From contig CAJAUM010000100.1 of the NCBI GenBank assembly GCA_903945175.1, positions 70,709 to 134,708 on the forward strand: DNA of 64,000 nucleotides, given 5' to 3'. A program made the translations under genes and the position numbers. The notes beneath the pieces are model-generated. The model saw nothing but the letters and a program-made list of their open reading frames with translations. It was not told the origin of the DNA and did no database searches. Below, one piece after another: positions 1 through 64,000 of the stretch. Positions within the stretch are counted from its first letter, which is position 1. The number at the start of each line of letters is the position of its first letter. Origin of the DNA: an uncultured Bacteroidales bacterium. GTDB taxonomy: Bacteria > Bacteroidota > Bacteroidia > Bacteroidales > FEN-979.

Positions 1-204
1 TACACACCTTGAGCCAGCATAAACTACCGGGATCGCTCCAATTTGCCAGGTGTTGGTAGTATGGTTCACAGCAGTCCAGCCATTCGCTGCAAACGTGGCA
101 CCTGTTTCAAACCCCCCGTCTCCTGTTGGAGAGATCAAGGTGGTTTGGCTAAAAGTAAATACGCTCAAAAACAGAGCCATTGCAACCAGTAAAAACTTTT
201 TCAT
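1..204 (-). CDS. Secreted protein, N-terminal part (runs off window)
   Basis: The ATG at 202-204 reads leftwards through 68 open codons to the window edge. The protein begins MKKFLLVAMALFLSVFTFSQ, a clear Sec signal peptide with cleavage probably after the TFS segment. The mature part contains GDGGFETGATFAANGW and later VNHTTNTWQIG, which resembles the start of the MAM/cleaved-adhesin-like modules found in Bacteroidota secreted proteins. No catalytic motif is in view and the C-terminus lies outside the window, so a T9SS sorting domain cannot be checked. That this is a real gene is fairly sure; its function is not determined. Confidence 0.75.
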   Translation of the reverse strand, partial: MKKFLLVAMALFLSVFTFSQTTLISPTGDGGFETGATFAANGWTAVNHTTNTWQIGAIPVVYAGSRCV

Positions 205-353
205 AAGGATTGATTTAAGGTTGGTTTAAAATAAGGAATTGCTTTGGGGGAAATATAAAACATGAACACCATTTCAAAAATATAAATTATACATATGAAC
301 CAAACATGATGCCTTACAAAAACGTATCCAATGGGTCTGAATTCAGGAATCCG

Positions 354-413
354 AACTTTGCAAATTTCTATGTATCTGCATTTCTGAATTTTATCGTTTT
401 GCAAAAATTTGCA
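354..413 (+). promoter_or_regulatory. Possible operator upstream of the AraC-like gene
   Basis: The 276-bp gap between the divergent genes is AT-rich. At 400-413 there is a 6-bp inverted repeat, TGCAAA-AA-TTTGCA, and a related TTTGCAAA lies near 355-362. These fall 68-125 bp before the AraC-family start codon and could be its own binding sites. A weak -7-like TACCTTTA lies near 435. The functional role is inference. Confidence 0.3.
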
Positions 414-480
414 TAACGGTGAAATAAAATAAAAGTACCTTTACAAAATGGTTCTGTTCCGTCGTTTTTAACCGGATAAA

Positions 481-1653
481 ATGAATATTTTCATCATTAT
501 GCTCTATGCCTTGTCGATATATCAGTCGGCTGTGATGGCTGTGTTATTGTTTGTTTCGGGCATGAAAAATGACAAGTATCCGCAAAAAATTATCGGCATC
601 TATTTGTTATTGACCTCCATCTATTTTGTTTTCAACCTCCTGCCATTTGTCCTGGCGTTAAACATGGTCGTCACCCTGCTTTACTCCGCCATCCCGCTCA
701 TGCTCGTGTTTATCCCCCTTTTCTACCTTTATATCAAATCCCTCACCACACGTGATTTCCGCATCACGCAAAAACATCTGCTCCATTTTATACCGGCCAT
801 CCTGATCTGCCTGTTCAACCTCTCCTGTTTCATCATGGCCCCGCGCCAAAGCCGCTCCTTTTTTTCCGGTTTAGCCGGTGATCCGCATGGCACGCACTAC
901 CTGTACGATGGATATTGCATCATGATCATCGGCCTGTTCATCCTGCAGTTTGCATTTTATCTGACCCGGTTTAACCGGGTGTATAAGGAATACGATGCCT
1001 TTATTATGACCCACTTTTCCTATACCAGGGGGATCAGCCTGCAGTGGGTCAAGGTGATGATCAGAGTTTTCATCGCAATTTTTGTGGTGAACGAATTTCT
1101 GGAGATCCTGGGGGTCGATCAGCATCAGGCTGTTGACATAATAAATAATATTTCATTTCTTGGATTCTCCTTGTTTGTCGGGTACCAGGGGCTGCGGCAA
1201 ATCACGCCCCGCTCGTCCGCAGAACAGGTAAACCAGGTATTGCAACAGGAAGTTATCATGGCCGATTCAACCGAACGAACAAAATACCAGGGTTCACCGC
1301 TGTCGCAAAAGCAGAAGATGAAGCTGATAACAGGAATTGAAAGACTGATGGGTACTGAAAAGATCTTCACCAATCCTAAATTAAGCATCCAGGATGTAGC
1401 TTTCCTGCTCAATACCAACTCGAAATACATCTCCCAGGTATTGAATGAACATTACGGAAAGAATTTTTTCTCCTTCATCAACCATTACCGTGTGGAGGAG
1501 GCAAAACAATTGCTGAGTTCGAATATGGCTGATAAATATTCAATTCTGGGCATTGGTCAGATGGCAGGATTTTCGTCGAAATCATCGTTTAACGAAGCGT
1601 TTAAAGTCATTACAGGGGTCACACCCAGTGTGTACAAGCAATCCGGCGGATAA
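481..1653 (+). CDS. Membrane-anchored AraC-family transcriptional regulator
   Basis: This 390-aa protein has about seven hydrophobic segments in residues 1-240 (first MLYALSIYQSAVMAVLLFV), then a linker and a C-terminal AraC/XylS double helix-turn-helix at roughly 285-388. Recognisable pieces are LSIQDVAFLLNTNSKYISQV for the first HTH and IGQMAGFSSKSSFNEAFK then GVTPSVYK for the second. The layout (7TM-like sensor plus AraC DNA-binding domain) is common in Bacteroidota and suggests that a membrane signal is coupled directly to transcription. Targets are unknown; it is transcribed away from the secreted gene at 1-204, which is a natural candidate. The family is sure; the ligand and regulon are not known. 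Confidence 0.9.
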   Translation: MNIFIIMLYALSIYQSAVMAVLLFVSGMKNDKYPQKIIGIYLLLTSIYFVFNLLPFVLALNMVVTLLYSAIPLMLVFIPLFYLYIKSLTTRDFRITQKHLLHFIPAILICLFNLSCFIMAPRQSRSFFSGLAGDPHGTHYLYDGYCIMIIGLFILQFAFYLTRFNRVYKEYDAFIMTHFSYTRGISLQWVKVMIRVFIAIFVVNEFLEILGVDQHQAVDIINNISFLGFSLFVGYQGLRQITPRSSAEQVNQVLQQEVIMADSTERTKYQGSPLSQKQKMKLITGIERLMGTEKIFTNPKLSIQDVAFLLNTNSKYISQVLNEHYGKNFFSFINHYRVEEAKQLLSSNMADKYSILGIGQMAGFSSKSSFNEAFKVITGVTPSVYKQSGG

Positions 1654-1755
1654 ACATTCTGCTCAAAACTTTGCAATCGTCAGAAAAATTGCATTGAACC
1701 TGCTTAAACTAAGCAACGCGATGGGGTTTCTTTTTTGCTAAGCTTTTTTCTTTAG

Positions 1756-2327
1756 CTAAGATTTGAAAGAAAAAAGAGTACCGGAAATTTTAGATGCTTT
1801 CAGATCAAAGTTTTTCGCTAACTGGTTAAATAGCGCTTTTTCATCAATATTTCCTGCACCCATTTCCTTAAAAATCGCAGGATCAGGAAGGTCATTTTCA
1901 ACTTTTTCAATAAACTGCTGCATGTCTGTTTTAATTTCGGCTGGAAGATTAAAGACACTATCCGGTGTAAGAAACAGGGCCAATCGGAAAACATCTGTTT
2001 TGTGTTTTCTGATATGCCTTTCATCAACCGGTTCTCCTTTTTCTTTTCGTGCCTGCATATCCAGAAAAGCTTTGGCTTTGAGGCAAATCAAGGATTCGGT
2101 ACTTTTTTCACGTTTTTCATAATTCCCCTCCTTAATAAATTCCCAAAAATTTCTGACAAAGTCAGGTGTTAGCGCTTTGATAATCAAGATAATGTGATGT
2201 CTTTCGTGGCCCGGGGCGTTAGTCCGGCAGCCCCAATAATAATATCACAGGCAGTGCCACCAATGATGACGTAACTATCTGGGAAATCCTTGAAATACTC
2301 CCTGAATTTGTCTATTCCGATTACCAT
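1756..2327 (-). pseudogene. Frameshifted AbiEii-like nucleotidyltransferase
   Basis: Reading leftwards from ATG 2327 gives MVIGIDKFREYFKDF, then GGTACD and RATKDI, the expected start of an AbiEii/DNA polymerase-beta-type nucleotidyltransferase. The frame breaks at about 2187: after GAC ATC one G appears to be missing, and adding one base restores an Asp-containing D-I-D-I-type catalytic motif leading into LIIKALTPDFVRNFWEF. The downstream 143 codons then run open to 1756 and include LICLKAKAFLDMQARKEKGE. The remaining sequence looks well preserved, so the break is either recent or an assembly/sequencing error. In this family the enzyme is the toxin/abortive-infection half of a pair with the winged-helix protein encoded immediately upstream. 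Confidence 0.7.
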
Positions 2328-2700
2328 ATATAGTTTTTAATAATATTCTCCAGGGCCATTTCAATTCGCTCGTCCTTTTTGTCTTTTAAACTCAGGTATA
2401 GCGACAACGGATCAACATTGTTCTTCTTTGTGATACCCTTGGTAAGGGTGACAGGGCTGTATTTCCATACCTCTATACAATAATTACCTTCAGAATCATT
2501 TAGATTCTTTAATTGATTCCGGAATGTTTCCGGTGAATCAAATGAACTTTTCCCTGGTCCCTTCTAATTTGCATAGATTATGTTTGCGCAAATTATCGGC
2601 AGCCTTGCTAATAGCCATCGATGTGTAATTCAGCAGTGTTGCAATCTGCTTTAATGGTAATTCTTCTTGAAAATCCCTCTCTATAATTTGTATATTTGTA
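2321..2700 (-). pseudogene. Degraded winged-helix antitoxin-like partner
   Basis: No open frame covers this stretch, but two minus-strand frames join into one protein. The first gives QEELPLKQIATLLNYTSM followed by AISKAADNLRKHNLCKLEG, a winged-helix segment. After a frameshift near 2545, a second frame runs FDSPETFRNQLKNLN to SLYLSLKDKKDERIEMALEN, ending in Trp-stop. The final TGG TAA overlaps the ATGG of the nucleotidyltransferase start, the coupling expected of a two-gene AbiE-like operon. No start codon is obvious at the 5' end, near 2700. Both members of the pair are thus broken. Family assignment is by resemblance only. Confidence 0.55.
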
Positions 2701-2713
2701 GAAAATAGCACCC

Positions 2714-2953
2714 ATGGAAGCGCTGAGAGTAGAAATTTTAAATCCTAAAGTCATGGATATCTTGGATCGATTGGCCGATCTGAGGCTGATCTCCATAAGC
2801 AAGGAGGATGAATCACTTACCAATTTGAGAGAATTGCTGAAGCAATTGCGATCCAAATCTTCAAATGTTCCTGATCTTGAGGAAATTCAAAAGGAAGTTC
2901 AACAAATTAGGGCAAAGCGATATGCTAAAAAATCGGCTCAGGATCATTCTTGA
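2714..2953 (+). CDS. Antitoxin of a PIN-toxin pair
   Basis: This 79-aa protein starts MEALRVEILNPKVMDILDRL and continues with a charged, helical C-terminal half. Small proteins of this type, with an N-terminal VEILNPK motif, are frequent upstream of PIN-domain toxins in Bacteroidota. It overlaps the PIN gene by 32 bp, indicating translational coupling. It presumably binds and inhibits the toxin and represses the operon. A -7-like box (TATATTTG near 2691-2698) lies just before the ATG, implying a very short leader. A decayed copy of the middle of this gene occurs at 12961-13029. Confidence 0.75.
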   Translation: MEALRVEILNPKVMDILDRLADLRLISISKEDESLTNLRELLKQLRSKSSNVPDLEEIQKEVQQIRAKRYAKKSAQDHS

Positions 2954-3359
2954 TACCAACATTTTGGTTAGTTTTCTTATTTCAGGCAAACTCAATAAGT
3001 TTGACGAAATTTTATTGACGCCTGAAATCCAACTTGTTTTTAGCGAAGAACTTATTACTGAATTTATTTCCGTAATCCAACGTCCAAAACTCCGGTCATA
3101 TTTCAGAGGGATCGACGTTGACCAATTAATGTCGTTATTGATGCAACATGGTATTATCATCCATGTTACTTCAGCTATCCAGTTATGCCGCGATCCCAAA
3201 GACAATTTTCTTTTAGCTCTGGCTGACGATAGCAGAGCAGATTATCTGATCACCGGAGATAAAGATCTTTTATCATTGCATAGCGTGAATGAAACCCTCA
3301 TCATTACCTTAATGCAGTTCAAAAAACTCAATCATCCTCCGAGGTCGATTGATAAATAG
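2922..3359 (+). CDS. PIN-domain ribonuclease toxin
   Basis: The 145-aa reading from ATG 2922 begins MLKNRLRIILDTNILVSFL, which holds the first PIN acidic residue (LDTN). Later segments CRDPKDNFLLALA and YLITGDKDLL carry the remaining conserved acids of the Mg-dependent active site. An upstream ATG at 2865 in the same frame would add 19 residues inside the antitoxin gene and break the normal PIN start, so 2922 is preferred. Length and motifs match the 'putative toxin, PIN family' group. Toxins of this fold usually cleave RNA. All active-site acids seem present, so it should be functional. Confidence 0.85.
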   Translation: MLKNRLRIILDTNILVSFLISGKLNKFDEILLTPEIQLVFSEELITEFISVIQRPKLRSYFRGIDVDQLMSLLMQHGIIIHVTSAIQLCRDPKDNFLLALADDSRADYLITGDKDLLSLHSVNETLIITLMQFKKLNHPPRSIDK

Positions 3360-3370
3360 AACTTTGCATG

Positions 3371-3515
3371 CCTTTGCCCTGTACTCCCAGGGTGAACCTT
3401 GCAAATCAGACCTGAAATTTTGTATCTTTTTAAGGATAAAATAGAAAAAGCCAACCAGACATTAAAAACAGCCGGGCTCCCTGAATTAAGCACGACGTGA
3501 CCAGCAATTGCGGGC
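3371..3515. repeat. Dispersed repeat R2, copy 1
   Basis: About 145 bp starting CCTTTGCCCTGTACTCCCAG, passing through AATCAGACCTGAAATT, and ending around CACGACGTGACCAGCAATTG. The same blocks recur in order at 9466-9610, and the first half recurs at 13028-13082. It directly follows the PIN gene here; the 13 kb copy follows a relic of the PIN antitoxin, so copies 1 and 3 were probably duplicated together with that locus. No coding potential was recognised. Confidence 0.7.
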
Positions 3516-3555
3516 GGACGGAGAGTGGTCGGGGAGCAACGCTTCATTTGCTATT

Positions 3556-3603
3556 GTAACCAAGGTTACAGTAACCGGAATTACAATAATTGAATTATCT
3601 TTG
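3556..3603 (+). promoter_or_regulatory. Palindromic operator and -7 box of the DUF234 ATPase relic
   Basis: GTAACC-AA-GGTTAC at 3556-3569 is a perfect inverted repeat, followed at once by a second, imperfect GTAACC...TTAC unit (3571-3584). A -7 box TATCTTTG is at 3596-3603, 28 bp before the ATG at 3632. The arrangement suggests a repressor site upstream of the promoter. Regulation is inferred from position only. Confidence 0.45.
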
Positions 3604-3631
3604 CAGATTCAACGCTGATAATTTAAATTCT

Positions 3632-4292
3632 ATGGAATTTATAAATCGTGAATCTGAGCTCCGTATATTGACCGAAACCAGGGAACGATCCCTGCAATCG
3701 TCGAAGATGACGGTAATCGTTGGAAGGCGCAGCTCCATGAAATTTTCAGGGAAAATTCTATTCTGCTGGAGGAAGGCTCCAATCTGCTGATCGAAGAATT
3801 TGGTAAAGATTATACAACCTATTTCTCAATCCTGTCATTGATCTCCTCCTCAAAAACTTCGCGAAGTGAAATGGAATCCATCCTTGGAAAAAATATAGGT
3901 GGTTATCTCGAGAGACTGGAGCAAGATTACCGGATTATCAGAAAAATTAAACCTGCGTTGGCAAAACCAGGCAGCAAAGTCCAGAAATATTTTATTGATG
4001 ATAATTTTCTTGGATTCTGGTTCCGGTTTGTCAATAAATACCGCGCAGCAATCGAAATCGGTAATTATTCACTTGTCAGGTCTATAGCCGAACGCGATTT
4101 CGACACATTCAGCGGCAATTACCTGGAGAAATACTTTAGAGAGAAACTTGCACTGTCGGGTAACTTTTCTTTTATTGGCCGTTATTGGGAAAAAGGAAAT
4201 CAAAATGAAATTGATATCGTGGCATTCAATGAAATTGAATAACAGTTGCTGATCGCCGAAGTTAAACGAAATAAATCCAAAAATAAATCCTG
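3632..4292 (+). pseudogene. Internally deleted ATPase with DUF234 (archaeal-type) tail
   Basis: The N-terminus MEFINRESELRILTET and MTVIVGRR is the start of an archaeal-type AAA ATPase just before its Walker A. The sequence then jumps, out of frame, to LHEIFRENSILLEEGSNLL, which lies far downstream in this family, so most of the P-loop domain has been lost by deletion near 3735. The C-terminal part (ERLEQDYRIIRKIKPAL, DNFLGFWFRFVNKYR, NEIDIVAFNEIE) is a DUF234 winged-helix/PDDEXK-like module. A stop follows FNEIE at 4240-4242, splitting the D...E-x-K nuclease motif completed by IAEVKRN beyond it. The gene ends at an IS21-type terminal sequence at 4293. Confidence 0.75.
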
Positions 4293-4312
4293 TGTAAACG
4301 GTAAATAACAAT
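4293..4312 (+). repeat. Solo IS21-type terminal repeat
   Basis: TGTAAACGGTAAATAACAAT here is identical over 20 bp to the outer end of the intact IS21 element (complement of 9434-9453). No istA or istB lies next to it. It sits exactly where the DUF234 ATPase relic stops making sense, so an IS of this kind probably inserted there and was later mostly lost. Confidence 0.6.
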
Positions 4313-4353
4313 GCGAGATTTCGGTAATTGGCGGACGGAGGCGTGATGGAAAA

Positions 4354-4555
4354 CAATATGTTACCGCAAAAGCAGCCTCAGCCAATTGCGGAGTTTCATT
4401 GTGGCGATATATATAAGTTTACCATCGAGCTGTTGGCGCAGCTGCGTTGGGGTAACTATTGTCAGAGTACCTGCGTTGTGGTAACTATTGTTGGAGCAAC
4501 CCGTGAAAGCGTGATGTAAACGTTCTCCCCTTTTTGTTGCAGGTTTCAGGCAGTA
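4354..4555. repeat. R1 hairpin element, copy A (one extra 29-bp unit)
   Basis: The 5' arm starts CAATATGTTACC and continues GCAGCCTCAGCCAATTGCGG; the 3' arm GAGCTGTTGGCGCAGCTGCG ends GGTAACTATTG at 4461. The arms form a long imperfect stem around a ~40-nt AT-rich loop. One extra 29-bp unit (4462-4490), ending again in GGTAACTATTG, follows. The next ~65 bp (GGAGCAACCCGTGAAAGCGT onward to CAGGTTTCAGGCAGTAA) is shared only with copy B at 10 kb. The copy lies between the DUF234 relic and the UPF0175 fragment. Confidence 0.8.
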
Positions 4556-4562
4556 ATCTTAT

Positions 4563-4631
4563 ATTCTTCTCGCATTGAATGAAACAGAAGCCGAATTGCA
4601 GAAAAGAATAAAGATCGCATTGGCAATGACA
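4563..4631 (+). pseudogene. Fragment of a UPF0175 antitoxin gene
   Basis: Frame translation gives ILLALNETEAELQKRIKIAL followed by AMT, almost identical to residues 11-33 of the UPF0175-like relic at 13103. No start codon and no C-terminal half are present. The fragment abuts the stop codon of the HNH nuclease gene. It looks like the residue of a duplicated antitoxin locus and has no likely function. Confidence 0.6.
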
Positions 4632-5318
4632 CTAATTAATGCCAATCCTGTTCCCTATGAAAATCAATAGAAATTGTCTGAATGGTTGGTTCTTATCCAG
4701 AAGAAATCTCTGGAATTGAAGTCTCCAGAATGATCCTCTATGATAAACAGGAATACTCCTGTATGCTTCAATTAGTCCGTTTAGAACATCTTGTGCTCTT
4801 CGTTCCCGGAGATTTGTGTGATTTAAATTTACAATATTAATAAACGATATGACTTGATTCTCGATTTCATATTTTAAATTAGGCTTTGGAACGATGGTCC
4901 CATCTGAATATGCTGCCAGGTAACTATTGTTGGACGTAGCAGACACATCACAATTTGCGAGAAAGATCAAGGGAGAAATCATATCACTGCCTTTCTCTTT
5001 GTCACAGTGAAGTCTGTTAGTAAACTCCTCTTTGTTTTGCGTTTTACACACAGCAACAAGATTAAAATAATTTGTTGATAATTCCTTATTTACTTCTTTT
5101 GGGATGACATGTTCAATAGAGGAATTTTCAATCGAAATCACCTGCTGACAATATGCACAAAGCCCACATTGCTCCTCAATTAAAAATTGTTTGGCTTGGC
5201 TGATCTGAGTTAAAGCACTATAATCCCTTCCATAATCATAAGATCTTATCCCATCAGCTTTGGTAAACCAGTTATCCCAACCAACAGGCGGTCCGTGCTG
5301 TTTCTTTATATATTGCAT
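4632..5318 (-). CDS. ptuB: Septu HNH endonuclease PtuB
   Basis: This 228-aa protein is an HNH nuclease of the type found with Septu systems and retron Ec78. Visible motifs are the zinc-type CGLCAYC near residues 55-61, IEHVIPKE with the general-base histidine near 75, YFNLVAVC (central Asn) near 87, and LHCDKEKGSD near 105. The N-terminal GPPVGWDNW segment is also typical of this family. The start ATG lies 1 bp after the stop codon of the ATPase gene, so the two are coupled in one operon, ATPase first. In Septu, PtuB cuts nucleic acid when the PtuA complex is triggered by phage. All expected motifs are present. No reverse transcriptase lies nearby, so this is a stand-alone Septu rather than a retron. 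Confidence 0.85.
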   Translation of the reverse strand: MQYIKKQHGPPVGWDNWFTKADGIRSYDYGRDYSALTQISQAKQFLIEEQCGLCAYCQQVISIENSSIEHVIPKEVNKELSTNYFNLVAVCKTQNKEEFTNRLHCDKEKGSDMISPLIFLANCDVSATSNNSYLAAYSDGTIVPKPNLKYEIENQVISFINIVNLNHTNLRERRAQDVLNGLIEAYRSIPVYHRGSFWRLQFQRFLLDKNQPFRQFLLIFIGNRIGIN

Positions 5319-5319
5319 T

Positions 5320-6606
5320 TTATGTTTGATTTTCTGAATGTTGCCATTCGATCAATGCCTTTGCCTTGTTGATATCTGCATCCTCCAAACCTAAAAGGGT
5401 AACCAATACTGACAGTAACGGGGTATACTCTTCAGGTTTGTTTTCATCAATTAATCTGAAAAGGTGATTTAATTTATTTTGCGTCGGAACATGTCTGTCA
5501 GAAGCCCCAAGTACATTTCTTAAAACACTGTTTATCTGTTTGCCAAAAAAATCTGATGGGTGTTTTTGTATATAGTTATCACTGATAACGTACAATGTCC
5601 CGTTTTGGAAGTTTGCAACAACTGTTGGACTGTGCGTGGTAATGAAGAACTGCACTTTTGGGAAAAGAGTCTGTATAAGTTCGATTGCTTTTGCCTGCCA
5701 TCTGGGATGTAAATGAAGATCAATTTCGTCAATAGTGACAACACCAAAAACAGAACTGGTGATTTCGTCTAATGTTAGCCATGGATTTAGCTGTGATGCC
5801 CTCCATACTAAATCAAAGATCAGATACAACAGATTTCTAAAACCATCTGAATAGTAACTGATTGGCAGGTTGTGGTCGTCATCGTAATTGACAAAAAGTT
5901 CATTGTTAAAATCCGGATCCTGATAAATCTTTAATGAAAAATCAGATGGGAGGTCAAGAAATAAAATCAGTGTTTTTCTAATAGCATGCTCGACATTTTC
6001 TAATACCAGGTCAGTTTTCTCGATCTCTTTGATTTGTAAAGTAGCTCTTCTTGTAACCGCGTTTCCCAGCCATTCGTTCAAAATGCTTTTAATGGCATTT
6101 TCTTTTAAACACTCTATATACCCGTTTCTTCTGCCATTAGCGGCATCATATCTCTGCTTCCCTGACAAACTTGCATCCTTGAATAACCGCTTGGTTGAGT
6201 AATAGGCTAATACAGGAGTGAGCGTTTTATCGTCGGGGTTGTTAAAGAAATTGAAATAATGTTCTCCATAATCACTTGCTGCCTTCGAAGCTTTTGAATC
6301 GTTTGCCTTTGTATCTCTCTTAATAGTTCGTGCCCATTCTGGTCTAATTATTTCAGACTCTGATGAAACTTTAGAGAAGGGCTCTCTTTTTCCCATGGTA
6401 ATTTTAATCTCCTCAAATTCGATCATACGTTGCATTTTTTGCTCTTGGGAGCCAAAAAAACAACCTACAGCAACATTTATTGCTTCAAGAATACTTGTTT
6501 TGCCACTTCCGTTTCCACCGACAAAAAGGTTAACCCCATGAGCGAATTTCACCTTCACATCACTGAAGTTTTTAAAATTTTGTAGTGCTATTTCGTCAAT
6601 TCTCAT
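5320..6606 (-). CDS. ptuA: Septu ATPase PtuA
   Basis: A 428-aa SMC/ABC-like ATPase (AAA_21/AAA_23 type). It starts MRIDEIALQNFKNFSDV, with Walker A GGNGSGKT at residues 30-37, an ABC-like signature around SYYSDGFRNLLYLI near 255, Walker B VVTIDEIDLHLHPRW near 290, and the switch segment FFITTHSPTVV near 318. Together with the HNH partner directly downstream this is the PtuAB arrangement. PtuA is known in the family to form an oligomer that holds PtuB inactive until ATP changes or phage infection releases it. A perfect 14-bp palindrome sits 5 bp before the start codon. The ATPase motifs look intact. An unrelated OLD-family nuclease is unlikely because no Toprim domain follows. Confidence 0.85.
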   Translation of the reverse strand: MRIDEIALQNFKNFSDVKVKFAHGVNLFVGGNGSGKTSILEAINVAVGCFFGSQEQKMQRMIEFEEIKITMGKREPFSKVSSESEIIRPEWARTIKRDTKANDSKASKAASDYGEHYFNFFNNPDDKTLTPVLAYYSTKRLFKDASLSGKQRYDAANGRRNGYIECLKENAIKSILNEWLGNAVTRRATLQIKEIEKTDLVLENVEHAIRKTLILFLDLPSDFSLKIYQDPDFNNELFVNYDDDHNLPISYYSDGFRNLLYLIFDLVWRASQLNPWLTLDEITSSVFGVVTIDEIDLHLHPRWQAKAIELIQTLFPKVQFFITTHSPTVVANFQNGTLYVISDNYIQKHPSDFFGKQINSVLRNVLGASDRHVPTQNKLNHLFRLIDENKPEEYTPLLSVLVTLLGLEDADINKAKALIEWQHSENQT

Positions 6607-6611
6607 GGTGT

Positions 6612-6694
6612 ATTTGTTAACAAATCTGATGAATCATCAGGATCATTTCTTTGACTAGGGCAATAGGACAATATTGAAAACATCGCTGTCCTAT
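6612..6694 (-). promoter_or_regulatory. Palindromes in the ptuAB upstream region
   Basis: ATTTGTTAACAAAT at 6612-6625 is a perfect 14-bp palindrome ending 5 bp upstream of the ptuA ATG. Further upstream ATAGGACA (6663-6670) and TGTCCTAT (6687-6694) form an 8-bp inverted repeat with a 16-nt spacer, able to form a hairpin. They may be operator sites; no regulator gene adjoins the operon. The rest of the gap up to the IS end at 6831 shows no coding potential. Confidence 0.4.
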
Positions 6695-7017
6695 AAGCGT
6701 CAAATATAATACTAATTTCTTTTACCTATTGGGAAGGGAACAATTTTGTCTTTTGAAACTTGGAGTAAAATCAATCATAATAAAAATATGCTCCGGAATC
6801 ACCCAACCACCTCGCCCCATAGAGGAAAGGTGTAAGCAGTAATTAACAATGGACGTTTTTTGGCAAATAAGTTTCCCTGCTTTGAAGCATAAAAATACTA
6901 AGGTTTATTTACGGTTTAACATTGATTTTACTTTATTTTGACAGGATATTAAAATGAGAATAACATGGCCCACGCACGATACTCAAGTTGTTATCACCCA
7001 TTTTAACATCCATACAA

Positions 7018-7776
7018 TCAGATTTTTGCTTGATTAAAAATAGTTTTTCTGTTTTCCAGCCGATAGCTTTTTCCCGTGAGTTTTATTACTTCACAATGGT
7101 ATAAAATCCGGTCGAGTAGTGCTGCAGCCAATGATTCATCGTTAAGCAACTGGGCCCATTCCTTCGGATTTTTATTGGTGGTAATGATAAAGGATGATCG
7201 TTCAAACATCTGGTTTATCAACTGAAAAAGCCCAACAGCTATCTCTTTTTCCAGCGGGAACAACATGATATCATCGATAACCAGTAACTGTGCTCTGAGC
7301 AGTCTTTTGTATTCTGCAGCGGCGGTGGCAGTAACCGATTTCATCCGGATCACATGAACGATCTGGTCAATGCTGCGGAACATGGCACGATAACCATTTC
7401 TGAGGGCGTCATAACACAATCCGGCAGCAATGTAGGTTTTGCCTGTGCCGCTGGGACCGGAAAGCATCACGTTAAAATGTTGATCGAGCCACAAAAGCTC
7501 GCGAAGTTGTCGCAATTGCTGGATTGATATGCCGTTTATGAACGAAGGGTTATATTCATCGAGGTCATGCTGAAGCGGGAGTTTGGCTGCTTTCATTCGC
7601 TTTACCTGTTCAATGGAACTTCGGTATTTTGCCTCCTTTTCAAGCATGCTCAGGGAGTATTCAAGATAACTGACCTTGTCTTTGCGGGCAGTTTCCAACA
7701 GCGGTTCAATCCCGCCAATGAGGCCATTAAGTTTTAACTCGCGGGCCTGGTCCTTAAAAAGATCGAGTCGTTCCAT
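7018..7776 (-). CDS. istB: IS21-family ATP-binding helper protein IstB
   Basis: This 252-aa AAA+ protein is related to DnaC. Walker A is LSGPSGTGKT near residues 104-113, Walker B is QLLVIDDIMLFPL near 163, and sensor-I-like FIITTNKNPKEW is near 196. IstB is the regulatory ATPase that assembles on target DNA and recruits and activates the IstA transposase; it also moderates target choice. It lies 3 bp after istA, as usual for the family. The length matches typical IstB (about 245-260 aa) and no defect is visible. Confidence 0.95.
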   Translation of the reverse strand: MERLDLFKDQARELKLNGLIGGIEPLLETARKDKVSYLEYSLSMLEKEAKYRSSIEQVKRMKAAKLPLQHDLDEYNPSFINGISIQQLRQLRELLWLDQHFNVMLSGPSGTGKTYIAAGLCYDALRNGYRAMFRSIDQIVHVIRMKSVTATAAAEYKRLLRAQLLVIDDIMLFPLEKEIAVGLFQLINQMFERSSFIITTNKNPKEWAQLLNDESLAAALLDRILYHCEVIKLTGKSYRLENRKTIFNQAKI

Positions 7777-7779
7777 GGC

Positions 7780-9339
7780 CTACTGAATGAGGGTTTGATA
7801 ATCATTAATATTGCTCATTTGCGGCTCATACTGCATCATAAATGAAGAATCACCAAGCGGCATCAGGATCTTTACATCGGCTAAATCAACCGGCTGGATT
7901 GCCTTGGTTTGTTTATATGAACGCAGAACATCACAGAATTCAGTGGCTGAGTATAACCGGTTTTTCTGACAATACTCCAGGGCTTTTAAGGCAAGCGTAG
8001 TATCACTGGCTACAATTTCCTTTTTGATCAGCATCATCTGGTCGCGGACGTACCGGGGTTTTTCCTTGCGGATATGTTCCAGAAAAATGGTTGCCAGTGA
8101 TTGGTTTGTAAACAAAGCGCCTACCTCTTCAATGAGGTGTTGAACTTTGTGAGAGGTGTCCCGCTGGTGGTTTGTATTACGGACAGTGCGCCCTTTGCCC
8201 AAAGCAATGGCATGATTTGCTAAAAGTTGAGAGCTCTCGTTATAAATCTCCAGTGAACGTTCTTTCACCTTGACAACAACCCTGGTGCCGGGACCCTGAT
8301 AAGTGCCAATGGGAATGTCGTACATGTTCCCTTTAAAACTGATCACGTTATCTTTTCGAACATGATACGTGTTTTCAGATTCGGTCAATGGGATGAACCC
8401 GGTAAAAGGTGTCAGGAAGGCTTTTTCGATCAACCACTCCTGGCAAGGAATTCTCCGGATGGAGGAATGCTCTTTGGCATTGCCAGTGCGCTCAAGCCAG
8501 CCAAGCGACTGTTCATTTAACACTTCGAGGGTATTAAAGAGCCGGCCCCGCAAGAAGCATTGCTTAACATATTTGACCACGTTTTCGATCTTGCCTTTGC
8601 TTTCCGGATCAGCTTTCCGGCAAAAATGAAGCTTGAACTTTCGCTGCTGAACATACCTGGAAAACTCTTCTGTCAGTAATAAGTCACCATGATTTTCATC
8701 CCTGAGCAACGTGCAGTCCTGGTCAAAAACAACTTCTTCTGTTATCCCTTCATAGAAGGCAAATCCAAGATCCATGGATTCAACGACAAACCGTGTGGTG
8801 ATTGGGTTAAGGTTAAAACGAACATATTTATGACGGCTTCTCGACAAGACCATGGTCATGAAGTAAACCTTCCTGCGTTTACCTTCGTCGGCTCTCATGA
8901 TGAATTGTCCAAAATCAACCTGGGCTTGCTGTCCATAAGGCAGTTGCTCAACCTGCTGGTACTGCCGGGGCGACTCTATAATCTTTGGCAGGTTATATCT
9001 TTTTCGAACATAGCTTACAAAGTTGAATACCGTTTTAGGAGCTACTTTAGCCATATCCGCATGGTTTTCTCTCAGCCAGTCGTCGATTTGTGCAGACGAA
9101 CAATCAGGACACAATTCAATCCTTTCTTTAATGAATGGTTCGTAAGGCTTCAACTTTTTCTGCCGGTATTGCAAGTGCTTCAGCATCTGATCGAAAGCTT
9201 CTTCGCTCATGTTCAGGTACTTTCGTACTGTTTTAGGATCTTTGCCAACTTCCCTGCTAATTTGGGTCACTTTGTACTTTTTCCCGAAAAGTTCTTTAAT
9301 TTTGTGATACATGGTTTGTCTTTTAAACTGTGTCGTCAT
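7780..9339 (-). CDS. istA: IS21-family transposase IstA
   Basis: This 519-aa DDE transposase has an N-terminal helix-turn-helix (KVTQISREVGKDPKTVRKYL, residues ~22-41). The rve catalytic core has its first Asp in AQVDFGQF near 140, the second in EEVVFDQDCTLL near 206, and the catalytic Glu in DPESKGKIENVVKYVKQC near 251. A beta-barrel C-terminal domain follows. IstA binds the TGT-ended terminal repeats and catalyses cut-and-join with IstB. Length and catalytic residues are normal, so the element is probably competent. Confidence 0.95.
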   Translation of the reverse strand: MTTQFKRQTMYHKIKELFGKKYKVTQISREVGKDPKTVRKYLNMSEEAFDQMLKHLQYRQKKLKPYEPFIKERIELCPDCSSAQIDDWLRENHADMAKVAPKTVFNFVSYVRKRYNLPKIIESPRQYQQVEQLPYGQQAQVDFGQFIMRADEGKRRKVYFMTMVLSRSRHKYVRFNLNPITTRFVVESMDLGFAFYEGITEEVVFDQDCTLLRDENHGDLLLTEEFSRYVQQRKFKLHFCRKADPESKGKIENVVKYVKQCFLRGRLFNTLEVLNEQSLGWLERTGNAKEHSSIRRIPCQEWLIEKAFLTPFTGFIPLTESENTYHVRKDNVISFKGNMYDIPIGTYQGPGTRVVVKVKERSLEIYNESSQLLANHAIALGKGRTVRNTNHQRDTSHKVQHLIEEVGALFTNQSLATIFLEHIRKEKPRYVRDQMMLIKKEIVASDTTLALKALEYCQKNRLYSATEFCDVLRSYKQTKAIQPVDLADVKILMPLGDSSFMMQYEPQMSNINDYQTLIQ

Positions 9340-9465
9340 GAGCCTTTTTCTTTTGGGGTTCGCACCTTAAAGTTAAAAAGGCTTTGGCGTTTTATGCGAC
9401 AAACCAGGGAATCTTATTTACGAAAAGAAAGGGATTGTTATTTACCGTTTACAGGAAAGGAGCTG

Positions 9466-9610
9466 AATCAGACCTGAAATTTGTATATTTCCTTATAAAT
9501 CCACCATCCAAGCTGGCTAATAGGTAGCAACCAAAAAAGCCTGCAAACCAGACATTAAAAACCGCCGGGCCTCCCTGAATTAAGCACGACGTGACCAGCA
9601 ATTACGGGCG
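9466..9610. repeat. Dispersed repeat R2, copy 2, next to the IS21 insertion
   Basis: The block begins AATCAGACCTGAAATTTGTA and ends GACGTGACCAGCAATTACGG, collinear with copy 1 at 3371-3515 over its later two-thirds. The part corresponding to the first ~35 bp of copy 1 is absent; the IS21 target duplication lies 6 bp to the left, and sequence on the other side of the IS does not match the missing part. No gene was recognised in 9454-9622. Confidence 0.65.
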
Positions 9611-9622
9611 CTTCCCTATTTT

Positions 9623-10015
9623 TCATTCAAGCAGAAATGCTTCTGCCTGATTTTTTATTTTTAAAGCTTCCTGAAAATACATTTCTGCTTCTTCGAGGGT
9701 TGGTTTACCATGTGGCATTAACCCCAAATCGCCGGGATATCTCTAATCAATATACAAACGGTCTAATTCGGATATTATCAATTCGTTTACAGTGAATGGT
9801 AATACCTCTTCTATTTTCATCAAAAGTGATTGAAGGTTGTGCGTTTTAACAATAGCAATTTCAAATTCCTCAATAATCGCTTTGATTGATTTTTCGATTG
9901 TCTGTTGCGAATGAAAAGCTACGATATTCGTCAGAATTGGATTATTCAGAAGATTTTCTATCGTTAGGATGTCATCATCTGCCGAATTAAGCCATTCCCT
10001 GGTTAATTGCTTCAT
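9623..10015 (-). pseudogene. HEPN-domain protein with one in-frame stop
   Basis: From ATG 10015 the frame reads MKQLTREWLNSADDDILTIE, then HSQQTIEKSIKAII and KTHNLQSLLMKIEE, typical of the HEPN partner in HEPN/MNT toxin-antitoxin pairs. A TAG at 9743-9745 stops it after DRLYID. Reading through, the frame continues with RYPGDLGLMPHGKPTLEEA to a natural stop at 9623, about 130 residues, which is the usual family length and conserved tail. A single change such as TCG to TAG would explain it. The truncated 90-aa form may keep some activity. It overlaps the end of the MNT gene by 29 bp. Confidence 0.75.
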
Positions 10016-10343
10016 ACAAAATTTTTCCTTTTCGGTTTATTTCGGCAGTAAAGATGCCTCCGGATTCCTGCATCTTTTTATACATTACCTTTGTATAAAC
10101 CAGCATATCGATCGGAATAGCCCTTCTGAATTTTTTAATCAGAAGGTTGTACTTGTGGTGTAATTCCATTTTTTCGCGGTTCGTTGAGGGCATGTAATTA
10201 TCGGTAGTTACAACAATGATATCCAAATCGCTATCCTCTCTGGGATTACCATAAGCATATGATCCAAAAAGGATGATTTTCTCAACGCCTTCCTTTTTTA
10301 AAGTATCGGTAATGCCGCTAATGATTTGTTCAATATCAGCCAT
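9987..10343 (-). CDS. MNT-family nucleotidyltransferase antitoxin
   Basis: A 118-aa minimal nucleotidyltransferase. The signature GS-x10-D-x-D is seen as GSYAYGNPREDSDLDI near residues 27-42, and a third acidic residue is likely in IPIDMLVYT near 76. In HEPN/MNT modules, MNT proteins neutralise the HEPN RNase, in some cases by AMPylating it. It precedes the HEPN gene and overlaps it by 29 bp. The extent of interaction now is uncertain because the HEPN gene carries a stop. A 19-bp motif 73-91 bp upstream is shared with the second MNT locus. Confidence 0.88.
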   Translation of the reverse strand: MADIEQIISGITDTLKKEGVEKIILFGSYAYGNPREDSDLDIIVVTTDNYMPSTNREKMELHHKYNLLIKKFRRAIPIDMLVYTKVMYKKMQESGGIFTAEINRKGKILYEAINQGMA

Positions 10344-10415
10344 AATTTACTTTGCTCAAAGATCCGGAAAAATCTTTTCCTGTTTCTCATACAAAATTAG
10401 CAAAAAGAAATTGTT

Positions 10416-10434
10416 TGTCAAATTATTTAACGCA
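10416..10434 (-). promoter_or_regulatory. 19-bp motif shared by both HEPN/MNT loci (copy 1)
   Basis: TGTCAAATTATTTAACGCA lies upstream of the MNT gene that starts at 10343. The identical 19 bp is at 22347-22365, upstream of the second MNT gene. The flanks differ. A binding site for a common regulator or a relic of shared origin are both possible. Confidence 0.45.
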
Positions 10435-10485
10435 CTTCCCTTTTCAACCTTCTACATAACGAAAACATGACAGGGTGACGGAAAA

Positions 10486-10658
10486 CAATATGTTACCACA
10501 AAAGCAGCCTCAGCCAATTGCGGAGTTTCAATAAGGTAATATATATGAGTTAACATCGAGCTGCTGGCGCAGCTGCGTTGGGGTAACTATTGTTGGAGCA
10601 ACCCGTGAAAGCGTGACGTAAACGTTCTCCCCTTTTTGTTACAGGTTTCAGGCAGTAA
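10486..10658. repeat. R1 hairpin element, copy B (no extra 29-bp unit)
   Basis: The stem arms run from CAATATGTTACCACAAAAGC at 10486 to GGTAACTATTG ending at 10592. No additional 29-bp unit follows. The next ~65 bp, from TTGGAGCAACCCGTGAAAGC to GGTTTCAGGCAGTAA, match the flank of copy A. Together with the preceding ~130 bp this fills the 434-bp gap between the MNT gene and higB; the remaining part shows only the shared 19-bp motif. Confidence 0.8.
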
Positions 10659-10741
10659 ATGACAGGTACCAAATGAAGGCTGAAAATCGTCCATTAAATA
10701 TCCTTTCTGGTAAGAGAAAATTAAAAATAAATTTTATAAAT

Positions 10742-10773
10742 GTTTTCTATTAGAAAACTATTATTTAACTTTG
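10742..10773 (+). promoter_or_regulatory. Operator and -7 box of higBA module 1
   Basis: GTTTTCTA-T-TAGAAAAC (10742-10758) is a perfect 8-bp inverted repeat, followed by the -7 box TAACTTTG (10766-10773). The higB ATG is at 10778, so transcription may start at or next to the start codon. The palindrome fits a HigA operator; direct evidence is lacking. Confidence 0.55.
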
Positions 10774-10777
10774 CAGC

Positions 10778-11095
10778 ATGTTTAACATCATTGCGCGAAA
10801 AACATTGCTGGATTATTGCAAAAGATATCCTGTGGCAGCGGCTGCATTGCAGGAGTGGTACTATGAGATGATTCAATGCGGGTTTAAAAACTTTAATGAA
10901 CTGAAGGCAGTGTATGTCCATGCAAGCCTGGTTGCCGACGACAGGGTGGTGTTTAACATCATGGGAAACCAGTATCGGCTGGTCGTAAGGATTGTATTTC
11001 CATTCAGGGCCATTCAGATAAAATGGTTTGGCACCCATGCTGAATATGACAATACAGAAGCATCCGTAACTGAATTTAAAAAGAAGAAATCATGA
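10778..11095 (+). CDS. higB: HigB-family mRNA interferase toxin, module 1
   Basis: A 105-aa protein of the HigB_toxin family (PF09907 type), a RelE-like ribosome-dependent mRNA nuclease. Diagnostic segments are LDYCKRYPVAAAALQEWY, NFNELKAVYVHASLV, DDRVVFNIMGNQYRLVVRI and KWFGTHAEYD. The toxin precedes the antitoxin, the usual HigBA order, with a 4-bp ATGA overlap. The product has the expected length and no disruption. It is probably kept in check by the downstream HigA; free HigB would halt translation. Confidence 0.9.
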   Translation: MFNIIARKTLLDYCKRYPVAAAALQEWYYEMIQCGFKNFNELKAVYVHASLVADDRVVFNIMGNQYRLVVRIVFPFRAIQIKWFGTHAEYDNTEASVTEFKKKKS

Positions 11096-11448
11096 AGTTA
11101 AAAATCATAGGGTCGGAAAAAGAGTATCAACAGTGCCTTTCATGGGCAGATGAAATGTTTGATAAGAATGTAACGCCTGAATCACCTGAAGGCGAAAAAC
11201 TTCAAATAGTACTCCTGTTAATCAGGCAATATGAGGATCAGTACTATCTTGTTCCAAAACCGGATCCCATTGATGCCATAAAGAGTAAGCTGGTTGATTT
11301 GGGGCTGAAGGATAAGTACCTGGTAGGTAAGGTAGGCTCAAAGGGATATGTTTCTGCAATCCTGAATAAACGTAAACCGCTAACACTTCAACTTGCCAGA
11401 TTGTTTCACCAGGAATTCGGGATCCCGGCTGATATTCTATTGTCATAG
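11092..11448 (+). CDS. higA: HigA-family antitoxin, module 1
   Basis: A 118-aa protein with an N-terminal acidic helix region (EYQQCLSWADEMFD) and a C-terminal HTH_XRE-like domain from about residue 60. DPIDAIKSKLVDLGLKDKYL precedes the recognition region KGYVSAILNKRKPLTLQLA. The layout matches HigA proteins whose N-terminal part binds the toxin and whose HTH part binds the operator. The palindrome at 10742-10758 is the likely site. It starts inside the last codons of higB (ATGA overlap). Confidence 0.88.
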   Translation: MKLKIIGSEKEYQQCLSWADEMFDKNVTPESPEGEKLQIVLLLIRQYEDQYYLVPKPDPIDAIKSKLVDLGLKDKYLVGKVGSKGYVSAILNKRKPLTLQLARLFHQEFGIPADILLS

Positions 11449-11488
11449 TTTTAGATTTAAAGAACAGTCAAGGCTTCCTTCCTCCTAC

Positions 11489-11516
11489 CTTGACCGAGTC
11501 ACAGGACTCGGTCAAG
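11489..11516. terminator. Perfect 12-bp hairpin after higBA
   Basis: CTTGACCGAGTC and GACTCGGTCAAG pair perfectly around the loop ACAG. It lies about 40 bp after the higA stop. No T-run follows, so intrinsic termination in the classical form is uncertain; it could equally be a mobile palindrome. The rest of 11449-11584 has no gene. Confidence 0.45.
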
Positions 11517-11584
11517 CCCTCCGGAAATAAACGCTGAATTCGGCTTTTATCATGTGCTAATTATCGGAATTCCGAGACGAGGGG

Positions 11585-12052
11585 TTAGCTCAAAAAAATT
11601 CCCGCTGGTATTGCCGTCATGTTTTGTTCGATGTGGTTTACGGCTGGGTCGTTGCTAAGAATGAATGCATGAAGCAGCGGTTTATCCAGCAGTTTTTCGA
11701 GTGCGCTGAAATGCCGTGCATCAGACCGGGTCGAGGTAATGGAGTTTTGGCGACTTAAAAGCCTTTTCAGGGAATTCCGGTGCCAGGGTTGCAGCATCAG
11801 CGTTTGGTAGCTCAGTTCGAGATATTGAAGAAATCGTTGCGCAGTTTTGGAACTGATACCGCATTCGGCCGCCAGCGTTGAATAATTAACCAACTGGCCC
11901 GTGAGAAGCGCGGTGATCTGCTGCGCCTTAACAAAAGGATCGAGTGACCGGAAATCGGCCAGATCCCTTACATCCCGTTCAAGATAGGTGCGCACATAAT
12001 CGGTAAGCCATTGGAACCGGGCGACTTTCCTTTCATACAAGTAGCACAGTTC
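11585..12052 (-). pseudogene. Truncated AAA/DUF4143 ATPase relic
   Basis: The readable part is RTYLERDVRDLADFRSLDPF, then QITALLTGQLVNYSTLAAEC and GISSKTAQRFLQYLELSYQT, the start of a DUF4143 domain. The whole N-terminal P-loop domain is missing. After LKRLL the frame shifts: the other frame continues KSPKLHYLDP, as expected in the family. A further deletion joins this to the C-terminal ARHFSALEKLLDKPLLHAF and HIEQNMTAIPAGIFL. The upstream break lies right at the stop codon of the second higA, as if that module's arrival cut the gene. Confidence 0.75.
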
Positions 12053-12053
12053 A

Positions 12054-12425
12054 TTATTGTCTTGAAATCTGATAATCAATTATTAACAAGTCAGCTGACA
12101 GATTCAATTTATTTGTCAATTTTCGTATCATTTCAACGGTTAGCTTCCGCTTTCTGTTTAAAATCTCAGAAACCCTGCTTTTACCTCCAATTTCATCAAC
12201 TAAATCAATTTGTTTCAGTTGCAATTCTTGCATTCTTATTTTAATGGCTTCAATTGGGTCAGGAGCTTCTATTGGATAGTATTTTTTTTCAAAATCATCC
12301 ACTAACAAGGCAAGAATGTCTGCTTCATCACTCTCTGATGTTTCTGGAGGAGCGTCAAAGATTTCGTCAAGACGTTTCAACGCTTTACGATAATCTGATT
12401 CTGTTTTTATAGGTTTGATAGTCAT
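12054..12425 (-). CDS. higA: HigA-family antitoxin, module 2
   Basis: A 123-aa protein similar in layout to the HigA at 11092 (shared YY-x-PDPI-AIK motif) but clearly different in sequence. The N-terminal segment SDYRKALKRLDEIFDAP is followed by a C-terminal XRE-type HTH: RMQELQLKQIDLVDEIGG, then KSRVSEILNRKRKLTVEMI. It lies 12 bp after its higB. It presumably binds the HigB of the same module and an operator at 12762-12786. Confidence 0.88.
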   Translation of the reverse strand: MTIKPIKTESDYRKALKRLDEIFDAPPETSESDEADILALLVDDFEKKYYPIEAPDPIEAIKIRMQELQLKQIDLVDEIGGKSRVSEILNRKRKLTVEMIRKLTNKLNLSADLLIIDYQISRQ

Positions 12426-12437
12426 AACTTACTTTTT

Positions 12438-12734
12438 TTAAATTGTGTTTGCATCAATCTTACTATATTCGACATGGGTACCAATGAATTTGATAAAAAC
12501 CCACTGCTTTTCAAAATTGAATTTGGCTACAAGTCTGAACGAATTCCCTTTGATATTGAAAACAATCCGGTTACTTTTAAGAATACTTGCATGAACATAC
12601 GTTTTTTTTACTTCATTCGGATTTTTCCAATCTGAACTCATTGCTGTGTCGTACCATGTTTTCAAATATTGTTCGCAATCAGGATTCTTTTCCCAATATT
12701 CTCTCAATGTGCTTTTTGCAAATATTCTTTCCAT
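12438..12734 (-). CDS. higB: HigB-family mRNA interferase toxin, module 2
   Basis: A 98-aa HigB_toxin family protein: STLREYWEKNPDCEQYLKTW, KNPNEVKKTYVHASILKSNR, IVFNIKGNSFRLVAKF and FIKFIGTHVEYSKID. It shares the family motifs YVHAS, VFNI-GN and GTH-EY with module 1, yet overall identity looks moderate, so this is an independent module and not a recent duplicate. It converges with module 1 across the DUF4143 relic. The reading frame is complete. Confidence 0.9.
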   Translation of the reverse strand: MERIFAKSTLREYWEKNPDCEQYLKTWYDTAMSSDWKNPNEVKKTYVHASILKSNRIVFNIKGNSFRLVAKFNFEKQWVFIKFIGTHVEYSKIDANTI

Positions 12735-12750
12735 TTAGCCAATTAAAATG

Positions 12751-12786
12751 CAAAGATAATTAAATGTTCGCATATTGGGAACATTT
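12751..12786 (-). promoter_or_regulatory. Operator and -7 box of higBA module 2
   Basis: On the minus strand TATCTTTG (complement of 12751-12758) is a -7 box 16 bp before the ATG. Just upstream AAATGTTC (12762-12769) and GAACATTT (12779-12786) form a perfect inverted repeat with 9-nt spacing. The palindrome differs from that of module 1, in keeping with separate HigA specificities. No gene was recognised in 12787-12960. Confidence 0.55.
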
Positions 12787-12960
12787 TCTTTTGTATGGTT
12801 GGTAACAGATACTGGAGAAAAAGTCGAAACGGACCACACTTCGCCCGTTTTATTGACTAAATAGCATAATTTTATTTTAATGCAAATATATTCTGATTTT
12901 GCTTATCCAGTGTAATTTGGAAAGGCCGGCAGTTTTTTTCAGGTTAAAAACCAGATCTGA

Positions 12961-13029
12961 GATCTGAGATTGATTTCCATAAGCATGGAGGATAACTCAC
13001 TTTCAGAGTTGAAAATATTGTTTAAGGAC
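12961..13029 (+). pseudogene. Relic of the PIN antitoxin gene
   Basis: Translation gives DLRLISISMEDNSLSELKIL followed by FKD, nearly the same as residues 21-43 of the antitoxin encoded at 2714. No start codon, no rest of the antitoxin and no PIN gene are present. Repeat R2 follows at once, as it follows the intact PIN gene at 3.4 kb. The locus is therefore a second copy that lost most of both genes. Confidence 0.6.
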
Positions 13030-13082
13030 CTTTGCCCTGTACTCCCAGTGTGAACCTTGTAAATCAGACCTGAAATTTGTAA
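13028..13082. repeat. Dispersed repeat R2, copy 3 (short)
   Basis: CCTTTGCCCTGTACTCCCAG through AATCAGACCTGAAATTTGTA corresponds to the first ~55 bp of copy 1. The second half of the repeat is missing. The UPF0175 gene starts 20 bp further on. Confidence 0.65.
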
Positions 13083-13102
13083 TTTTGTCAAAGAATTGAC
13101 AG

Positions 13103-13418
13103 ATGAATATGCAAGCAATTACAATAAACATTCCTTCTGACATTCTTCTCGCATTGAACGAAACAGAAGCTGAATTGCAGCAAAGAATAAAGATCGCTTT
13201 GGCAATGAGATTATATAGATTGCAAAAACTGACAATTGGAAAGGCTGCTCAATTATCAGGACTCTGGCCCAATATTTTCATTGGCACTTATTGATAAACT
13301 TGATATTCTAACTGCGCTATTTGATGATATTAAAATCCCAAATGCGGTTTGGAATGAAATAACATATGATAAGACAAAGCCTGATTACGAGAAGCTCGGA
13401 CGGGGTGATGTGAGCTAA
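13103..13418 (+). pseudogene. UPF0175 antitoxin and DUF3368 toxin collapsed by a deletion
   Basis: The first frame (MNMQAITINIPSDILLALNE, then ELQQRIKIALAMRLYRLQKL and IGKAAQLSGL) is the N-terminal half of a UPF0175 antitoxin. It then switches frame at about 13262 into SGPIFSLALIDKLDILTALF, FDDIKIPNAVWNEITYD and TKPDYEKL, the start of a DUF3368 PIN-like toxin that normally begins with an SDTSPIF motif. The join removes the C-terminal half of the antitoxin and the toxin start. The toxin part is cut off again at the stop of the convergent ATPase gene. Neither product can be functional. Confidence 0.7.
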
Positions 13419-14678
13419 TCAGGATTCCAGCAGCCATTTCCAGGCTGGGATGATCTTGATGATATGACTGTCTTCCCGGATTTCCCGTTGCTCATTCAAT
13501 GTTATGATAGTGAGTTCATGCATGTCGAGTTCTTTGGCTGCATGGATTAATGCACGCATCTCGCGTTTCAGGGTCTTTTCATCTTGTGTTGACAGGGTCA
13601 CCTGAATTAATTCCAACACCTTCAGGTTTTTGTATAGCACAAAATCAACCTCATACTGTTTTTTATAATAAAATAGTTCAAAATGGTTGGTACGTGACCT
13701 CCTGCTTAACTCAAGAAAGATAACATTCTCCAAAAGGCGCCCTGAATCTGAAGTGAATTTTACTGAGGTTACACCGGAAAAAGCATTATCAATGATATAT
13801 GTTTTTCGGTAACGCAGGCGCTCCTGATTTTTAAAGGAAAATTTGGGCAGGGTCAACACAAGGTACGCCTCTTCGAGATAAGAAATATAATTTTTCGCTG
13901 TGTTTTCACTGCCAAGTCCAAAAAGATTTTTAACCCGGTTATAACTTAGTTCCGAGGCAAAATTGTTTGAAAGGTATTCAGCAGTCTGACGGAAAGCCCG
14001 GACATGCCTTATATGATAACGGAAAATGATATCGCGGGTAACAATTGCTTCAAATAAATTTTCAATATATGAAGTTTTTGTCTCCCCCATTAAAATTTCA
14101 GGAAACCCCCCACAAAGAAGGTATTCATCAAAATTTCTGCTAAGTATCCCTCTATCCTTTGCTGTTTCGGTACCGGCTAATTGAATATTCCTGATCTTTA
14201 AAAATTCCTTAAAGGAAAAAGGAAATAATTCGATCGTATTATAGCGGCCAGTAAGGTGTGTTGCCATTTCCCGACCAAGAAGTTTAGAATTTGATCCTGT
14301 AAGAACAATATGGATGTTCTTACGCAGCAAACGGTTTACAAAAAGATGCCAATACTCAACATTTTGAATTTCATCAAGAAGAAGATGCGTAAATTCACCA
14401 TACACATTGTAAACGGCTTCAAGAAGGTCATTCAATCTGGCGGCATCAATTCCGGAAAGCCTTTCATCATCAAAGTTGACATATGCATAGTTAAGGCCTT
14501 TGAGCGCTCTGTGAGCGAGCATTGATTTGCCAGATCTTCTCACCCCGGTAATAATTTGCGCAAGTCGGCTTTTCGTTTTTACAGCATTTTCAAGGTCACG
14601 CGGAACCCATCCTATCTTGTTGTAAACAGTTAACTCTTCACGTTGTTCTGCAACTATTTGTCTGAAATTTGTTTCCAT
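13419..14678 (-). CDS. AAA_14/DUF4143 ATPase, copy 1 (intact)
   Basis: A 419-aa protein. Its N-terminal P-loop domain has Walker A GVRRSGKS at 45-52, Walker B HLLLDEIQNV at about 98-107, and sensor-like HIVLTGSNSKLLGREMATHL near 125-145. It continues with FPFSFKEFL and the DUF4143 part. Near the C-terminus YEVDFVLYKNLKVLELIQV has the spacing of a PDDEXK-like nuclease core, with Gln in place of Lys. The biochemical role of this family is not settled; it is often found in defence or toxin-antitoxin islands. The promoter region carries repeats (see 14698-14765). The gene is full length and seems intact. Confidence 0.85.
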   Translation of the reverse strand: METNFRQIVAEQREELTVYNKIGWVPRDLENAVKTKSRLAQIITGVRRSGKSMLAHRALKGLNYAYVNFDDERLSGIDAARLNDLLEAVYNVYGEFTHLLLDEIQNVEYWHLFVNRLLRKNIHIVLTGSNSKLLGREMATHLTGRYNTIELFPFSFKEFLKIRNIQLAGTETAKDRGILSRNFDEYLLCGGFPEILMGETKTSYIENLFEAIVTRDIIFRYHIRHVRAFRQTAEYLSNNFASELSYNRVKNLFGLGSENTAKNYISYLEEAYLVLTLPKFSFKNQERLRYRKTYIIDNAFSGVTSVKFTSDSGRLLENVIFLELSRRSRTNHFELFYYKKQYEVDFVLYKNLKVLELIQVTLSTQDEKTLKREMRALIHAAKELDMHELTIITLNEQREIREDSHIIKIIPAWKWLLES

Positions 14679-14697
14679 TAGTTGGAAATTTTAATGT

Positions 14698-14765
14698 AAA
14701 TATACGAATTAGTCTCAATGTAGTGAGAATAAATAGATATTTATAGTAAACTTATTGAGAATAAA
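14698..14765 (-). promoter_or_regulatory. Promoter-region repeats of ATPase copy 1
   Basis: TCTCA-N6-TGAGA forms an inverted repeat at 14713-14728, and TGAGAATAAA occurs twice (14724-14733 and 14756-14765), 32 bp apart. The minus-strand -7-like box TATATTTA (complement of 14698-14705) is 20 bp before the ATG. The spacing resembles that of the 33-bp repeats before ATPase copy 2. It could be an autoregulatory operator. Confidence 0.4.
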
Positions 14766-14768
14766 GAG

Positions 14769-14830
14769 GTGGACAAGCGGACGAAGGGCGGACGAAAAGT
14801 GGACGGAGAGGGTGGACGGGGGGGGTGGAC
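14769..14830. repeat. Irregular GTGGACGG-type short repeats
   Basis: Seven GGAC motifs with variable spacers (GTGGACAAGCGGACG, then GTGGACGGAGAGGGTGGACG and a run of G) fill this 62-bp stretch. G-rich and T-poor on the plus strand, it is unlike its AT-rich surroundings. No gene overlaps it. Confidence 0.5.
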
Positions 14831-14835
14831 TGGTA

Positions 14836-14946
14836 CTAATATAAAAAACCAAAAAGCCACAACGGAATTTTGTTATCAAATCCATATTCAATGTCATCGG
14901 CAGCAACGAAACTTTGCTCTATACCCTTGATCTGTTTAATGCCTTT
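14836..14946 (-). pseudogene. Orphan C-terminal coding remnant
   Basis: The minus strand reads KGIKQIKGIEQSFVAADDIE, then YGFDNKIPLWLFGFLY and a stop at 14836. The composition and the clean stop look like the C-terminus of a real protein, but no upstream part exists, because tandem GTGACG repeats begin there. I do not recognise the family with certainty. It is non-functional as it stands. Confidence 0.4.
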
Positions 14947-14951
14947 TTGTT

Positions 14952-15036
14952 TGACAGCGTGACGAAAGCGTGACGAAATCGTGACAACGTGACGAAATCG
15001 TGACAGCGTGACGAAATCGTGACAGCGTGACGAAAA
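14952..15036. repeat. Tandem 19-bp GTGACG-type repeat
   Basis: Three units of GTGACGAAATCGTGACA plus GC or AC (19 bp) are flanked by shorter GTGACGAAAGC and GTGACGAAAAC versions. The same GTGACGGAAA or GTGATGGAAA stub stands just left of the other R1 elements. The array leads directly into R1 copy C, so it may have grown from the flank of that element. Confidence 0.65.
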
Positions 15037-15049
15037 CTACTTATCGAAA

Positions 15050-15253
15050 CAATATGTTACCACAAAAGCAGCCTCAGCCAATTGCGGTGCTTCAATACTG
15101 TTGTATCTATAAATATCCATCGAGCTGTTGGCGTAGCTGCGTTGTGGTAACTATTGTTTGAGTACCTGCGTTGCGGCAACTATTGTTTGAGTACCTGCGT
15201 TGCGGTAACTATTGTTTGAGTACCTGCGTTGTGGTAACTATTGTTTGAGTAAC
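15050..15253. repeat. R1 hairpin element, copy C (three extra 29-bp units)
   Basis: The stem runs from CAATATGTTACC at 15050 to GGTAACTATTG ending at 15156. Three 29-bp units follow at 15157-15185, 15186-15214 and 15215-15243, each beginning TTTGAGTACCTGCGTTG and ending CTATTG, then a partial fourth. The loop sequence differs more from A, B and D than the arms do. The stop codon of the neighbouring ATPase gene lies inside the last unit. Confidence 0.85.
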
Positions 15254-16491
15254 CATTTCCACACCGGAATTACTTCTATATTTATTCCTTGTTCCGAAAT
15301 AGTATCTTCTTCATCTTTGGTGATAACGACCATTTTTTTTACATCGATTTGCCTTGACATTTTTAGCAGCGCGCCCACTTCACGTTTGCGAGTCTCTGCA
15401 TCCTGCAGGCTATAACATACCTGTATAGCCAGTTGCTCTTCCAAAACATAGAAATCAACCTCTATGCCATGGTGATAAAAATAAACGGCGTTGTCATACA
15501 AACGTCGCAGTTGAATGGCAACCTGGTTTTCCAACAACGAAGTCAACGGGTCGACCAGGAAAAGATTGAGGATGCCATTGTCGATAAAATAATATTTTTT
15601 ATTTGCCTCCTTTTCGGCCAGCTTTGCACAAATATTTTCCATTGGAAATGTCAGCCACGACTCTTTCAGATAACCCAAATAATCAATAACCGTGTCGGTG
15701 CTGATTTTTTTTCCTGAAGAGGATACAACATTTGCCAGTCGGTTAAATGAAGTGGGTTGTTTGACGTTTTCGGCTAATTTTCGGATAAGCACCCGCAAGG
15801 CGAAATCGTTGCGAATCTGATGGCGGGTAAGTAAATCGCCAAAAAAGATTTTTTGGTAGAGACTGCTTAGCCAGGCTCTCTTGTCGGTAATATGAGTTAA
15901 TTCAGGTAAACCGCCAAAACGAAAATAATTGTCAAATGCTTTTATTATTTCGGCACGATACCGAAAAATAAAGTTCCTGTCAGTAAGATCGATACCCAAT
16001 GAAGTCAGATATTCCTTAAATGAAAATGGATAAACATTTTGAATGATGTATCGCCCACCCAGGATAGTAGCTATTTCATTGCTAAGCATTTTTGCATTGC
16101 TTCCGGTTATATAAACCCGGTAACCATGGTCGGCAAGCCGACGTGCAAATTTTTCCCAACCATCCACAATTTGTATTTCATCGAGAAAAAATATCGGTTT
16201 GCAGTCGAACATCTCCTCGTAACAAACTTTTATGCGGTCTAAATCTTCGGTGGCCAATGAAGCAATCCGGTCGTCCTCAAAGTTAAAATAAAGAATTTCA
16301 TCCTTTGAATGACCTGCATCCAACAGATGACGTATTTGCTGGAACATCAGGTATGATTTTCCAACACGACGTAAACCTACAAACACATAATTGAGTTTGT
16401 CCTCAATGATATAAGGACGTTCCTGAAATGAAACCTCCATCACTTTTTGCTGATATTCTGCGATTAATAGTTTTACAATTTCTTTATCCAT
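15238..16491 (-). CDS. AAA_14/DUF4143 ATPase, copy 2 (intact)
   Basis: A 417-aa protein with Walker A GLRRVGKS at 39-46, Walker B IFFLDEIQIV near 100-109, sensor VYITGSNAKMLSNEIATIL near 130-148 and YPFSFKEYL near 158. A DUF4143 region follows: winged-helix TDTVIDYLGYLKESWL, then IDNGILNLFL and the PDDEXK-like IEVDFYVLEEQLAIQVCYS. The C-terminal VIPVWKWLLKQ resembles the tail IIPAWKWLL of copy 1, so the two belong to the same subgroup. The TAG stop is supplied by R1 copy C, so the present C-terminus may differ slightly from the ancestral one. Upstream lie three 14-bp operator-like repeats around a -7 box. Confidence 0.85.
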   Translation of the reverse strand: MDKEIVKLLIAEYQQKVMEVSFQERPYIIEDKLNYVFVGLRRVGKSYLMFQQIRHLLDAGHSKDEILYFNFEDDRIASLATEDLDRIKVCYEEMFDCKPIFFLDEIQIVDGWEKFARRLADHGYRVYITGSNAKMLSNEIATILGGRYIIQNVYPFSFKEYLTSLGIDLTDRNFIFRYRAEIIKAFDNYFRFGGLPELTHITDKRAWLSSLYQKIFFGDLLTRHQIRNDFALRVLIRKLAENVKQPTSFNRLANVVSSSGKKISTDTVIDYLGYLKESWLTFPMENICAKLAEKEANKKYYFIDNGILNLFLVDPLTSLLENQVAIQLRRLYDNAVYFYHHGIEVDFYVLEEQLAIQVCYSLQDAETRKREVGALLKMSRQIDVKKMVVITKDEEDTISEQGINIEVIPVWKWLLKQ

Positions 16492-16500
16492 ATATTTCTA

Positions 16501-16580
16501 TCGATTATACCCGACACAAAAATACGATTTTTATCGAATATACTCGACATGAAAATATAATTTTTATCGAATATACATGA
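16501..16580 (-). promoter_or_regulatory. Three near-palindromic operator-like repeats of ATPase copy 2
   Basis: TCGATTATACCCGA (16501-16514), TCGAATATACTCGA (16534-16547) and TCGAATATACATGA (16567-16580) are spaced 33 bp apart, about three helical turns. The middle one is palindromic at 12 of 14 positions. The minus-strand -7 box TATTTTTG (complement of 16517-16524) lies between the first two. A dimeric regulator binding on one DNA face would cover the promoter. Confidence 0.6.
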
Positions 16581-16726
16581 TGAAATGATTGATCCATTTC
16601 GATAAACCTGGCTTTCCCTTCTGGTATTTCATTCAATTCGCCACCAAGATATTTTTTATTCGTTGCAAAATCAGTATTCTCAGGGATAATTTCGACTTCA
16701 TCCTTGTTGAATTTACTCAGTAGCCA
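16572..16726 (-). pseudogene. Coding remnant resembling a small antitoxin
   Basis: The minus strand is open for about 52 codons: WLLSKFNKDEVEIIPENTDF, then ATNKKYLGGELNEIPEGKAR and FIEMDQSF. The pattern of a K-x-YL-x-EL block followed by an IPEGKARF-like segment resembles small Bacteroidota antitoxins, though I cannot name the family. No start codon and no toxin gene adjoin it. It runs into the operator repeats on one side and R1 copy D on the other. Confidence 0.35.
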
Positions 16727-16755
16727 TATGGGCGTGACGGAAACGTGAAGGAAAA

Positions 16756-16892
16756 CAATATGTTACCACAAAAGCAGCCTCAGCCAATTGCGGAGTTTCA
16801 ATGTGGTGATACATATAAGTTAACCATCGAGCTGTTGGCGTAGCTGCGTTGTGGTAACTATTGTTTGAGTACCTGCGTTGCGGTAACTATTG
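16756..16892. repeat. R1 hairpin element, copy D (one extra 29-bp unit)
   Basis: The stem runs from CAATATGTTACCACAAAAGC at 16756 to GGTAACTATTG ending at 16863, with one 29-bp unit at 16864-16892. The arms match copies A-C closely. A short GTGACGGAAACGTGAAGGAA lead precedes it. The right flank (AGTGACCAATGACCAAT) enters an ATPase relic. Confidence 0.85.
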
Positions 16893-16917
16893 TTTGAGCA
16901 ACCAGTGACCAATGACC

Positions 16918-17225
16918 AATTTTTGTCACGTCTTCATTGAGGGTTTTATCCCCAAGGAAAAAGTCGATTTCGCTTTTATTTTCATAAATATACGCGGGAT
17001 GGTATTTTCGCAAACGCAGGTAAACTTAGTTTTCAAACAGGCTGCCTTTATCCCTGAACCCGGCAAACAGGCAACGAATGCCGGTATCAGCTGCATAGAT
17101 CTTTTTGGGAGATATCATCAACCAGTTCGCGCAAATAATCAGCATTTCCTGAAAGCACATAGGCAGGAATTCCACCGGTTTTAAGAAAATCATCAAAGTA
17201 GTGCGGAGGAGCGTCATGAAATTAT
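16918..17225 (-). pseudogene. DUF4143 ATPase relic with deletion, frameshift and stop
   Basis: Minus-strand pieces in two frames: HYFDDFLKTGGIPAYVLSGN then ADYLRELVDDISQKD, followed after a deletion and frame change by SPKKIYAADTGIRCLFAGFR and DKGSLFEN. A stop (TAA, where the family has ENYVYL) comes next, then VYLRLRKYHPAYIYENKSEI and DFFLGDKTLNED. These are successive blocks of a DUF4143 ATPase, with the P-loop domain entirely gone. Decay is advanced. Confidence 0.7.
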
Positions 17226-17264
17226 ACAGTTTATGGAGGACAATGAAGTTCCCCTGCAGGAGTT

Positions 17265-20200
17265 TCAGATGATGGTCAGCTTCACGATCATCAGATCGTG
17301 ATCGCTCCTGATCTTTACAAAATAACATCCCTTTGGCGCACCCGACAGATCAAATGAATAACGTTTGCTGCCTGAACATTTTTTCAGGTATATTGTTTTC
17401 CCTAAATAATCGAGGATGGTCACCTCCATCTCCTTCATCCCCACCTTCCCGGTGATGATCTCAAACACACCGGTGTTCGGGTTCGGAAAGATCCGGATCT
17501 CCTCCTTTGTTATATCCTTTGCAGAGACAACCGAGGCCTCCTGGGTTACTGTCACCACCAGGGGGGTGATGCCGGCAACGGTTACGGAGATATTGGCTAT
17601 TCGCGGACTGTAGGTTACATTCTCGGTGTAATCAGCCAGGATGGTCCCGTTCCCGCTACCCGAATTGGTTACGGTACACCAGGGCGCCTCGCTCAGCACA
17701 TTCCAGGCTGTATTGGAGGTTACATCGAATGAGGTGTTTCCGGCCAGCGCCGTGACATCCTGGTTTGCCGGGGCAACAGAGAGCAGGGGAAGCGTTCCTG
17801 CCTGGGTTACGGTGACCGTTTGTGCGGTAACACCGGGTGCGCTGATGGTGAGTGTGGCCATCCGCGGGGCGACATCGGGGTTTTCAAGGTAGCCGGCTGT
17901 GATTGTTCCATTCCCGTTTCCTGATGCCGGATCGGGCGTACACCAGGTCATGTTGCTTGAAACCGTCCAGCCTGAGTTTGAAGTAACCGTGAAATTGGTC
18001 ACCCCTGAGGTGGCGGGGACATCCTGATTGGGAGGCGTGACGGAAAGTACCGGAGCTGCCCCGGCCTGGGTCACGGTGACCTGTTGGTTCTGCAATCCCG
18101 ATACAACAAATGTAAGCACTGAAACCCGGGGGAGGATCTCCGTGTTTACCTCATAGGTTGCTGTAATGGTCCCGTTGCCACTTCCCGAGGCCGGGGTTGG
18201 AACACACCACAAAACATTGCTTGAAACAGTCCAATCGGCATTGGAGGTGACCGAAAAGGTAGTTAACCCGGCCGGGGCGGTTACATCCTGATTGGAGGGA
18301 ACGACCGTGAATACCGGCGTGATACCCGCCTGGGTGACCGTCACGATTTTGGTTGGCGCACCGGGGGCTGAAACTGTGATGTTGGCGATGCGCTGGGTTG
18401 TCGTTGCATTCTCGGCATAGGTCGCAACAATGGTTCCGTTCCCGGGACCTGAAGGGGTGACTGTGCACCAGGAGGTTGCGTCACACACAGCGGTCCAGCC
18501 GATCGGGCAGGTGACCGAAAAGGTTGTTGTTCCGGCCGGTTCGGTTACATCCTGGTTTAAGGGGGTAACAACGAGATTAATCCCGGAGGTTCCGGTAATC
18601 AGAATGTCGTCGATGCAAACGCCACGACCATACATGGCATCTCCTTCAAAGGCAATCTGGAAGGTTGAGGAGATGGTAGTAAGGCTGATGGTCTCTTCGG
18701 TCCAGGTTGTTAGGTTCTGGGTGTAGGTTTGCAGTAAATTCCATGTTTCCGTTGCGGAGGTCCGGTAGTAAATTCTTAACTCATCCTGGTCGGGGGTCCA
18801 GAGTGCCTGGGTATGCCAGAATTTCAATTGAACATTGATGTACCCGGAAAGGTCAAAAACCGGCGTGATCAGCTTGTTCTTATTGCTGGCTGAAGTGTTG
18901 TCTTTCAGGCAGGCGTTGTAAGTTCCTGTGTGTGCGTTGGCGGGATATCCGCTCCCGTTTCCTGTTAAAAACTGCCATGCCGGATTGGCGTTTTCCTCCG
19001 ACCAGCAGGCAGGCCGTAAGGCCCCCCCCTCAAATCCTTCACTGAATGGCAGGGCGATGATGGTCCCGCACAATGTTGTAAACTGCAGGTCGTCGCCATA
19101 AAAGGTTCCGTTGCTGTTGGTGGCATAGGCCCGGATATGATAGGTAGTGACGGGTGACAGGCCGGTAATGGAGCTTATGAATACCCCTGTGCCGGAGCCG
19201 TCGGTGGTATAGCTTCCCGAGATGGTTGGGTTTGCTGTGGTAGCCCAGCACACGCCCCTGGCTGTTACAGGACTGCCGCCATCGGTGATCACATTTCCCC
19301 CGGAGGTTGCCGAATTGGGTGTAATGGCTGATGCGGCAGTTGTAGTAACGGAAGCAGCCCCGGGGGCAAAGGTCATATCCTGCCCGTTGGTGTTCCCGTC
19401 GGCATTTACCCCGACCGCCCTGAAGTGGTAGGTTGTAACGGGTGTAAGTCCGGTAAGGTCAGCGCTGATATTCACTGCGGAGGTTCCTGATCCGGCCGAG
19501 CCGGTGGTGGTGGTATTTCCATAGCTGATACTGGTTCCCCATTCAAAATAATAGGATGTGGCCAGTCCGTTGGGGTTGATCGTTCCATTGAGCGTTGCCG
19601 TGGCCAGGGTGACACTGGTGGCAGGAATGGTGACGACCGTAGGAGCATTCCCGAATTTGAAGGATGCAATCCGGGTCTTCCTGGTACCACCGGAACCAAT
19701 ATATTCGGATGTAAACCAAAAGGTCTCGTTATCGGCGGGGTCAACGCACATCTGCGAATAATCTCCCCAGCGGTTATAACCGGACTGTGCGTTGGCTCCG
19801 CTGATGATCGACTCTTCAGGGATATCGAGGATGCCGGCGCCGGCAACATAGGCGCCCGCCGACTGGCCGGTGTAACGGATGCTGGGATAGACCGTTGAAC
19901 TTGAAACAGAATAACCAAGCGCGATTTTATTGTTGGGGTTGAGCATGATGCTCCCCATCCATCGTGAATGGATATCAGGGGCGTAGGTGCCCGACTGCCT
20001 GAGGGTCCAGCTTCCCGAGGTTTTTCTCAGTTCATACCAGCGGACGCCGGCATGGTTGGTCTGATCTACATCCACCGTATGACAGCAAACAATGGTCTGG
20101 TAGGAGTTAAAGTTGCGGTACTGCGGTACATTCATCACCACCTGCGGGATGGCGTCGAGTTTCTGGCTGGTTCCCGGCTGAACAATGTTATCCCAGGTGA

Positions 20201-21230
20201 TTCCAAAGTCACTGTCGAATGGGGGAACGCTTAACTGTTGAACACGGGCAAAGGTGGATGCTGCCGGGCTGGTCCAGTTAACGGCCAGTTCGTAAATCCA
20301 CAATTCATCACTTCCTCCTCCAATGGCATCATCGTTAAAGGCAATGAATAACCCCGGAGAACCTGCGGGGGCGAATGCGCCATCATTGTCAACAGGAGGA
20401 ACACACATGAATCCATCGATGGAGGTCGGCCTGTTGGGATTATTGAATCCAACATACTGGGCCGTCTGTCCCAGCAAAATCTTCGACCGCTCAAACACGT
20501 AAATATCTTTGGTAGAACTGTTGTTGTCGCCCATATAGTACCCATCCTGCCAGATGCTGAATTTGGGATAGTCAGGCATGGCGTCGACCACAAATGAATA
20601 GGTATACCAGCTTCCGGTAGGATCGTTGGTTACTGAAACGGCCATCAGGATGTAGTTGGTGGCTCCGGTAATGGAAAACTCGGTGACAAACCAGCGGTCG
20701 GCCTGTTCATCATAGAGGATGATGGGATCGCCGTCGTTGTAATTTGAGCCCGGTACCCCGTTGAAAAGGAGGTTCATGTTGGTGGGACCTGCTACCACTG
20801 CGCCCGCCTTATTATAAATGGCGTAGACACAGTTGATGGTCTGCATGAAATGGTTGGGACCTGCCGTTCCGTTGCAATCGGGAGGATAATAGGGAGAGGT
20901 TTGGCCGTCGAAATTGGCAATGGGCGCCCTGGGACTGCCGTTGGTTCCCATCGTTTGCTGCCACACCGGATCGGGACCCTTTGGCAGAGCTGATGAAGCA
21001 AACGGGTAGGAACGATGGTTCAAACCTTCGTTTCTCTCCCGGCCATCGGCCTGGAGCTCCATTTGATGAAGTTGCGCGGGAGTCATGGCTGGCAGATCCC
21101 TCAGGGGCCGACTGGTTCCCAGAAAAGTTCCTGTGCCGATGAACAAAGGTTTCGCCGGCTTATCCTGGGCATTTAAGGATAACAGTGACTGAAACAAAAT
21201 GAAAATAAGGATCAGGGTAACTTTTTTCAT
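17265..21230 (-). CDS. T9SS-secreted surface protein with FN3, adhesin and four BACON domains
   Basis: A 1321-aa protein with signal peptide MKKVTLILIFILFQSLLSLN. Residues ~80-535 form a beta-rich region (PPDCNGTAGPNHFMQTINCV, DPIILYDEQADRWFVTEFS) of beta-propeller appearance. Two FN3-like modules follow at ~535-715, and a cleaved-adhesin/MAM-like domain at ~720-880 (LPFSEGFEGGALRPACW). Four BACON repeats of ~88 aa lie at ~882-1234, each with NQDVTA and ending VTVTQAG. The C-terminal ~85 residues (IRIFPNPNTGVFEI, GKTIYL, GCYFVKI) are a type A T9SS sorting domain. It is exported through the outer membrane and probably anchored; BACON domains are thought to bind carbohydrate or mucin. Substrate unknown. 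Confidence 0.9.
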   Translation of the reverse strand: MKKVTLILIFILFQSLLSLNAQDKPAKPLFIGTGTFLGTSRPLRDLPAMTPAQLHQMELQADGRERNEGLNHRSYPFASSALPKGPDPVWQQTMGTNGSPRAPIANFDGQTSPYYPPDCNGTAGPNHFMQTINCVYAIYNKAGAVVAGPTNMNLLFNGVPGSNYNDGDPIILYDEQADRWFVTEFSITGATNYILMAVSVTNDPTGSWYTYSFVVDAMPDYPKFSIWQDGYYMGDNNSSTKDIYVFERSKILLGQTAQYVGFNNPNRPTSIDGFMCVPPVDNDGAFAPAGSPGLFIAFNDDAIGGGSDELWIYELAVNWTSPAASTFARVQQLSVPPFDSDFGITWDNIVQPGTSQKLDAIPQVVMNVPQYRNFNSYQTIVCCHTVDVDQTNHAGVRWYELRKTSGSWTLRQSGTYAPDIHSRWMGSIMLNPNNKIALGYSVSSSTVYPSIRYTGQSAGAYVAGAGILDIPEESIISGANAQSGYNRWGDYSQMCVDPADNETFWFTSEYIGSGGTRKTRIASFKFGNAPTVVTIPATSVTLATATLNGTINPNGLATSYYFEWGTSISYGNTTTTGSAGSGTSAVNISADLTGLTPVTTYHFRAVGVNADGNTNGQDMTFAPGAASVTTTAASAITPNSATSGGNVITDGGSPVTARGVCWATTANPTISGSYTTDGSGTGVFISSITGLSPVTTYHIRAYATNSNGTFYGDDLQFTTLCGTIIALPFSEGFEGGALRPACWSEENANPAWQFLTGNGSGYPANAHTGTYNACLKDNTSASNKNKLITPVFDLSGYINVQLKFWHTQALWTPDQDELRIYYRTSATETWNLLQTYTQNLTTWTEETISLTTISSTFQIAFEGDAMYGRGVCIDDILITGTSGINLVVTPLNQDVTEPAGTTTFSVTCPIGWTAVCDATSWCTVTPSGPGNGTIVATYAENATTTQRIANITVSAPGAPTKIVTVTQAGITPVFTVVPSNQDVTAPAGLTTFSVTSNADWTVSSNVLWCVPTPASGSGNGTITATYEVNTEILPRVSVLTFVVSGLQNQQVTVTQAGAAPVLSVTPPNQDVPATSGVTNFTVTSNSGWTVSSNMTWCTPDPASGNGNGTITAGYLENPDVAPRMATLTISAPGVTAQTVTVTQAGTLPLLSVAPANQDVTALAGNTSFDVTSNTAWNVLSEAPWCTVTNSGSGNGTILADYTENVTYSPRIANISVTVAGITPLVVTVTQEASVVSAKDITKEEIRIFPNPNTGVFEIITGKVGMKEMEVTILDYLGKTIYLKKCSGSKRYSFDLSGAPKGCYFVKIRSDHDLMIVKLTII

Positions 21231-21387
21231 ATGTTCTTTCTTTAATGAATTGGTACTGATAATGTAAGCGATACGTGATTAAGTTGGATGTGACAGCGTG
21301 ATGTCCTGGTTAGTTCTGATTATTTTCCAATGGCCGCCTTTTGCGGGGCCGATGCGTTTAAGAATGCCAATGATGCGGTTTTTCAAT

Positions 21388-21395
21388 CAAAATTA
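21388..21395 (-). promoter_or_regulatory. Possible -7 box of the BACON-protein gene
   Basis: On the minus strand TAATTTTG matches the TAnnTTTG consensus, about 160 bp upstream of the ATG at 21230. If used, it gives a long 5' leader. Otherwise the 346-bp gap 21231-21576 shows no gene or clear repeat. Confidence 0.35.
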
Positions 21396-21576
21396 GTAAA
21401 AATAAGTTATTTGTGACCAGGATCTGGCATTTTCTTCTCCGTTCCGGTTTGTTATTCACAGCATATTTATTTTTATCGGTGTTCACCGAAGAACAGGGTC
21501 TTCGATTTAACCGTAATATTTGGAATATCAGGCGCAGTATTACGCTTAATTTTGGAATTGAAAAATAAATATTGGG

Positions 21577-22038
21577 TTACTTTTCAAGGGGTAAGTTCTT
21601 TAATAGGGTTCTCGAATATTCCACAGTTTTTTTGCAACATTCGAGCAGTATACCTGAATATTTCAGCACTTCGCCGAAAAGGTCCCTGAGCGCATCTGGA
21701 AGATATTCATGTGTGATTTCATTTCTCAGAATCCTGATTTTTACAAGGTATTCTGCTTCAGCAATCAAACCTCGTTTCTCGCCCTGGTTGATCCTGTCGC
21801 GGATGGAACCGGGCGCAATCAATTCAAAATCATCCATGGCACGAAATACCTTTTGGATCAAAATATCGCTCAAACGGGAAAACCTGGCTGTAAGCGCTTC
21901 AAATTCGGTCAATTCATCCATTGACAAATCATCTCTGATTCCAATAACATTACATCTTTTCATTGACCATTCAAAGACGTTGATTGCATCATCAAGGAGC
22001 CGGATTTCCTCCGATAACAAAGTTGTTGGGTCGGTCAT
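21577..22038 (-). CDS. HEPN-domain (HepT-like) toxin
   Basis: A 153-aa all-helical protein. RILRNEITHEY near residues 104-114 has the R-x(4-6)-H RNase motif of HEPN proteins (R-N-x3-H). It overlaps the preceding MNT gene by 4 bp. HepT-type toxins cleave RNA and are neutralised by the MNT partner. The N-terminal half (IRLLDDAINVFEWSMKRC) fits the helical bundle. The pair differs in family from the HEPN/MNT locus at 10 kb. Complete frame, probably functional. Confidence 0.8.
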   Translation of the reverse strand: MTDPTTLLSEEIRLLDDAINVFEWSMKRCNVIGIRDDLSMDELTEFEALTARFSRLSDILIQKVFRAMDDFELIAPGSIRDRINQGEKRGLIAEAEYLVKIRILRNEITHEYLPDALRDLFGEVLKYSGILLECCKKTVEYSRTLLKNLPLEK

Positions 22039-22316
22039 AATTCAATACAATCAGGGTAAATAAAATCAACAAACGGATCGGGTTGATTTTTATTAATAAT
22101 AATGTCGATCTTTTGTTCATCCAGTTGTTCCAGGATTTTAAATTTCAATTCCATTTTCGCACTGAAATCCATTCTGTTACTCAAAACCAACAGATCAATA
22201 TCTCCACCTTTCAAACTGTCATTTACCCTCGAGCCGAAAAGAAAAACCCTGGCTTCAGGGTCGATCCCCGTTACACTTGTTTTTATCATATTTATCTGTG
22301 AAGCCGCGAGTCGCAT
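22035..22316 (-). CDS. MNT-family nucleotidyltransferase antitoxin
   Basis: A 93-aa minimal nucleotidyltransferase. ARVFLFGSRVNDSLKGGDID then LLVL contains the GS-x(n)-D-x-D motif, and QKIDIIINK near residues 67-76 holds the third acidic residue. It is the first gene of a two-gene operon with the HEPN gene (4-bp overlap). A 19-bp motif identical to one before the other MNT locus lies 31-49 bp upstream. Length and motifs are normal for the MntA group. Confidence 0.88.
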   Translation of the reverse strand: MRLAASQINMIKTSVTGIDPEARVFLFGSRVNDSLKGGDIDLLVLSNRMDFSAKMELKFKILEQLDEQKIDIIINKNQPDPFVDFIYPDCIEL

Positions 22317-22346
22317 ATATCAAAAGTAATAAAAAAACAAATCGAA

Positions 22347-22365
22347 TGTCAAATTATTTAACGCA
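22347..22365 (-). promoter_or_regulatory. 19-bp motif shared by both HEPN/MNT loci (copy 2)
   Basis: TGTCAAATTATTTAACGCA lies 31 bp before the MNT start at 22316. It is identical to 10416-10434. Seen on the minus strand it reads TGCGTTAAATAATTTGACA. A shared regulatory site is possible. Confidence 0.45.
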
Positions 22366-22510
22366 TGACAAGTGACGCAACCTGTGTAAGGCCTTCGTCG
22401 GGAATGAAAAAGTCGATTTCGAATTGTTCCCTGAGATAATAGAGATCTTTCGGATTGGTCTCCCTTTCATTTTCCGAATGGCACTCCGGAAAACAAACAG
22501 GGATGCCCCA
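22366..22510 (-). pseudogene. Short DUF4143 ATPase relic
   Basis: The minus strand reads ENERETNPKDLYYLREQFEI followed by DFFIPDEGLTQVASL. The E-I-D-F-F segment is the PDDEXK-like heart of a DUF4143 C-terminus (compare IEVDFYV in ATPase copy 2). No other part of the gene survives. It lies between the MNT promoter motif and the intact ATPase copy 3. Confidence 0.45.
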
Positions 22511-22566
22511 TGCGTACACGGGAATTCAATCGTTACGCCACAACCTTGAATATGATCAATGAATAC

Positions 22567-23694
22567 TTACACATCAGCCAGGAAGTCGTCAACATTCCTG
22601 GGCGTTATCACGTTAAAAACCGAAGCAGGATATGCATTTGCGAAAGTTTTTGGGAACCGGGCCCTTGCATCGGGATTCCATTTAAACTCACAGGCCAGAA
22701 AGTTGCCATCTTGTTCTTCAATATAATCAATTTCCTGTTGATCCTGGGTACGCCAGAAATAGGAATTTACCCACAATCCTTTGTATTCTATATATTTACG
22801 TCGTTCAGCCATCAGATAATTTTCCCATAAGGCTCCTTTGTCAGGCCTTAATTCAATCGGGCCAAACTGGGCCATAAGTGCATTTCGTACCCCATTATCA
22901 TAAAAATAAATTTTCCGGCCACGCTTAAGTTCTTTTCGCAGATTCCGGCTTAAAGCTCCAACGCGGAATATGACGTAGGTTTTTTCAAGTAATTCAATGT
23001 ACCTTTCTACCGTCTGGTTATCAAGCCCTATCGTACGGCCAAGTTCATTATATGAGACTTCGTTACCGATTTGAAAAGCCAGCGCCTGCAACAGATGAAT
23101 AAGTTTTGATGGTTTTTTCAAGCCTTCAATCATTAAGATATCCTTATACAGAAAGCTATCGGTCAGTTGCTTGAGTATTTCTTTCTCTTTTCCCGGATTA
23201 TTTACGATTTCGGGATAGCATCCAAATACAAGACGATGGGGTATCATCCTCTTTTCCTGAAGTAAACCATGGTGGGCTACCATCTCTCCGAACGAAAGGG
23301 GATAAAGGAAATATTCCCATTTCCTTCCGGTAAGCGGCTCCTGGATTCTGTTTGCCAGTTCAAATGCAGAGGAACCTGTAGCGATCAGTTGAACATCTTT
23401 AAGCTGATCGGTGATTAACTTAAGCGAGATCCCGATATTTTCAATGCGTTGGGCTTCATCGAGAACAATGATTTTATTTGTTCCGAATACCGCTTTCAGC
23501 CTGATGGAAGAGGCGTTTTCGAATATTTGTTTTACATCGGCTTCATCGCCGTTAAGCCACATAACATCCGGCTCTTCGTCAAGTATCTGGTGTAGCAGGG
23601 TTGTTTTTCCTGTTTGCCGGGGGCCGAAAATCAGAATGGCTTTGCCTTGGTTCAACTGACCTGAAATGCGTTGATTGAGGACCCTTGCTATCAT
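22567..23694 (-). CDS. AAA_14/DUF4143 ATPase, copy 3 (intact)
   Basis: A 375-aa ATPase of a different subgroup from copies 1 and 2. Walker A is FGPRQTGKTT at 23-32, Walker B KIIVLDEAQRI near 73-83 and sensor LIATGSSAFELANRI near 102-116. YPLSFGEMVAHHG leads to the DUF4143 region (NEVSYNELGRTIGLDNQTVE, FYDNGVRNALM). The C-terminal QEIDYIEEQDGNFLACEFKW keeps a full D...E-x-K motif of PDDEXK nucleases. Such proteins are often called 'ATP-binding protein' without known role. A 7-bp inverted repeat overlaps the -7 box. No defect is visible. Confidence 0.85.
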   Translation of the reverse strand: MIARVLNQRISGQLNQGKAILIFGPRQTGKTTLLHQILDEEPDVMWLNGDEADVKQIFENASSIRLKAVFGTNKIIVLDEAQRIENIGISLKLITDQLKDVQLIATGSSAFELANRIQEPLTGRKWEYFLYPLSFGEMVAHHGLLQEKRMIPHRLVFGCYPEIVNNPGKEKEILKQLTDSFLYKDILMIEGLKKPSKLIHLLQALAFQIGNEVSYNELGRTIGLDNQTVERYIELLEKTYVIFRVGALSRNLRKELKRGRKIYFYDNGVRNALMAQFGPIELRPDKGALWENYLMAERRKYIEYKGLWVNSYFWRTQDQQEIDYIEEQDGNFLACEFKWNPDARARFPKTFANAYPASVFNVITPRNVDDFLADV

Positions 23695-23711
23695 TCTTTT
23701 ATCGATTCAAT

Positions 23712-23737
23712 TCGCAAATATAACGTTTTTTTTGCGA
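23712..23737 (-). promoter_or_regulatory. Inverted repeat over the -7 box of ATPase copy 3
   Basis: TCGCAAA (23712-23718) and TTTGCGA (23731-23737) form a perfect inverted repeat with a 12-nt spacer. The minus-strand -7 box TATATTTG is the complement of 23715-23722 and overlaps one arm. A bound repressor would block the promoter. The start codon is 21 bp downstream. Confidence 0.5.
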
Positions 23738-23777
23738 TTATGATCAAATGTTTTCTAATATATTGTACTTTAGCCTC

Positions 23778-25304
23778 ATGAAAGTAAACATCATCGGCGC
23801 CGGGGTAGCAGGATTATCAGCCGGGTGCTACCTGCAAATGAATGGGTTCGAAACGACGATATTTGAGCGGCATTCGAGCTTCGGCGGTCTTTGTACAAGT
23901 TGGCAGCGCAATGGTTATACTTTTGAGAGCGGCTTGCAATGGCTGCTTGGCTCCTCCGACAGCAATCCTTTCTACCTTCTCTGGTCAGAGCTGATCGATA
24001 TGAATTCAATCCGCTTTGTCCATCACGAGATCCGGATGGAGATCGAGGTTAAAGAGAACAAAGACATACACGGCGATAAGGTTTTTCATCTGTACACCAA
24101 CCTGAACAGGCTTGAAGATTACATGCTTTCCATCGCTCCCGAAGATAAAATCCCCGTTAACAACTTTATCCGGACCATGCGCCGGATCCAGTCCTACGAA
24201 ATTCCCCCGATGATCAGGCAGAATCCGGAAATTCTTCCATGGTACAGAAAGGTCCGCTATGCCAGGTACCTTCCCATGCTCCTCTTCCTGAACCGGATAA
24301 AAAAGGAGACCAATTTTACCTTCGCACAAAAACTGAAGAATCCATTTTTGAAGGAGGCATTCAGGCTACTCTTCGATGGCGATGAGATGCCGATGCTGAT
24401 CCTCACGATGCCCCTGGCGTTCAATGACCTCAAAGGAACAGGTTACCCCATTGGCGGTTCATCCGAATTCGTCGGAAAACTGAACCAAAAGTATCTTGAA
24501 CTGGGAGGCATCATCAGGTTTAACGCCGAAGTCGACACCATCATCGTGGAGCATAACCAGGCCAAAGGGCTCCGGCTTAAATCGGGCGAATCCATTCCAT
24601 CCGGCATCACCATCTCCGCAGCCGACTGGAATTTCACCCTTTTCAAGGCATTGGGAGGAAAATATGTAAACTCGACCATCCTGGAACTTCACCGGCAGGA
24701 AAAGCTGAAGGTATATTACTCGGTGTTTATGGTTTCGCTGGGGGTTGCCGCAACTTTTCCGGATCAGCCGCATTTCATGCGTTTCCCTCTTGAACAGGAT
24801 TTGGTTTCTCCTGATGGCACAAGCTATGCTCGCATGGAGGTGCACCTCAACAATTATGACCCGACACATTCCCCCGAAGGAAAAACGGTGATCTCCGTTT
24901 CTTTCTATTCACACAACGCCGATTACTGGATCAGCCTCCGCGATGCTGATTACCCGGGTTACCTGCAGAAAAAACAGCATTTTGCCGGTCTGATCATCGA
25001 TGTCCTGGATGTAAGATTTTCCGGACTTAAGTCAGGAATTGAAGAGGTCGACATCGCCACACCGGCAACATTCGAACGGTACACTAAAAACTGGAAAGGA
25101 AGCGTGCAGGGCTGGCTGCCGGGGAGGAACCTCATTGCGCAATCGCCGGTAAAAAGCGAGTTGCCGGGTTTGAAAGAGTTCTATTTTGTCGGGCACTGGA
25201 CCATTCCCGGCGGAGGGCTCCCGGTAGCCATCAAATCGGCCCGCGATGTGGTGCAGAAAATTTGCTACAGGACGAAAGTTCTGTTCAAAACCCCTTCCCC
25301 CTGA
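23778..25304 (+). CDS. CrtI/RetSat-like FAD-dependent oxidoreductase
   Basis: A 508-aa flavoprotein. The ATG at 23778 is chosen because MKVNIIGAGVAGLSAGCYLQ places the Rossmann GxGxxG at residues 7-12; a start at 23748 adds only ten unlikely residues. FERHSSFGGLCTSW near 29-42 is the second FAD contact of the phytoene desaturase/isomerase family. GYPIGGSSEFVGKLNQKYLE near 230 and the C-terminal FYFVGHWTIPGGGLPVAIKS near 470 close the FAD site. The likely reaction is oxidation, reduction or isomerisation of an isoprenoid or related lipid. No carotenoid gene adjoins it, so the substrate is open. Confidence 0.85.
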   Translation: MKVNIIGAGVAGLSAGCYLQMNGFETTIFERHSSFGGLCTSWQRNGYTFESGLQWLLGSSDSNPFYLLWSELIDMNSIRFVHHEIRMEIEVKENKDIHGDKVFHLYTNLNRLEDYMLSIAPEDKIPVNNFIRTMRRIQSYEIPPMIRQNPEILPWYRKVRYARYLPMLLFLNRIKKETNFTFAQKLKNPFLKEAFRLLFDGDEMPMLILTMPLAFNDLKGTGYPIGGSSEFVGKLNQKYLELGGIIRFNAEVDTIIVEHNQAKGLRLKSGESIPSGITISAADWNFTLFKALGGKYVNSTILELHRQEKLKVYYSVFMVSLGVAATFPDQPHFMRFPLEQDLVSPDGTSYARMEVHLNNYDPTHSPEGKTVISVSFYSHNADYWISLRDADYPGYLQKKQHFAGLIIDVLDVRFSGLKSGIEEVDIATPATFERYTKNWKGSVQGWLPGRNLIAQSPVKSELPGLKEFYFVGHWTIPGGGLPVAIKSARDVVQKICYRTKVLFKTPSP

Positions 25305-25379
25305 TTACTTCCCTTTTGGAAATCCATCCAGGTCCCACCTTGCTGGTAGCGCGTGATGGCAGTGGGAACCCTTTAGTGG

Positions 25380-25766
25380 TTACATCAAACCCGCATTCTT
25401 GAGTATTTCCCTCAACTTAGGTTGGTGCTCAGCATATTCTTGCAGCGCATTGAGCGTTCGCAGATTGTCCTTTTTCATGGGGGCCAGTGAAAGTTTTCTA
25501 TCCCAAAAGGCAAACCCAAACACGCTTACTGTCATGGCTGTAAAGATCCCGATAACGGCCCAAAGAAAGTTAAATAACTGATCAAAACGTTGATTAACAG
25601 CTTCGAACCGGGAATTCATTTCTGCTTTAACGGATTCTACTTTCTGTTCTGTACGGATGATCCTGTCCCGGTCATCCAGGGTAAAAGGAATCTCCTTGAT
25701 TTCTGCGAAACCAATGGTTGGCAAACAGAGTAGAAAGAAAAGTGAAATTTTTTGAATCTTTTTCAT
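25380..25766 (-). CDS. Small exported membrane protein with coiled coil
   Basis: A 128-aa protein with signal peptide MKKIQKISLFFLLCLPTIGF. A charged stretch (IPFTLDDRDRIIRTEQKVES) leads into a coiled coil (AEMNSRFEAVNQRFDQLFNF), followed by a transmembrane helix at about 68-90 (LWAVIGIFTAMTVSVFGFAF) and a short polar C-terminus. The ORD is consistent with membrane-associated proteins found in many genomes without known role. I do not recognise a named family. It lies 75 bp downstream of valS but has its own gap; no regulation is visible. Confidence 0.65.
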   Translation of the reverse strand: MKKIQKISLFFLLCLPTIGFAEIKEIPFTLDDRDRIIRTEQKVESVKAEMNSRFEAVNQRFDQLFNFLWAVIGIFTAMTVSVFGFAFWDRKLSLAPMKKDNLRTLNALQEYAEHQPKLREILKNAGLM

Positions 25767-25841
25767 TTTCTTAACGGATTAAAGAGTTTATGCTTAATCC
25801 GGATATTGATGCAAAGGTAATACAAAAAACAGCAAAAAATA

Positions 25842-28493
25842 TCAACTTTTTTCCCTGAGCCCCCTGATCTGCTCCTCCAGCACGCGGATCCGCGCTTCGG
25901 CATCGTCTTGCTTCTTTCGCTCCGAATCCACAACCGCTGCCGGGGCATTGTTCACAAACCGTTCATTGCTTAGCTTCTGCATGACTTTCTCCATAAAACC
26001 GGTCGTATAAACCAACTCCTCCTCCAGCTTCTTCAATTCCTCCTCCACATCGATCTTCCCCGTAAGCGGAATGAAAAATTCGGTGGATCCGGCCACAAAC
26101 GAAATACTTTCGGGAACCTGCTCATCCACATAGGCCAGTTCGCTGATGTTGCACAACTTCCCGACCAGGCTGTCGAAGGTGGTATCGGGTACATCCTGGT
26201 TGTTTTTCCTGATGTACAACCGGATCGTCTCCTTCTGCGGAATATTTTTCTCCTTCCTGACATTGCGGATGGCCATGATCACCTCTTCGGCAAAGGCAAA
26301 TTTATCAATGATCGGCTGATCGAAACTTTCTGCAACAGGCAGGCGGGTTATCATGATCGATTCACCCTCTCCCCTTTCATCAAGGATCTGCCATATCTCC
26401 TCCGTAATAAACGGCATAAAAGGATGCAGGACTTTCAATAGTTTTTCAAAAACACCGGTCACCGATGCATAGGTTTGTCGGTCAATGGGTTGCTGATAGG
26501 CCGGTTTGATCATCTCAAGGAACCACGAACAGAAATCATCCCATACCAGTTTGTAGGTGGCCATCAGGGCCTCCGACAAACGATAATCATCGTATAACGT
26601 ATTGATATTCTGCAGGGATGCATTGAACACCGAATTGAACCATTCAACCGAAACCTTGTTCACCTCCGGCTGCGCCAGGGCATCATCCACCGGCCACCCT
26701 TTGACAAGGCGCATGGCATTCCATATCTTGTTGCAGAAATTACGCCCCTGCTCGATCAGCGCATCATCATACAACAGGTCATTTCCCGCGGGTGAACACA
26801 GCAACATCCCAAGGCGAACAGCATCGGCCCCGTTCACCCTGATCAGGTCGAGCGGTTCGGGAGAATTGCCCAGTGATTTTGACATCTTCCGGCCCTGCTT
26901 GTCACGCACAATGCCCGTGAAATATACATTTTTGAAGGGGATGGCCTTCCGGTATTCCCATCCTGCCATGATCATCCTGGCCACCCAGAAAAAGATAATT
27001 TCAGGGGCCGTGATCAGGTCATTGGTCGGGTAATAATAATTAATATCGGCATTATCCGGATGACGGATGCCGTCAAACACAGAGATGGGCCACAACCAGC
27101 TTGAAAACCAGGTATCCAGGACATCTTCATCCTGCTTCAGATCATCCAAAGTGATTTCAGAATTCCGATTTTCGATTTTCGATTGGGCAATGGCCAAGGC
27201 TTCTTCCCTGGATTTCGCAACAATAAATTCGCCATTCGGCAGATAATAGGCCGGAATGCGCTGTCCCCACCAAAGCTGGCGCGAGATGCACCAGTCGGTC
27301 ACATTGGAGATCCAGTGACGGTACATATTCTTGTACTTGGCCGGATGAAACAGGATGGTATCGTCCTCAACAAGATCAAGGGCAGGCTTGGCAAGATCTT
27401 TCATCTTCATGAACCACTGAACCGAAATACGCGGCTCGATCACTTCATCGGTACGCTCGGAATAGCCTACTTTATTGACATACTCGTCAATTTTAACAAT
27501 GTGACCCTTCTCCTTAAGTTCCTCCGTGATTTTTCTGCGAACCACAAACCGGTCCTCCCCTACGAACAGCTGCGCAGCCGCGCTCATGGTGCCATTGGGG
27601 TTAAACGTATCAATCACTTCAAGCTTGTATTTGAGCCCGAGGTTGTAGTCGTTGATGTCATGCGCCGGAGTCACCTTGAGGGCGCCTGTCCCGAATTCCC
27701 GGTCGACATATTCATCAAAGATCACAGGAATAGAGCGGTTGAGCAGTGGAACCAGGATCCGCTTTCCTCTTAAATGCTGATATCGTTCATCTTCGGGATG
27801 CACACAAATGGCGGTATCCCCTAAGATGGTCTCGGGACGGGTGGTGGCAATGGTGATCCAGTCATCCTGGGTTCCCTCTACCCTGTAACGCACATAATAT
27901 AATTTGGAATTTACCTCCTTGTAATTCACCTCCTCATCCGACACGGCGGTGAGTGCCTTCGGATCCCAGTTGACCATCCGGATGCCGCGATAAATAAGAC
28001 CTTTGTTGTAAAGATCAATGAACACATCGATCACAGATTCGTAAAGGGCTTCATCCATGGTAAAACGGGTTCGTTCCCAGTCGCAGGATGCACCCAGCTT
28101 TTTCAGCTGATCAAGGATAATTCCACCATGTTTCGTTTTCCATTCCCAGGCATGCCCCAGAAATTCCTCCCTGGTCAGGCTTGCCTTGTCAATGCCGGAC
28201 TCCCTGAGTTTTGTAACCACTTTTGCTTCAGTAGCGATTGATGCATGGTCTGTTCCGGGAACCCAGCAGGCGTTTTTACCCATCATCCGGGCCCGGCGCA
28301 CCATGATATCCTGGATGGTGTTGTTCAGCATGTGCCCCATGTGAAGCACACCCGTCACATTCGGGGGCGGGATCACGATACAATAGGGTTCACGTTCATC
28401 GGGAACAGCGTGGAAGAAACCCTGTTTCATCCAGTATTCATACCATTTATCTTCAACCCGCGAAGGGTCGTACTTGGAAGCAATTTCCGCCAT
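25842..28493 (-). CDS. valS: Valyl-tRNA synthetase
   Basis: An 883-aa class I aminoacyl-tRNA synthetase charging tRNA-Val. The HIGH motif appears as LHMGH (residues 50-54) in [12 protein letters not shown], and KMSKS appears in [10 protein letters not shown] near 535. The editing domain is visible around [16 protein letters not shown] near 215. The anticodon-binding domain follows, and a C-terminal coiled coil ([20 protein letters not shown], then [19 protein letters not shown]) makes the tRNA arm typical of bacterial ValRS. Length is normal. It ends the minus-strand run dnaE-trxA-DUF58-valS. Confidence 0.98.
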
Positions 28494-28548
28494 TACTACA
28501 GCTGTTTAAAAAGAGCGGCAAAAATAGGGAAAAATAACGAATTGCCGG

Positions 28549-29484
28549 CTAAAATAACTTATTCCGTTTGACGAGATACGGGAGCAGCACCTGTTCAAAA
28601 CCCGCATGGATATCAGCCTCCAGCAGGTCGATGTGGTATTGCCCGCAACGGAGCCGGAGATCTTTCTGAAACATGGTTACAGCTTCAATATATTTCTCCC
28701 TGAGCTTTGAAGGATGAACCCGCAGTTGCTCGCCGGTTTCCATATCAATGAATTTGTAAGGCCGGTCCTCAAAATTGAATTCCAGCTCCTTTTGCTTATC
28801 AACCACCTGAAAAAGGATCACCTCATGCTTGTTGTGCTTTAAATGCTGCAGGGCTGCAAATAAATCATCGGGTTCTGATGACTGTTCAAACATGTCACTG
28901 AAAATTATCACCAGCGATCGTTTGTGGATCCGTTCGGCCAGCTCATGGATGGCTTTTGAAACCAGGGTTCCCCTGGTCTGTTCAACGGGTCGTGGTTGCA
29001 TCAGCTTCTCCAGCTCTGCGAACAGGTATCGGTGATGAACCGGATTTGATTTGGTTTGTGTATGCAGTTCAACCTCTTCCGAAAAAATGCTGAGGCCCGC
29101 GGCATCACGCTGTTTCCGGAACAGATAAATTAATGCGGCTGCAACATATACTGAAAAGGTGATCTTATTGGGATGGTCAATGTCAGGCCTGGCAAGAACG
29201 GGGTAATACATCGAGGATGAATTGTCAATCAACACCTGGCACCGCAGATTGGTCTCCTCCTCGTAACGCTTCGTGTATAACCGGTCGGTCCGGCCAAACA
29301 ACTTCCAGTCAACCGATCTGATTGATTCTCCGGCATTGTATAACCGGTGTTCGGCAAATTCAACACTGAATCCATGAAACGGGCTTTTATGCAGGCCTGT
29401 GATGAAACCTTCAACCACCTGCCGGGCCAGAAATTCCAGGGAGGAAAATTGCTCCAGCCGGCTTTGATCCATCTTAGAAATCAT
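28549..29484 (-). CDS. DUF58 domain protein
   Basis: A 311-aa protein of the DUF58 family. FHGFSVEFAEHRLYNAGESI, RSVDWKLFGRTDRLYTKRYE and CQVLIDNSSSMYYP (a von Willebrand A-like DxSxS site) are characteristic. DUF58 proteins occur with MoxR ATPases and BatA/BatB in Bacteroidota; here no moxR is adjacent. ATG 29484 or an internal ATG at 29472 could start it; the difference is four residues. It lies between trxA and valS with short gaps, so co-transcription is likely. Confidence 0.88.
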   Translation of the reverse strand: MISKMDQSRLEQFSSLEFLARQVVEGFITGLHKSPFHGFSVEFAEHRLYNAGESIRSVDWKLFGRTDRLYTKRYEEETNLRCQVLIDNSSSMYYPVLARPDIDHPNKITFSVYVAAALIYLFRKQRDAAGLSIFSEEVELHTQTKSNPVHHRYLFAELEKLMQPRPVEQTRGTLVSKAIHELAERIHKRSLVIIFSDMFEQSSEPDDLFAALQHLKHNKHEVILFQVVDKQKELEFNFEDRPYKFIDMETGEQLRVHPSKLREKYIEAVTMFQKDLRLRCGQYHIDLLEADIHAGFEQVLLPYLVKRNKLF

Positions 29485-29522
29485 GGCTATTTCGCAACCT
29501 CGCTATTTCGCTATACGCGATT

Positions 29523-29840
29523 TTAAATATACTTTTCAATCATGGCTTTGTACGATGCCTTCGGAACGGCACCCACCTGTTTGTCAACAACCTGACCGCC
29601 TTTAATGTATAGTACTGTTGGAATGTTGCGAACTCTGTAAAGCGCCGTGGTTGCAGGATTTTCATCTACATTGAGTTCTCCGGCAACAATCCGGCCTTCG
29701 TATTCGGCAGCCAGTTCGTGGATGATCGGAGATACCATGCGGCATGGCCCACACCATTCAGCAGAAAGATCCACCAGCGCAAGTTTATCACTCTTTACAA
29801 TTATTTCTTCAAAATTGGCATCCGTTAACTTTTCGAGCAT
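29523..29840 (-). CDS. trxA: Thioredoxin
   Basis: A 105-aa thioredoxin with active site WCGPC (C30 and C33) in LSAEWCGPCRMVSPII, and the cis-proline segment RNIPTVLYIKGG near residue 74. It reduces cytoplasmic disulfides with NADPH via thioredoxin reductase. No signal peptide, so cytoplasmic. Gene order places it 55 bp after dnaE. Confidence 0.96.
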   Translation of the reverse strand: MLEKLTDANFEEIIVKSDKLALVDLSAEWCGPCRMVSPIIHELAAEYEGRIVAGELNVDENPATTALYRVRNIPTVLYIKGGQVVDKQVGAVPKASYKAMIEKYI

Positions 29841-29895
29841 AAAAAATTTCTTTAAAGTGAGTTATTTTTCAGAAGGCTAAATTATAAAAATCCAT

Positions 29896-32800
29896 TCAAA
29901 CTTCTCCAAAAACCCTGACCTGTAGTTCAGGCAGTTCGGCCAACGCCCTGATCATCTCTTTTGCATTGACTTTGTATTTCTTCGAAGGCAGATCAATCGT
30001 AACATTCTCCAGCGGATCGAGTATCCTGATTCTGAGTTGGCATCGCCCTTTATGCAGCTTGGCAAGGTGATGCAATTTATGAATTGTATCGGGATTAAGC
30101 TCATCGATTGAAAGGGTGAGCGAAATAACTTTTGAAAATTTTTCCATCACATCCGATAACAACAGGATATGGTTCACCCTGATGGCAACCTGATCGGGAC
30201 TATCGAACCGCGATTCGATGCGGGCTTTGATGAAAACATACTGTCCTTCGTCAAGAAAATGTTTGAATTTGAGGTATTCTTCAGAAAAGAGGGTGAGTGA
30301 CATAAAGTTAAAATAATCTTCCACCACAAACGAACCATAGGGTTTGCCGGTCTTTCCGATTTTATGATTGGCTTCAATGATGATGCCGGCAAAGGCAATA
30401 TCCTTGCCTTTCATGGGCTTCAGGTCCTGTTTCAGATCTTCGATGGTGACATTGCAGAATTGGTTCAGCTCAAACTGGTAATCATCCAGCGGATGGCCAC
30501 TCATATAAAAGCCTGTCACATCTTTTTCAAGCTTTAATTGCTCAAGTTTGGACCAGGGCCGGCACTCAGGCAACGACAACTCCTTCAGCTGGATATCTTC
30601 TGCTTCCCCGAACAGGGATTGCTGCATTGAATCCTTGCGCGCATGATAATCGTTTGCGTGGCGAATGATCTTTTCAAGAAAAATCATATCATCGCTGTTC
30701 TCCTGATAAAAATACTGGGCACGATGGGTGTTTTCAAAACAATCAAACGCTCCGGCTTTGGCAAGGGATTCCATACACCGCTTATTCAGGGCCTGGGCAT
30801 TGATCCGGCGTGTCATGTCGAAAATATTGGCATAGGGCCCGTGTTCCATTCTCCCTGCGACAATGCTTTTTACAGCGGTCTCCCCTACATTTTTAATCCC
30901 CGCCATCCCAAACCTGATCTCTCCCTTTTTATTTGCAAAAAAGGCTGTTGAACTTTCATTTACATCCGGGCCAAGCACCGGGATGTGCATCCGCTTGCAT
31001 TCATCGAGATACAATGTAATTTCCTTGAGTTCAGTAAGGTTGCGGCTAAGTACCGCAGCCATAAACTCAGACGGAAAATGGGCTTTTATGTATGCCATCC
31101 GGTAAGCTACATAGGCATAACATGTTGAATGTGACTTGTTAAATGCATAATTGGCAAAGGCCTCCCAGTCTTTCCAAATTTTGGTGACAACCGTTTCATC
31201 ATGCCCGTTCTTTTTACACCCATCGAAAAATTTAGGTTTGAGGTCGTTCATCATGGATTCAATCTTCTTTCCCATGGCTTTGCGCAACGAGTCGGCCTGT
31301 CCCTTTGTAAACCCTGCCAGCTGTTGCGACAGCAACATCACCTGTTCCTGGTATACGGTAATACCATAAGTATCCTTCAGATACTTCTCCATCACGGGGA
31401 TGTCATAGGCGATTTTTTCCTTCCCATGCTTGCGGGCAATAAAGCTGGGGATATAATCCATGGGGCCCGGTCGGTAAAGGGCATTCATGGCAATCAGGTC
31501 TTCGATTTTATTGGGTTTCAGATCGCGCAGGTACTTCTTCATGCCATCAGACTCGAACTGGAAGATTCCGGTCGTTTTTCCAAGGCTGAAAAGCTCGTAG
31601 GTCTTCGCATCATCGAAAGAAAGATTTTCAGGATCAATCTCAACGCCATGCGTATCCAGGATATTCTTCACTGCATCCTTGATGATGGCGAGCGTCTTCA
31701 GCCCGAGAAAATCCATCTTAAGCATGCCAACCTTCTCGATGAATTCACCATCAAATTGGGTGACAAGCAATTCCGATTCCTTTGAAGTGGTCACAGGGAT
31801 GTATTCCATGAGGTTATCGCGGCTGATGATGATGCCGCAGGCATGTAATCCGGTCTGGCGGACAGACCCCTCGAGGCTTTCGGCAAACCGGAGTGTTTCG
31901 GCAATCAGTTTATTGGAAGATGACCGGGCTGCCTTTAATTCAGGAACCTCCTCGTAGGCTGCTTTCAGCGTTATTCCAGGCCGACCAGGGACCAGTTTTG
32001 TCAACCGGCTCACCTCATCCAGCGGCAACCGCTGTACACGGCCTACATCACGAATGGCCCCTTTGGCGGCCATCGTCCCAAAGGTAATTACCTGCGCAAC
32101 TTTATCCAGGCCATATTTATTGACAACCCACTTCAGTACCCGGTCACGGCCGTCTTCATCGAAATCGATATCAATATCCGGCATTGAAACACGATCGGGA
32201 TTCAGAAAACGTTCGAACAGTAAATCAAATCGCAACGGATCCACATCTGTGATCCGCGTGCAAAAGGCTACGACCGATCCGGCAGCCGAACCACGGCCTG
32301 GTCCAACTGAAACACCCATTTCGCGGGCGGCATTTAAAAAATCCTGAACAATCAGGAAGTAGCCCGGATATCCCATCTTTTTAATGGTAGCCAATTCAAA
32401 ATCAATTCGTTCAACAATCTCCGAAGTAACTTCCTTGTATCGTTTAGTGGCCCCTTGATAGGTTATATGTCGCAGGAATTCGTCGGGATCTGTAAAATCT
32501 TCAGGCAAGGGGAAATCTGGCATGATGGGATCTCTGTGCAGACTGAACGATTCAATCTTGTCGAGGACCTCCATCGTGTTCTCCAAAGCCTCCGGAATAT
32601 CAGCAAACAGTGTGTTCATCTCCTCCTTCGATTTGAACCACTCCTGTCCGGTGTAACGCATTCGGTCAGGATCATCCATAAACTTGCCGGTGTTGATGCA
32701 GAGAAGCCTGTCGTGTGCCTCAGCATCCACCTCATTCAGGAAATGAACATCATTGGTTGCCAGCAGCTTCACATTCATTTTTTTCGCCAGCTTGATCAAC

Positions 32801-33396
32801 TCCGCCTCAACCGCCATTTGCCGTTTATACACATCGGCATCTCGGGTGGGATCTGTAGCCGGGTGGCGCATCAGTTCAAGATAAAAATCTTCTCCAAAAA
32901 GCGCCTTGTATTCAGAGATCGCATTCTCAGCTTTCGCCAGGTTCCCCTGGTAAATAGCCCGCGGTATCTCACCGGCAAGACATGCCGAGGAGGCGATGAG
33001 CCCGTTGTGATATTTAGCAAGTAATTCCCTGTCAATCCGTGGCTTATAATAATGACCCTCCGTCCAGGAATAGGAGATGAGCTTCAGCAGGTTTTTGTAT
33101 CCCGTTTCATTTTTGGCCAGTAAGATCAGGTGATCGCCCTTGCGGTCAACCATTTCGTTTTTATCGAACCGGCTTCTCCGTGCGAGATAGGTCTCACATC
33201 CGAAGATCGGTTTAAAGTCCTTCTGCTTTGCCGCCACCTCTGCGAACTCCATGATCCCGAACAAGTTCCCGTGATCCGTGACGGCTGCACCTCTCATGCC
33301 CTTCGCGACAGCCTTGGTAACCATATCTTTGATTTTGCAGGCGCCATCCAGGATAGAATATTGCGTATGCAGATGCAGGTGAACGAAATCGACCAT
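29896..33396 (-). CDS. dnaE: DNA polymerase III alpha subunit
   Basis: An 1166-aa replicative polymerase. The PHP domain opens with FVHLHLHTQYSILDGACKIK. The catalytic palm has PDIDIDFDED near 404-412, with the metal-binding aspartates, plus the motif YRPGPMDYIPSFIARKHG near 630. The helix-hairpin-helix segment (GIKNVGETAVKSIV) lies near 830 and an OB-fold is at the C-terminus. It synthesises both strands in the replisome together with the beta clamp. Length is normal for a DnaE1. The upstream region is shared with the divergent DUF2231 gene. Confidence 0.98.
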   Translation of the reverse strand: MVDFVHLHLHTQYSILDGACKIKDMVTKAVAKGMRGAAVTDHGNLFGIMEFAEVAAKQKDFKPIFGCETYLARRSRFDKNEMVDRKGDHLILLAKNETGYKNLLKLISYSWTEGHYYKPRIDRELLAKYHNGLIASSACLAGEIPRAIYQGNLAKAENAISEYKALFGEDFYLELMRHPATDPTRDADVYKRQMAVEAELIKLAKKMNVKLLATNDVHFLNEVDAEAHDRLLCINTGKFMDDPDRMRYTGQEWFKSKEEMNTLFADIPEALENTMEVLDKIESFSLHRDPIMPDFPLPEDFTDPDEFLRHITYQGATKRYKEVTSEIVERIDFELATIKKMGYPGYFLIVQDFLNAAREMGVSVGPGRGSAAGSVVAFCTRITDVDPLRFDLLFERFLNPDRVSMPDIDIDFDEDGRDRVLKWVVNKYGLDKVAQVITFGTMAAKGAIRDVGRVQRLPLDEVSRLTKLVPGRPGITLKAAYEEVPELKAARSSSNKLIAETLRFAESLEGSVRQTGLHACGIIISRDNLMEYIPVTTSKESELLVTQFDGEFIEKVGMLKMDFLGLKTLAIIKDAVKNILDTHGVEIDPENLSFDDAKTYELFSLGKTTGIFQFESDGMKKYLRDLKPNKIEDLIAMNALYRPGPMDYIPSFIARKHGKEKIAYDIPVMEKYLKDTYGITVYQEQVMLLSQQLAGFTKGQADSLRKAMGKKIESMMNDLKPKFFDGCKKNGHDETVVTKIWKDWEAFANYAFNKSHSTCYAYVAYRMAYIKAHFPSEFMAAVLSRNLTELKEITLYLDECKRMHIPVLGPDVNESSTAFFANKKGEIRFGMAGIKNVGETAVKSIVAGRMEHGPYANIFDMTRRINAQALNKRCMESLAKAGAFDCFENTHRAQYFYQENSDDMIFLEKIIRHANDYHARKDSMQQSLFGEAEDIQLKELSLPECRPWSKLEQLKLEKDVTGFYMSGHPLDDYQFELNQFCNVTIEDLKQDLKPMKGKDIAFAGIIIEANHKIGKTGKPYGSFVVEDYFNFMSLTLFSEEYLKFKHFLDEGQYVFIKARIESRFDSPDQVAIRVNHILLLSDVMEKFSKVISLTLSIDELNPDTIHKLHHLAKLHKGRCQLRIRILDPLENVTIDLPSKKYKVNAKEMIRALAELPELQVRVFGEV

Positions 33397-33487
33397 CTTT
33401 TCGGGAAATAAACAGATAATGAACCGGGCTGTAAAATTATTTTAAAAAAACCAGCAAAATCCTGTTGTTGATAAATTACTTTGATCG

Positions 33488-33495
33488 TATCTTTG
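33488..33495 (+). promoter_or_regulatory. -7 box of the DUF2231 gene
   Basis: TATCTTTG matches the TAnnTTTG consensus of Bacteroidota sigma-ABfr promoters. A TTG-containing stretch (GTTG at 33464-33467) lies 20 bp upstream, near the expected -33 region. The ATG is 19 bp downstream. Confidence 0.5.
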
Positions 33496-33514
33496 CCACG
33501 TTAAAACTAATGTT

Positions 33515-33943
33515 ATGTTAAATTCAAGTCATTTGCATCCGATGTTGGTGCATTTCCCCATTGCCATCATTACCGTTGGTTTTTTATTTGATCTGTTATC
33601 CATGATCGTAAAAAATAATTCCTGGATGCCCAAAGCAGCCTATTGGCTTGAAGTCATAGGAATGATCAGCACTGTTTTGGCTTTCGGAACAGGGTACTAC
33701 CTGACAAGTCCAATGGAAGGTGAAGCAGGATTAATGCGGGACAAGCATGAACTCTTTGCAACCATCACCCTTGTTTCAATTATTCTTGCTACCCTGTTCC
33801 GCATTGTGGCTGCCTATCTGAACAAAGAAACTTCCGGGGTGAAATACATCTCCCTGGGGCTGTTCTTCATCTCATTTATTTTTGTCTCCATTACCGGCTT
33901 CCTCGGCGGAACGCTGGTGATTGAATATATGATAGGACTATAG
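33515..33943 (+). CDS. DUF2231 membrane protein
   Basis: A 142-aa protein with four transmembrane helices, starting HLHPMLVHFPIAIITVGFLF, the signature of the DUF2231 family. The second loop holds MEGEAGLMRDKHELFATITL with a conserved His. Family members are predicted membrane proteins, often near haem- or redox-related genes, with no established function. Here it precedes an exported rubrerythrin. Confidence 0.85.
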   Translation: MLNSSHLHPMLVHFPIAIITVGFLFDLLSMIVKNNSWMPKAAYWLEVIGMISTVLAFGTGYYLTSPMEGEAGLMRDKHELFATITLVSIILATLFRIVAAYLNKETSGVKYISLGLFFISFIFVSITGFLGGTLVIEYMIGL

Positions 33944-33946
33944 GAG

Positions 33947-33981
33947 AATTACCAATTACCAATTACCAATTACCAATTACC
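33947..33981. repeat. Five tandem copies of AATTACC
   Basis: Five perfect 7-bp units, AATTACC, lie just after the DUF2231 stop. A following ACGCGT-T-ACGCGT direct repeat is at about 34012-34026. Slippage could change the unit number; no gene is affected. Confidence 0.7.
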
Positions 33982-34059
33982 AATGACTAATTTTTGAATA
34001 CTTTTTTTGTCACGCGTTACGCGTCACGTTTTCTTTTCACCTTTAAACTTAAAAAAATT

Positions 34060-34680
34060 ATGAAAAAAACGATTGTTTCCGGATTGACCCTGATGATCCT
34101 TAGCGGGATGATGGCATTTGCCGTCGGGACTGACAAAACCATTGAAAACCTTAAAGCCGCCTTCAAGGGCGAATCAACAGCCAGCGCCAAATATGCCGCA
34201 TTTGCCGAGCAGGCAAAAAAAGAGAACCTGCCTCAGATTGCATCCATGTTCGAAGCAACTTCACGCGCCGAAGCCATCCATGCAGCCAATCATAAAACGG
34301 TTCTGGAAAAACTTGGCCAGAAAATGGATCCTGTGAAACCTGAATTTACGGTGAATACGACCAAGGATAATCTCCAGGCTGCCATTGAAGGTGAAACTTA
34401 CGAAATGACCAAAATGTATCCCGATTTTATCGCATCAGCGAAGAGCGAAGAGGCGCAGGGTGCCGTAAAATCATTCCGCTGGGCCATGGACACTGAGAAA
34501 AAGCATCAGCTGATCTACCAGAATGCCTTGAATGCACTCAATGCAAACAAAGTCGAAACCCTCTCAAAGGTTTACTGGGTCTGCCCGAAATGCGGAAACA
34601 CCTACGATGTTGCCAAACCTGAAGCCTCCTGCGCATTCTGCAGTACCAAGAGCGATAAATACATCAAGTTTGGTAAGTAA
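34060..34680 (+). CDS. Rubrerythrin with signal peptide
   Basis: A 206-aa rubrerythrin. The ATG at 34060 is chosen because it starts MKKTIVSGLTLMILSGMMAF, a signal peptide; an ATG at 33994 would add a polar extension from the intergenic region. The four-helix diiron domain shows GESTASAKYAAFAEQAKKEN and EAIHAANHKTVLEKLG, with further E-x-x-Y/H ligands in EGETYEM and DTEKKHQL. The C-terminal rubredoxin-like site is CPKCGNTY...CAFC. Rubrerythrins reduce hydrogen peroxide in anaerobes, usually in the cytoplasm; the signal sequence implies a periplasmic form. Redox partner unknown. Confidence 0.88.
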   Translation: MKKTIVSGLTLMILSGMMAFAVGTDKTIENLKAAFKGESTASAKYAAFAEQAKKENLPQIASMFEATSRAEAIHAANHKTVLEKLGQKMDPVKPEFTVNTTKDNLQAAIEGETYEMTKMYPDFIASAKSEEAQGAVKSFRWAMDTEKKHQLIYQNALNALNANKVETLSKVYWVCPKCGNTYDVAKPEASCAFCSTKSDKYIKFGK

Positions 34681-34773
34681 CATAATTTTTATTGGTTATT
34701 TCAAAAAAAATGCCGAATTTTGCACCCCTTTTAAGAATATAACCAATCATTCATTCAATCAATCATTTAACAA

Positions 34774-35397
34774 ATGCCAACAAAAATCAGATTACAGAGA
34801 AGAGGTAAAAAGGGACAAGCTTTTTACCACATTGTTATTGCGGATGGTCGTGCACCACGTGACGGAAAGTTCATAGAACGAATTGGCATCTATAATCCCA
34901 TCGCAAAACCCGCGGAAATTGAGCTCGAATTCGACAAGGCCCTTGACTGGGTCAAGAAAGGTGCTCAACCAACCGATACTGTGAAAGCTATCCTGGCTTA
35001 CAAGGGCGTCATGTTCAAAAACCACCTGCTGAAAGGTGTTGAAAAAGGCGCCATGACCCTTGAACAGGCTGAAGCCAAATTCCAGACATGGCTTGACGAA
35101 AAACAGGTCAAGATCACCAGTAAGAAAAATGAACAGGCGTTGAGCATTAAGGAATCACGCAAAAAATCACTGGAAAACGAAGTGAAGGTCAATGAGGCCA
35201 AGTCTGAAGCCATTGCTAAAAAACTGAATAAGGTTCGCCTTGACGAGGCAGCCAAAGCTACTGAAGCCAACGAAGCGGCCAAAGCAGCAGCTGAAGCTAT
35301 TCTGGCAGCAAAAGAGGCAGAAGTTGCAACTGAACCTGCTCCTGAAACTGCCGAATCTGCTCCTGAAACTGCCGAATCTGCTCCCCAGGCTGAATAG
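34774..35397 (+). CDS. rpsP: 30S ribosomal protein S16 with long C-terminal extension
   Basis: The first ~90 residues ([40 protein letters not shown]) are S16, a small-subunit assembly protein. The remaining ~115 residues are a Lys/Glu/Ala-rich helical extension that ends in repeated PETAESA units. S16 alone is about 80-90 aa, so the extension is large; comparable tails are known in other Bacteroidota. rimM follows by 33 bp, the usual operon. A GAATTTTG -7-like box is near 34713-34720. Confidence 0.96.
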
Positions 35398-35430
35398 TCC
35401 GGAAACAGAAGGATCCTAAAACACCTCCTT

Positions 35431-35955
35431 ATGAACAAGGATGACTTTTATTACCTTGGCAAGATTCTGAAAACACATGGTAATAAAGGACAGGTGATTG
35501 TTCAATTGGATGTGGATGATCCTGAAAAATACCTTGGTCTGGAATCCGTTTACCTCGATTTACATGGTGAACGGATTCCTTTTTTTATTGAAACCCTCGA
35601 TCTGAAACACAACAGGAAAGCGCTGATCCAATTTCAGGACTTTGCCACCATTGAAGATGCCGAAAGCCTTGCTGGTCTCGAAATGTATCTGCCTGTCACC
35701 GACCTTCCGGCGCTGAAGGGCAACCAGTTCTATTATCATGAAATCATCGGATTTCGCGTAACCGATCACAAACACGGGGATATCGGTGTGATTGAAGATG
35801 TACTTGACCTGCCTCAACAGGCACTGTTCCAGATTCGCTTCGGAGAAAAAGAGATCCTGATCCCTGTGGTCGATGCGGTGATACAAAAGGTTGATAAAAA
35901 AAATAAAATCCTGATGATCAAGGCGCCTGAAGGATTAATTGAAATTTACCTCTAG
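35431..35955 (+). CDS. rimM: 16S rRNA processing protein RimM
   Basis: A 174-aa protein. The N-terminal RimM domain (YLGKILKTHGNKGQVIVQLD) is followed by a PRC-barrel (FRVTDHKHGDIGVIEDVLDL, EILIPVVDAVIQKVD). It binds S19 and helps mature the head of the 30S subunit. It stands right after rpsP and just before trmN6. No trmD or rplS follows, unlike the Escherichia coli order. Normal length. Confidence 0.96.
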   Translation: MNKDDFYYLGKILKTHGNKGQVIVQLDVDDPEKYLGLESVYLDLHGERIPFFIETLDLKHNRKALIQFQDFATIEDAESLAGLEMYLPVTDLPALKGNQFYYHEIIGFRVTDHKHGDIGVIEDVLDLPQQALFQIRFGEKEILIPVVDAVIQKVDKKNKILMIKAPEGLIEIYL

Positions 35956-35962
35956 CCCTCAA

Positions 35963-36664
35963 ATGGCATTCCGTTTCCAGCAATTTCTTGTTGAAGATGA
36001 AAAAAGTACCATGCGGACGGGAACCGATGCCATGTTGCTTGGAGCCTGGGTCAAGCCCCCATCTACAGGAATAATCCTTGATATAGGCACTGGATGCGGC
36101 GTTCTTGCGCTGATGATGGCCCAGCATTCCGAAGCCACCATTGTTGCCATTGATCCTGATTTGCCATCGATTATGGAGGCGCGCAACAATTTTGAACACA
36201 GTCAATGGAGTGACAGGCTAACAGCCCTTCACACCACACTTCAGGATTTTTCAACCAATGCAGCGCCCCTGTGTGATTTCATCATTACCAATCCCCCCTA
36301 CTTTTCAAATTCGCTCAAATCCCCCTTCGCCAGAAAAAACAGCGCCCGGCATGACGACGGACTCTCACTGGAAGAATTGGTGGCAGATGTAACATCCCTC
36401 CTTTCTGAGGATGGCAGGTTTGCATTGATATTGCCATCAGAACCGGCAAAAAAATGTCATCTTCTTTGTCTTGAATCCGGCCTTCATCTCAGTCAGCGTA
36501 TGTCGGTGTATCCCAAAGCCGAAGCGCCATCCGGCCGAACCTTGATGGAATTTTCAAGGAGGAAGGTTACACAGCCTTCGCATACTGAACTCACCATGCT
36601 TAACGCAGCGGGTAAATTCTCCACAGCATATTTAAATCTGACCAGTAGATTTCACAGATTTTAA
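35963..36664 (+). CDS. trmN6: tRNA1(Val) A37 N6-methyltransferase
   Basis: A SAM-dependent methyltransferase. The ATG at 35963 gives MAFRFQQFLVEDEKSTMRTG, which fits the YfiC family start; an ATG at 35939, inside rimM, would add eight residues. SAM motif I is ILDIGTGCGVLALMMA near 40-55, and the target-base motif NPPY lies in FIITNPPYFSNS near 108-119. It methylates A37 of tRNA-Val. 233 aa from this start, normal length. It begins 7 bp after rimM. Confidence 0.9.
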   Translation: MAFRFQQFLVEDEKSTMRTGTDAMLLGAWVKPPSTGIILDIGTGCGVLALMMAQHSEATIVAIDPDLPSIMEARNNFEHSQWSDRLTALHTTLQDFSTNAAPLCDFIITNPPYFSNSLKSPFARKNSARHDDGLSLEELVADVTSLLSEDGRFALILPSEPAKKCHLLCLESGLHLSQRMSVYPKAEAPSGRTLMEFSRRKVTQPSHTELTMLNAAGKFSTAYLNLTSRFHRF

Positions 36665-36668
36665 TTTT

Positions 36669-36676
36669 TACATTTG
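36669..36676 (+). promoter_or_regulatory. -7 box of the C26 amidotransferase gene
   Basis: TACATTTG fits the TAnnTTTG consensus exactly, 18 bp before the ATG at 36695. This position supports ATG 36695 over a TTG at 36674, which lies inside the box. Confidence 0.5.
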
Positions 36677-36694
36677 CTTTCACAAATTACCTTT

Positions 36695-37501
36695 ATGGGA
36701 GCCTACCATCTTTTCAAACACCGGGGACCATTATCCTTTCTGATCCTTGCCGGACTGATCCTTCTGACCCAGGGTTGTTCCAGGCCAGTTCCTTTAAAAA
36801 TCGGACTTTCAAAAGCCTCACCCAATTACGAGCGCTGGTTAAAACAGGCCGATTCCACCTTAGTCCTGATTAATTTATACCTATTGCCATCCGATTCGGC
36901 CGTGATGGCGCTGCTGGAATGTGACGGACTTTTACTTACGGGAGGTGAAGATGTTTATCCTGCCTGGTACGGAAAGGAATCTGACACGGCAAGATGTACT
37001 GAGATGAACCCCCGGCGGGATAGTCTTGATATTGCACTGATTACAAAGGCGCTTGAGTTAAAAATGCCGGTATTTGGCATCTGCCGCGGTCACCAGATCC
37101 TGAATGTCTATCTGGAGGGAAAGCTGATCATCGATATCCCCGCCGATTTTCCATCACCCGTTGTACATCAGTGCGAGGATTACCTGCATTGCTTTCACAA
37201 TGTGACGGTCAACCAGAATTCCACACTGTTTTCTATTGCCAAATGTGACTCCTTTTCTGTTACCACCAACCATCATCAGGCCATTGAACAGCTTTCGCCC
37301 CTGCTGACTGCAAATGCATATGCAAACGACAACCTGATCGAAGGGGTTGAATGGCGGCATCCGGTTGGAAAATCGTATCTGATGGGTGTACAATGGCACC
37401 CTGAGCGAATGGAAAAGAACGATCCGCTCTCGGGGCCGCTGGCTGATGAGTTCATCAGGCAATCAAAAATTTATTCATCTCTCCATAAAAAAAACTGGTA
37501 A
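36695..37501 (+). CDS. Class I glutamine amidotransferase-like lipoprotein (C26)
   Basis: A 268-aa protein. The ATG at 36695 gives MGAYHLFKHRGPLSFLILAG followed by LILLTQGC, a lipoprotein signal with a lipobox-like LTQGC. The catalytic domain resembles gamma-glutamyl-GABA hydrolase (PuuD type): GLLLTGGEDVYPAWYG, nucleophile elbow FGICRGHQILNVY, and GVQWHPER with the His-Glu pair. It probably cleaves a gamma-glutamyl bond outside the cytoplasm. Exported members are unusual compared with cytosolic PuuD. marC follows at once. Confidence 0.85.
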   Translation: MGAYHLFKHRGPLSFLILAGLILLTQGCSRPVPLKIGLSKASPNYERWLKQADSTLVLINLYLLPSDSAVMALLECDGLLLTGGEDVYPAWYGKESDTARCTEMNPRRDSLDIALITKALELKMPVFGICRGHQILNVYLEGKLIIDIPADFPSPVVHQCEDYLHCFHNVTVNQNSTLFSIAKCDSFSVTTNHHQAIEQLSPLLTANAYANDNLIEGVEWRHPVGKSYLMGVQWHPERMEKNDPLSGPLADEFIRQSKIYSSLHKKNW

Positions 37502-37502
37502 A

Positions 37503-38159
37503 ATGAAGATGTACGATCTATACCTGCATGGGATAACCGTCTTTATGGGATTTTTTGCCATGCTGAACCCCATCGGGAACCTGCCCGTTTTCCTGGGCAT
37601 GGTGCAGGATTTTGATAAAAAAACCCAGAACAAAGTAGCCCTCAGAGCCACTACTGTTGCATTTGTCATTATCGCCATATTCAGTATTTTTGGTCACATT
37701 ATTTTCCGGGCCTTTGGCATCACCCTGCCCGCCTTCCAGATTGCCGGTGGCATCATTGTTTTTATCATTGGTTTCCAGATGCTCAATGCCAAGGAAAATC
37801 CAATTCACGCGCAATCGTCCGATGAAAAAGAACAGATGGAGAAGGTGGCCCATGACATGGCGATTTCACCACTGGGAATTCCCCTGTTGGCTGGCCCCGG
37901 GACCATTTCGACTGCCATGAACTTTGTCGGAGTTGAAAAATCAATTACCAATGTGGTTTTGGTCATCGTCATCTTTGCGATCATGTGCCTCATCACCTAC
38001 TTTTTATTTATCTCATCCAGGGTGATTGCTGATAAGATAAACCCGGGACTGCTCAAAGTCGTATCCCGCATCATGGGCCTGATCCTTGCGGTGATTGCAG
38101 TTCAGATGATGATCAACGGCATTGAAGGAACCATTGACCTGTTTAACCACCCGAAATGA
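37503..38159 (+). CDS. MarC family integral membrane protein
   Basis: A 218-aa protein with six predicted transmembrane segments. The ATG at 37503 gives MKMYDLYLHGITVFMGFFAM, and FFAMLNPIGNLPVFLGM near 17-33 and SPLGIPLLAGPGTISTAMNF near 118-137 are the two conserved MarC/UPF0056 motifs. An upstream in-frame ATG at 37386 falls inside the previous gene and is rejected. Function of the family is unsettled; the E. coli protein was once linked to antibiotic resistance, which has been disputed. Start is 2 bp after the previous stop. Confidence 0.9.
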   Translation: MKMYDLYLHGITVFMGFFAMLNPIGNLPVFLGMVQDFDKKTQNKVALRATTVAFVIIAIFSIFGHIIFRAFGITLPAFQIAGGIIVFIIGFQMLNAKENPIHAQSSDEKEQMEKVAHDMAISPLGIPLLAGPGTISTAMNFVGVEKSITNVVLVIVIFAIMCLITYFLFISSRVIADKINPGLLKVVSRIMGLILAVIAVQMMINGIEGTIDLFNHPK

Positions 38160-38803
38160 AAGGCCGGTTTTATTTGATCCTTGTCACCGCCCTGCTCCTC
38201 TTTTCAGCCTGTTCACGGGTAAAAACAGATTACTGGCCTAACGGAAATGCAAAATCTGAAATATCCATGAAGGGATCAGCTTATGATGGTATGGCCAGCT
38301 ACTGGTATGAGAATGGCAATTTGCAGACTACCTGTTCCTATAAGGACAATAAACTTGAAGGGACCCTGAAAAGTTACTATCGGTCAGGGAGACTCCAGCT
38401 TGAGCAGAATTATAAAAACGGACAGTTAATCGGGCTGCTCAAAGCTTACGACAAAACCGGGTATCTTGCGTCAGAAGCCAGATACCTGGATGATCAATTG
38501 CATGGCCGGTATCTTGAATACTATCCTGACAAGCAGATCAGGCTTGAAGGTCAGTATCTCTTTGGTGACCACGAAGGGATCTGGTTATACTACAGTCCCG
38601 ACGGCCTGGTGATCGGTGAGGGTCAGTTCAGCCATGGAGATGGCCTGCAGAAGGCATTTTACGAAAACGGGACCACCAGGCAAATGACCCATTATACCAA
38701 AAATGAAAAAGATGGTGACGAGGTATTTTATAAGCCGGATGGCTCAATTGATTACATCAATAAATTTCAAAAGGGAAAACTGGTCGAAAAAATAAAAAAA
38801 TGA
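38156..38803 (+). CDS. MORN-repeat lipoprotein (YwqK-like)
   Basis: A 215-aa lipoprotein: MKGRFYLILVTALLLFSACS has a LFSAC lipobox. The rest consists of about eight MORN-type repeats, for example YWPNGNAKSE, YWYENGNLQT, YYRSGRLQLEQNYKNGQLIG and YYSPDGLVIGEGQFSHGD. Such proteins are annotated as 'toxin-antitoxin system YwqK family antitoxin' by homology, but no toxin gene adjoins it and the role is probably structural or a membrane-surface one. The start overlaps the marC stop by 4 bp (ATGA). Confidence 0.85.
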   Translation: MKGRFYLILVTALLLFSACSRVKTDYWPNGNAKSEISMKGSAYDGMASYWYENGNLQTTCSYKDNKLEGTLKSYYRSGRLQLEQNYKNGQLIGLLKAYDKTGYLASEARYLDDQLHGRYLEYYPDKQIRLEGQYLFGDHEGIWLYYSPDGLVIGEGQFSHGDGLQKAFYENGTTRQMTHYTKNEKDGDEVFYKPDGSIDYINKFQKGKLVEKIKK

Positions 38804-38860
38804 GTTCAAAAATAATTATGTGTTTTTGTTTGGTTAGTCTGTTTGAACTCATTAATTTTG
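38801..38860 (+). promoter_or_regulatory. gdhA promoter with overlapping inverted repeat
   Basis: The -33 element TTTG (38829-38832), a 20-bp spacer and the -7 box TAATTTTG (38853-38860) match the Bacteroidota promoter consensus well. TGAGTTCAAA (38801-38810) and TTTGAACTCA (38842-38851) form a perfect 10-bp inverted repeat spanning the -33 element, and the first arm overlaps the stop codon of the previous gene. It may act as the upstream terminator and/or an operator. The leader to the gdhA ATG is about 75 nt. Confidence 0.6.
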
Positions 38861-38939
38861 CGCCTGTTATTTAATTCACAGTGTTAGCATTTTAACGACA
38901 ATATTATAACGCATCATTAATCATTAAAACTGAATCAAC

Positions 38940-40277
38940 ATGAACTTAGAAAAAATCATGAACGGCCTGGAGAAAAAACATCCGGGAGAAAATGAGTACC
39001 TCCAGGCAGTTCGGGAAGTACTTGAATCAATCGAAGAGGTATACAATGAAAATCCTCATTTCGCATCGGCAAACATCATTGACAGAATCGTTGAGCCCGA
39101 TCGCATTTTGACCTTCAAGGTTTGCTGGGTTGACGATAGCGGTAAAGTACAGGTCAACCTGGGTTACCGCGTTCAGTTTAACAATGCCATTGGCCCATAC
39201 AAAGGTGGCTTGCGTTTCCACCCGAGTGTAAACCTCAGCATCCTGAAATTTTTGGGATTTGAGCAAATTTTCAAGAATAGCCTCACCACGCTTCCCATGG
39301 GTGGTGCAAAAGGGGGTTCTGATTTTGATCCCAAAGGAAAATCCAATGCAGAGGTGATGCGTTTCTGCCAGTCGTTCATGCTTGAACTCTGGAAACTGAT
39401 CGGACCTGAAACAGATGTTCCCGCCGGTGATATTGGTGTTGGTGGACGTGAAATCGGATTCATGTATGGCATGTACCGGAAATTGGCACGCGAAAACACG
39501 GGTGTTTTAACTGGCAAAGGATTGAACTGGGGCGGAAGTCTGATTCGCCCTGAAGCCACCGGATTCGGTGCTGTCTATTTTGCCAAGGAGATGCTTGCAA
39601 CGAAAGGCGAGACATTTAAGGATAAAATAGTGGCCATCTCCGGGTTTGGGAATGTTGCCTGGGGGGCAGCCATCAAAGCAACTGAACTTGGTGCTAAGGT
39701 CGTAACCATTTCAGGTCCTGATGGCTACATCTATGATCCCGATGGCATTTCCAATGAAAAAATTGAATACCTGCTCGAACTGAGAGCCTCAAACCAGGAT
39801 ATCGTAAAACCCTATTCCTATGAATTTCCAAACGCCCAGTTCCACCAGGGAAAACGCCCGTGGGAGGTAAAGTGCGACATCGCACTCCCATGTGCAACCC
39901 AGAATGAACTCGGCAAGGATGATGCACTCAACCTGATCAAGAATGGGGTGATGTGTGTTGCTGAAGGCGCTAACATGCCAAGTACGCCCGAGGCCATCGA
40001 ACAATTCCTCGAAAACAAAATCCTGTTTGCACCTGGTAAAGCTGTAAATGCTGGAGGTGTAGCCACTTCCGGACTTGAAATGTCACAGAACGCCATGAAG
40101 CTGAGCTGGCCAAGCAAAGAGGTCGATGAACGCCTGCATCAAATCATGCGCAGCATCCACGAAGCCTGTGTGAAATATGGCAAGAACAAAGAGGGCTACG
40201 TAAACTATGTGAAAGGGGCCAATGTTGCCGGTTTCCTTAAGGTTGCCAACGCCATGCTTGATCAGGGTGTAATCTGA
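38940..40277 (+). CDS. gdhA: Glutamate dehydrogenase, NADP-type
   Basis: A 445-aa hexameric-type glutamate dehydrogenase converting 2-oxoglutarate and ammonia to glutamate. YKGGLRFHPSVNLSILKFLG near 87-106 and LPMGGAKGGSDFDPKGKS near 119-136 hold the substrate-binding and catalytic lysines. PAGDIGVGGREIGFMYG is at about 161-177 and the Rossmann part SGFGNVAWGAAIKATELG near 235. Length and motifs are those of the class I, about 450-aa NADP-dependent enzyme. A strong promoter stands before it and an intrinsic terminator after it, so it is transcribed alone. Confidence 0.96.
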   Translation: MNLEKIMNGLEKKHPGENEYLQAVREVLESIEEVYNENPHFASANIIDRIVEPDRILTFKVCWVDDSGKVQVNLGYRVQFNNAIGPYKGGLRFHPSVNLSILKFLGFEQIFKNSLTTLPMGGAKGGSDFDPKGKSNAEVMRFCQSFMLELWKLIGPETDVPAGDIGVGGREIGFMYGMYRKLARENTGVLTGKGLNWGGSLIRPEATGFGAVYFAKEMLATKGETFKDKIVAISGFGNVAWGAAIKATELGAKVVTISGPDGYIYDPDGISNEKIEYLLELRASNQDIVKPYSYEFPNAQFHQGKRPWEVKCDIALPCATQNELGKDDALNLIKNGVMCVAEGANMPSTPEAIEQFLENKILFAPGKAVNAGGVATSGLEMSQNAMKLSWPSKEVDERLHQIMRSIHEACVKYGKNKEGYVNYVKGANVAGFLKVANAMLDQGVI

Positions 40278-40305
40278 AAATCGTTGGGAGAATCGTCCCA
40301 CCTTA

Positions 40306-40337
40306 AATCCCGGCCAGCCAGCCGGGATTTTTTTTAT
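40306..40337 (+). terminator. Intrinsic terminator of gdhA
   Basis: AATCCCGGC, loop CAGCCA, GCCGGGATT and a T-run form a classical 9-bp hairpin. It lies about 30 bp after the gdhA stop codon. Confidence 0.9.
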
Positions 40338-40342
40338 CTTTG
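40335..40342 (+). promoter_or_regulatory. -7 box abutting the BatA-like gene start
   Basis: TATCTTTG at the end of the terminator T-run is only 3 bp before the ATG at 40346. Used as a promoter it would give a leaderless transcript. Confidence 0.45.
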
Positions 40343-40345
40343 GCC

Positions 40346-42415
40346 ATGCAATTCATTCACCCCCTCTTCCTGATTGCCCTGAGTGCGCTGGCAATCCCGA
40401 TCCTCATCCACCTTTTTAATTTTCGCAGGTTTAAAAAGGTCTACTTCACCAATGTCCGCTTACTGCAGCAGATCGAGCAGGAGACCAAGAAACAATCCCG
40501 GCTGAAACAGCTGCTCATCCTTTTGGCCCGGCTGCTGGCCATTGCCTGCCTGGTACTTGCATTTGCACAACCCTTTATCCCCGATTCCCGGCAACAGAAA
40601 AAAACGACAGGTCAGCGCGCTGTCAGTATCTATATTGACAACTCCTTCTCCATGGAAGCTGTGGCCTCCGAAGGCAAGCTGATAGATTTGGCAAAAAACA
40701 GGGCTCTGGAAATTGTGACGGCCTATGCCCCATCAGATCTCTTTCAGCTGGTAACCAATGATTTCGAAGGAAGAGACCAGCGATTCGTCACCCCCGAAGA
40801 GGTGCGGAAACGCATCGATGAGGTGCAAATCTCCCCATCATCCAGAACCCTGCCCGAGGTGATCAACCGTCAGAATGATATGCTGCCCGAAGCCGCACAA
40901 AGGAACTATGATGCCTATGTGATCTCAGACTTTCAGAAAACAACTTCGCAACTGCTTTCTGCAAAGCCCGATACAAACATCAGCTGGTTTCTGATCCCGC
41001 TCTCTGCCGCAAAAAGAGATAACCTCTTCATCGATTCAGTATATTTCCTGTCACCGGTTCATCAGCCAGGCCAACCAGTCAGGCTGCAGGTGCGCATCCG
41101 CAATGCGTCAGAAGAGACATTCGAAAAAATTCCGGTAAAACTCACCATCAATTCAGTTCAAAAAGCATTGGCCAGTGTGGAAGCCGGGAAAAATTCAACC
41201 AATGAGATCACGCTATCTTATACCGAAAATACTTCGGGGACTCAGTATGGTCTGGTTGAAATTGTTGATTATCCCATTGTGTATGATGATAAGTTCTACT
41301 TTACCTATCCTGTTTTGCCATCCATACCGGTGCTGTCGATCAATGAAACAGGCGAAAACAGATACCTCAGCGCCCTGTTCAGCAGCGATTCATCGGTTCA
41401 CTTCACAAACAATCCTGTTAAGCAGCTTGATTATACAAAACTCGCTTCCAACGCATTGCTCATTCTTAACAGCCCCGAGGAAATTTCATCCGGGCTGGCT
41501 CAGGAGATCACACGTTTTGTGAACTCGGGTGGAAACCTTGTGATTTTTCCACCGGCAGATGGTAAAATTGACTCCTACAACACCCTGCTTGCGCTGTTCA
41601 ACCTCGGCGGATTCGGCTCAATTGATACGGTGAAGCAGCGCATCACCGCCATGAATGTTGAAAGTTCACTGTTCAGCGATGTTTTTGAAAAAAATGCCCA
41701 GGGAAAGGTAAACCTTCCCGAAAACATTGACCTTCCGCTGGTATATAAGCATTTTATCTATAAACAGGACATGCGCAGCACCACCGAGGTGCTCTTCAAA
41801 CTTCAGGACAATCAGCCATTCCTCCTCTCCGCTCCGGTCAAAAAAGGGAGGGTCTACCTTTTTTGTGCCCCGCTGGATGAATCCTGGACCATGTTCCCGA
41901 AACATGCAATCTTCGTTCCTACCCTTTACAAAATGGCCCTGTTAAGCAATTCAGTGCCCCCACTCAGTTATGTGGCCGGAGAAAATTCAAACATCAAAAT
42001 ATCTTCTGATGCTTCACCGGAAACAAATATTTACCGGCTTAAAAAAACGGATGCTGATTTTGAGATTATTCCGGGAATACAGCAATTCGGATCGGCCATA
42101 TCCCTCCTTACCTACGACCAGGTAAAGGATGCCGGCTTTTATAACGTAACAAAGGGAGAAAATCAGATTGCAGGCCTCGCTTTCAATTTCAACAGGAGGG
42201 AATCTGATTTAACATGTTCCAATATATCAGAACTGGATGAACAAATCAAGCGATTGCCTGTCAGGGATATACGGATCATTAGGGAGACGAAGCATTCCAT
42301 TGCCTCCGAAATTCATCAGATAAAACAGGGGAGGCCCCTCTGGAAACTCTTTATTATCTTTGCCTTGATTTTTCTTGCTGCCGAAATTGCCCTGCTCCGC
42401 TTTTTAAAACAATAG
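40346..42415 (+). CDS. BatA-type membrane protein with VWA domain
   Basis: About 689 aa. The N-terminus MQFIHPLFLIALSALAIPIL with IHLFNFRRFKKVYFTNVRLL is the double-transmembrane BatA N-terminal domain. A VWA-like stretch follows (VSIYIDNSFSMEAV, with DxSxS). A long periplasmic region extends to a C-terminal transmembrane helix (PLWKLFIIFALIFLAAEIAL). ATG 40346 is preferred over a TTG at 40340, which lies in the -7 box. BatA-family proteins are linked to aerotolerance. No bat or moxR neighbours. Confidence 0.85.
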   Translation: MQFIHPLFLIALSALAIPILIHLFNFRRFKKVYFTNVRLLQQIEQETKKQSRLKQLLILLARLLAIACLVLAFAQPFIPDSRQQKKTTGQRAVSIYIDNSFSMEAVASEGKLIDLAKNRALEIVTAYAPSDLFQLVTNDFEGRDQRFVTPEEVRKRIDEVQISPSSRTLPEVINRQNDMLPEAAQRNYDAYVISDFQKTTSQLLSAKPDTNISWFLIPLSAAKRDNLFIDSVYFLSPVHQPGQPVRLQVRIRNASEETFEKIPVKLTINSVQKALASVEAGKNSTNEITLSYTENTSGTQYGLVEIVDYPIVYDDKFYFTYPVLPSIPVLSINETGENRYLSALFSSDSSVHFTNNPVKQLDYTKLASNALLILNSPEEISSGLAQEITRFVNSGGNLVIFPPADGKIDSYNTLLALFNLGGFGSIDTVKQRITAMNVESSLFSDVFEKNAQGKVNLPENIDLPLVYKHFIYKQDMRSTTEVLFKLQDNQPFLLSAPVKKGRVYLFCAPLDESWTMFPKHAIFVPTLYKMALLSNSVPPLSYVAGENSNIKISSDASPETNIYRLKKTDADFEIIPGIQQFGSAISLLTYDQVKDAGFYNVTKGENQIAGLAFNFNRRESDLTCSNISELDEQIKRLPVRDIRIIRETKHSIASEIHQIKQGRPLWKLFIIFALIFLAAEIALLRFLKQ

Positions 42416-42427
42416 GTTCAACACTGA

Positions 42428-43669
42428 ATGAGAAAAGATGTCCTGATATATTTTGGGGGTAAAATTATTCCGGCAGCGGTCAATCTGGCCATCATTGTTT
42501 TGGCGGTCCGGTTCCTGGGAAAAGAAGAATACGGGAAATACTCCCTCGTATTTTATGCCACCATGCTGATCAGCACCCTCACCTTCGGGTGGATCCAGCA
42601 GAGCATCCTTCGCTTTCTGAGTGCCTATCCCGGTGATCAGATCCTGGTGATCAACCGTTTCTTCTTCCTCACCGTTGTCAGCGCCCTGGCTGCCGTAATC
42701 ATCGGGTTGACCGTGTGTGTCTTCTATTTTCATCTTTCATGGTCAAATACCATCGTCGTCAGCGCCTATATCTTCCTCTACAATATTTTTCTTTTCCATC
42801 TCACATTAAATCAAACAAACAGGAAATCATTGCGTTACGCCACGCTGGAGGGGACCTACAACCTCGCATTTATCATTTTGTTCCTCCTGCTGATACTGGC
42901 TTTTAATCAGAACCTGTTTATTGTCCTTTTTATCGCCATGTTATCCGGCCTGGTCTTAACCGAATTTTTGCGGATGACGATCCTTCCTGAGGGAAGAGTC
43001 GGACTCGATCACACGCATATATATTTTAATGCCGGGTTCAATAAAACAGTATTCAATTTCGGATTTCCGATAACCATCTGGCTTTTCATCTCCTATCTGT
43101 TCAACATTTCCGACCGCTTTATTATCAAGGAGTTTTCCAGTTATGAACAGGTGGGAACCTATTCGGCCATCAAAGATTTTATCATAAAAATTGCCACCTT
43201 TACAACAATACCCATCCTGCTGGCCTATCATCCGATGATTGTAGAAAAATGGAACAACAACCGGAAACAAGAGGCCATGAAACTGATACGGGAGGGGCTG
43301 AATTACTGCCTGCTGATCGCACTGGCTGTGTTGATCTTTTTTATGTTTTTCCAGAATATCTTTTATACCTACATACTGCACCTGGAGGTAATGCGCCAAC
43401 TTCTTGTATCAGCAACCCTGGTTTTATCTGCATTTTTATGGCAGGCTGCCATGTTGCTGCATAAACCACTTGAATTGCTATTGAAACCCCGGCTGATGCT
43501 CATGGCCATCCTTTGCGCCCTCGGGGTGAATATTGTGGCTAACCTTGTCTTTGTACCCCTGTATGGCTACCCTGCATCTGCTTTGATATCACTGGCTTCA
43601 GTTGTGATCTATATTATCGTTATTTTCGCCTTTTTATTCAGGTTTCACAAACAGGGCCTGCTAAAATAG
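42428..43669 (+). CDS. Polysaccharide flippase (Wzx/MATE-like)
   Basis: A 413-aa protein with about 12 transmembrane helices of the polysaccharide-transport/MOP superfamily. The opening IIPAAVNLAIIVLAVRFLGK, then EEYGKYSLVFYATML, is the usual first-helix pattern. It presumably flips lipid-linked oligosaccharide repeat units across the inner membrane. It is the first gene of the surface-polysaccharide cluster 42.4-49.7 kb, starting 12 bp after the preceding gene. Substrate unknown. Confidence 0.88.
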   Translation: MRKDVLIYFGGKIIPAAVNLAIIVLAVRFLGKEEYGKYSLVFYATMLISTLTFGWIQQSILRFLSAYPGDQILVINRFFFLTVVSALAAVIIGLTVCVFYFHLSWSNTIVVSAYIFLYNIFLFHLTLNQTNRKSLRYATLEGTYNLAFIILFLLLILAFNQNLFIVLFIAMLSGLVLTEFLRMTILPEGRVGLDHTHIYFNAGFNKTVFNFGFPITIWLFISYLFNISDRFIIKEFSSYEQVGTYSAIKDFIIKIATFTTIPILLAYHPMIVEKWNNNRKQEAMKLIREGLNYCLLIALAVLIFFMFFQNIFYTYILHLEVMRQLLVSATLVLSAFLWQAAMLLHKPLELLLKPRLMLMAILCALGVNIVANLVFVPLYGYPASALISLASVVIYIIVIFAFLFRFHKQGLLK

Positions 43670-43674
43670 TCAGC

Positions 43675-44949
43675 ATGAACAAAATCGAATCGTTAATTTA
43701 CCAGGTTGTAAAACGGAATCCCAGGATCAAGAACCTGGTAAGGGATGTTTACCAGGCTCTTTTTTACCTTGTTCCGGTCCCGGCCGAAAGATCAGCATAC
43801 CCTGTTATGGCGAGGGAGGGTTACTTCTTTGGTTTCCATGACAAGAATCCCTGGTCAGCCGACAACAAACACCTGCTTGCCCATGGCTACCATCAACTGG
43901 AGAACAAGCTTCCCAAAGCGGGTGACCGTATTGATATCGGATTTTTCTCAGGAGATAATTTCTCGGAATTCCAGAAAATAAGCGCTACCTCGTGTTTCAA
44001 CTGGCAGCAGGGCAGCATGCTGCAATGGCTTGGCAAATCAGACACATTTGTCTTCAATGATATGGGCGGGGATGAAAATTGTGCAAGAGTCTATGATACC
44101 CGCGGAAAGGAACTTGCACTTCTGCCGCATGCGATCGCAGCAACAAGTGCGGGCGGAGACAAGGCATTATCCTATAATTTTGCCCGTTTACAGCGGCACT
44201 TCGATGGCTATGGATATGTGCATGGCGCTGATCCTGAGTTGGATTCAGAGGCGCCTTCAGCACACGGAATAAGCCTGATCGACATACATTCAAACATTGT
44301 CACCAGGCTATTCTCTGTGAAGGATATCGCCTCTTTTCAGCCGGAAAAAAGCATGAAGGGGGCTAAACATTTTTTGACACACTGCCTCTTCTCCCCCTCC
44401 GGACAGCGGTTCATCTTCCTTCACCGCTGGATCAGGAACGACAACTTCACCTATACCCGCATGCTTTCGAGTGATTTATACGGCAACAGGTTACACCTTT
44501 TTCCAACGGGAGATATGGTATCGCATATTGCATGGAGAGACGACAATCATGTGCTTGCCTACAGCCGCTCAAAGGAGAACAAAGATGGATATATCCTTTT
44601 CACAGATATGGGTGAAGAGCACAATATGATCGGTATCAAAGACTTCTCTTCTGACGGGCATCCGTCGTTCCCTGAAAATATTCGGGATTGGTTTATCACC
44701 GACACTTACCCCGACAGGTTTCGGCAGAGTTATCTCATTCTCTATCACTTACTGAAAGAAGAACGGTTCAATCTCGGCCAATTCAGGCAACCCATCAGCT
44801 ACAAAGAGGCCATCCGTTGTGATCTCCATCCACGATGGAACCACGATGGAACCATGATCTGCTTTGATTCCGCCCATACGGGGAAACGCGCACTGTGCAC
44901 GATGAACATAGGCCATGCCATACAGACCGGTCAAATCAAATCTACCTGA
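43675..44949 (+). CDS. Beta-propeller-like protein of unknown function in glycan cluster
   Basis: A 424-aa protein without signal peptide. Residues ~45-415 show repeating beta-type blocks such as YFFGFHDKNPWSADNKHLLA, GSMLQWLGKSDTFVFNDMGG, HCLFSPSGQRFIFLHRW and CDLHPRWNHDGTMICFDSAH, suggesting a six- or seven-bladed propeller like TolB or oligogalacturonate lyase. The paired NDMGG and DMGEEHN motifs, and His/Asp-rich segments, could bind a metal or sugar. No characterised function known to me. The spacing of 5 bp from the flippase and 3 bp to the next GT2 ties it to polysaccharide synthesis. Confidence 0.8.
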   Translation: MNKIESLIYQVVKRNPRIKNLVRDVYQALFYLVPVPAERSAYPVMAREGYFFGFHDKNPWSADNKHLLAHGYHQLENKLPKAGDRIDIGFFSGDNFSEFQKISATSCFNWQQGSMLQWLGKSDTFVFNDMGGDENCARVYDTRGKELALLPHAIAATSAGGDKALSYNFARLQRHFDGYGYVHGADPELDSEAPSAHGISLIDIHSNIVTRLFSVKDIASFQPEKSMKGAKHFLTHCLFSPSGQRFIFLHRWIRNDNFTYTRMLSSDLYGNRLHLFPTGDMVSHIAWRDDNHVLAYSRSKENKDGYILFTDMGEEHNMIGIKDFSSDGHPSFPENIRDWFITDTYPDRFRQSYLILYHLLKEERFNLGQFRQPISYKEAIRCDLHPRWNHDGTMICFDSAHTGKRALCTMNIGHAIQTGQIKST

Positions 44950-44952
44950 AAA

Positions 44953-45798
44953 ATGAATCAAGCAGAAATCCTGATCATCGCCGTTATTTACAACACCTAC
45001 CCCGAAACGCTTCGCTATTTGGAGAGCTTGAAATCAGCCGGTGCAGATGACCTCTCACTGATCCTTGCTGACAACAGCAACATGACCAAACCTGCCGGTT
45101 TTGATGAAAAAATAAAAGATTATCCATTTCTTCACTACTTCGCAACCGGAAAAAATCTCGGTTACTTTGGGGGTGCCGGTATGGGATTGAAGTTCTACCT
45201 GGACCAACATCAAAAATACCCGGCATGGATCCTGGTGACCAACGTCGATATCGTTTTTACCCCGACCTTTTTCACACAGCTAAAAAGCAAAATAAACCTT
45301 GATAAACTTGCGGTGATCGCTCCTGCCATCATCTCGAACAAGTGGAATACCGATTACAATCCGAAAATTATCGAACGTTACTCCAGGTCAAGGATACAAT
45401 TTTATCAGTTCCTATATTCCAGTTTTCTCTTGCACAACCTGTTTCTGATTGCAGCCTATTCGAAAAAGTGGTTGTCGGGGAAACGAAACAAAAAAACCAT
45501 CGATGGAACAACAAAAAACAATGTTCCATCCAAAATTTATGGCGCCCATGGCTCCTGCCTCGTTTTCCATCGCAATTATTTCCTTCAGGGAGGAAATCTC
45601 GACCTGCCAAACTTCCTGTTTGGCGAGGAGATCCATGTGGCTGAGGCGGCCCGCAAATCAGGACTGGAAGTTGTGTATGACCCAGACCTGGTGATCTATG
45701 ATTATGAACATGCCTCAACAGGTTTTTTTGTCACTCCGCGCATTAACCGGTATTACAGTGAGTCGAACAATGTAATTTTTCAACGTTACTACACATAA
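44953..45798 (+). CDS. Family 2 glycosyltransferase
   Basis: A 281-aa GT2 enzyme. The N-terminal sugar-nucleotide site IIAVIYNTYPETLRYLESLK near 8-27, LILADNSN near 37, and WILVTNVDIVF (DxD-like acidic motif) near 92-102 are typical of rhamnosyltransferase-like GT-A proteins. Acceptor and donor cannot be told. It starts 3 bp after the propeller gene. Confidence 0.9.
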   Translation: MNQAEILIIAVIYNTYPETLRYLESLKSAGADDLSLILADNSNMTKPAGFDEKIKDYPFLHYFATGKNLGYFGGAGMGLKFYLDQHQKYPAWILVTNVDIVFTPTFFTQLKSKINLDKLAVIAPAIISNKWNTDYNPKIIERYSRSRIQFYQFLYSSFLLHNLFLIAAYSKKWLSGKRNKKTIDGTTKNNVPSKIYGAHGSCLVFHRNYFLQGGNLDLPNFLFGEEIHVAEAARKSGLEVVYDPDLVIYDYEHASTGFFVTPRINRYYSESNNVIFQRYYT

Positions 45799-45819
45799 AA
45801 TCAACCATCTCGAATAATC

Positions 45820-47406
45820 ATGCAGATTGACAAGATGAGCATAAAAGAGAGCGCACAACCAGAAAATAACTCCGGATTCATTTTTACGGTCCTTATTTCT
45901 TATGTTGCTCTTTTACTGACCGGTATCCTATTGCATCCGATGTGGCGGGATGAAATACATTTCTGGTCCATTTCGGGCGCAAGTTCCGGCTTGGGCGACC
46001 TGTTGCAGCGGAAGGAATGGGACGGACATCCTGATTTGTGGTACATCCTGGTTTATGCGGTGAGAAGCCTGTTTGACAACCCTGTTGCCATGCAGCTGAT
46101 GCACGCAGGGATTGCCTTGACCACTGTTTTCCTGATTCTTAAATACGCCCCGTTTCCAAAAGTACAGCGGGCACTTCTCGTTTTCGGTTACTTTTTCCTG
46201 TTTGAATATGCCATGATCAGTCGCAACTATGCGATCGGCATCCTGCTGATCACCCTGATACTTGTTTTGTATCCGCAACGAACCCGGTATATTTTTCTCA
46301 TCGCACTGATCATGTTCCTCCTCGTGCAAACCAACATGTTCAGCATAATATTATGCATGGCTTTCCTGCTGACATGGGGATTTGAGTTCATTTTTTCAAA
46401 GACATTCAGGACTGAATTACTCAGAAAAAAGGCAACAGTGGCCATCAGCATCATCCTGGTCCTCGCCGGAATAGTCTATTCACTTCAAACTGTCATACCC
46501 CCGCCCGCACCCAATCCATCAGGCGTGATGGATTTTTCGCTTTCACAACTAACGCTGCAGGAGCTGATCCGTTCTGTTGCTACCGTATGGAAAGCATGGG
46601 TGCCTGTTCCGGAGTTGACTTCACAGTTCTGGAATACCAACATGGTGGGATCTGATGTAATCGAGGCCATCCTGGCTTTGATCATGCTGTTTGCGGCAGC
46701 GCTGCTTTTCATAAAACGACCCGTGGTGCTATTCCTTTATACCATCGGCATGGCGGGCATCATTGGCTTTATTTTCATCATTTTCTACGGATACCTCAGG
46801 CATCACGGCCACCTCTTTCTACTGCTGGTCATTTGCTTATGGCTCAAGGAGTTTTACCAGGAGCAGCAACTTGATTCACACCCATATTTCCCCGAAAAGA
46901 TCTATCAATGGATGAAGCGAAACTCCGCGCATCTCGTTACATTTCTTCTGTTAATCCACGTGCTCGCTGGAATGTATGCATTTGCAATCCAAATAGTTAC
47001 TCCTTTTTCGGCTGGAAAAGAGACAGCCCGGTATATCCGGCAGGAAAAACTGGACAGGTACCTTATGGCGGGCGACCGGGATATTTCGCTGGAGACAGTT
47101 ACCAGCTATTTGGATCAGGAGGCATTTTACTTTGGCCGGAAAAGCTTCAGCCGATATTTAAACTACAATCCAAATCTGCGACACAGGCCTGATGAATCTG
47201 CCATAATGATGATGGCCGATAGTTTAATGCGGGTAAATGGCGATACGATCCTCCTGGTGATGAACAGCCCTTTAACAGAAGCGCGATGGGTGAACCTGAA
47301 AAGACTTCAGTCATTTGAACAGAGCATTGTCGCTGACGAAGTCTATTACCTTTATTTACTGTCACCTCATCCGCAACTATATAAATCACCTGAGGAGATA
47401 AAATAG
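45820..47406 (+). CDS. GT-C-type membrane glycosyltransferase or related protein
   Basis: A 528-aa protein with about 11 transmembrane helices. The first periplasmic loop contains MWRDEIHFWSISGAS and KEWDGHPDLWYILVYAVRSL, with the D/E-rich motif of GT-C enzymes using polyprenyl-phosphate sugars. A C-terminal soluble domain follows. This pattern occurs in many polysaccharide loci without exact assignment. Sits between two GT2 genes. Confidence 0.8.
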   Translation: MQIDKMSIKESAQPENNSGFIFTVLISYVALLLTGILLHPMWRDEIHFWSISGASSGLGDLLQRKEWDGHPDLWYILVYAVRSLFDNPVAMQLMHAGIALTTVFLILKYAPFPKVQRALLVFGYFFLFEYAMISRNYAIGILLITLILVLYPQRTRYIFLIALIMFLLVQTNMFSIILCMAFLLTWGFEFIFSKTFRTELLRKKATVAISIILVLAGIVYSLQTVIPPPAPNPSGVMDFSLSQLTLQELIRSVATVWKAWVPVPELTSQFWNTNMVGSDVIEAILALIMLFAAALLFIKRPVVLFLYTIGMAGIIGFIFIIFYGYLRHHGHLFLLLVICLWLKEFYQEQQLDSHPYFPEKIYQWMKRNSAHLVTFLLLIHVLAGMYAFAIQIVTPFSAGKETARYIRQEKLDRYLMAGDRDISLETVTSYLDQEAFYFGRKSFSRYLNYNPNLRHRPDESAIMMMADSLMRVNGDTILLVMNSPLTEARWVNLKRLQSFEQSIVADEVYYLYLLSPHPQLYKSPEEIK

Positions 47407-47415
47407 GCAAAAACG

Positions 47416-48441
47416 ATGCATCCATTTGTAAGCGTTATTATTCCATGTTATAATGAGGAGCGGTACATGCGTTCCCTGCTTGACAATATTCTGCTCCAGG
47501 ATTACCCGAAGGAGAAGATGGAGATTTTTCTTATTGATGGCATGAGCCAGGACCGCACAAAGGAGATCATCGCAGCGTACCATCAACGACATCCATTTAT
47601 TCAACTTTTGCTCAATGAGAAACGTTATGTGCCATTTGCCCTGAACCAGGCTATTAAAAAGTCGAGGGGGGAGGTAATTATCAGGATGGATGCCCATTCC
47701 ATCTACCCTTATGATTATATCAGTGTGCTGGTCAAACACCTTTTTGAACTTGAAGCAGATAATGTAGGTGGATTATGGATCACAAAACCAGCTGCGGATA
47801 CGCCAAAAGCAAATGCCATTGCCGTGGCATCCTCCTCGGCTTTTGGCGTGGGAGATTCACTTTACAGGCTGGGGGTTAAAGAGATCCGTAAAGTGGATAC
47901 GGTCCCTTTCGGTTGTTTCCGAAAATCGCTCTTCGACAGGATTGGATTGTTTGACGAGGAGCTGCTTCGCAACCAGGACGATGAATTTAATGCAAGGATC
48001 ATCGAAAACGGTGGTTCAATCTATTTGATTCCGGATGTTGCCATTACCTACTTTGCCCGTCCCGATATCTCATCGTTACTCAAAATGTTTTATCAGTATG
48101 CCTATTTCAAACCCCTGGTGAACCGAAAATTAAAAAAACCGGCAACCATCCGCCAGTTTGTCCCCCCGTTGTTTGTCCTGTTTTTACTTTTTGGATGGGC
48201 GTCAGTCTTCATTCACCCATCCTTCATCTTCATTTATATCTGTGGTGCAGGTTTATACCTGGGTATCAACATCCTTTTTACCATTAAAAGCGCATGGGAA
48301 CACAGGAACGGATCCCTGCTCCTATACCTTCCCTGGATCTTTTTCATGCAGCATCTGGTGTATGGAATTGGATATCTCGCCGGGATCATTAACTTTGTTT
48401 TGATTCAAAAGTCGCAGACCGTCATCATGGCATCACGCTAA
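47416..48441 (+). CDS. Family 2 glycosyltransferase with membrane tail
   Basis: A 341-aa protein. FVSVIIPCYNEERYMRSLLD near 4-23, IFLIDGMSQDRT near 37 and IIRMDAHSIYPYDYI (D-x-H acidic motif) near 92-106 are the GT-A core. NQDDEFNARI near 188 is the conserved ED-type motif. Three C-terminal transmembrane helices follow, the layout of ExoA-like succinoglycan transferases. The reading frame starts ten bases after the GT-C gene. Confidence 0.9.
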   Translation: MHPFVSVIIPCYNEERYMRSLLDNILLQDYPKEKMEIFLIDGMSQDRTKEIIAAYHQRHPFIQLLLNEKRYVPFALNQAIKKSRGEVIIRMDAHSIYPYDYISVLVKHLFELEADNVGGLWITKPAADTPKANAIAVASSSAFGVGDSLYRLGVKEIRKVDTVPFGCFRKSLFDRIGLFDEELLRNQDDEFNARIIENGGSIYLIPDVAITYFARPDISSLLKMFYQYAYFKPLVNRKLKKPATIRQFVPPLFVLFLLFGWASVFIHPSFIFIYICGAGLYLGINILFTIKSAWEHRNGSLLLYLPWIFFMQHLVYGIGYLAGIINFVLIQKSQTVIMASR

Positions 48442-48456
48442 TTTATATTCAACTAC

Positions 48457-49719
48457 ATGCGACAACGCATTCACCAGAAAATATTCCTGATAACCTGCCT
48501 CCTGCTGGCTTTTTTCCTTCCGGTCTTTCCGAGACTCCTTCCGTCAATCATCGTCATCATGGCAGCCAATTGGCTGACCAGCGGAATATACCTGAAAACC
48601 GTTCCGCAAATTTTTAAACAAAGGTGGCGCCTCCTCACTTTGTCGTTCGCCTCCCTCTATCTTTTTTATGTGGTTGGGATGTTGTATTCCACCGATTTTG
48701 CTTATGGCTGGTTTGACCTTGAGGTCAAATTATCGCTTTTGGCATTCCCGGTTATTTTTGGTTTAAGCGACCTGCGCATATTCAATTATGAAAGGACCAG
48801 ACTCCTGTTCGGATCTTTTCTGGCCGGCTGTTTTGCAGGATCCCTTATTTTGCTTTTTCATGCCGTGATAGCCAACGAAAGATGGGGGGTGCCGGATGCA
48901 TTTTATTACACCAACCTCTCCTGGTATATTCACCCGAGTTATCTCGCCATGTATTATACATTTGGAATCGGGATTGCACTTGCCAGTATGGCCGGTGATT
49001 TTACCAGCCAACCTGTGTACAAGACGATCATCCTCTCTGTGATCATGCTGTACCTTGAAGGTTTTTTATTTCTTCTGAGTTCAAAAGCAGGACTGATGAT
49101 GCTGATCATTACCCAGGTGCTGTTCGTTTTGTTGTTAATATATCAAAAGGTTGGTCTGACCCGGATCGTGCTGGTTTCAGCCATTATGGCCATCGCATTT
49201 TTCGGATTTTCCAGGACTTTTCCCTATGCGTTTACCAGAATCTCGAAGGCTGATTCCATGATCACCTCAGCTCATTCCGTGAAATCGAATCCCAACGACG
49301 GAACGGTGGCACGCATGGAAATCTGGAAAGTATCGATCGGGCTGATTCGTCAAAATTTTTTATTTGGCGTTGGCACAGGAGACGTGAAGGATGTTTTATT
49401 GGAGGCTTATAAAACGCAGCATCTGAATCCCCTTTATAAGAAAAAACTGAATGCACACAATCAATACCTTCAAACATGGATTGCTCTTGGGATTTTCGGT
49501 TTTCATCTCCTGATTCTTTTGTTTTTGACACCGGCCCTCCGTGCGCTGAAGAAAGGAGATTACCTCTATTTTTTATTTATTACGATCTTTGCTGTCAATA
49601 TCATGTTCGAATCCATGCTTGAAGGACAGGCAGGCGTCGTTTTCTATGCATTTTTCAATGCGTTCCTGTTTTCGAAATGTTTCGGGTCTCCCCTAATCCC
49701 TGACGCATCTCACAGATAG
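48457..49719 (+). CDS. O-antigen ligase/polymerase (Wzy or WaaL type)
   Basis: A 420-aa protein with about 11 membrane helices. The conserved periplasmic loop is around GVGTGDVKDVLLEAYKTQHL, then AHNQYLQTWIALGIFGFHLL with the catalytic His (HNQYL) of the family. It probably polymerises or ligates repeat units made by the upstream genes. The 3' end overlaps the opposite gene at 49693 by 27 bp. Ligase versus polymerase cannot be told from sequence. Confidence 0.88.
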   Translation: MRQRIHQKIFLITCLLLAFFLPVFPRLLPSIIVIMAANWLTSGIYLKTVPQIFKQRWRLLTLSFASLYLFYVVGMLYSTDFAYGWFDLEVKLSLLAFPVIFGLSDLRIFNYERTRLLFGSFLAGCFAGSLILLFHAVIANERWGVPDAFYYTNLSWYIHPSYLAMYYTFGIGIALASMAGDFTSQPVYKTIILSVIMLYLEGFLFLLSSKAGLMMLIITQVLFVLLLIYQKVGLTRIVLVSAIMAIAFFGFSRTFPYAFTRISKADSMITSAHSVKSNPNDGTVARMEIWKVSIGLIRQNFLFGVGTGDVKDVLLEAYKTQHLNPLYKKKLNAHNQYLQTWIALGIFGFHLLILLFLTPALRALKKGDYLYFLFITIFAVNIMFESMLEGQAGVVFYAFFNAFLFSKCFGSPLIPDASHR

Positions 49720-52700
49720 CGCGTTGTTTCGCAGGGAATAATAGGTTGATACACTGGGATTAATTTCATTCATTCCATGGCTGATAATCCGCTCATTGCC
49801 GAAAGGGCTGACAGTTGAGCTCCAGAACATCGTGGCTGAAAAACCGGGAGGCACGAAGGCCCATCTGAAATTCTGATAAAATACACCCTGGTTTTCTCCA
49901 TGAAAACCATAGAGGGGCCAGGGGTCCAAAAGTTGCCATCCGGCAATGCCGGGACCCAGGGAGGAATTGACAAGCTCCTGCCATTCTGCATCTGTTGCAA
50001 CATGCCATTCGGGCGGACAAAGCCCCTGCTTGCCTTGAGCAAAGGCATTATCAGCAGGAACGAAGTTCATCAGTTCATCCCATTGATAAAAACCGCCCAT
50101 GTCATTGCATTTTAAAGGATCATTGCCCTGGCAGTACTTTTCAACAACGCAATTGTCGGTCTGGGCAACAGTGCCGCCAAGGTAAGCTCCATAATTCAGA
50201 TTGGCCGACATCCAGCAACGTCGGGTGGAGCCAATCACCAATTCGAAGGTTGGATAGCTCTTCTGATCGCGGATATCGGTGAGTGTACTTTTACAGGAAA
50301 AAGCGGAAGCCGGATTCACCTTCAAAAGCTGTGTTTTGCTCAGGGTACAGCTGTATTGGTTCGTATAGGTGTAGGAAATAATGTGCTCAGATGGGTCGGA
50401 GCTCAGCAACGCAGGATCGAGCATGTCGGATGACAGCCGGGTTCCGTCAACACTGTAATATCCGTTTAAAGGTGTGCCGCCCTTCAAAAGGAAAGGTTTG
50501 GCGCCTTTCGTTGTAACAGGGTCGTTGCAGGGTTGCAAAGTCACAATCGGTGCAGGAAAAACAGTGATGGCATGGGGTGGCGAAACCGGCCCGGGTGCGC
50601 AGCCGCTCTTTTGCCCCTGAACATAGAGGTTGCCACTGCCTGAATTCAAGTCGAAAATCAGGTCAGCATTGCTTCCGTTATTCGTTATTGTTGTGCCTGC
50701 TGATGGGACATACCACCAGGTATAGCTGTCGGAATTTGCGATAGTTCCAACGGAAAAGGTCTGGGAAAGGCCCTGGCAAATGCCGGATATGCCGGATATA
50801 ACACCTGCGGCATCAGGGATGAGCGTAAGGCTTATGGGGAAATCGGGCGCATGCGCCGAGCAAACCACCCCCGGGCCATAGGTAATTGACTCCACAACAT
50901 CCAGTGAAACAGGATTGGTATTGCCCCAGGCAACGCTGACACTTGAGTTATTCGTGGAGGGGGAATTCCCGCCTGATACTGTCCAGCTATAGGTATGATT
51001 TGCCTTTGGAGCACCCAGGGTATATACCTGTGTGGTCTGACCGCATGGATTCGCCTCCCCGGTGATTGCCGGTAGAGGTGCAGGATTGATAACGATGCTT
51101 TTTACCGGCGTATTGGTGCTGCAGTTTGTAGGATAGTTCAGGTCTGTTTCCAATAGCTGAATCGCACCATCCGTACCCGGTCCCCAGTCAACGGCGATCG
51201 AATTGGAATGGTTCCCGGTAAAGGCCAAAGCGCCGGTTACTGTCCAGAGATAATCATGACCTGTAACCGCAGGCGTTGAATACACAATTCCTCTCCCGTT
51301 ATTGCATACCTGTGGTTCTCCGGTGATGGAGGGATTTGGCATTGGGTTGACAAAAATCCTGTAGTCGGCCGGAGCGCCGGGACAGGTCATTCCTCCTTGA
51401 GAAGAGGGAATAATATGATAATTTACATAACCCTGAATCGCGGAAGCGTTATGTAACGTCTGAGGGATAATATTGCCGGATCCTGGCGCCGACTGATAAC
51501 CGGTGATGTCTGATGAAGAGGCGGCGGCAGTCCATTCAAATGTCGTTCCGCTCACATTGGCTGTAAGTACAACAGGGTTGCTTGAAGTACCTGAACAGAT
51601 CTGCTGCGAAAGTGATGTGTTCGTAACGGTAGGGCTTGGATTGACCTGAACATGGAAGGTTGTCATGGGGGTTCCCTGGCAACCTGCAACTGAAGGGGTG
51701 ATGGTATACGACGCATACTGCGACACGATGGTGGTATTGGAGATTGCATTCGCAGGAATGGTGCTCGAACTGCCGGATCCGGGACAATCCGGGATCCCCT
51801 GATCACAACTGACCGTCCAGGAATAATCTACAACAGGTGATGTCACATTGGAACTCAGCAGAACCAGTTGTGTTTGAGCCCCTGAGCAGATGATTTGCGG
51901 ATTAATGGCATTGACGGTAGCATGCGGATGCACTGTGACGGAATAATCGACCACGGGACCATTGCAATTATTGGCCCGCGGAGTTATGAAATATTTTACC
52001 ACACCATCCGTATTGCCGGTATTGATCAGTTGATCATTGATCAGCAATCCCGGCTGTGTTGAGTTATTGTTGCCTGTAACAGAACCTGATGTAACAACGG
52101 ATGTCCAGGTGAAGAGGGTCCCGGTAACATCAAATGTAAGGCTGATATTTGTATTGTTTGTGGAACAAATCGTCTTGGTGGTCGTATTATTGGTCAGATG
52201 CGGAGCCGGGTGAACAGTCACAAAGTAATCAACAACGGAGCCATTGCAATTGTTGGCCCGGGGGGTAATAGAATATTTCACCATGCCATCCGTGAGACCG
52301 TTGTTGATCAGTTGATCATTGATCAGCAATCCCGGTTGTGTTGAATTGTTGTTTCCGGTTACGTTACCTGAGATAACTACAGAGGTCCAGGTAAATTGTG
52401 TTCCCGGAACATCCGAAGTCAGGCTGATACCCGCAGTACTTGAGGAACAAATGGTCTTAGAGGCCGGATTGTTGGTTAGGTGCGGCACAGGATAAACCGT
52501 CACCAGGTAATCCACCACCGGACCGTTGCAATTGTTGGCCCGGGGTGTGATTGAATATTTCACCATGCCATTCGTGATGCCGCTATTGATCAGTTGATCG
52601 TTGATCAGCAATCCCGGCTGTACTGAATTGGTGTTGCCTGTCACCGAACCTGAAATTACGCTGGAAGTCCATGTGAAAAGAGTTCCTGTAATATCAAAAG

Positions 52701-55089
52701 CGAGGGTAATATTCGTATTGCCCTGGGAGCAAATAGCCTTGCTTGCAGGATTATTCGTTAAATGCGGCACAGGACGAACCGTCACCAGGTAATCCACAAC
52801 GGGACCATTGCAATTATTGGCCCATGGCATAATGGAATACTTTACTACGCCATCTGTAATGCCATTGTTGATCAGCTGATCATTGATAAGCAATCCGGGT
52901 TGCGAAGAATTATTGTTGCCTGTTACGGAACCTGAAACAACCACGGAAGTCCAGGTGAACAGTGTCCCGGTAACATCAAAAGTCAGGTTGATATTTGTAT
53001 TGCCGGAGGAACAAATGGTCTTTGCGACGGTATTATTGGTGAGATGCGGAATGGGGTGCACGGTCACAAGGTAATCCACCACAGGTCCAATGCAATTGTT
53101 GGCCTGGGGAGTTATGGAATACTTTACAACACCATTCGTGATGCCGGTATTGGTTAACTGATCATTGATGATCAATCCGGGTTGCGATGAATTGTTGTTA
53201 CCCGTCACAGAACCGGATACAACCACTGAAGTCCAGGTGAACAGTGTCCCTGTAACATCAGAGATCAGCGTGACATTGGTATTGGTTGAAGAGCAGATGG
53301 CCTTGCTTGCCGGATTATTCGTCAGGTGTGGAACAGGGTTCACCGTCACGATGACAGAGGCAGTTCCCAGGCATCCATTGTTGTCGGTAACAGTAACTTC
53401 ATAGGTGCCGCTGGCATTCACCGTAATGGCCTGGGTGGTTTCCCCGGTAGACCACAGATAACCATTGAATGAGCCGGTTACACTGAGCTGCTGTGATTCC
53501 CCCTGGCAGAAACTGGTAACTCCGCTGATGACCGGCGCAGTTACAGCATGGTTGCTTAGCTGAACGGTATCATATAAGGGACATCCATGATCCATCACTG
53601 CAACAGAATAAAACCCGGGATTGGATACAGTGATAGTCTGAACACCTGTTTCATAGGCATTTCCATTATAAAACCACGCATAACTTTGACGGCCGGGACC
53701 GGCATCGAACGTATAGTTAGCGCCCGGGCACACAGTCTGGTCAGCCCCCAGGTTCATGCTTGCAAAGTCTGAAAAGTATCCATAGGAACACCCCTTGTGA
53801 TTAATATCATAGGTATGGATCACCCCCATGTGAAAAATATCCTGGGAATTGGAGAGGATATGGGCCCCGACAGGAAGTTGGGATGGTGAAAATTGAATCC
53901 TGGCAAAAACAAAAGCGGGATTTCCGGCAACAGAGGAAAACATGGAGGCCGTCACCTTGTTCGGATTGCCGTCAAGCGTGAAGGAACCCTGGGCTCCTGC
54001 CTTGGTGAGGATGATCATCTCGAAGGAATATTGTGTTGATCGGGTAAAGGCGACCTGGGTCGAACCGGTACAGTTCATAGGAGGCAGCAAAGCGCTGCCG
54101 GCTTCATCATCGTAACCGGTAAGGTGCCAAACATAAGCGGGTTTGTCCGTAACAATATAAGCAGACAAATCGGTAGGGATGAGCTGGAACATATAGGTTG
54201 CGCCTGCATCGAGCGTGGCAACCGGCGCACCATCCACAATTACATTGGTGCCATTGGCGGTAGCTGTAATGAACGCCCTGTCGTTCATAGGCGGGTTCGT
54301 ATATCCCCGCACCACGATATATTCCATGCCTATAATACTGACAGGAACGATCTGATCGCCTGTGAGATCCCAGGCATTTAAATTCGGATATATATCCGAA
54401 TCGTCTTTAACGGTAATGCAAACCGGTTTGTCGGAGATTACAGTGGAACCCTGGAGGTGATCGCTGCCTGCAAAGCCTGTTGCCCGGGCGCTGTACACCT
54501 GACCCTTGTTAAGAATGACATCAAAAGGAATGCCGGCAGCATGCCCTGTAATGGCCTTTCGGGGATTGATGGTGACGGTGGTATTATCCTCCGTAGCAAC
54601 GATATCAAAAGAACTATAGGCCTTGGGTTCGCTATTGTACGGATAATTACTCATCACATTCTGCCCCGGGATAAAAAAGGAGGTGCCCAGGGCATTGTTG
54701 CCTTTGAGTGTAAATATTTCCGGGTTGTTTTTATGTGCCTCCTCATAATAGGCTGTAATGGGGCTCGTCGATTGAATATGCAGCCCGAAATTTAGCGGCG
54801 TATTGGGCGGCTTACATTCAACCTGCCCCTTTAATGCAGTCAGGTTGACGTCAATGGTGGAATTTGCCGGTATGGTGCGATAGATGGTTGGAAAATTTGT
54901 CACGGTGTTGGCCGGCTGGGTAATCGTGACATAGGCACTCTGGCCGAAGGAGGTCAACCTCAAATAGATGGGCTCATCACCATGTTGTGCAGTCACTTCA
55001 GGTGCAGCAAACCAGAAATCGGTATTTGTTTGCCCTAACAAAAAAACGGGAAGGAGTACCAGTAAAAATACGAACTGAAGATGCTTCAA
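49693..55089 (-). CDS. Giant surface protein: IgGFc-binding-like, PKD-like repeats, FISUMP domain
   Basis: An 1798-aa exported protein with signal peptide MKHLQFVFLLVLLPVFLLGQ. An IgGFc-binding-like N-terminal domain follows (AYYEEAHKNNPEIFTLKGNN, TVISDKPVCITVKDDS, ~20-440), then PKD-like modules, with five ~94-aa near-identical repeats at about residues 588-1057 starting HLTNN. More divergent PKD-like modules extend to ~1580, and a C-terminal FISUMP domain (RRCWMSANLNYGAYLGG, GLCPPEWHVATDAEWQELVN, ending SVRCVRD). No T9SS sorting domain is seen, so the export and anchoring route beyond Sec is open. A role in adhesion or a cell-surface matrix is likely. Confidence 0.88.
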   Translation of the reverse strand: MKHLQFVFLLVLLPVFLLGQTNTDFWFAAPEVTAQHGDEPIYLRLTSFGQSAYVTITQPANTVTNFPTIYRTIPANSTIDVNLTALKGQVECKPPNTPLNFGLHIQSTSPITAYYEEAHKNNPEIFTLKGNNALGTSFFIPGQNVMSNYPYNSEPKAYSSFDIVATEDNTTVTINPRKAITGHAAGIPFDVILNKGQVYSARATGFAGSDHLQGSTVISDKPVCITVKDDSDIYPNLNAWDLTGDQIVPVSIIGMEYIVVRGYTNPPMNDRAFITATANGTNVIVDGAPVATLDAGATYMFQLIPTDLSAYIVTDKPAYVWHLTGYDDEAGSALLPPMNCTGSTQVAFTRSTQYSFEMIILTKAGAQGSFTLDGNPNKVTASMFSSVAGNPAFVFARIQFSPSQLPVGAHILSNSQDIFHMGVIHTYDINHKGCSYGYFSDFASMNLGADQTVCPGANYTFDAGPGRQSYAWFYNGNAYETGVQTITVSNPGFYSVAVMDHGCPLYDTVQLSNHAVTAPVISGVTSFCQGESQQLSVTGSFNGYLWSTGETTQAITVNASGTYEVTVTDNNGCLGTASVIVTVNPVPHLTNNPASKAICSSTNTNVTLISDVTGTLFTWTSVVVSGSVTGNNNSSQPGLIINDQLTNTGITNGVVKYSITPQANNCIGPVVDYLVTVHPIPHLTNNTVAKTICSSGNTNINLTFDVTGTLFTWTSVVVSGSVTGNNNSSQPGLLINDQLINNGITDGVVKYSIMPWANNCNGPVVDYLVTVRPVPHLTNNPASKAICSQGNTNITLAFDITGTLFTWTSSVISGSVTGNTNSVQPGLLINDQLINSGITNGMVKYSITPRANNCNGPVVDYLVTVYPVPHLTNNPASKTICSSSTAGISLTSDVPGTQFTWTSVVISGNVTGNNNSTQPGLLINDQLINNGLTDGMVKYSITPRANNCNGSVVDYFVTVHPAPHLTNNTTTKTICSTNNTNISLTFDVTGTLFTWTSVVTSGSVTGNNNSTQPGLLINDQLINTGNTDGVVKYFITPRANNCNGPVVDYSVTVHPHATVNAINPQIICSGAQTQLVLLSSNVTSPVVDYSWTVSCDQGIPDCPGSGSSSTIPANAISNTTIVSQYASYTITPSVAGCQGTPMTTFHVQVNPSPTVTNTSLSQQICSGTSSNPVVLTANVSGTTFEWTAAASSSDITGYQSAPGSGNIIPQTLHNASAIQGYVNYHIIPSSQGGMTCPGAPADYRIFVNPMPNPSITGEPQVCNNGRGIVYSTPAVTGHDYLWTVTGALAFTGNHSNSIAVDWGPGTDGAIQLLETDLNYPTNCSTNTPVKSIVINPAPLPAITGEANPCGQTTQVYTLGAPKANHTYSWTVSGGNSPSTNNSSVSVAWGNTNPVSLDVVESITYGPGVVCSAHAPDFPISLTLIPDAAGVISGISGICQGLSQTFSVGTIANSDSYTWWYVPSAGTTITNNGSNADLIFDLNSGSGNLYVQGQKSGCAPGPVSPPHAITVFPAPIVTLQPCNDPVTTKGAKPFLLKGGTPLNGYYSVDGTRLSSDMLDPALLSSDPSEHIISYTYTNQYSCTLSKTQLLKVNPASAFSCKSTLTDIRDQKSYPTFELVIGSTRRCWMSANLNYGAYLGGTVAQTDNCVVEKYCQGNDPLKCNDMGGFYQWDELMNFVPADNAFAQGKQGLCPPEWHVATDAEWQELVNSSLGPGIAGWQLLDPWPLYGFHGENQGVFYQNFRWAFVPPGFSATMFWSSTVSPFGNERIISHGMNEINPSVSTYYSLRNNALSVRCVRD
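51919..53328 (-). repeat. Five in-frame 282-bp tandem repeats in the giant protein gene
   Basis: Five 94-codon units run without indels, each beginning HLTNN and containing DVTGTLFTWTS and QPGLLINDQL. Unit ends repeat at exact 282-bp spacing (for example 53328 and 53046). DNA similarity among units is high, which favours unequal recombination. Unit number may vary among strains and assemblies may miscount it. Confidence 0.9.
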
Positions 55090-55256
55090 AATTGAAAATC
55101 CGCTAAATACATTGTAAAATTACGAAAAAAAAGGACAGGGTGAAAAAGGAGATTTTAGGGTCCCACTGATTCTGCCCTGAACTTCATCTGAAAGAAATCC
55201 TTTGGATGTTTTTGCGAACTGATGAAAAGAAGCTAATTTTAGAAAAAAATTGAACC

Positions 55257-56291
55257 ATGGAACGTGTGAGAATTTTTGGTATTGCAATTTTGGCCCTCAT
55301 TGTTGGATCATGCCAGGTGAAAGCCCAGGACACCTTCTCCATTGTTGCAGTAGATACCCTGACCGGGGAAATCGGGAGTGCCGGTGCGTCGTGTGTGACC
55401 CGGAGCACCTCATATCCTCACGGAGCGGCCATTCTGAGTGATGTGATCCCGGGGATCGGTGCAATTCACACCCAGGCTGCCTGGAACATGACAAACCAGG
55501 TGAATGCCCACAACCATATGATGGCCGGTGAATCACCGGCGCAGATCATCAGCTGGCTGGTGGCCAATGATGCCCAGGGAAACGCCTCAACCCGGCAGTA
55601 TGGCATCGTCGATTTCCGCAATAACCAGCCACGGGCAGCAGCATTTACCGGTAACAATTGTTCAAACTACAAGAATGACACAGCCGCCATATTTTATGCC
55701 ATCCAGGGGAATATCCTGCTCGGTCAAAGTATCATTGATTCAATGCAAAACCGCTTCCTCTCCACCCAGGGAACGCTGGCCGACCGGCTGATGGCCGCCC
55801 TCCAGGGAGCCAAGGTCATTGGAGCCGATACCCGCTGTGCTCCACGCCACAGTTCGTCCCTCTCTTCATTTCTCAGGGTGGCCCGCCCAGGCAATGCTCC
55901 GGATAGTTTGCACATTGACCTTTGGATGGCCTATCCGCAGGGAAGCTCCGGCCTGGTTCCGGTCGATCCGATTGATTCACTTCAAACACTCTACGACCAA
56001 TGGAAGACGATCACATCGGTCTTTGTAACCGGTGATGCGTCCATCCCCTGGGTGAAAATAAGGAACAATGCCGAAGGCAATGCCATGCTCGACTTCTCCC
56101 ACTGCCCCGATTATTTTAAGTTGAAATTGGTCGTTTTCGATTTCACCGGCAGGATGGTATTCACCCGGCCGATCACCTCACCGGTCATCCAGCCTTTTAC
56201 TGGTAAAACCTCAAATTCCGGAATGTATATCTACCATGTTGTGCGACCCGATAACCGGATCGTAGCACAAGGAAAATTTTTTAATTTTTAA
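55257..56291 (+). CDS. DUF1028 Ntn-hydrolase-like protein with T9SS sorting domain
   Basis: A 344-aa protein. Signal peptide region MERVRIFGIAILALIVGSCQ, then the DUF1028 domain at about 25-240 (TFSIVAVDTLTGEIGSAGAS, HTQAAWNMTNQVNAHNHMMA, LADRLMAALQGAKVIGADTR). DUF1028 has the fold of N-terminal nucleophile hydrolases, so a hydrolase or amidase role is suspected. The C-terminal ~80 residues (LDFSHCPDYFKLKLVVFDFT, SGMYIYHVV) look like a T9SS type A domain. It is exported and probably surface-attached. ATG 55257 is the only start that gives a signal peptide. Confidence 0.88.
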   Translation: MERVRIFGIAILALIVGSCQVKAQDTFSIVAVDTLTGEIGSAGASCVTRSTSYPHGAAILSDVIPGIGAIHTQAAWNMTNQVNAHNHMMAGESPAQIISWLVANDAQGNASTRQYGIVDFRNNQPRAAAFTGNNCSNYKNDTAAIFYAIQGNILLGQSIIDSMQNRFLSTQGTLADRLMAALQGAKVIGADTRCAPRHSSSLSSFLRVARPGNAPDSLHIDLWMAYPQGSSGLVPVDPIDSLQTLYDQWKTITSVFVTGDASIPWVKIRNNAEGNAMLDFSHCPDYFKLKLVVFDFTGRMVFTRPITSPVIQPFTGKTSNSGMYIYHVVRPDNRIVAQGKFFNF

Positions 56292-56306
56292 TCAAAGTCA
56301 GCCTTT

Positions 56307-57983
56307 ATGAGCAAAAATTACACAGTATCCCGTTACATCATCCACCGCTTGCAGGAAGTCGGTATTAAGCACCTGTTCGGAGTTCCCGGCGATTATAACC
56401 TCGATTTCCTTGATGAGGTCATTGACAGTCCCATCCAATGGGTTGGAAATTGCAATGAATTGAATGCCGGTTATGCAGCCGACGGCTATGCCCGCCTCAA
56501 CGGCATCGGAGCTGCGGTTGTGACCTATGGGGTTGGAGGACTGAGCATTATCAATGCCATTGCAGGCGCCTATGCCGAACATGTCCCCGTTATCGTTATC
56601 AACGGAGCTCCACCTGCCAGGCGCAGGGAGGCGGGCGCCATGGTTCATCACCTGGTTTCAAACTATTACCTGCAGCTCGACATCTTTAAAAAAATGACAG
56701 CCGATGCAGCCATCCTCACCGATGCCACCACGGCTCCGGATGAAATAGACCGCGTTATCCTGAATTGCATTGCCCGAAAACTGCCGGTCTACCTTGAATT
56801 ACCAGCCGACATGACCAACGCTCCCTGCCGTGAGCCAGGGGAATTGCTTTTTTACGCTCCGCTGCCTTCAAACAGCGACAGCCTGGCAGAGTGCGTTGCC
56901 GAGTCGGCCGCGTTGCTCAACAACGCCAAAAGCCCCGTAATATTGGCAGGAGTGGAACTTCTCCGTTTCAACCTGGGCAAAGAGGCGCTGCACCTTGTTG
57001 AAGCCTCGGAAGTGCCCTTTGCCACCATGCTCAGCAGCAAGTCGGTGTTGCCTGAACTTCATCCCCAGTTCACCGGTATTTACCAGGGTGGCTGGAGCCG
57101 CGAATCGGTGCGCAACCAGGTTGAAGCGTCCGATTGCCTCCTGTCGCTCGGAGCCTGGATGACCGACCTGGATACAGGCCTCTTCAGCATGAATCTCGAC
57201 AACCGCAGGATGATCACCGTTGGAGGTGGACAGGTGCGCGTTGGCAGCCATTTTTATCATGACATCCAATTGGGAGACTTTATCCGTGAGCTGGCAAACG
57301 TTGTTCAGCCCCGCTCCTATCTGGCCTCCCATCCGGCTGAAACCATGCGTCATAAAAAACCCTTTGTGCCTGAACCTGCGCGCGTACTCACTGCTACGCG
57401 GCTTTATGAATGCATCAACTATTATCTCGATGACCGGATGGTCCTTCTGGCCGAGCCGGGTGATGCCTTTTGTGCAGCCCCGGAATTCCATATTGAAGAG
57501 GCCGAAAATTTCATAGTCCAGGCCTATTATTGCTCCATCGGCTATTGCACCCCTGCAGCGCTGGGTGTTTCAATGGCACGCAGGGAAAAACGGCCGGTGA
57601 TCCTTACAGGCGACGGCGCGTTCCAGATGACGGCACAGGAAGTTTCAACCCTGATAAGGGAACGCTGCCCTGCATTGATCGTGATCATCAACAACGACGG
57701 GTATTTGATTGAACGGTACCTGCACAAGGACGGGCCCTACAACGACATCCAGATGTGGCGGTATGCAGAACTGCCAAAGATGTTTGATCAAGGGGATTTT
57801 GCTACAGGCATCAAAGTCTCCTCCGAAGAAGAGCTGGAACAGGCCATGAAAAAAGCTGTAAAGGATAAAGACAAACTCACGCTGATTGAAGCCTGCATTC
57901 CGAACCGTGACTGCTCTGCCGGCCTCGAACGACTCGGGAATTCTTTCAGAAAAATGCATCAGAAACCGGCTTCTTCCCAGTGA
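56307..57983 (+). CDS. Thiamine-diphosphate 2-oxo-acid decarboxylase
   Basis: A 558-aa enzyme of the pyruvate/indolepyruvate/phenylpyruvate decarboxylase family. Glu51 (in NCNELNAGYAADGYAR) activates ThDP. The paired catalytic His are in GAMVHHLVSNYY near 110-121. The cofactor motif runs GDGAFQMTAQEVSTLI near 433 to IINNDGYLIERYLHKDGPYN near 462-481, with the substrate-side Glu in IERY. It should release CO2 from a 2-oxo acid to give an aldehyde, so either ethanol-type fermentation or aromatic amino-acid breakdown is possible. Starts 15 bp after the DUF1028 gene. Confidence 0.9.
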   Translation: MSKNYTVSRYIIHRLQEVGIKHLFGVPGDYNLDFLDEVIDSPIQWVGNCNELNAGYAADGYARLNGIGAAVVTYGVGGLSIINAIAGAYAEHVPVIVINGAPPARRREAGAMVHHLVSNYYLQLDIFKKMTADAAILTDATTAPDEIDRVILNCIARKLPVYLELPADMTNAPCREPGELLFYAPLPSNSDSLAECVAESAALLNNAKSPVILAGVELLRFNLGKEALHLVEASEVPFATMLSSKSVLPELHPQFTGIYQGGWSRESVRNQVEASDCLLSLGAWMTDLDTGLFSMNLDNRRMITVGGGQVRVGSHFYHDIQLGDFIRELANVVQPRSYLASHPAETMRHKKPFVPEPARVLTATRLYECINYYLDDRMVLLAEPGDAFCAAPEFHIEEAENFIVQAYYCSIGYCTPAALGVSMARREKRPVILTGDGAFQMTAQEVSTLIRERCPALIVIINNDGYLIERYLHKDGPYNDIQMWRYAELPKMFDQGDFATGIKVSSEEELEQAMKKAVKDKDKLTLIEACIPNRDCSAGLERLGNSFRKMHQKPASSQ

Positions 57984-58015
57984 GTGAACGAAGTTATTCC
58001 TCCTGCCTGAGTTGA

Positions 58016-59371
58016 CTATTTGCTATTGTGAAATATCCACAGGGAACCCTCAAAAAATGCCCGTGGAGCAATGCGCGCATGAATGGTGCCATCTTCGGGC
58101 TTTGGCGGTAACGCAGGATATTCCTTATAGTCTACATTGGTCAGCCCGATCTCCTGGAAATGTTTTTTGGCAGTTACAAAATTGCCAAAAGGCACACAAT
58201 CATCGTTTATGCAGTGCCATAAATACATTTTTGACTTCGGCGTCCAACCCGTATGCGTGTTGTTCAATGCAAAAATCTTCATGGCCTGGCTTGCCGGATT
58301 TTTTAATGAGTCGATGAAAGATGCCGTGAAGATCTTTTTCAGAATTTTATCCGGTGGCATTTTGCTGTTTACCACCGCTGCATCATAATATCCGTTTGTA
58401 TATTGGGGAAGCACAGTCCTGTATTGTTCATTCAGCACGATATCATACGCAAAGGCCTGCGGATAGATCTCATGATATCCTACGATCACCATGGGTAAAA
58501 AATAGGGCTCCGGAAAGGCCGTGTCTTTCAGCATGACCGGAAGCATGGTCCCCGTCAGATCATAGGGCCCCGACATGCATACCACGCCGTTCAATTTGAC
58601 ATTTCGCGCTTCCAGCTCGCGGGCGGCTGCCATCGTGACAAATCCGCCCTCTGAATATCCATAGAGAAAGGTCTTCTCATTCCAGATTACATAGGGGTTT
58701 TTAAAGCGGCTTGTGGAGTTTATTGCCACCTGAACCATATCGGCTGTGGATGCGGCCAGCCTTTCCCTGATGCAGAATGGATGATTTTCCCCCACATCGT
58801 TGCCCATCCCCTGGTAATCGGGCATAACAATAATCCATCCATAGGTAGCAGCCATGATGTTGGCAAGAACCGCTTCCGGAAAATCTTCGTAATCCTTATA
58901 TTTAGCAGTTTTCCATTTGGAAGGCGCCAGCTTTTTCAGGATCTGTGTGGCATGGTTGAAGGAGACGATGGGAGCATATATCTTTGATTTAAATGAAATC
59001 GGATGAACCATGAGACCCGTCAACTGAATTTTATTCCCATGGTTATCTGTTGAGGAATATTCAACCACCTGGTTTCTGATAATATATGGTCCGAAACCAT
59101 CTCCAAGCTTTCTTGATTCATATAAAAAATCATGAAAGTCGAACAAATCCGGATAATCGGGCAAAAGCATCACGTCATCAACGATGTCCTGCATGTCAAG
59201 GTCTACTGTTTCGATCACCTTGAATTCTCCCTCTGTAACCGGAACATATTCGCGATTGTGATCCTTGGTACAGGAATTTGTCATGAGCGCTGCTGCAAAT
59301 AACAAGAGTAACCATGTGGCAGCCTTCACAATGCCATGGTAATTGTTGCGGATCAATCGTTGCTTTGTCAT
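58016..59371 (-). CDS. Lipase-like alpha/beta-hydrolase lipoprotein
   Basis: A 451-aa lipoprotein with a signal peptide in ATWLLLLFAAALMTNSCTKD (lipobox-like MTNSC). A secretory-lipase/alpha-beta hydrolase domain follows: IIVMPDYQGMGNDVGENHPF, the nucleophile elbow FLYGYSEGGFVTMAAARELE and the C-terminal LWHCINDDCVPFG segment, with likely Asp and His of the triad nearby. It probably hydrolyses an ester outside the cytoplasm. Two neighbouring genes are on the opposite strand; the gap to 59649 holds a -7 box of the kinase gene. Confidence 0.85.
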   Translation of the reverse strand: MTKQRLIRNNYHGIVKAATWLLLLFAAALMTNSCTKDHNREYVPVTEGEFKVIETVDLDMQDIVDDVMLLPDYPDLFDFHDFLYESRKLGDGFGPYIIRNQVVEYSSTDNHGNKIQLTGLMVHPISFKSKIYAPIVSFNHATQILKKLAPSKWKTAKYKDYEDFPEAVLANIMAATYGWIIVMPDYQGMGNDVGENHPFCIRERLAASTADMVQVAINSTSRFKNPYVIWNEKTFLYGYSEGGFVTMAAARELEARNVKLNGVVCMSGPYDLTGTMLPVMLKDTAFPEPYFLPMVIVGYHEIYPQAFAYDIVLNEQYRTVLPQYTNGYYDAAVVNSKMPPDKILKKIFTASFIDSLKNPASQAMKIFALNNTHTGWTPKSKMYLWHCINDDCVPFGNFVTAKKHFQEIGLTNVDYKEYPALPPKPEDGTIHARIAPRAFFEGSLWIFHNSK

Positions 59372-59593
59372 TTTTTATCTGTGTTGAATTTAGTTTAAAG
59401 GTACAATATTTTAAAGACAACCGATCAAGGAAAAACGTTGCATGCTGTTTGCGAAAAATAGGAACATATTCAACAAACACCTGTCAGGGGTTGTTCAGCA
59501 GCGACAAAATATGCTGCAATTGGATCCCCGACACTCCCGTTTACATATTTATAAAGGAGATGATCATTTTACGGTAGTTCCCAAGTATTTCGT

Positions 59594-59601
59594 TAATTTT
59601 G
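59594..59601 (+). promoter_or_regulatory. -7 box of the PAS kinase gene
   Basis: TAATTTTG matches the TAnnTTTG consensus. It is 47 bp before the GTG start at 59649. The 277-bp gap between the lipase and kinase genes has no other clear element. Confidence 0.45.
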
Positions 59602-59648
59602 TAAAAGAGATAGACTCCTGCAATGCTGCCTTTACAAAGAAATAATCC

Positions 59649-61322
59649 GTGAAAAACACCCATAAATCCGAATCCGAAATCCTGCGCCAAAAGGCGGAAG
59701 CGTTACTGAAATTGAAACCATCAGGATTAGGCTCGCCCATTTCTGAAACCGACATGCTGAAACTTATTCATGAGCTGGAGGTTCACCAGGTAGAGCTGGA
59801 ATTGCAGAATGAAGAACTCGGTGAAGCAAAGAAAAAGGCAGATGCTGCAGTGGATAAATATACTGACCTATACGATTTTGCACCATCTGGGTATTTTACA
59901 CTGTCAAACGAGGGTGAAATTATTGAGCTAAACATCTGTGCGGCACAAATGTTAGGAAAAGAACGAGCACGTTTAATAAATCGTCCGTTTGGCTTTTTTG
60001 TTTCCAATGACACCAAACCGGCGTTTAACCTTTTTCTGGGGAATCTGTTTGACAGAAAAGTCAAATCAGAATGTGAGATAACCCTTTTGCCAGGGGCGAA
60101 TTCACCAATCAATGCTCATCTTACAGCCATTTACTCCGGGGAAAAAAATCAATGCCAGCTGACCGCCATTGATATCACCCAACGTAAACGAATAGAAAAT
60201 GAACTTAAACTGAGCGAAACCAAGTACAGAACCTTGTTTGAATCGGCAAACGATGCCATTTTCGTAATGAATGACAAAGTGTTCAATGATTGTAACGCAA
60301 AGACGGAAATTGTATTTGGATGCAGACATGAAGATATCATTGGACACTCTCCTGACGAATTTTCACCTCTTATGCAACCCGATGGACGGCTATCATCCGA
60401 AAAAGCGGCAGAAAAAATTCATGCTGCATTGGCTGGCGATCCTCAATTTTTTTATTGGAAACATCAACGTTATAAAGGAATTCCCTTCGACGCGGAAGTG
60501 AGTTTGAACATGATTGAAATTAAAGGGGAAGCATGTCTGCTGGCCATCGTTCGCGATATTACGGAACGAAAAAATGCAGAGTCGGAAATTATTCTTAAAA
60601 ACGATCAACTGATCCAGGCAAATATTGAAAAAGACAAATTCTTCTCCATCATGGCCCACGACCTGCGCAGCCCCTTCAATACCTTCCTGGGCTATACACG
60701 CATGCTGGTTGATGAATTGGATACCTTTTCATTGAAAGAACTTCAAAAGATAGCCTTGAGTATGCGGAACTCCGCTACCAATCTGTTCGGATTACTTGAA
60801 AACCTTTTGGAGTGGTCGCGCCTGCGCAGAGGGGTTACCAACTTTGAGCCTGAAACATTTCTATTGAAGTCCTTTGAGGAAGAAAGCCTTCAGTCGGTTT
60901 TAGAACCTGCTGACAAAAAGGGGATAGAGATAAGATTTGAAATCCCTGAAAATCTTGAAGTTTATGCCGATCAGTATATGCTTGGATCAACCATCCGCAA
61001 CCTGGTCTCCAATGCCGTGAAATTCACCCACCCGGGAGGGAGAATCACCCTAACAGCCAAATCGATGAATGACCATTCTGTTGAAATTTCAATAGTCGAC
61101 ACGGGTATCGGGATGAATAAAAACATGATCGAAAATCTTTTCCGCCTTGATGAGCAAACCAACAGCAAGGGCACCGAAGGCGAACCCAGTACAGGTTTGG
61201 GTTTAATTATCTGCAAGGAGTTTGTCGAAAAACACGGCGGAAAATTATGGGTCGTGAGCGAAGAGGGAAAAGGCTCCACCATATATTTTTCTCTGCCCGC
61301 GAAAGGCTGTATAATTCCCTGA
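59649..61322 (+). CDS. PAS-domain sensor histidine kinase
   Basis: A 557-aa kinase, started by GTG. A coiled-coil N-terminus ([20 protein letters not shown]) precedes a PAS domain at ~65-165 and a second PAS/PAC at ~185-305 ([20 protein letters not shown]-like end). HisKA has His337 in [20 protein letters not shown]. The ATPase domain shows N box [13 protein letters not shown]1 IVDTGIGMN and G2 [15 protein letters not shown]. No transmembrane helix, so it is probably cytosolic. A CheB-CheR fusion gene follows, possibly the partner; no response regulator is in view. Confidence 0.9.
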
Positions 61323-61388
61323 TTTTTAGACTATCTTTACATTAATTTATCTCCTGACAGGTCTTGAAAATTCTAAAACCCTTTACGC

Positions 61389-64000
61389 ATGAATACAATG
61401 AAGCCAAAATCCGAGAAACAGGCAGCAGCCAAACTACCTGAAAATACCGATGTTATTTCTTTTCCCATCGTAGGCATCGGCGCCTCAGCAGGCGGACTCG
61501 AAGCATTGGAGCAGTTTTTTGGCAGCATGCCCAACAACAGCGGCATGGCCTTCGTGATAATCCAGCACCTCGACCCAACACATGCTGGGATCATGCCTGA
61601 GCTGTTACAGCGGATTACCAAGATGAGGGTATATCAGGCAACTGACGGGCTTAAAGTAAAACCAAGCTGCGTTTATGTCATACCGCCTAACAAGAGTCTG
61701 TCGCTGCTCAATGGCACATTGCATTTGTTCGATCCGGTTGTGTCGCGCGGACTGCGATTGCCTGTTGATATTTTCTTCCGTTCACTGGCTGCCGATATGC
61801 AAGAAAAAAGTATCGCCATCATCCTCTCTGGCATGGGTTCAGATGGCAGCCTCGGACTGAAAGCCATTAAAGAAAAAAACGGCATTGTGCTGGTGCAGGA
61901 ACCTGCCTCTGCAAAGTTTGATGGCATGCCCCGCAGCGCGATCGAAGCCGTTATTGTCGATATTGTCGCCACTGCCGATCAATTACCCGCCAAGCTGCTC
62001 GCTTTCTTGAAGTACATTCCTGCAGTAAAAGAAGATCCCAATTTAGACCATAAAAACAAAAGCAACCTCGATAAGATCATCATCCTGATTCGCGAACAAA
62101 CGGGCCACGACTTTTCCTTGTATAAGAAAAACACCCTGTTTCGCCGCATCGAAAGGCGCAAAGGCGTTCATCAGATAGACAAATTATACAACTATGTCCG
62201 TTTGATGCAGGAAAATCCAAAGGAGGTGGAGATACTCTTTAAAGAGTTGTTGATTGGCGTTACCAGCTTTTTTCGCGATACTGCAGTGTGGGAAAGGCTC
62301 AAAGAAAGTGTGATGCCTGATTTGCTCGACGAATTGCCCGACGGTCATATACTGCGCGCCTGGGTTTCAGGCTGCTCAACCGGCGAAGAGGCCTATTCAT
62401 TGGCCATTATTTTTAAAGAAACATTGGAAAAAATTAAAAAGCACCGGAACTTGACCCTGCAGGTATTTGCCACCGATCTGGATCACGATGCCATCGAGAT
62501 TGCCCGTAAAGGATATTTCTCAAAAAACATTGCATCCGATGTATCGCCCGATCGCCTCAGCCGGTTTTTTACTGTTGAAGGGGATGGATACCGCGTAAAT
62601 ACCGCCATCCGCGAAATGGTGGTGTTTGCCACTCAGAATGTAATCAAGGACCCGCCATTTACCAAGTTAGACATCCTGACGTGCCGCAACATGCTCATAT
62701 ACATGGAGGCTGAATTGCAGAAAAAAGTAATAGCCCTGTTTCATTACAGCCTGAATCCCAGCGGGATTATGGTACTGGGTACCGCAGAAACCCTGGGTCT
62801 CCCAAATGAAGGGTTTACCGACATTGATAGCAAATTAAAAATTTTCAAACGCAATGTGACATCAACGGAGCCTGTAATCGTAGATTTTCCAAGCTCCTTT
62901 TCCCGGTCCAAACGTATCAGACCAGAAATTGAACCGTCACCAAAAACTGTTGAAAACATCCAGGTGCTTGCCGATCAGATTTTACTTCAGCAATTTGCCC
63001 CTGCCAGTGTGATGATCAATGCCGAAGGCGATATCATTTATATGACTGGCCACATCGGAAAATACCTTGAACCTGTTGCCGGCAAAGCAAACTGGAACAT
63101 ATACGCCATGGCCCGTACAGGATTGCGCGAGGCGCTGCCGGTCGCCCTGCGCAAGGCATTGCAAAATTTCAACCCGGTAATCCTATCCAACATACAAATA
63201 GGAACCAACGGAGGCATTCAGGTTGCCAATGTTACCGTTCAACGCATCGAAAAACCCGAATCGATCAAAGGTATGATCATGCTGATATTTTCTGATGTGC
63301 CAACTCCGTCTGGAACCTATGCCATCAATCCGAAAACAGGAAAACGAAATTTATCAAACAGACAAAAAGAACTGGAAATTGAACTGCAGCGAAGTTATGC
63401 AGACCTGCAGGGTACGCGCGAAGAGATGCAAACATCGCAGGAAGAGCTGAAATCGACCAACGAGGAGCTGCAATCAACCAACGAAGAGCTGCAATCAACC
63501 AACGAGGAGCTAACTACCTCAAAGGAAGAGATGCAGAGCCTGAATGAAGAGCTGCAAACGGTGAATATTGAGCTGCAGAGCAAGGTAGGCGATTATATCA
63601 GGGCCAGCGACGACATGAAAAACCTGCTCAACAGCACCGAGATTGCTACCCTTTTCCTCGACAGGGATTTGAATATACGCAGGTTTACCGACCAGGCAAC
63701 CAAAATTATCAAACTCCGTCCTACCGATATCGGCAGACCCTTTACCGACCTGGTTACCGATTTGAAGTACCCCGAAATTGACGACCATGCACGGCAGGTG
63801 ATCAAAACCCTGGTTCCGGTCGAAACGGCCATTACAACCCACGACCACAGGTGGTATAATGTCAGGATCATGCCCTACCGTACCCTAGAGGATCGCATCG
63901 ATGGACTGGTCATGACCTTTAGCGATATTACGGCAGCCAAGTTGCTTGAAATGGAGGTGAAAAAAACAAACGATGCGTTGGCCTTTTCCGAAACCCGCTA
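61389..64000 (+). CDS. CheB-CheR-PAS fusion protein, N-terminal 870 residues (runs off window)
   Basis: The ATG at 61389 opens a frame that stays open to the window end. CheB methylesterase: Ser in VGIGASAGGLEALEQFF near 32, His in IIQHLDPTHAG near 62, and Asp in SGMGSDGSLGLK near 155. CheR methyltransferase: RRIERRKGVHQIDKLYNYVR near 258-277, SAM site SGCSTGEEAYSLAI near 330-343 and CRNMLIYMEAEL near 432. A coiled coil (LQSTNEE repeats) near 690-715 and a PAS-like domain follow. Such fusions act in non-canonical chemosensory or two-component signalling. The C-terminus, perhaps a kinase, is outside the window. Confidence 0.92.
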   Translation, partial: MNTMKPKSEKQAAAKLPENTDVISFPIVGIGASAGGLEALEQFFGSMPNNSGMAFVIIQHLDPTHAGIMPELLQRITKMRVYQATDGLKVKPSCVYVIPPNKSLSLLNGTLHLFDPVVSRGLRLPVDIFFRSLAADMQEKSIAIILSGMGSDGSLGLKAIKEKNGIVLVQEPASAKFDGMPRSAIEAVIVDIVATADQLPAKLLAFLKYIPAVKEDPNLDHKNKSNLDKIIILIREQTGHDFSLYKKNTLFRRIERRKGVHQIDKLYNYVRLMQENPKEVEILFKELLIGVTSFFRDTAVWERLKESVMPDLLDELPDGHILRAWVSGCSTGEEAYSLAIIFKETLEKIKKHRNLTLQVFATDLDHDAIEIARKGYFSKNIASDVSPDRLSRFFTVEGDGYRVNTAIREMVVFATQNVIKDPPFTKLDILTCRNMLIYMEAELQKKVIALFHYSLNPSGIMVLGTAETLGLPNEGFTDIDSKLKIFKRNVTSTEPVIVDFPSSFSRSKRIRPEIEPSPKTVENIQVLADQILLQQFAPASVMINAEGDIIYMTGHIGKYLEPVAGKANWNIYAMARTGLREALPVALRKALQNFNPVILSNIQIGTNGGIQVANVTVQRIEKPESIKGMIMLIFSDVPTPSGTYAINPKTGKRNLSNRQKELEIELQRSYADLQGTREEMQTSQEELKSTNEELQSTNEELQSTNEELTTSKEEMQSLNEELQTVNIELQSKVGDYIRASDDMKNLLNSTEIATLFLDRDLNIRRFTDQATKIIKLRPTDIGRPFTDLVTDLKYPEIDDHARQVIKTLVPVETAITTHDHRWYNVRIMPYRTLEDRIDGLVMTFSDITAAKLLEMEVKKTNDALAFSETR

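Follow-up and report, generated by a model that had tools for sequence, protein, structure and literature searches.

A dispersed hairpin repeat of uncultured Bacteroidales that most likely spreads as a small mobile element

In a 64,000-nt stretch of DNA from an uncultured Bacteroidales bacterium (the window), a long imperfect hairpin recurs four times, in part followed by further copies of its 3' arm. Is this repeat a mobile element, a structured RNA, or a by-product of replication? A sequence-only reading had described four copies with 1, 0, 3, and 1 extra 29-bp units, which was confirmed by the coordinates below (bit scores refer to the R1 model).

4351 to 4464, plus strand: copy 1, core hairpin (5' arm, loop, 3' arm), 121.8 bits and predicted fold
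4462 to 4490, plus strand: copy 1, single extra 3'-arm unit, 29 bp
10483 to 10595, plus strand: copy 2, core hairpin without extra units, 117.7 bits
14953 to 15035, plus strand: low-complexity GTGACGAAATC array (repeat family D4), directly upstream of copy 3
15047 to 15159, plus strand: copy 3, core hairpin, 121.1 bits
15157 to 15243, plus strand: copy 3, three tandem 29-bp 3'-arm units (15157 to 15185, 15186 to 15214, and 15215 to 15243)
15238 to 16491, minus strand: AAA_14-DUF4143 ATPase (PADLOC PDC-S01), between copies 3 and 4
16753 to 16866, plus strand: copy 4, core hairpin, 125.3 bits
16864 to 16892, plus strand: copy 4, single extra 3'-arm unit

The four core copies matched the R1 model, which was built partly from these same copies, at E values between 4.9e-28 and 3.6e-26. 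Throughout the window, this model detected no copy beyond 4.3 to 16.9 kb. The notion that copies are restricted to an accessory island held for the window, but it failed genome-wide, since some copies elsewhere in the genome are flanked by ordinary genes, such as polA and a ROK-type gene (both named by reading the protein sequences, without a family search). The core arms are predicted to pair at −21 to −26 kcal/mol. As had been suggested, any extra unit could pair with the 5' arm as well (−15 to −23 kcal/mol), but less strongly than the core 3' arm, which was the best partner in every window copy. The unit of copy 1 begins with TCAGAG instead of TTTGAG, and the stop codon of the ATPase gene (15238 to 15240) falls within the last unit of copy 3. 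Two diverged copies outside the window in the same genome (74% and 72% identity) retain the same fold, indicating that the hairpin did not arise by chance.

Across genomes, the element is a single-strand hairpin of ∼110 nt (about 49 to 127 nt). From the outside in, it comprises an outer stem of ∼9 bp, internal loop 1 (mostly TAA against GN), a middle stem of 5 bp (GCNNC/GNNGC), the asymmetric internal loop 2 (CTYR against GYA), an inner stem, and a variable loop; extra arms are copies of either the 5' or the 3' arm. In a MAFFT alignment of 30 copies that we selected from 10 genomes, computed without structural information, the three stems were 94.2% paired, a value not attained in any of 500 shuffles, compared to 28 to 54% in slid controls. 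Changes on both sides were found in 12 of 19 pairs (1/500 shuffles) and amounted to 76 cells (0/500), while the number of pair types was not above that of the shuffles (175/500); kinship among copies inflates these counts. Hence, compensatory changes do occur in the stems, and the proposed selection on structure gained support from a fold that is conserved while its bases covary. Template switching between the arms can also yield compensatory changes, which counts against reading the repeat as a mobile element.

The repeat could be a passive quasi-palindrome, i.e., a sequence whose arms are homogenized and multiplied by template switching during replication, with neither recognition nor function. 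According to one report, RNA hairpins arise and are maintained through template switching (PMC8794818), and the tandem arms together with the adjoining low-complexity arrays suggest slippage-prone DNA. Asymmetric internal loops should vanish in this process, yet five unpaired bases of the two internal loops were invariant in all 30 aligned copies. In a larger set, the one of these positions that was left free by the 5'-arm search pattern, which fixes most loop letters, was C in 85 of 96 arms, A in 10, and T in 1 (letters of the 3' arm, found with a loose pattern, were left out). The process also leaves the dispersal to unrelated sites unexplained, and a further point against it is an asymmetry between G-U and A-C in two of the three stems. 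The outer and middle stems contained 54 G-U versus 9 A-C cells or, with each combination of genome, alignment, pair, and type entering a single time, 33 versus 8 (p 1e-4); the underlying alignments had been fitted to a covariance model in which G-U is tolerated. The inner stem, which aligns poorly between sub-families, lacked this asymmetry (43 versus 41, by subtraction). Overall, we consider a passive origin quite improbable.

Further copies were sought beyond the window and were found in 20 of 43 genomes of the host's taxonomic family, the source genome (G000) included. Up to 87 candidates were scored per genome, so the copy numbers of at least 22 sites in G000, at least 51 in G027, and at least 18 in G008 are lower bounds; the genomes compared are fragmented. 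A pattern scan of named genomes yielded at least 14 stretches, a minimum because exact matches are needed, all of them in uncultured Bacteroidales/Bacteroidetes metagenome-assembled genomes. A same-order scan with R1 was negative (0/24), as was a scan of the class with R2 (none in 394 other genomes, 9 candidates scored per genome); the latter regained 9 of the 22 own sites, and copies elsewhere in the class may thus be missed. One pattern and one query sequence gave no match indicating carriage by plasmids, phages, or viruses. So far, a single taxonomic family of uncultured Bacteroidales accounts for every copy found.

Orthologous loci were compared among relatives. In G000, where it contains the element, the gap between polA and the ROK-type gene spans 427 bp; it measures 71 to 319 bp in the 13 relatives listed, in which no R2 match at an E value of ≤1 was present in 135 kb. 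Between efp and lpxD, the element is found in G035 and G062 (R2 E values of 2e-8 and 1e-4), and a 26-bp junction is found in G061 and G063. Upstream of efp, hairpins with different stems occupy the same place in the same orientation in G061, G032, G064, and G063 (R2 E values of 3e-9, 4e-6, 7e-5, and 0.001). Filled and empty orthologous sites and same-site hairpins that have diverged but still fold show gain, loss, and retention; the four hairpins upstream of efp could also be separate insertions into a hot spot.

For the gene context, 111 R2 matches were available, one of which (L034, at a contig edge) was omitted. According to gene calls from a custom codon-usage script, 92 of the remaining 110 copies have genes on both sides, 17 reach a contig edge, and 1 was called inside an open reading frame (ORF); the copies are thus almost all intergenic. 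Convergent gene ends are favored: 26 of 92 copies were in such a context, compared to 15 of the 126 gaps that served as background (Fisher p 0.003). Copies occur in both orientations, neither of which is preferred with respect to the genes (in 49 tandem contexts, 27 sense and 22 antisense).

This position close to gene ends, together with the conserved loop bases and the tolerance of G-U on one strand, would fit an RNA that acts in transcripts (in 3' UTR stability, as a terminator, or as a protein-binding RNA) and whose dispersal is secondary. Moreover, T-runs followed within 30 nt of the hairpin in 28 of 100 copies on the complementary strand and in 2 of 100 on the AAGC strand, so some copies may terminate transcription; this count takes in many near-identical G027 copies. 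The lack of orientation bias speaks against an RNA, as does the folding strand upstream of efp, which is antisense to both neighbors in all four copies. A promoter-like TAnnTTTG preceded 2 of 100 copies at a distance of up to 100 bp (100-bp flanks were scored in 100 of the 110 copies, ten being too close to a locus end). Rfam (release 15) returned no match above gathering in the window and none at an E value of ≤10 in positions 16700 to 16950; in six loci of relatives, one tRNA alone exceeded gathering, and a sub-threshold match to sraL overlapped the L041 copy (23.4 bits, gathering 39, E value of 0.3). For the regions searched, a known RNA family is thus rejected. An RNA role is possible, but the suggestion of a structured RNA was left unsupported by strand bias, promoter motif, and Rfam, and we regard it as unlikely.

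If copies move, which enzyme moves them? None was found among the few candidate families searched, and no target duplication was recognized for the hairpin itself. REP, BIME, and REPIN sequences with their TnpA-REP (RAYT) are likewise dispersed, intergenic, imperfect hairpins, but measure 20 to 40 nt versus ∼110 nt here. REPs are described as single-strand structures (PMC6006769), and the Escherichia coli RAYT recognizes single-stranded REP DNA (PMC3733652). The GT[AG]G foot tetranucleotide of the REP/RAYT system is not a feature of our element: among 105 of the 110 copies (five were too close to a locus end), the 5' foot was GTAG in 3 and GTGG in 3, and the 3' foot was the respective reverse complement in 2 and 4. 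The Y1 transposase domain (PF01797) had no match in G000 despite its at least 22 element sites, but is present in 34 of the 43 family genomes (101 places). At 20 of these loci, from 14 genomes, there was no R2 match at an E value of ≤5 and no arm motif, in contrast to REP/RAYT systems, in which the Y1 gene is flanked by its own repeats; at the 7 loci whose gene was located by script, other repeats adjoin it (by eye). A RAYT sharing the element's ends, as had been envisaged, is thereby out as the mover for G000 and the 20 loci examined.

Neighboring genes likewise gave no recurrent partner. Clustering of 393 genes within 3 kb of copies resulted in a largest cluster of 18 large ORFs, which by eye look like secreted proteins; two clusters, of 7 and 4, consisted of ATPases, and others comprised 3 to 4 genes. 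In G000, a DUF4143 or ATPase_2 hit was present no more than 1 kb away from 9 of 22 sites (0.02 expected per site at random; the sites are clustered). This enrichment would suit an integron-attC-like recombination site, with hairpins bracketing defense and toxin-antitoxin cassettes: copies 1 to 4 alternate with a Septu-like pair, HEPN/MNT, HigB operons, and PDC-S01 ATPases, and on contig C45, hairpins alternate with HipA and two small ORFs that nearly duplicate each other. Hairpin orientations are mixed instead of uniform, however, and ATPases are few among the neighbors in other genomes. Furthermore, 18 further ATPase loci in G000 and 2 homologous loci in relatives (G006 and G008) lack the element (a single best R2 match, E value of 0.13; no arm motif), which excludes ATPases of the AAA_14/DUF4143 or DUF234 type both as the mover and as a cargo that the element must carry. 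The ATPases beside the repeats are neighbors and not proven partners, though enriched near G000 copies, and an attC-like site is extremely improbable.

Ordinary transposons were considered as well, with the hairpins as pieces or passengers of miniature inverted-repeat transposable elements (MITEs). One set of G027 copies indeed resides within a MITE with the ends GAGACTGTTTAAAAATTTCA...CAGTCTC, which we take to be IS5/IS1031-like, and TAA is present on both sides in 4 of 14 aligned G027 copies. With 3 mismatches allowed, 22 occurrences of that end were counted across 208 kb of stretches from G027 and none in the stretches that carry the element in ten other genomes, and G027 sub-families in other surroundings have the hairpin region alone in common. 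We consider a MITE origin very improbable. IS110 is rejected as the parent: G000 has one close copy, a 1,241-bp insertion that itself splits a 3' arm at the conserved motif (L030), and relatives at an E value of ≤1e-60 were detected in 4 of 43 genomes. It looks like a guest in the element rather than its mobilizer. Insertion sequences are known to insert in REPs (PMC1525189), and the insertion in our element, a single case, resembles the targeting of REPs by IS110.

With moderate confidence, we therefore interpret the window copies as non-autonomous dispersed palindromic elements similar to REP, BOX, and ERIC, whose folded single strand is probably recognized by a putative trans-acting enzyme. 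The earlier suggestion of a non-autonomous REP- or MITE-like element is in line with the many dispersed intergenic copies, the filled and empty orthologous sites, and the covarying arms, and the copies most likely spread as small mobile elements. The strand recognized in folded form would be the AAGC-CTYRG strand, and the recognizing enzyme would probably be a recombinase or transposase acting in trans. Insertion would occur close to the ends of genes and in some cases within a copy already in place; extra arms would stem from tandem duplication and, probably, such nested insertion. More speculatively, and rather doubtful as a whole, the family may represent structure-guided mobile DNA, in which a non-RAYT enzyme inserts a folded single-strand hairpin, marked by its two conserved internal loops, preferentially into gene ends and into the loops of copies already in place, creating nested multi-arm hairpins that bracket the defense and toxin-antitoxin cassettes of G000. 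For many dispersed bacterial palindromes no mover has been described, and it is often uncertain if recognition depends on structure or on sequence. The present family offers orthologous sites with arms that differ together, a testable strand assignment, and conserved loop bases, and its copy-rich and copy-poor genomes allow profiling for the mover.

Among known repeats, BOX elements of Streptococcus pneumoniae are modular, contain a variable number of an inner module, and can form stem-loops; by description, they resemble our element, in which, however, the repeated modules are hairpin arms on either side of a core. ERIC and Correia-type sequences are intergenic imperfect palindromes of 100 to 150 bp from other hosts; compared by description only, they differ in that, to our knowledge, neither the internal-loop motif nor repeated arms are among their features. 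The Bacteroidetes REP subclass 2.6, said to have atypical structures, was set beside the element by its description only. The claim that no described family matches stood in Rfam and in the literature searched, with one reservation: CGTC-tagged REPs, palindromic repeats of five phyla including Bacteroidetes, are described as sequences that "apparently lack a dedicated transposase" (PMC3733652). Judged by that description, our element is far longer, with internal loops and repeated arms. On the complementary strand, CGTC was present at one foot in 43 of 48 copies of G027, G033, G036, G020, and G010, compared to 3 of 57 in G000, G008, G025, G035, G061, and G064 (1 of 21 in G000 alone). This foot in one sub-group makes a distant link possible, by which the family may connect to repeats that are themselves without a known transposase.

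Re-examination of the sequence bore out four hairpin copies in the window (4351-4464, 10483-10595, 15047-15159 and 16753-16866, all on the forward strand), with cores of 113-114 bp followed by 1, 0, 3 and 1 extra 29-bp units, as the sequence-only reading had described. Each extra unit is a further copy of the 3' arm's outer half and can pair with the 5' arm at -15 to -23 kcal/mol, the core arms doing so at -21 to -26 kcal/mol. The alternative stems proposed earlier are therefore possible, the core arm nonetheless being the strongest partner in every copy. The last unit of copy 3 contains the stop codon of the neighboring AAA_14/DUF4143 ATPase gene. Across loci, additional 5' arms lie upstream of the core and additional 3' arms downstream, with five 5' and three 3' arms at locus L166 and two and four at L031; in the fold of L006a, outer arm pairs with outer and inner with inner. 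Near-identical neighboring arms suggest tandem duplication, and nested arm pairs point to one copy having inserted into another already in place.

BLAST of the whole genome (4.41 Mb, 155 contigs) revealed two diverged cousins of the window copies (74% and 72%), both of which fold alike. The covariance-model search for further copies that had been proposed, run with a model from 8 copies (R1, alignment A1), yielded 22 distinct sites in this genome at E<1e-4. A second model (R2; 30 copies from 10 genomes, alignment A4) matched relatives as well, in at least 20 genomes, the present one among them, of the 43 in its taxonomic family, and in 3 of 8 genera. Copies numbered at least 51 in G027, 22 in the present genome, 18 in G008 and 16 in G064, these counts being minima, since no more than 87 candidates were scored per genome; sensitivity was limited, since a G063 copy upstream of efp was missed in the genome-wide search. 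R1 matched none of 24 same-order genomes, and R2 none of 394 others drawn from the class, with 9 candidates scored per genome, a depth at which only 9 of the 22 sites of the present genome were recovered. Exact-pattern matches in named public genomes comprised 14 stretches from uncultured Bacteroidales/Bacteroidetes MAGs. As anticipated, no matching described family was found in literature searches or Rfam.

The compensatory stem changes to be expected of a selected structure were present. In A4, a MAFFT alignment built from sequence alone, the three stems comprise 19 pairs, which were 94.2% paired; 76 cells had changed on both sides, and 12 pairs were doubly changed. No shuffle out of 500 matched the observed pairing, number of double-change cells or covariation score, and one reached 12 doubly changed pairs; the number of pair types, reached by 175, was therefore uninformative. 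Slid versions of the pairing were only 28 to 54% paired. The stems are separated by two internal loops (5' consensus AAGC-NN-C-CTYRG, 3' consensus CGYAG-NN-GCG), whose unpaired positions include five at which all 30 rows agree: A and G in loop 1 and, in loop 2, C, T and A. In a larger set of 96 arms, the loop C varies (85 C, 10 A, 1 T). Template switching (PMC8794818) may help keep arms matched, but conservation of asymmetric loops would not be expected from it. Some genomes carry a compact form of ∼66 nt.

With copy orientation assigned from arm homology and not from wobble pairs, 111 copies contained, in their outer and middle stems, 54 G-U pairs versus 9 A-C oppositions (33 versus 8, p 1e-4, with each genome, alignment, pair and type counted once), in alignments fitted to the model and among related copies. 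This excess suggests that the strand carrying AAGC...CTYRG is the one that folds. Counting against this, the inner stem, although it aligns poorly between sub-families, was without this asymmetry (43 versus 41, by subtraction).

Among 110 copies, 92 were flanked by genes on both sides, 17 lay at contig edges, and 1 was called within an ORF. Gene-flanked copies occupied 26 convergent, 49 tandem and 17 divergent contexts, against 15, 84 and 27 background gaps of at least 80 bp in the same loci (Fisher p 0.0028). Tandem contexts showed no strand bias (27 sense versus 22 antisense, p 0.57). Several genus g8 copies begin or end 0 to 33 bp from a called gene end. It is possible that some copies act as terminators on the complementary strand, where a T-run accompanies 28 of 100 copies.

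Orthologous sites differed in occupancy. In the polA-ROK-type gap, the element is present in this genome alone (427 bp); the 13 relatives compared have 71 to 319 bp, and R2 found no match at E<=1 in 135 kb from them. The efp-lpxD gap is filled in G035 and G062 (R2 E 2.2e-8 and 1e-4), is a 26-bp junction in G061 and G063, and revealed no full hairpin within the stretch inspected in G029, G064, G032 and G025. The two filled gaps have the outer 5' arm in common, and in G035 a second hairpin directly behind the first looks as if inserted into its loop; a deletion history is a possible alternative. On the upstream side of efp, hairpins stand in the same place and orientation, with different yet paired stems, in four of eight genomes (G061, G032, G064 and G063; R2 E 3.1e-9, 4.1e-6, 6.8e-5 and 0.0013). 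G025 and G035 have what look like hairpin stubs there, and G062 and G029 no hairpin. Since efp is 81 to 91% identical among six of these genomes, the hairpins either drifted much faster while remaining paired or were replaced.

Of the two natures proposed in the sequence-only reading, a non-autonomous mobile palindrome is the most likely account, and an RNA role is a less likely possibility. The element works like REP, BOX and ERIC-type repeats. The recognized form would most likely be its folded single strand, as is known for REP sequences (PMC3733652 and PMC6006769).

The suggested RAYT partner was not found: PF01797 is absent from this genome. It is present in 34 of the 43 family genomes, and the element occurred at 0 of 20 examined loci out of 101, which speaks against a RAYT as mover in this genome and at those loci. 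At 7 of these 20, where a script located the gene, other repeats adjoin it (by eye). The element shares dispersal and hairpin shape with the REP/RAYT system, whereas the other tests for that system were negative. ATPases of the AAA_14/DUF4143 type were ruled out as movers by 18 other, element-free ATPase loci of the genome, despite 9 of 22 sites lying within 1 kb of an ATPase match (expectation, 0.02 per site). The single close IS110 copy in this genome is itself within a 3' arm, at ...CAGACGCA / GCAGCTGCG..., which speaks against IS110 as mover. No recurrent mobility-type gene was recognized near copies. In G027, many copies are carried within a MITE having its own ends, which were absent from the analyzed stretches of ten other genomes.

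L030 13308-14303: IS110-family transposase gene, part of a 1241-bp insertion lying in a hairpin arm's conserved motif
L138, L140, L144 and others: G027 MITE, few hundred bp, ends GAGACTGTTTAAAAATTTCA, hairpin inside; 4 of the 14 copies aligned are flanked on each side by TAA

At the 3' foot, 43 of 48 copies from G027, G033, G036, G020 and G010 carry GACG (CGTC on the opposite strand), as do 3 of 57 from the remaining genomes. CGTC-tagged REPs are known, Bacteroidetes included, and lack a dedicated transposase (PMC3733652). In our element, by comparison, the tag is partly stem sequence, and all but 1 of 21 copies in the present genome lack it; the link is therefore a lead and not membership. 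Copies of this five-genome sub-group have a second small hairpin, GGCC..GGCC, after GACG at the 3' end.

Other genes and gene remnants included the following.

Window 3838-4242: DUF234 fragment, apparent ATPase gene remnant
Window 4632-6606, reverse strand: PtuB-like HNH protein and PtuA-like ATPase, Septu-type defence pair, between copies 1 and 2
Within window 9743-12734: HEPN/MNT pair
Window 10778-11095: first HigB toxin, adjoining an ORF without Pfam match
Window 11585-12079: DUF4143 fragment, apparent ATPase gene remnant
Window 12438-12734: second HigB toxin, adjoining an HTH_3 protein
L032 7657-8070 and 8389-8823: small ORFs of 137 and 144 aa that resemble each other, each adjoining a hairpin copy, the second without Pfam match

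A second dispersed repeat set (D7, D8, D11, D12 and D15; window 3371-3516, 9434-9610 and 13029-13213) lies in the neighborhood of toxin-antitoxin genes and of an IS21-like element. Rapidly changing low-complexity arrays (GTGACGAATGACG, AGCGAAATAGCG, GAATATCGAAT) occupy window 14953-15035 and intergenic gaps of relatives (polA-ROK loci L105-L117; L066 and L164), and in several cases are inverted on opposite sides of a hairpin.
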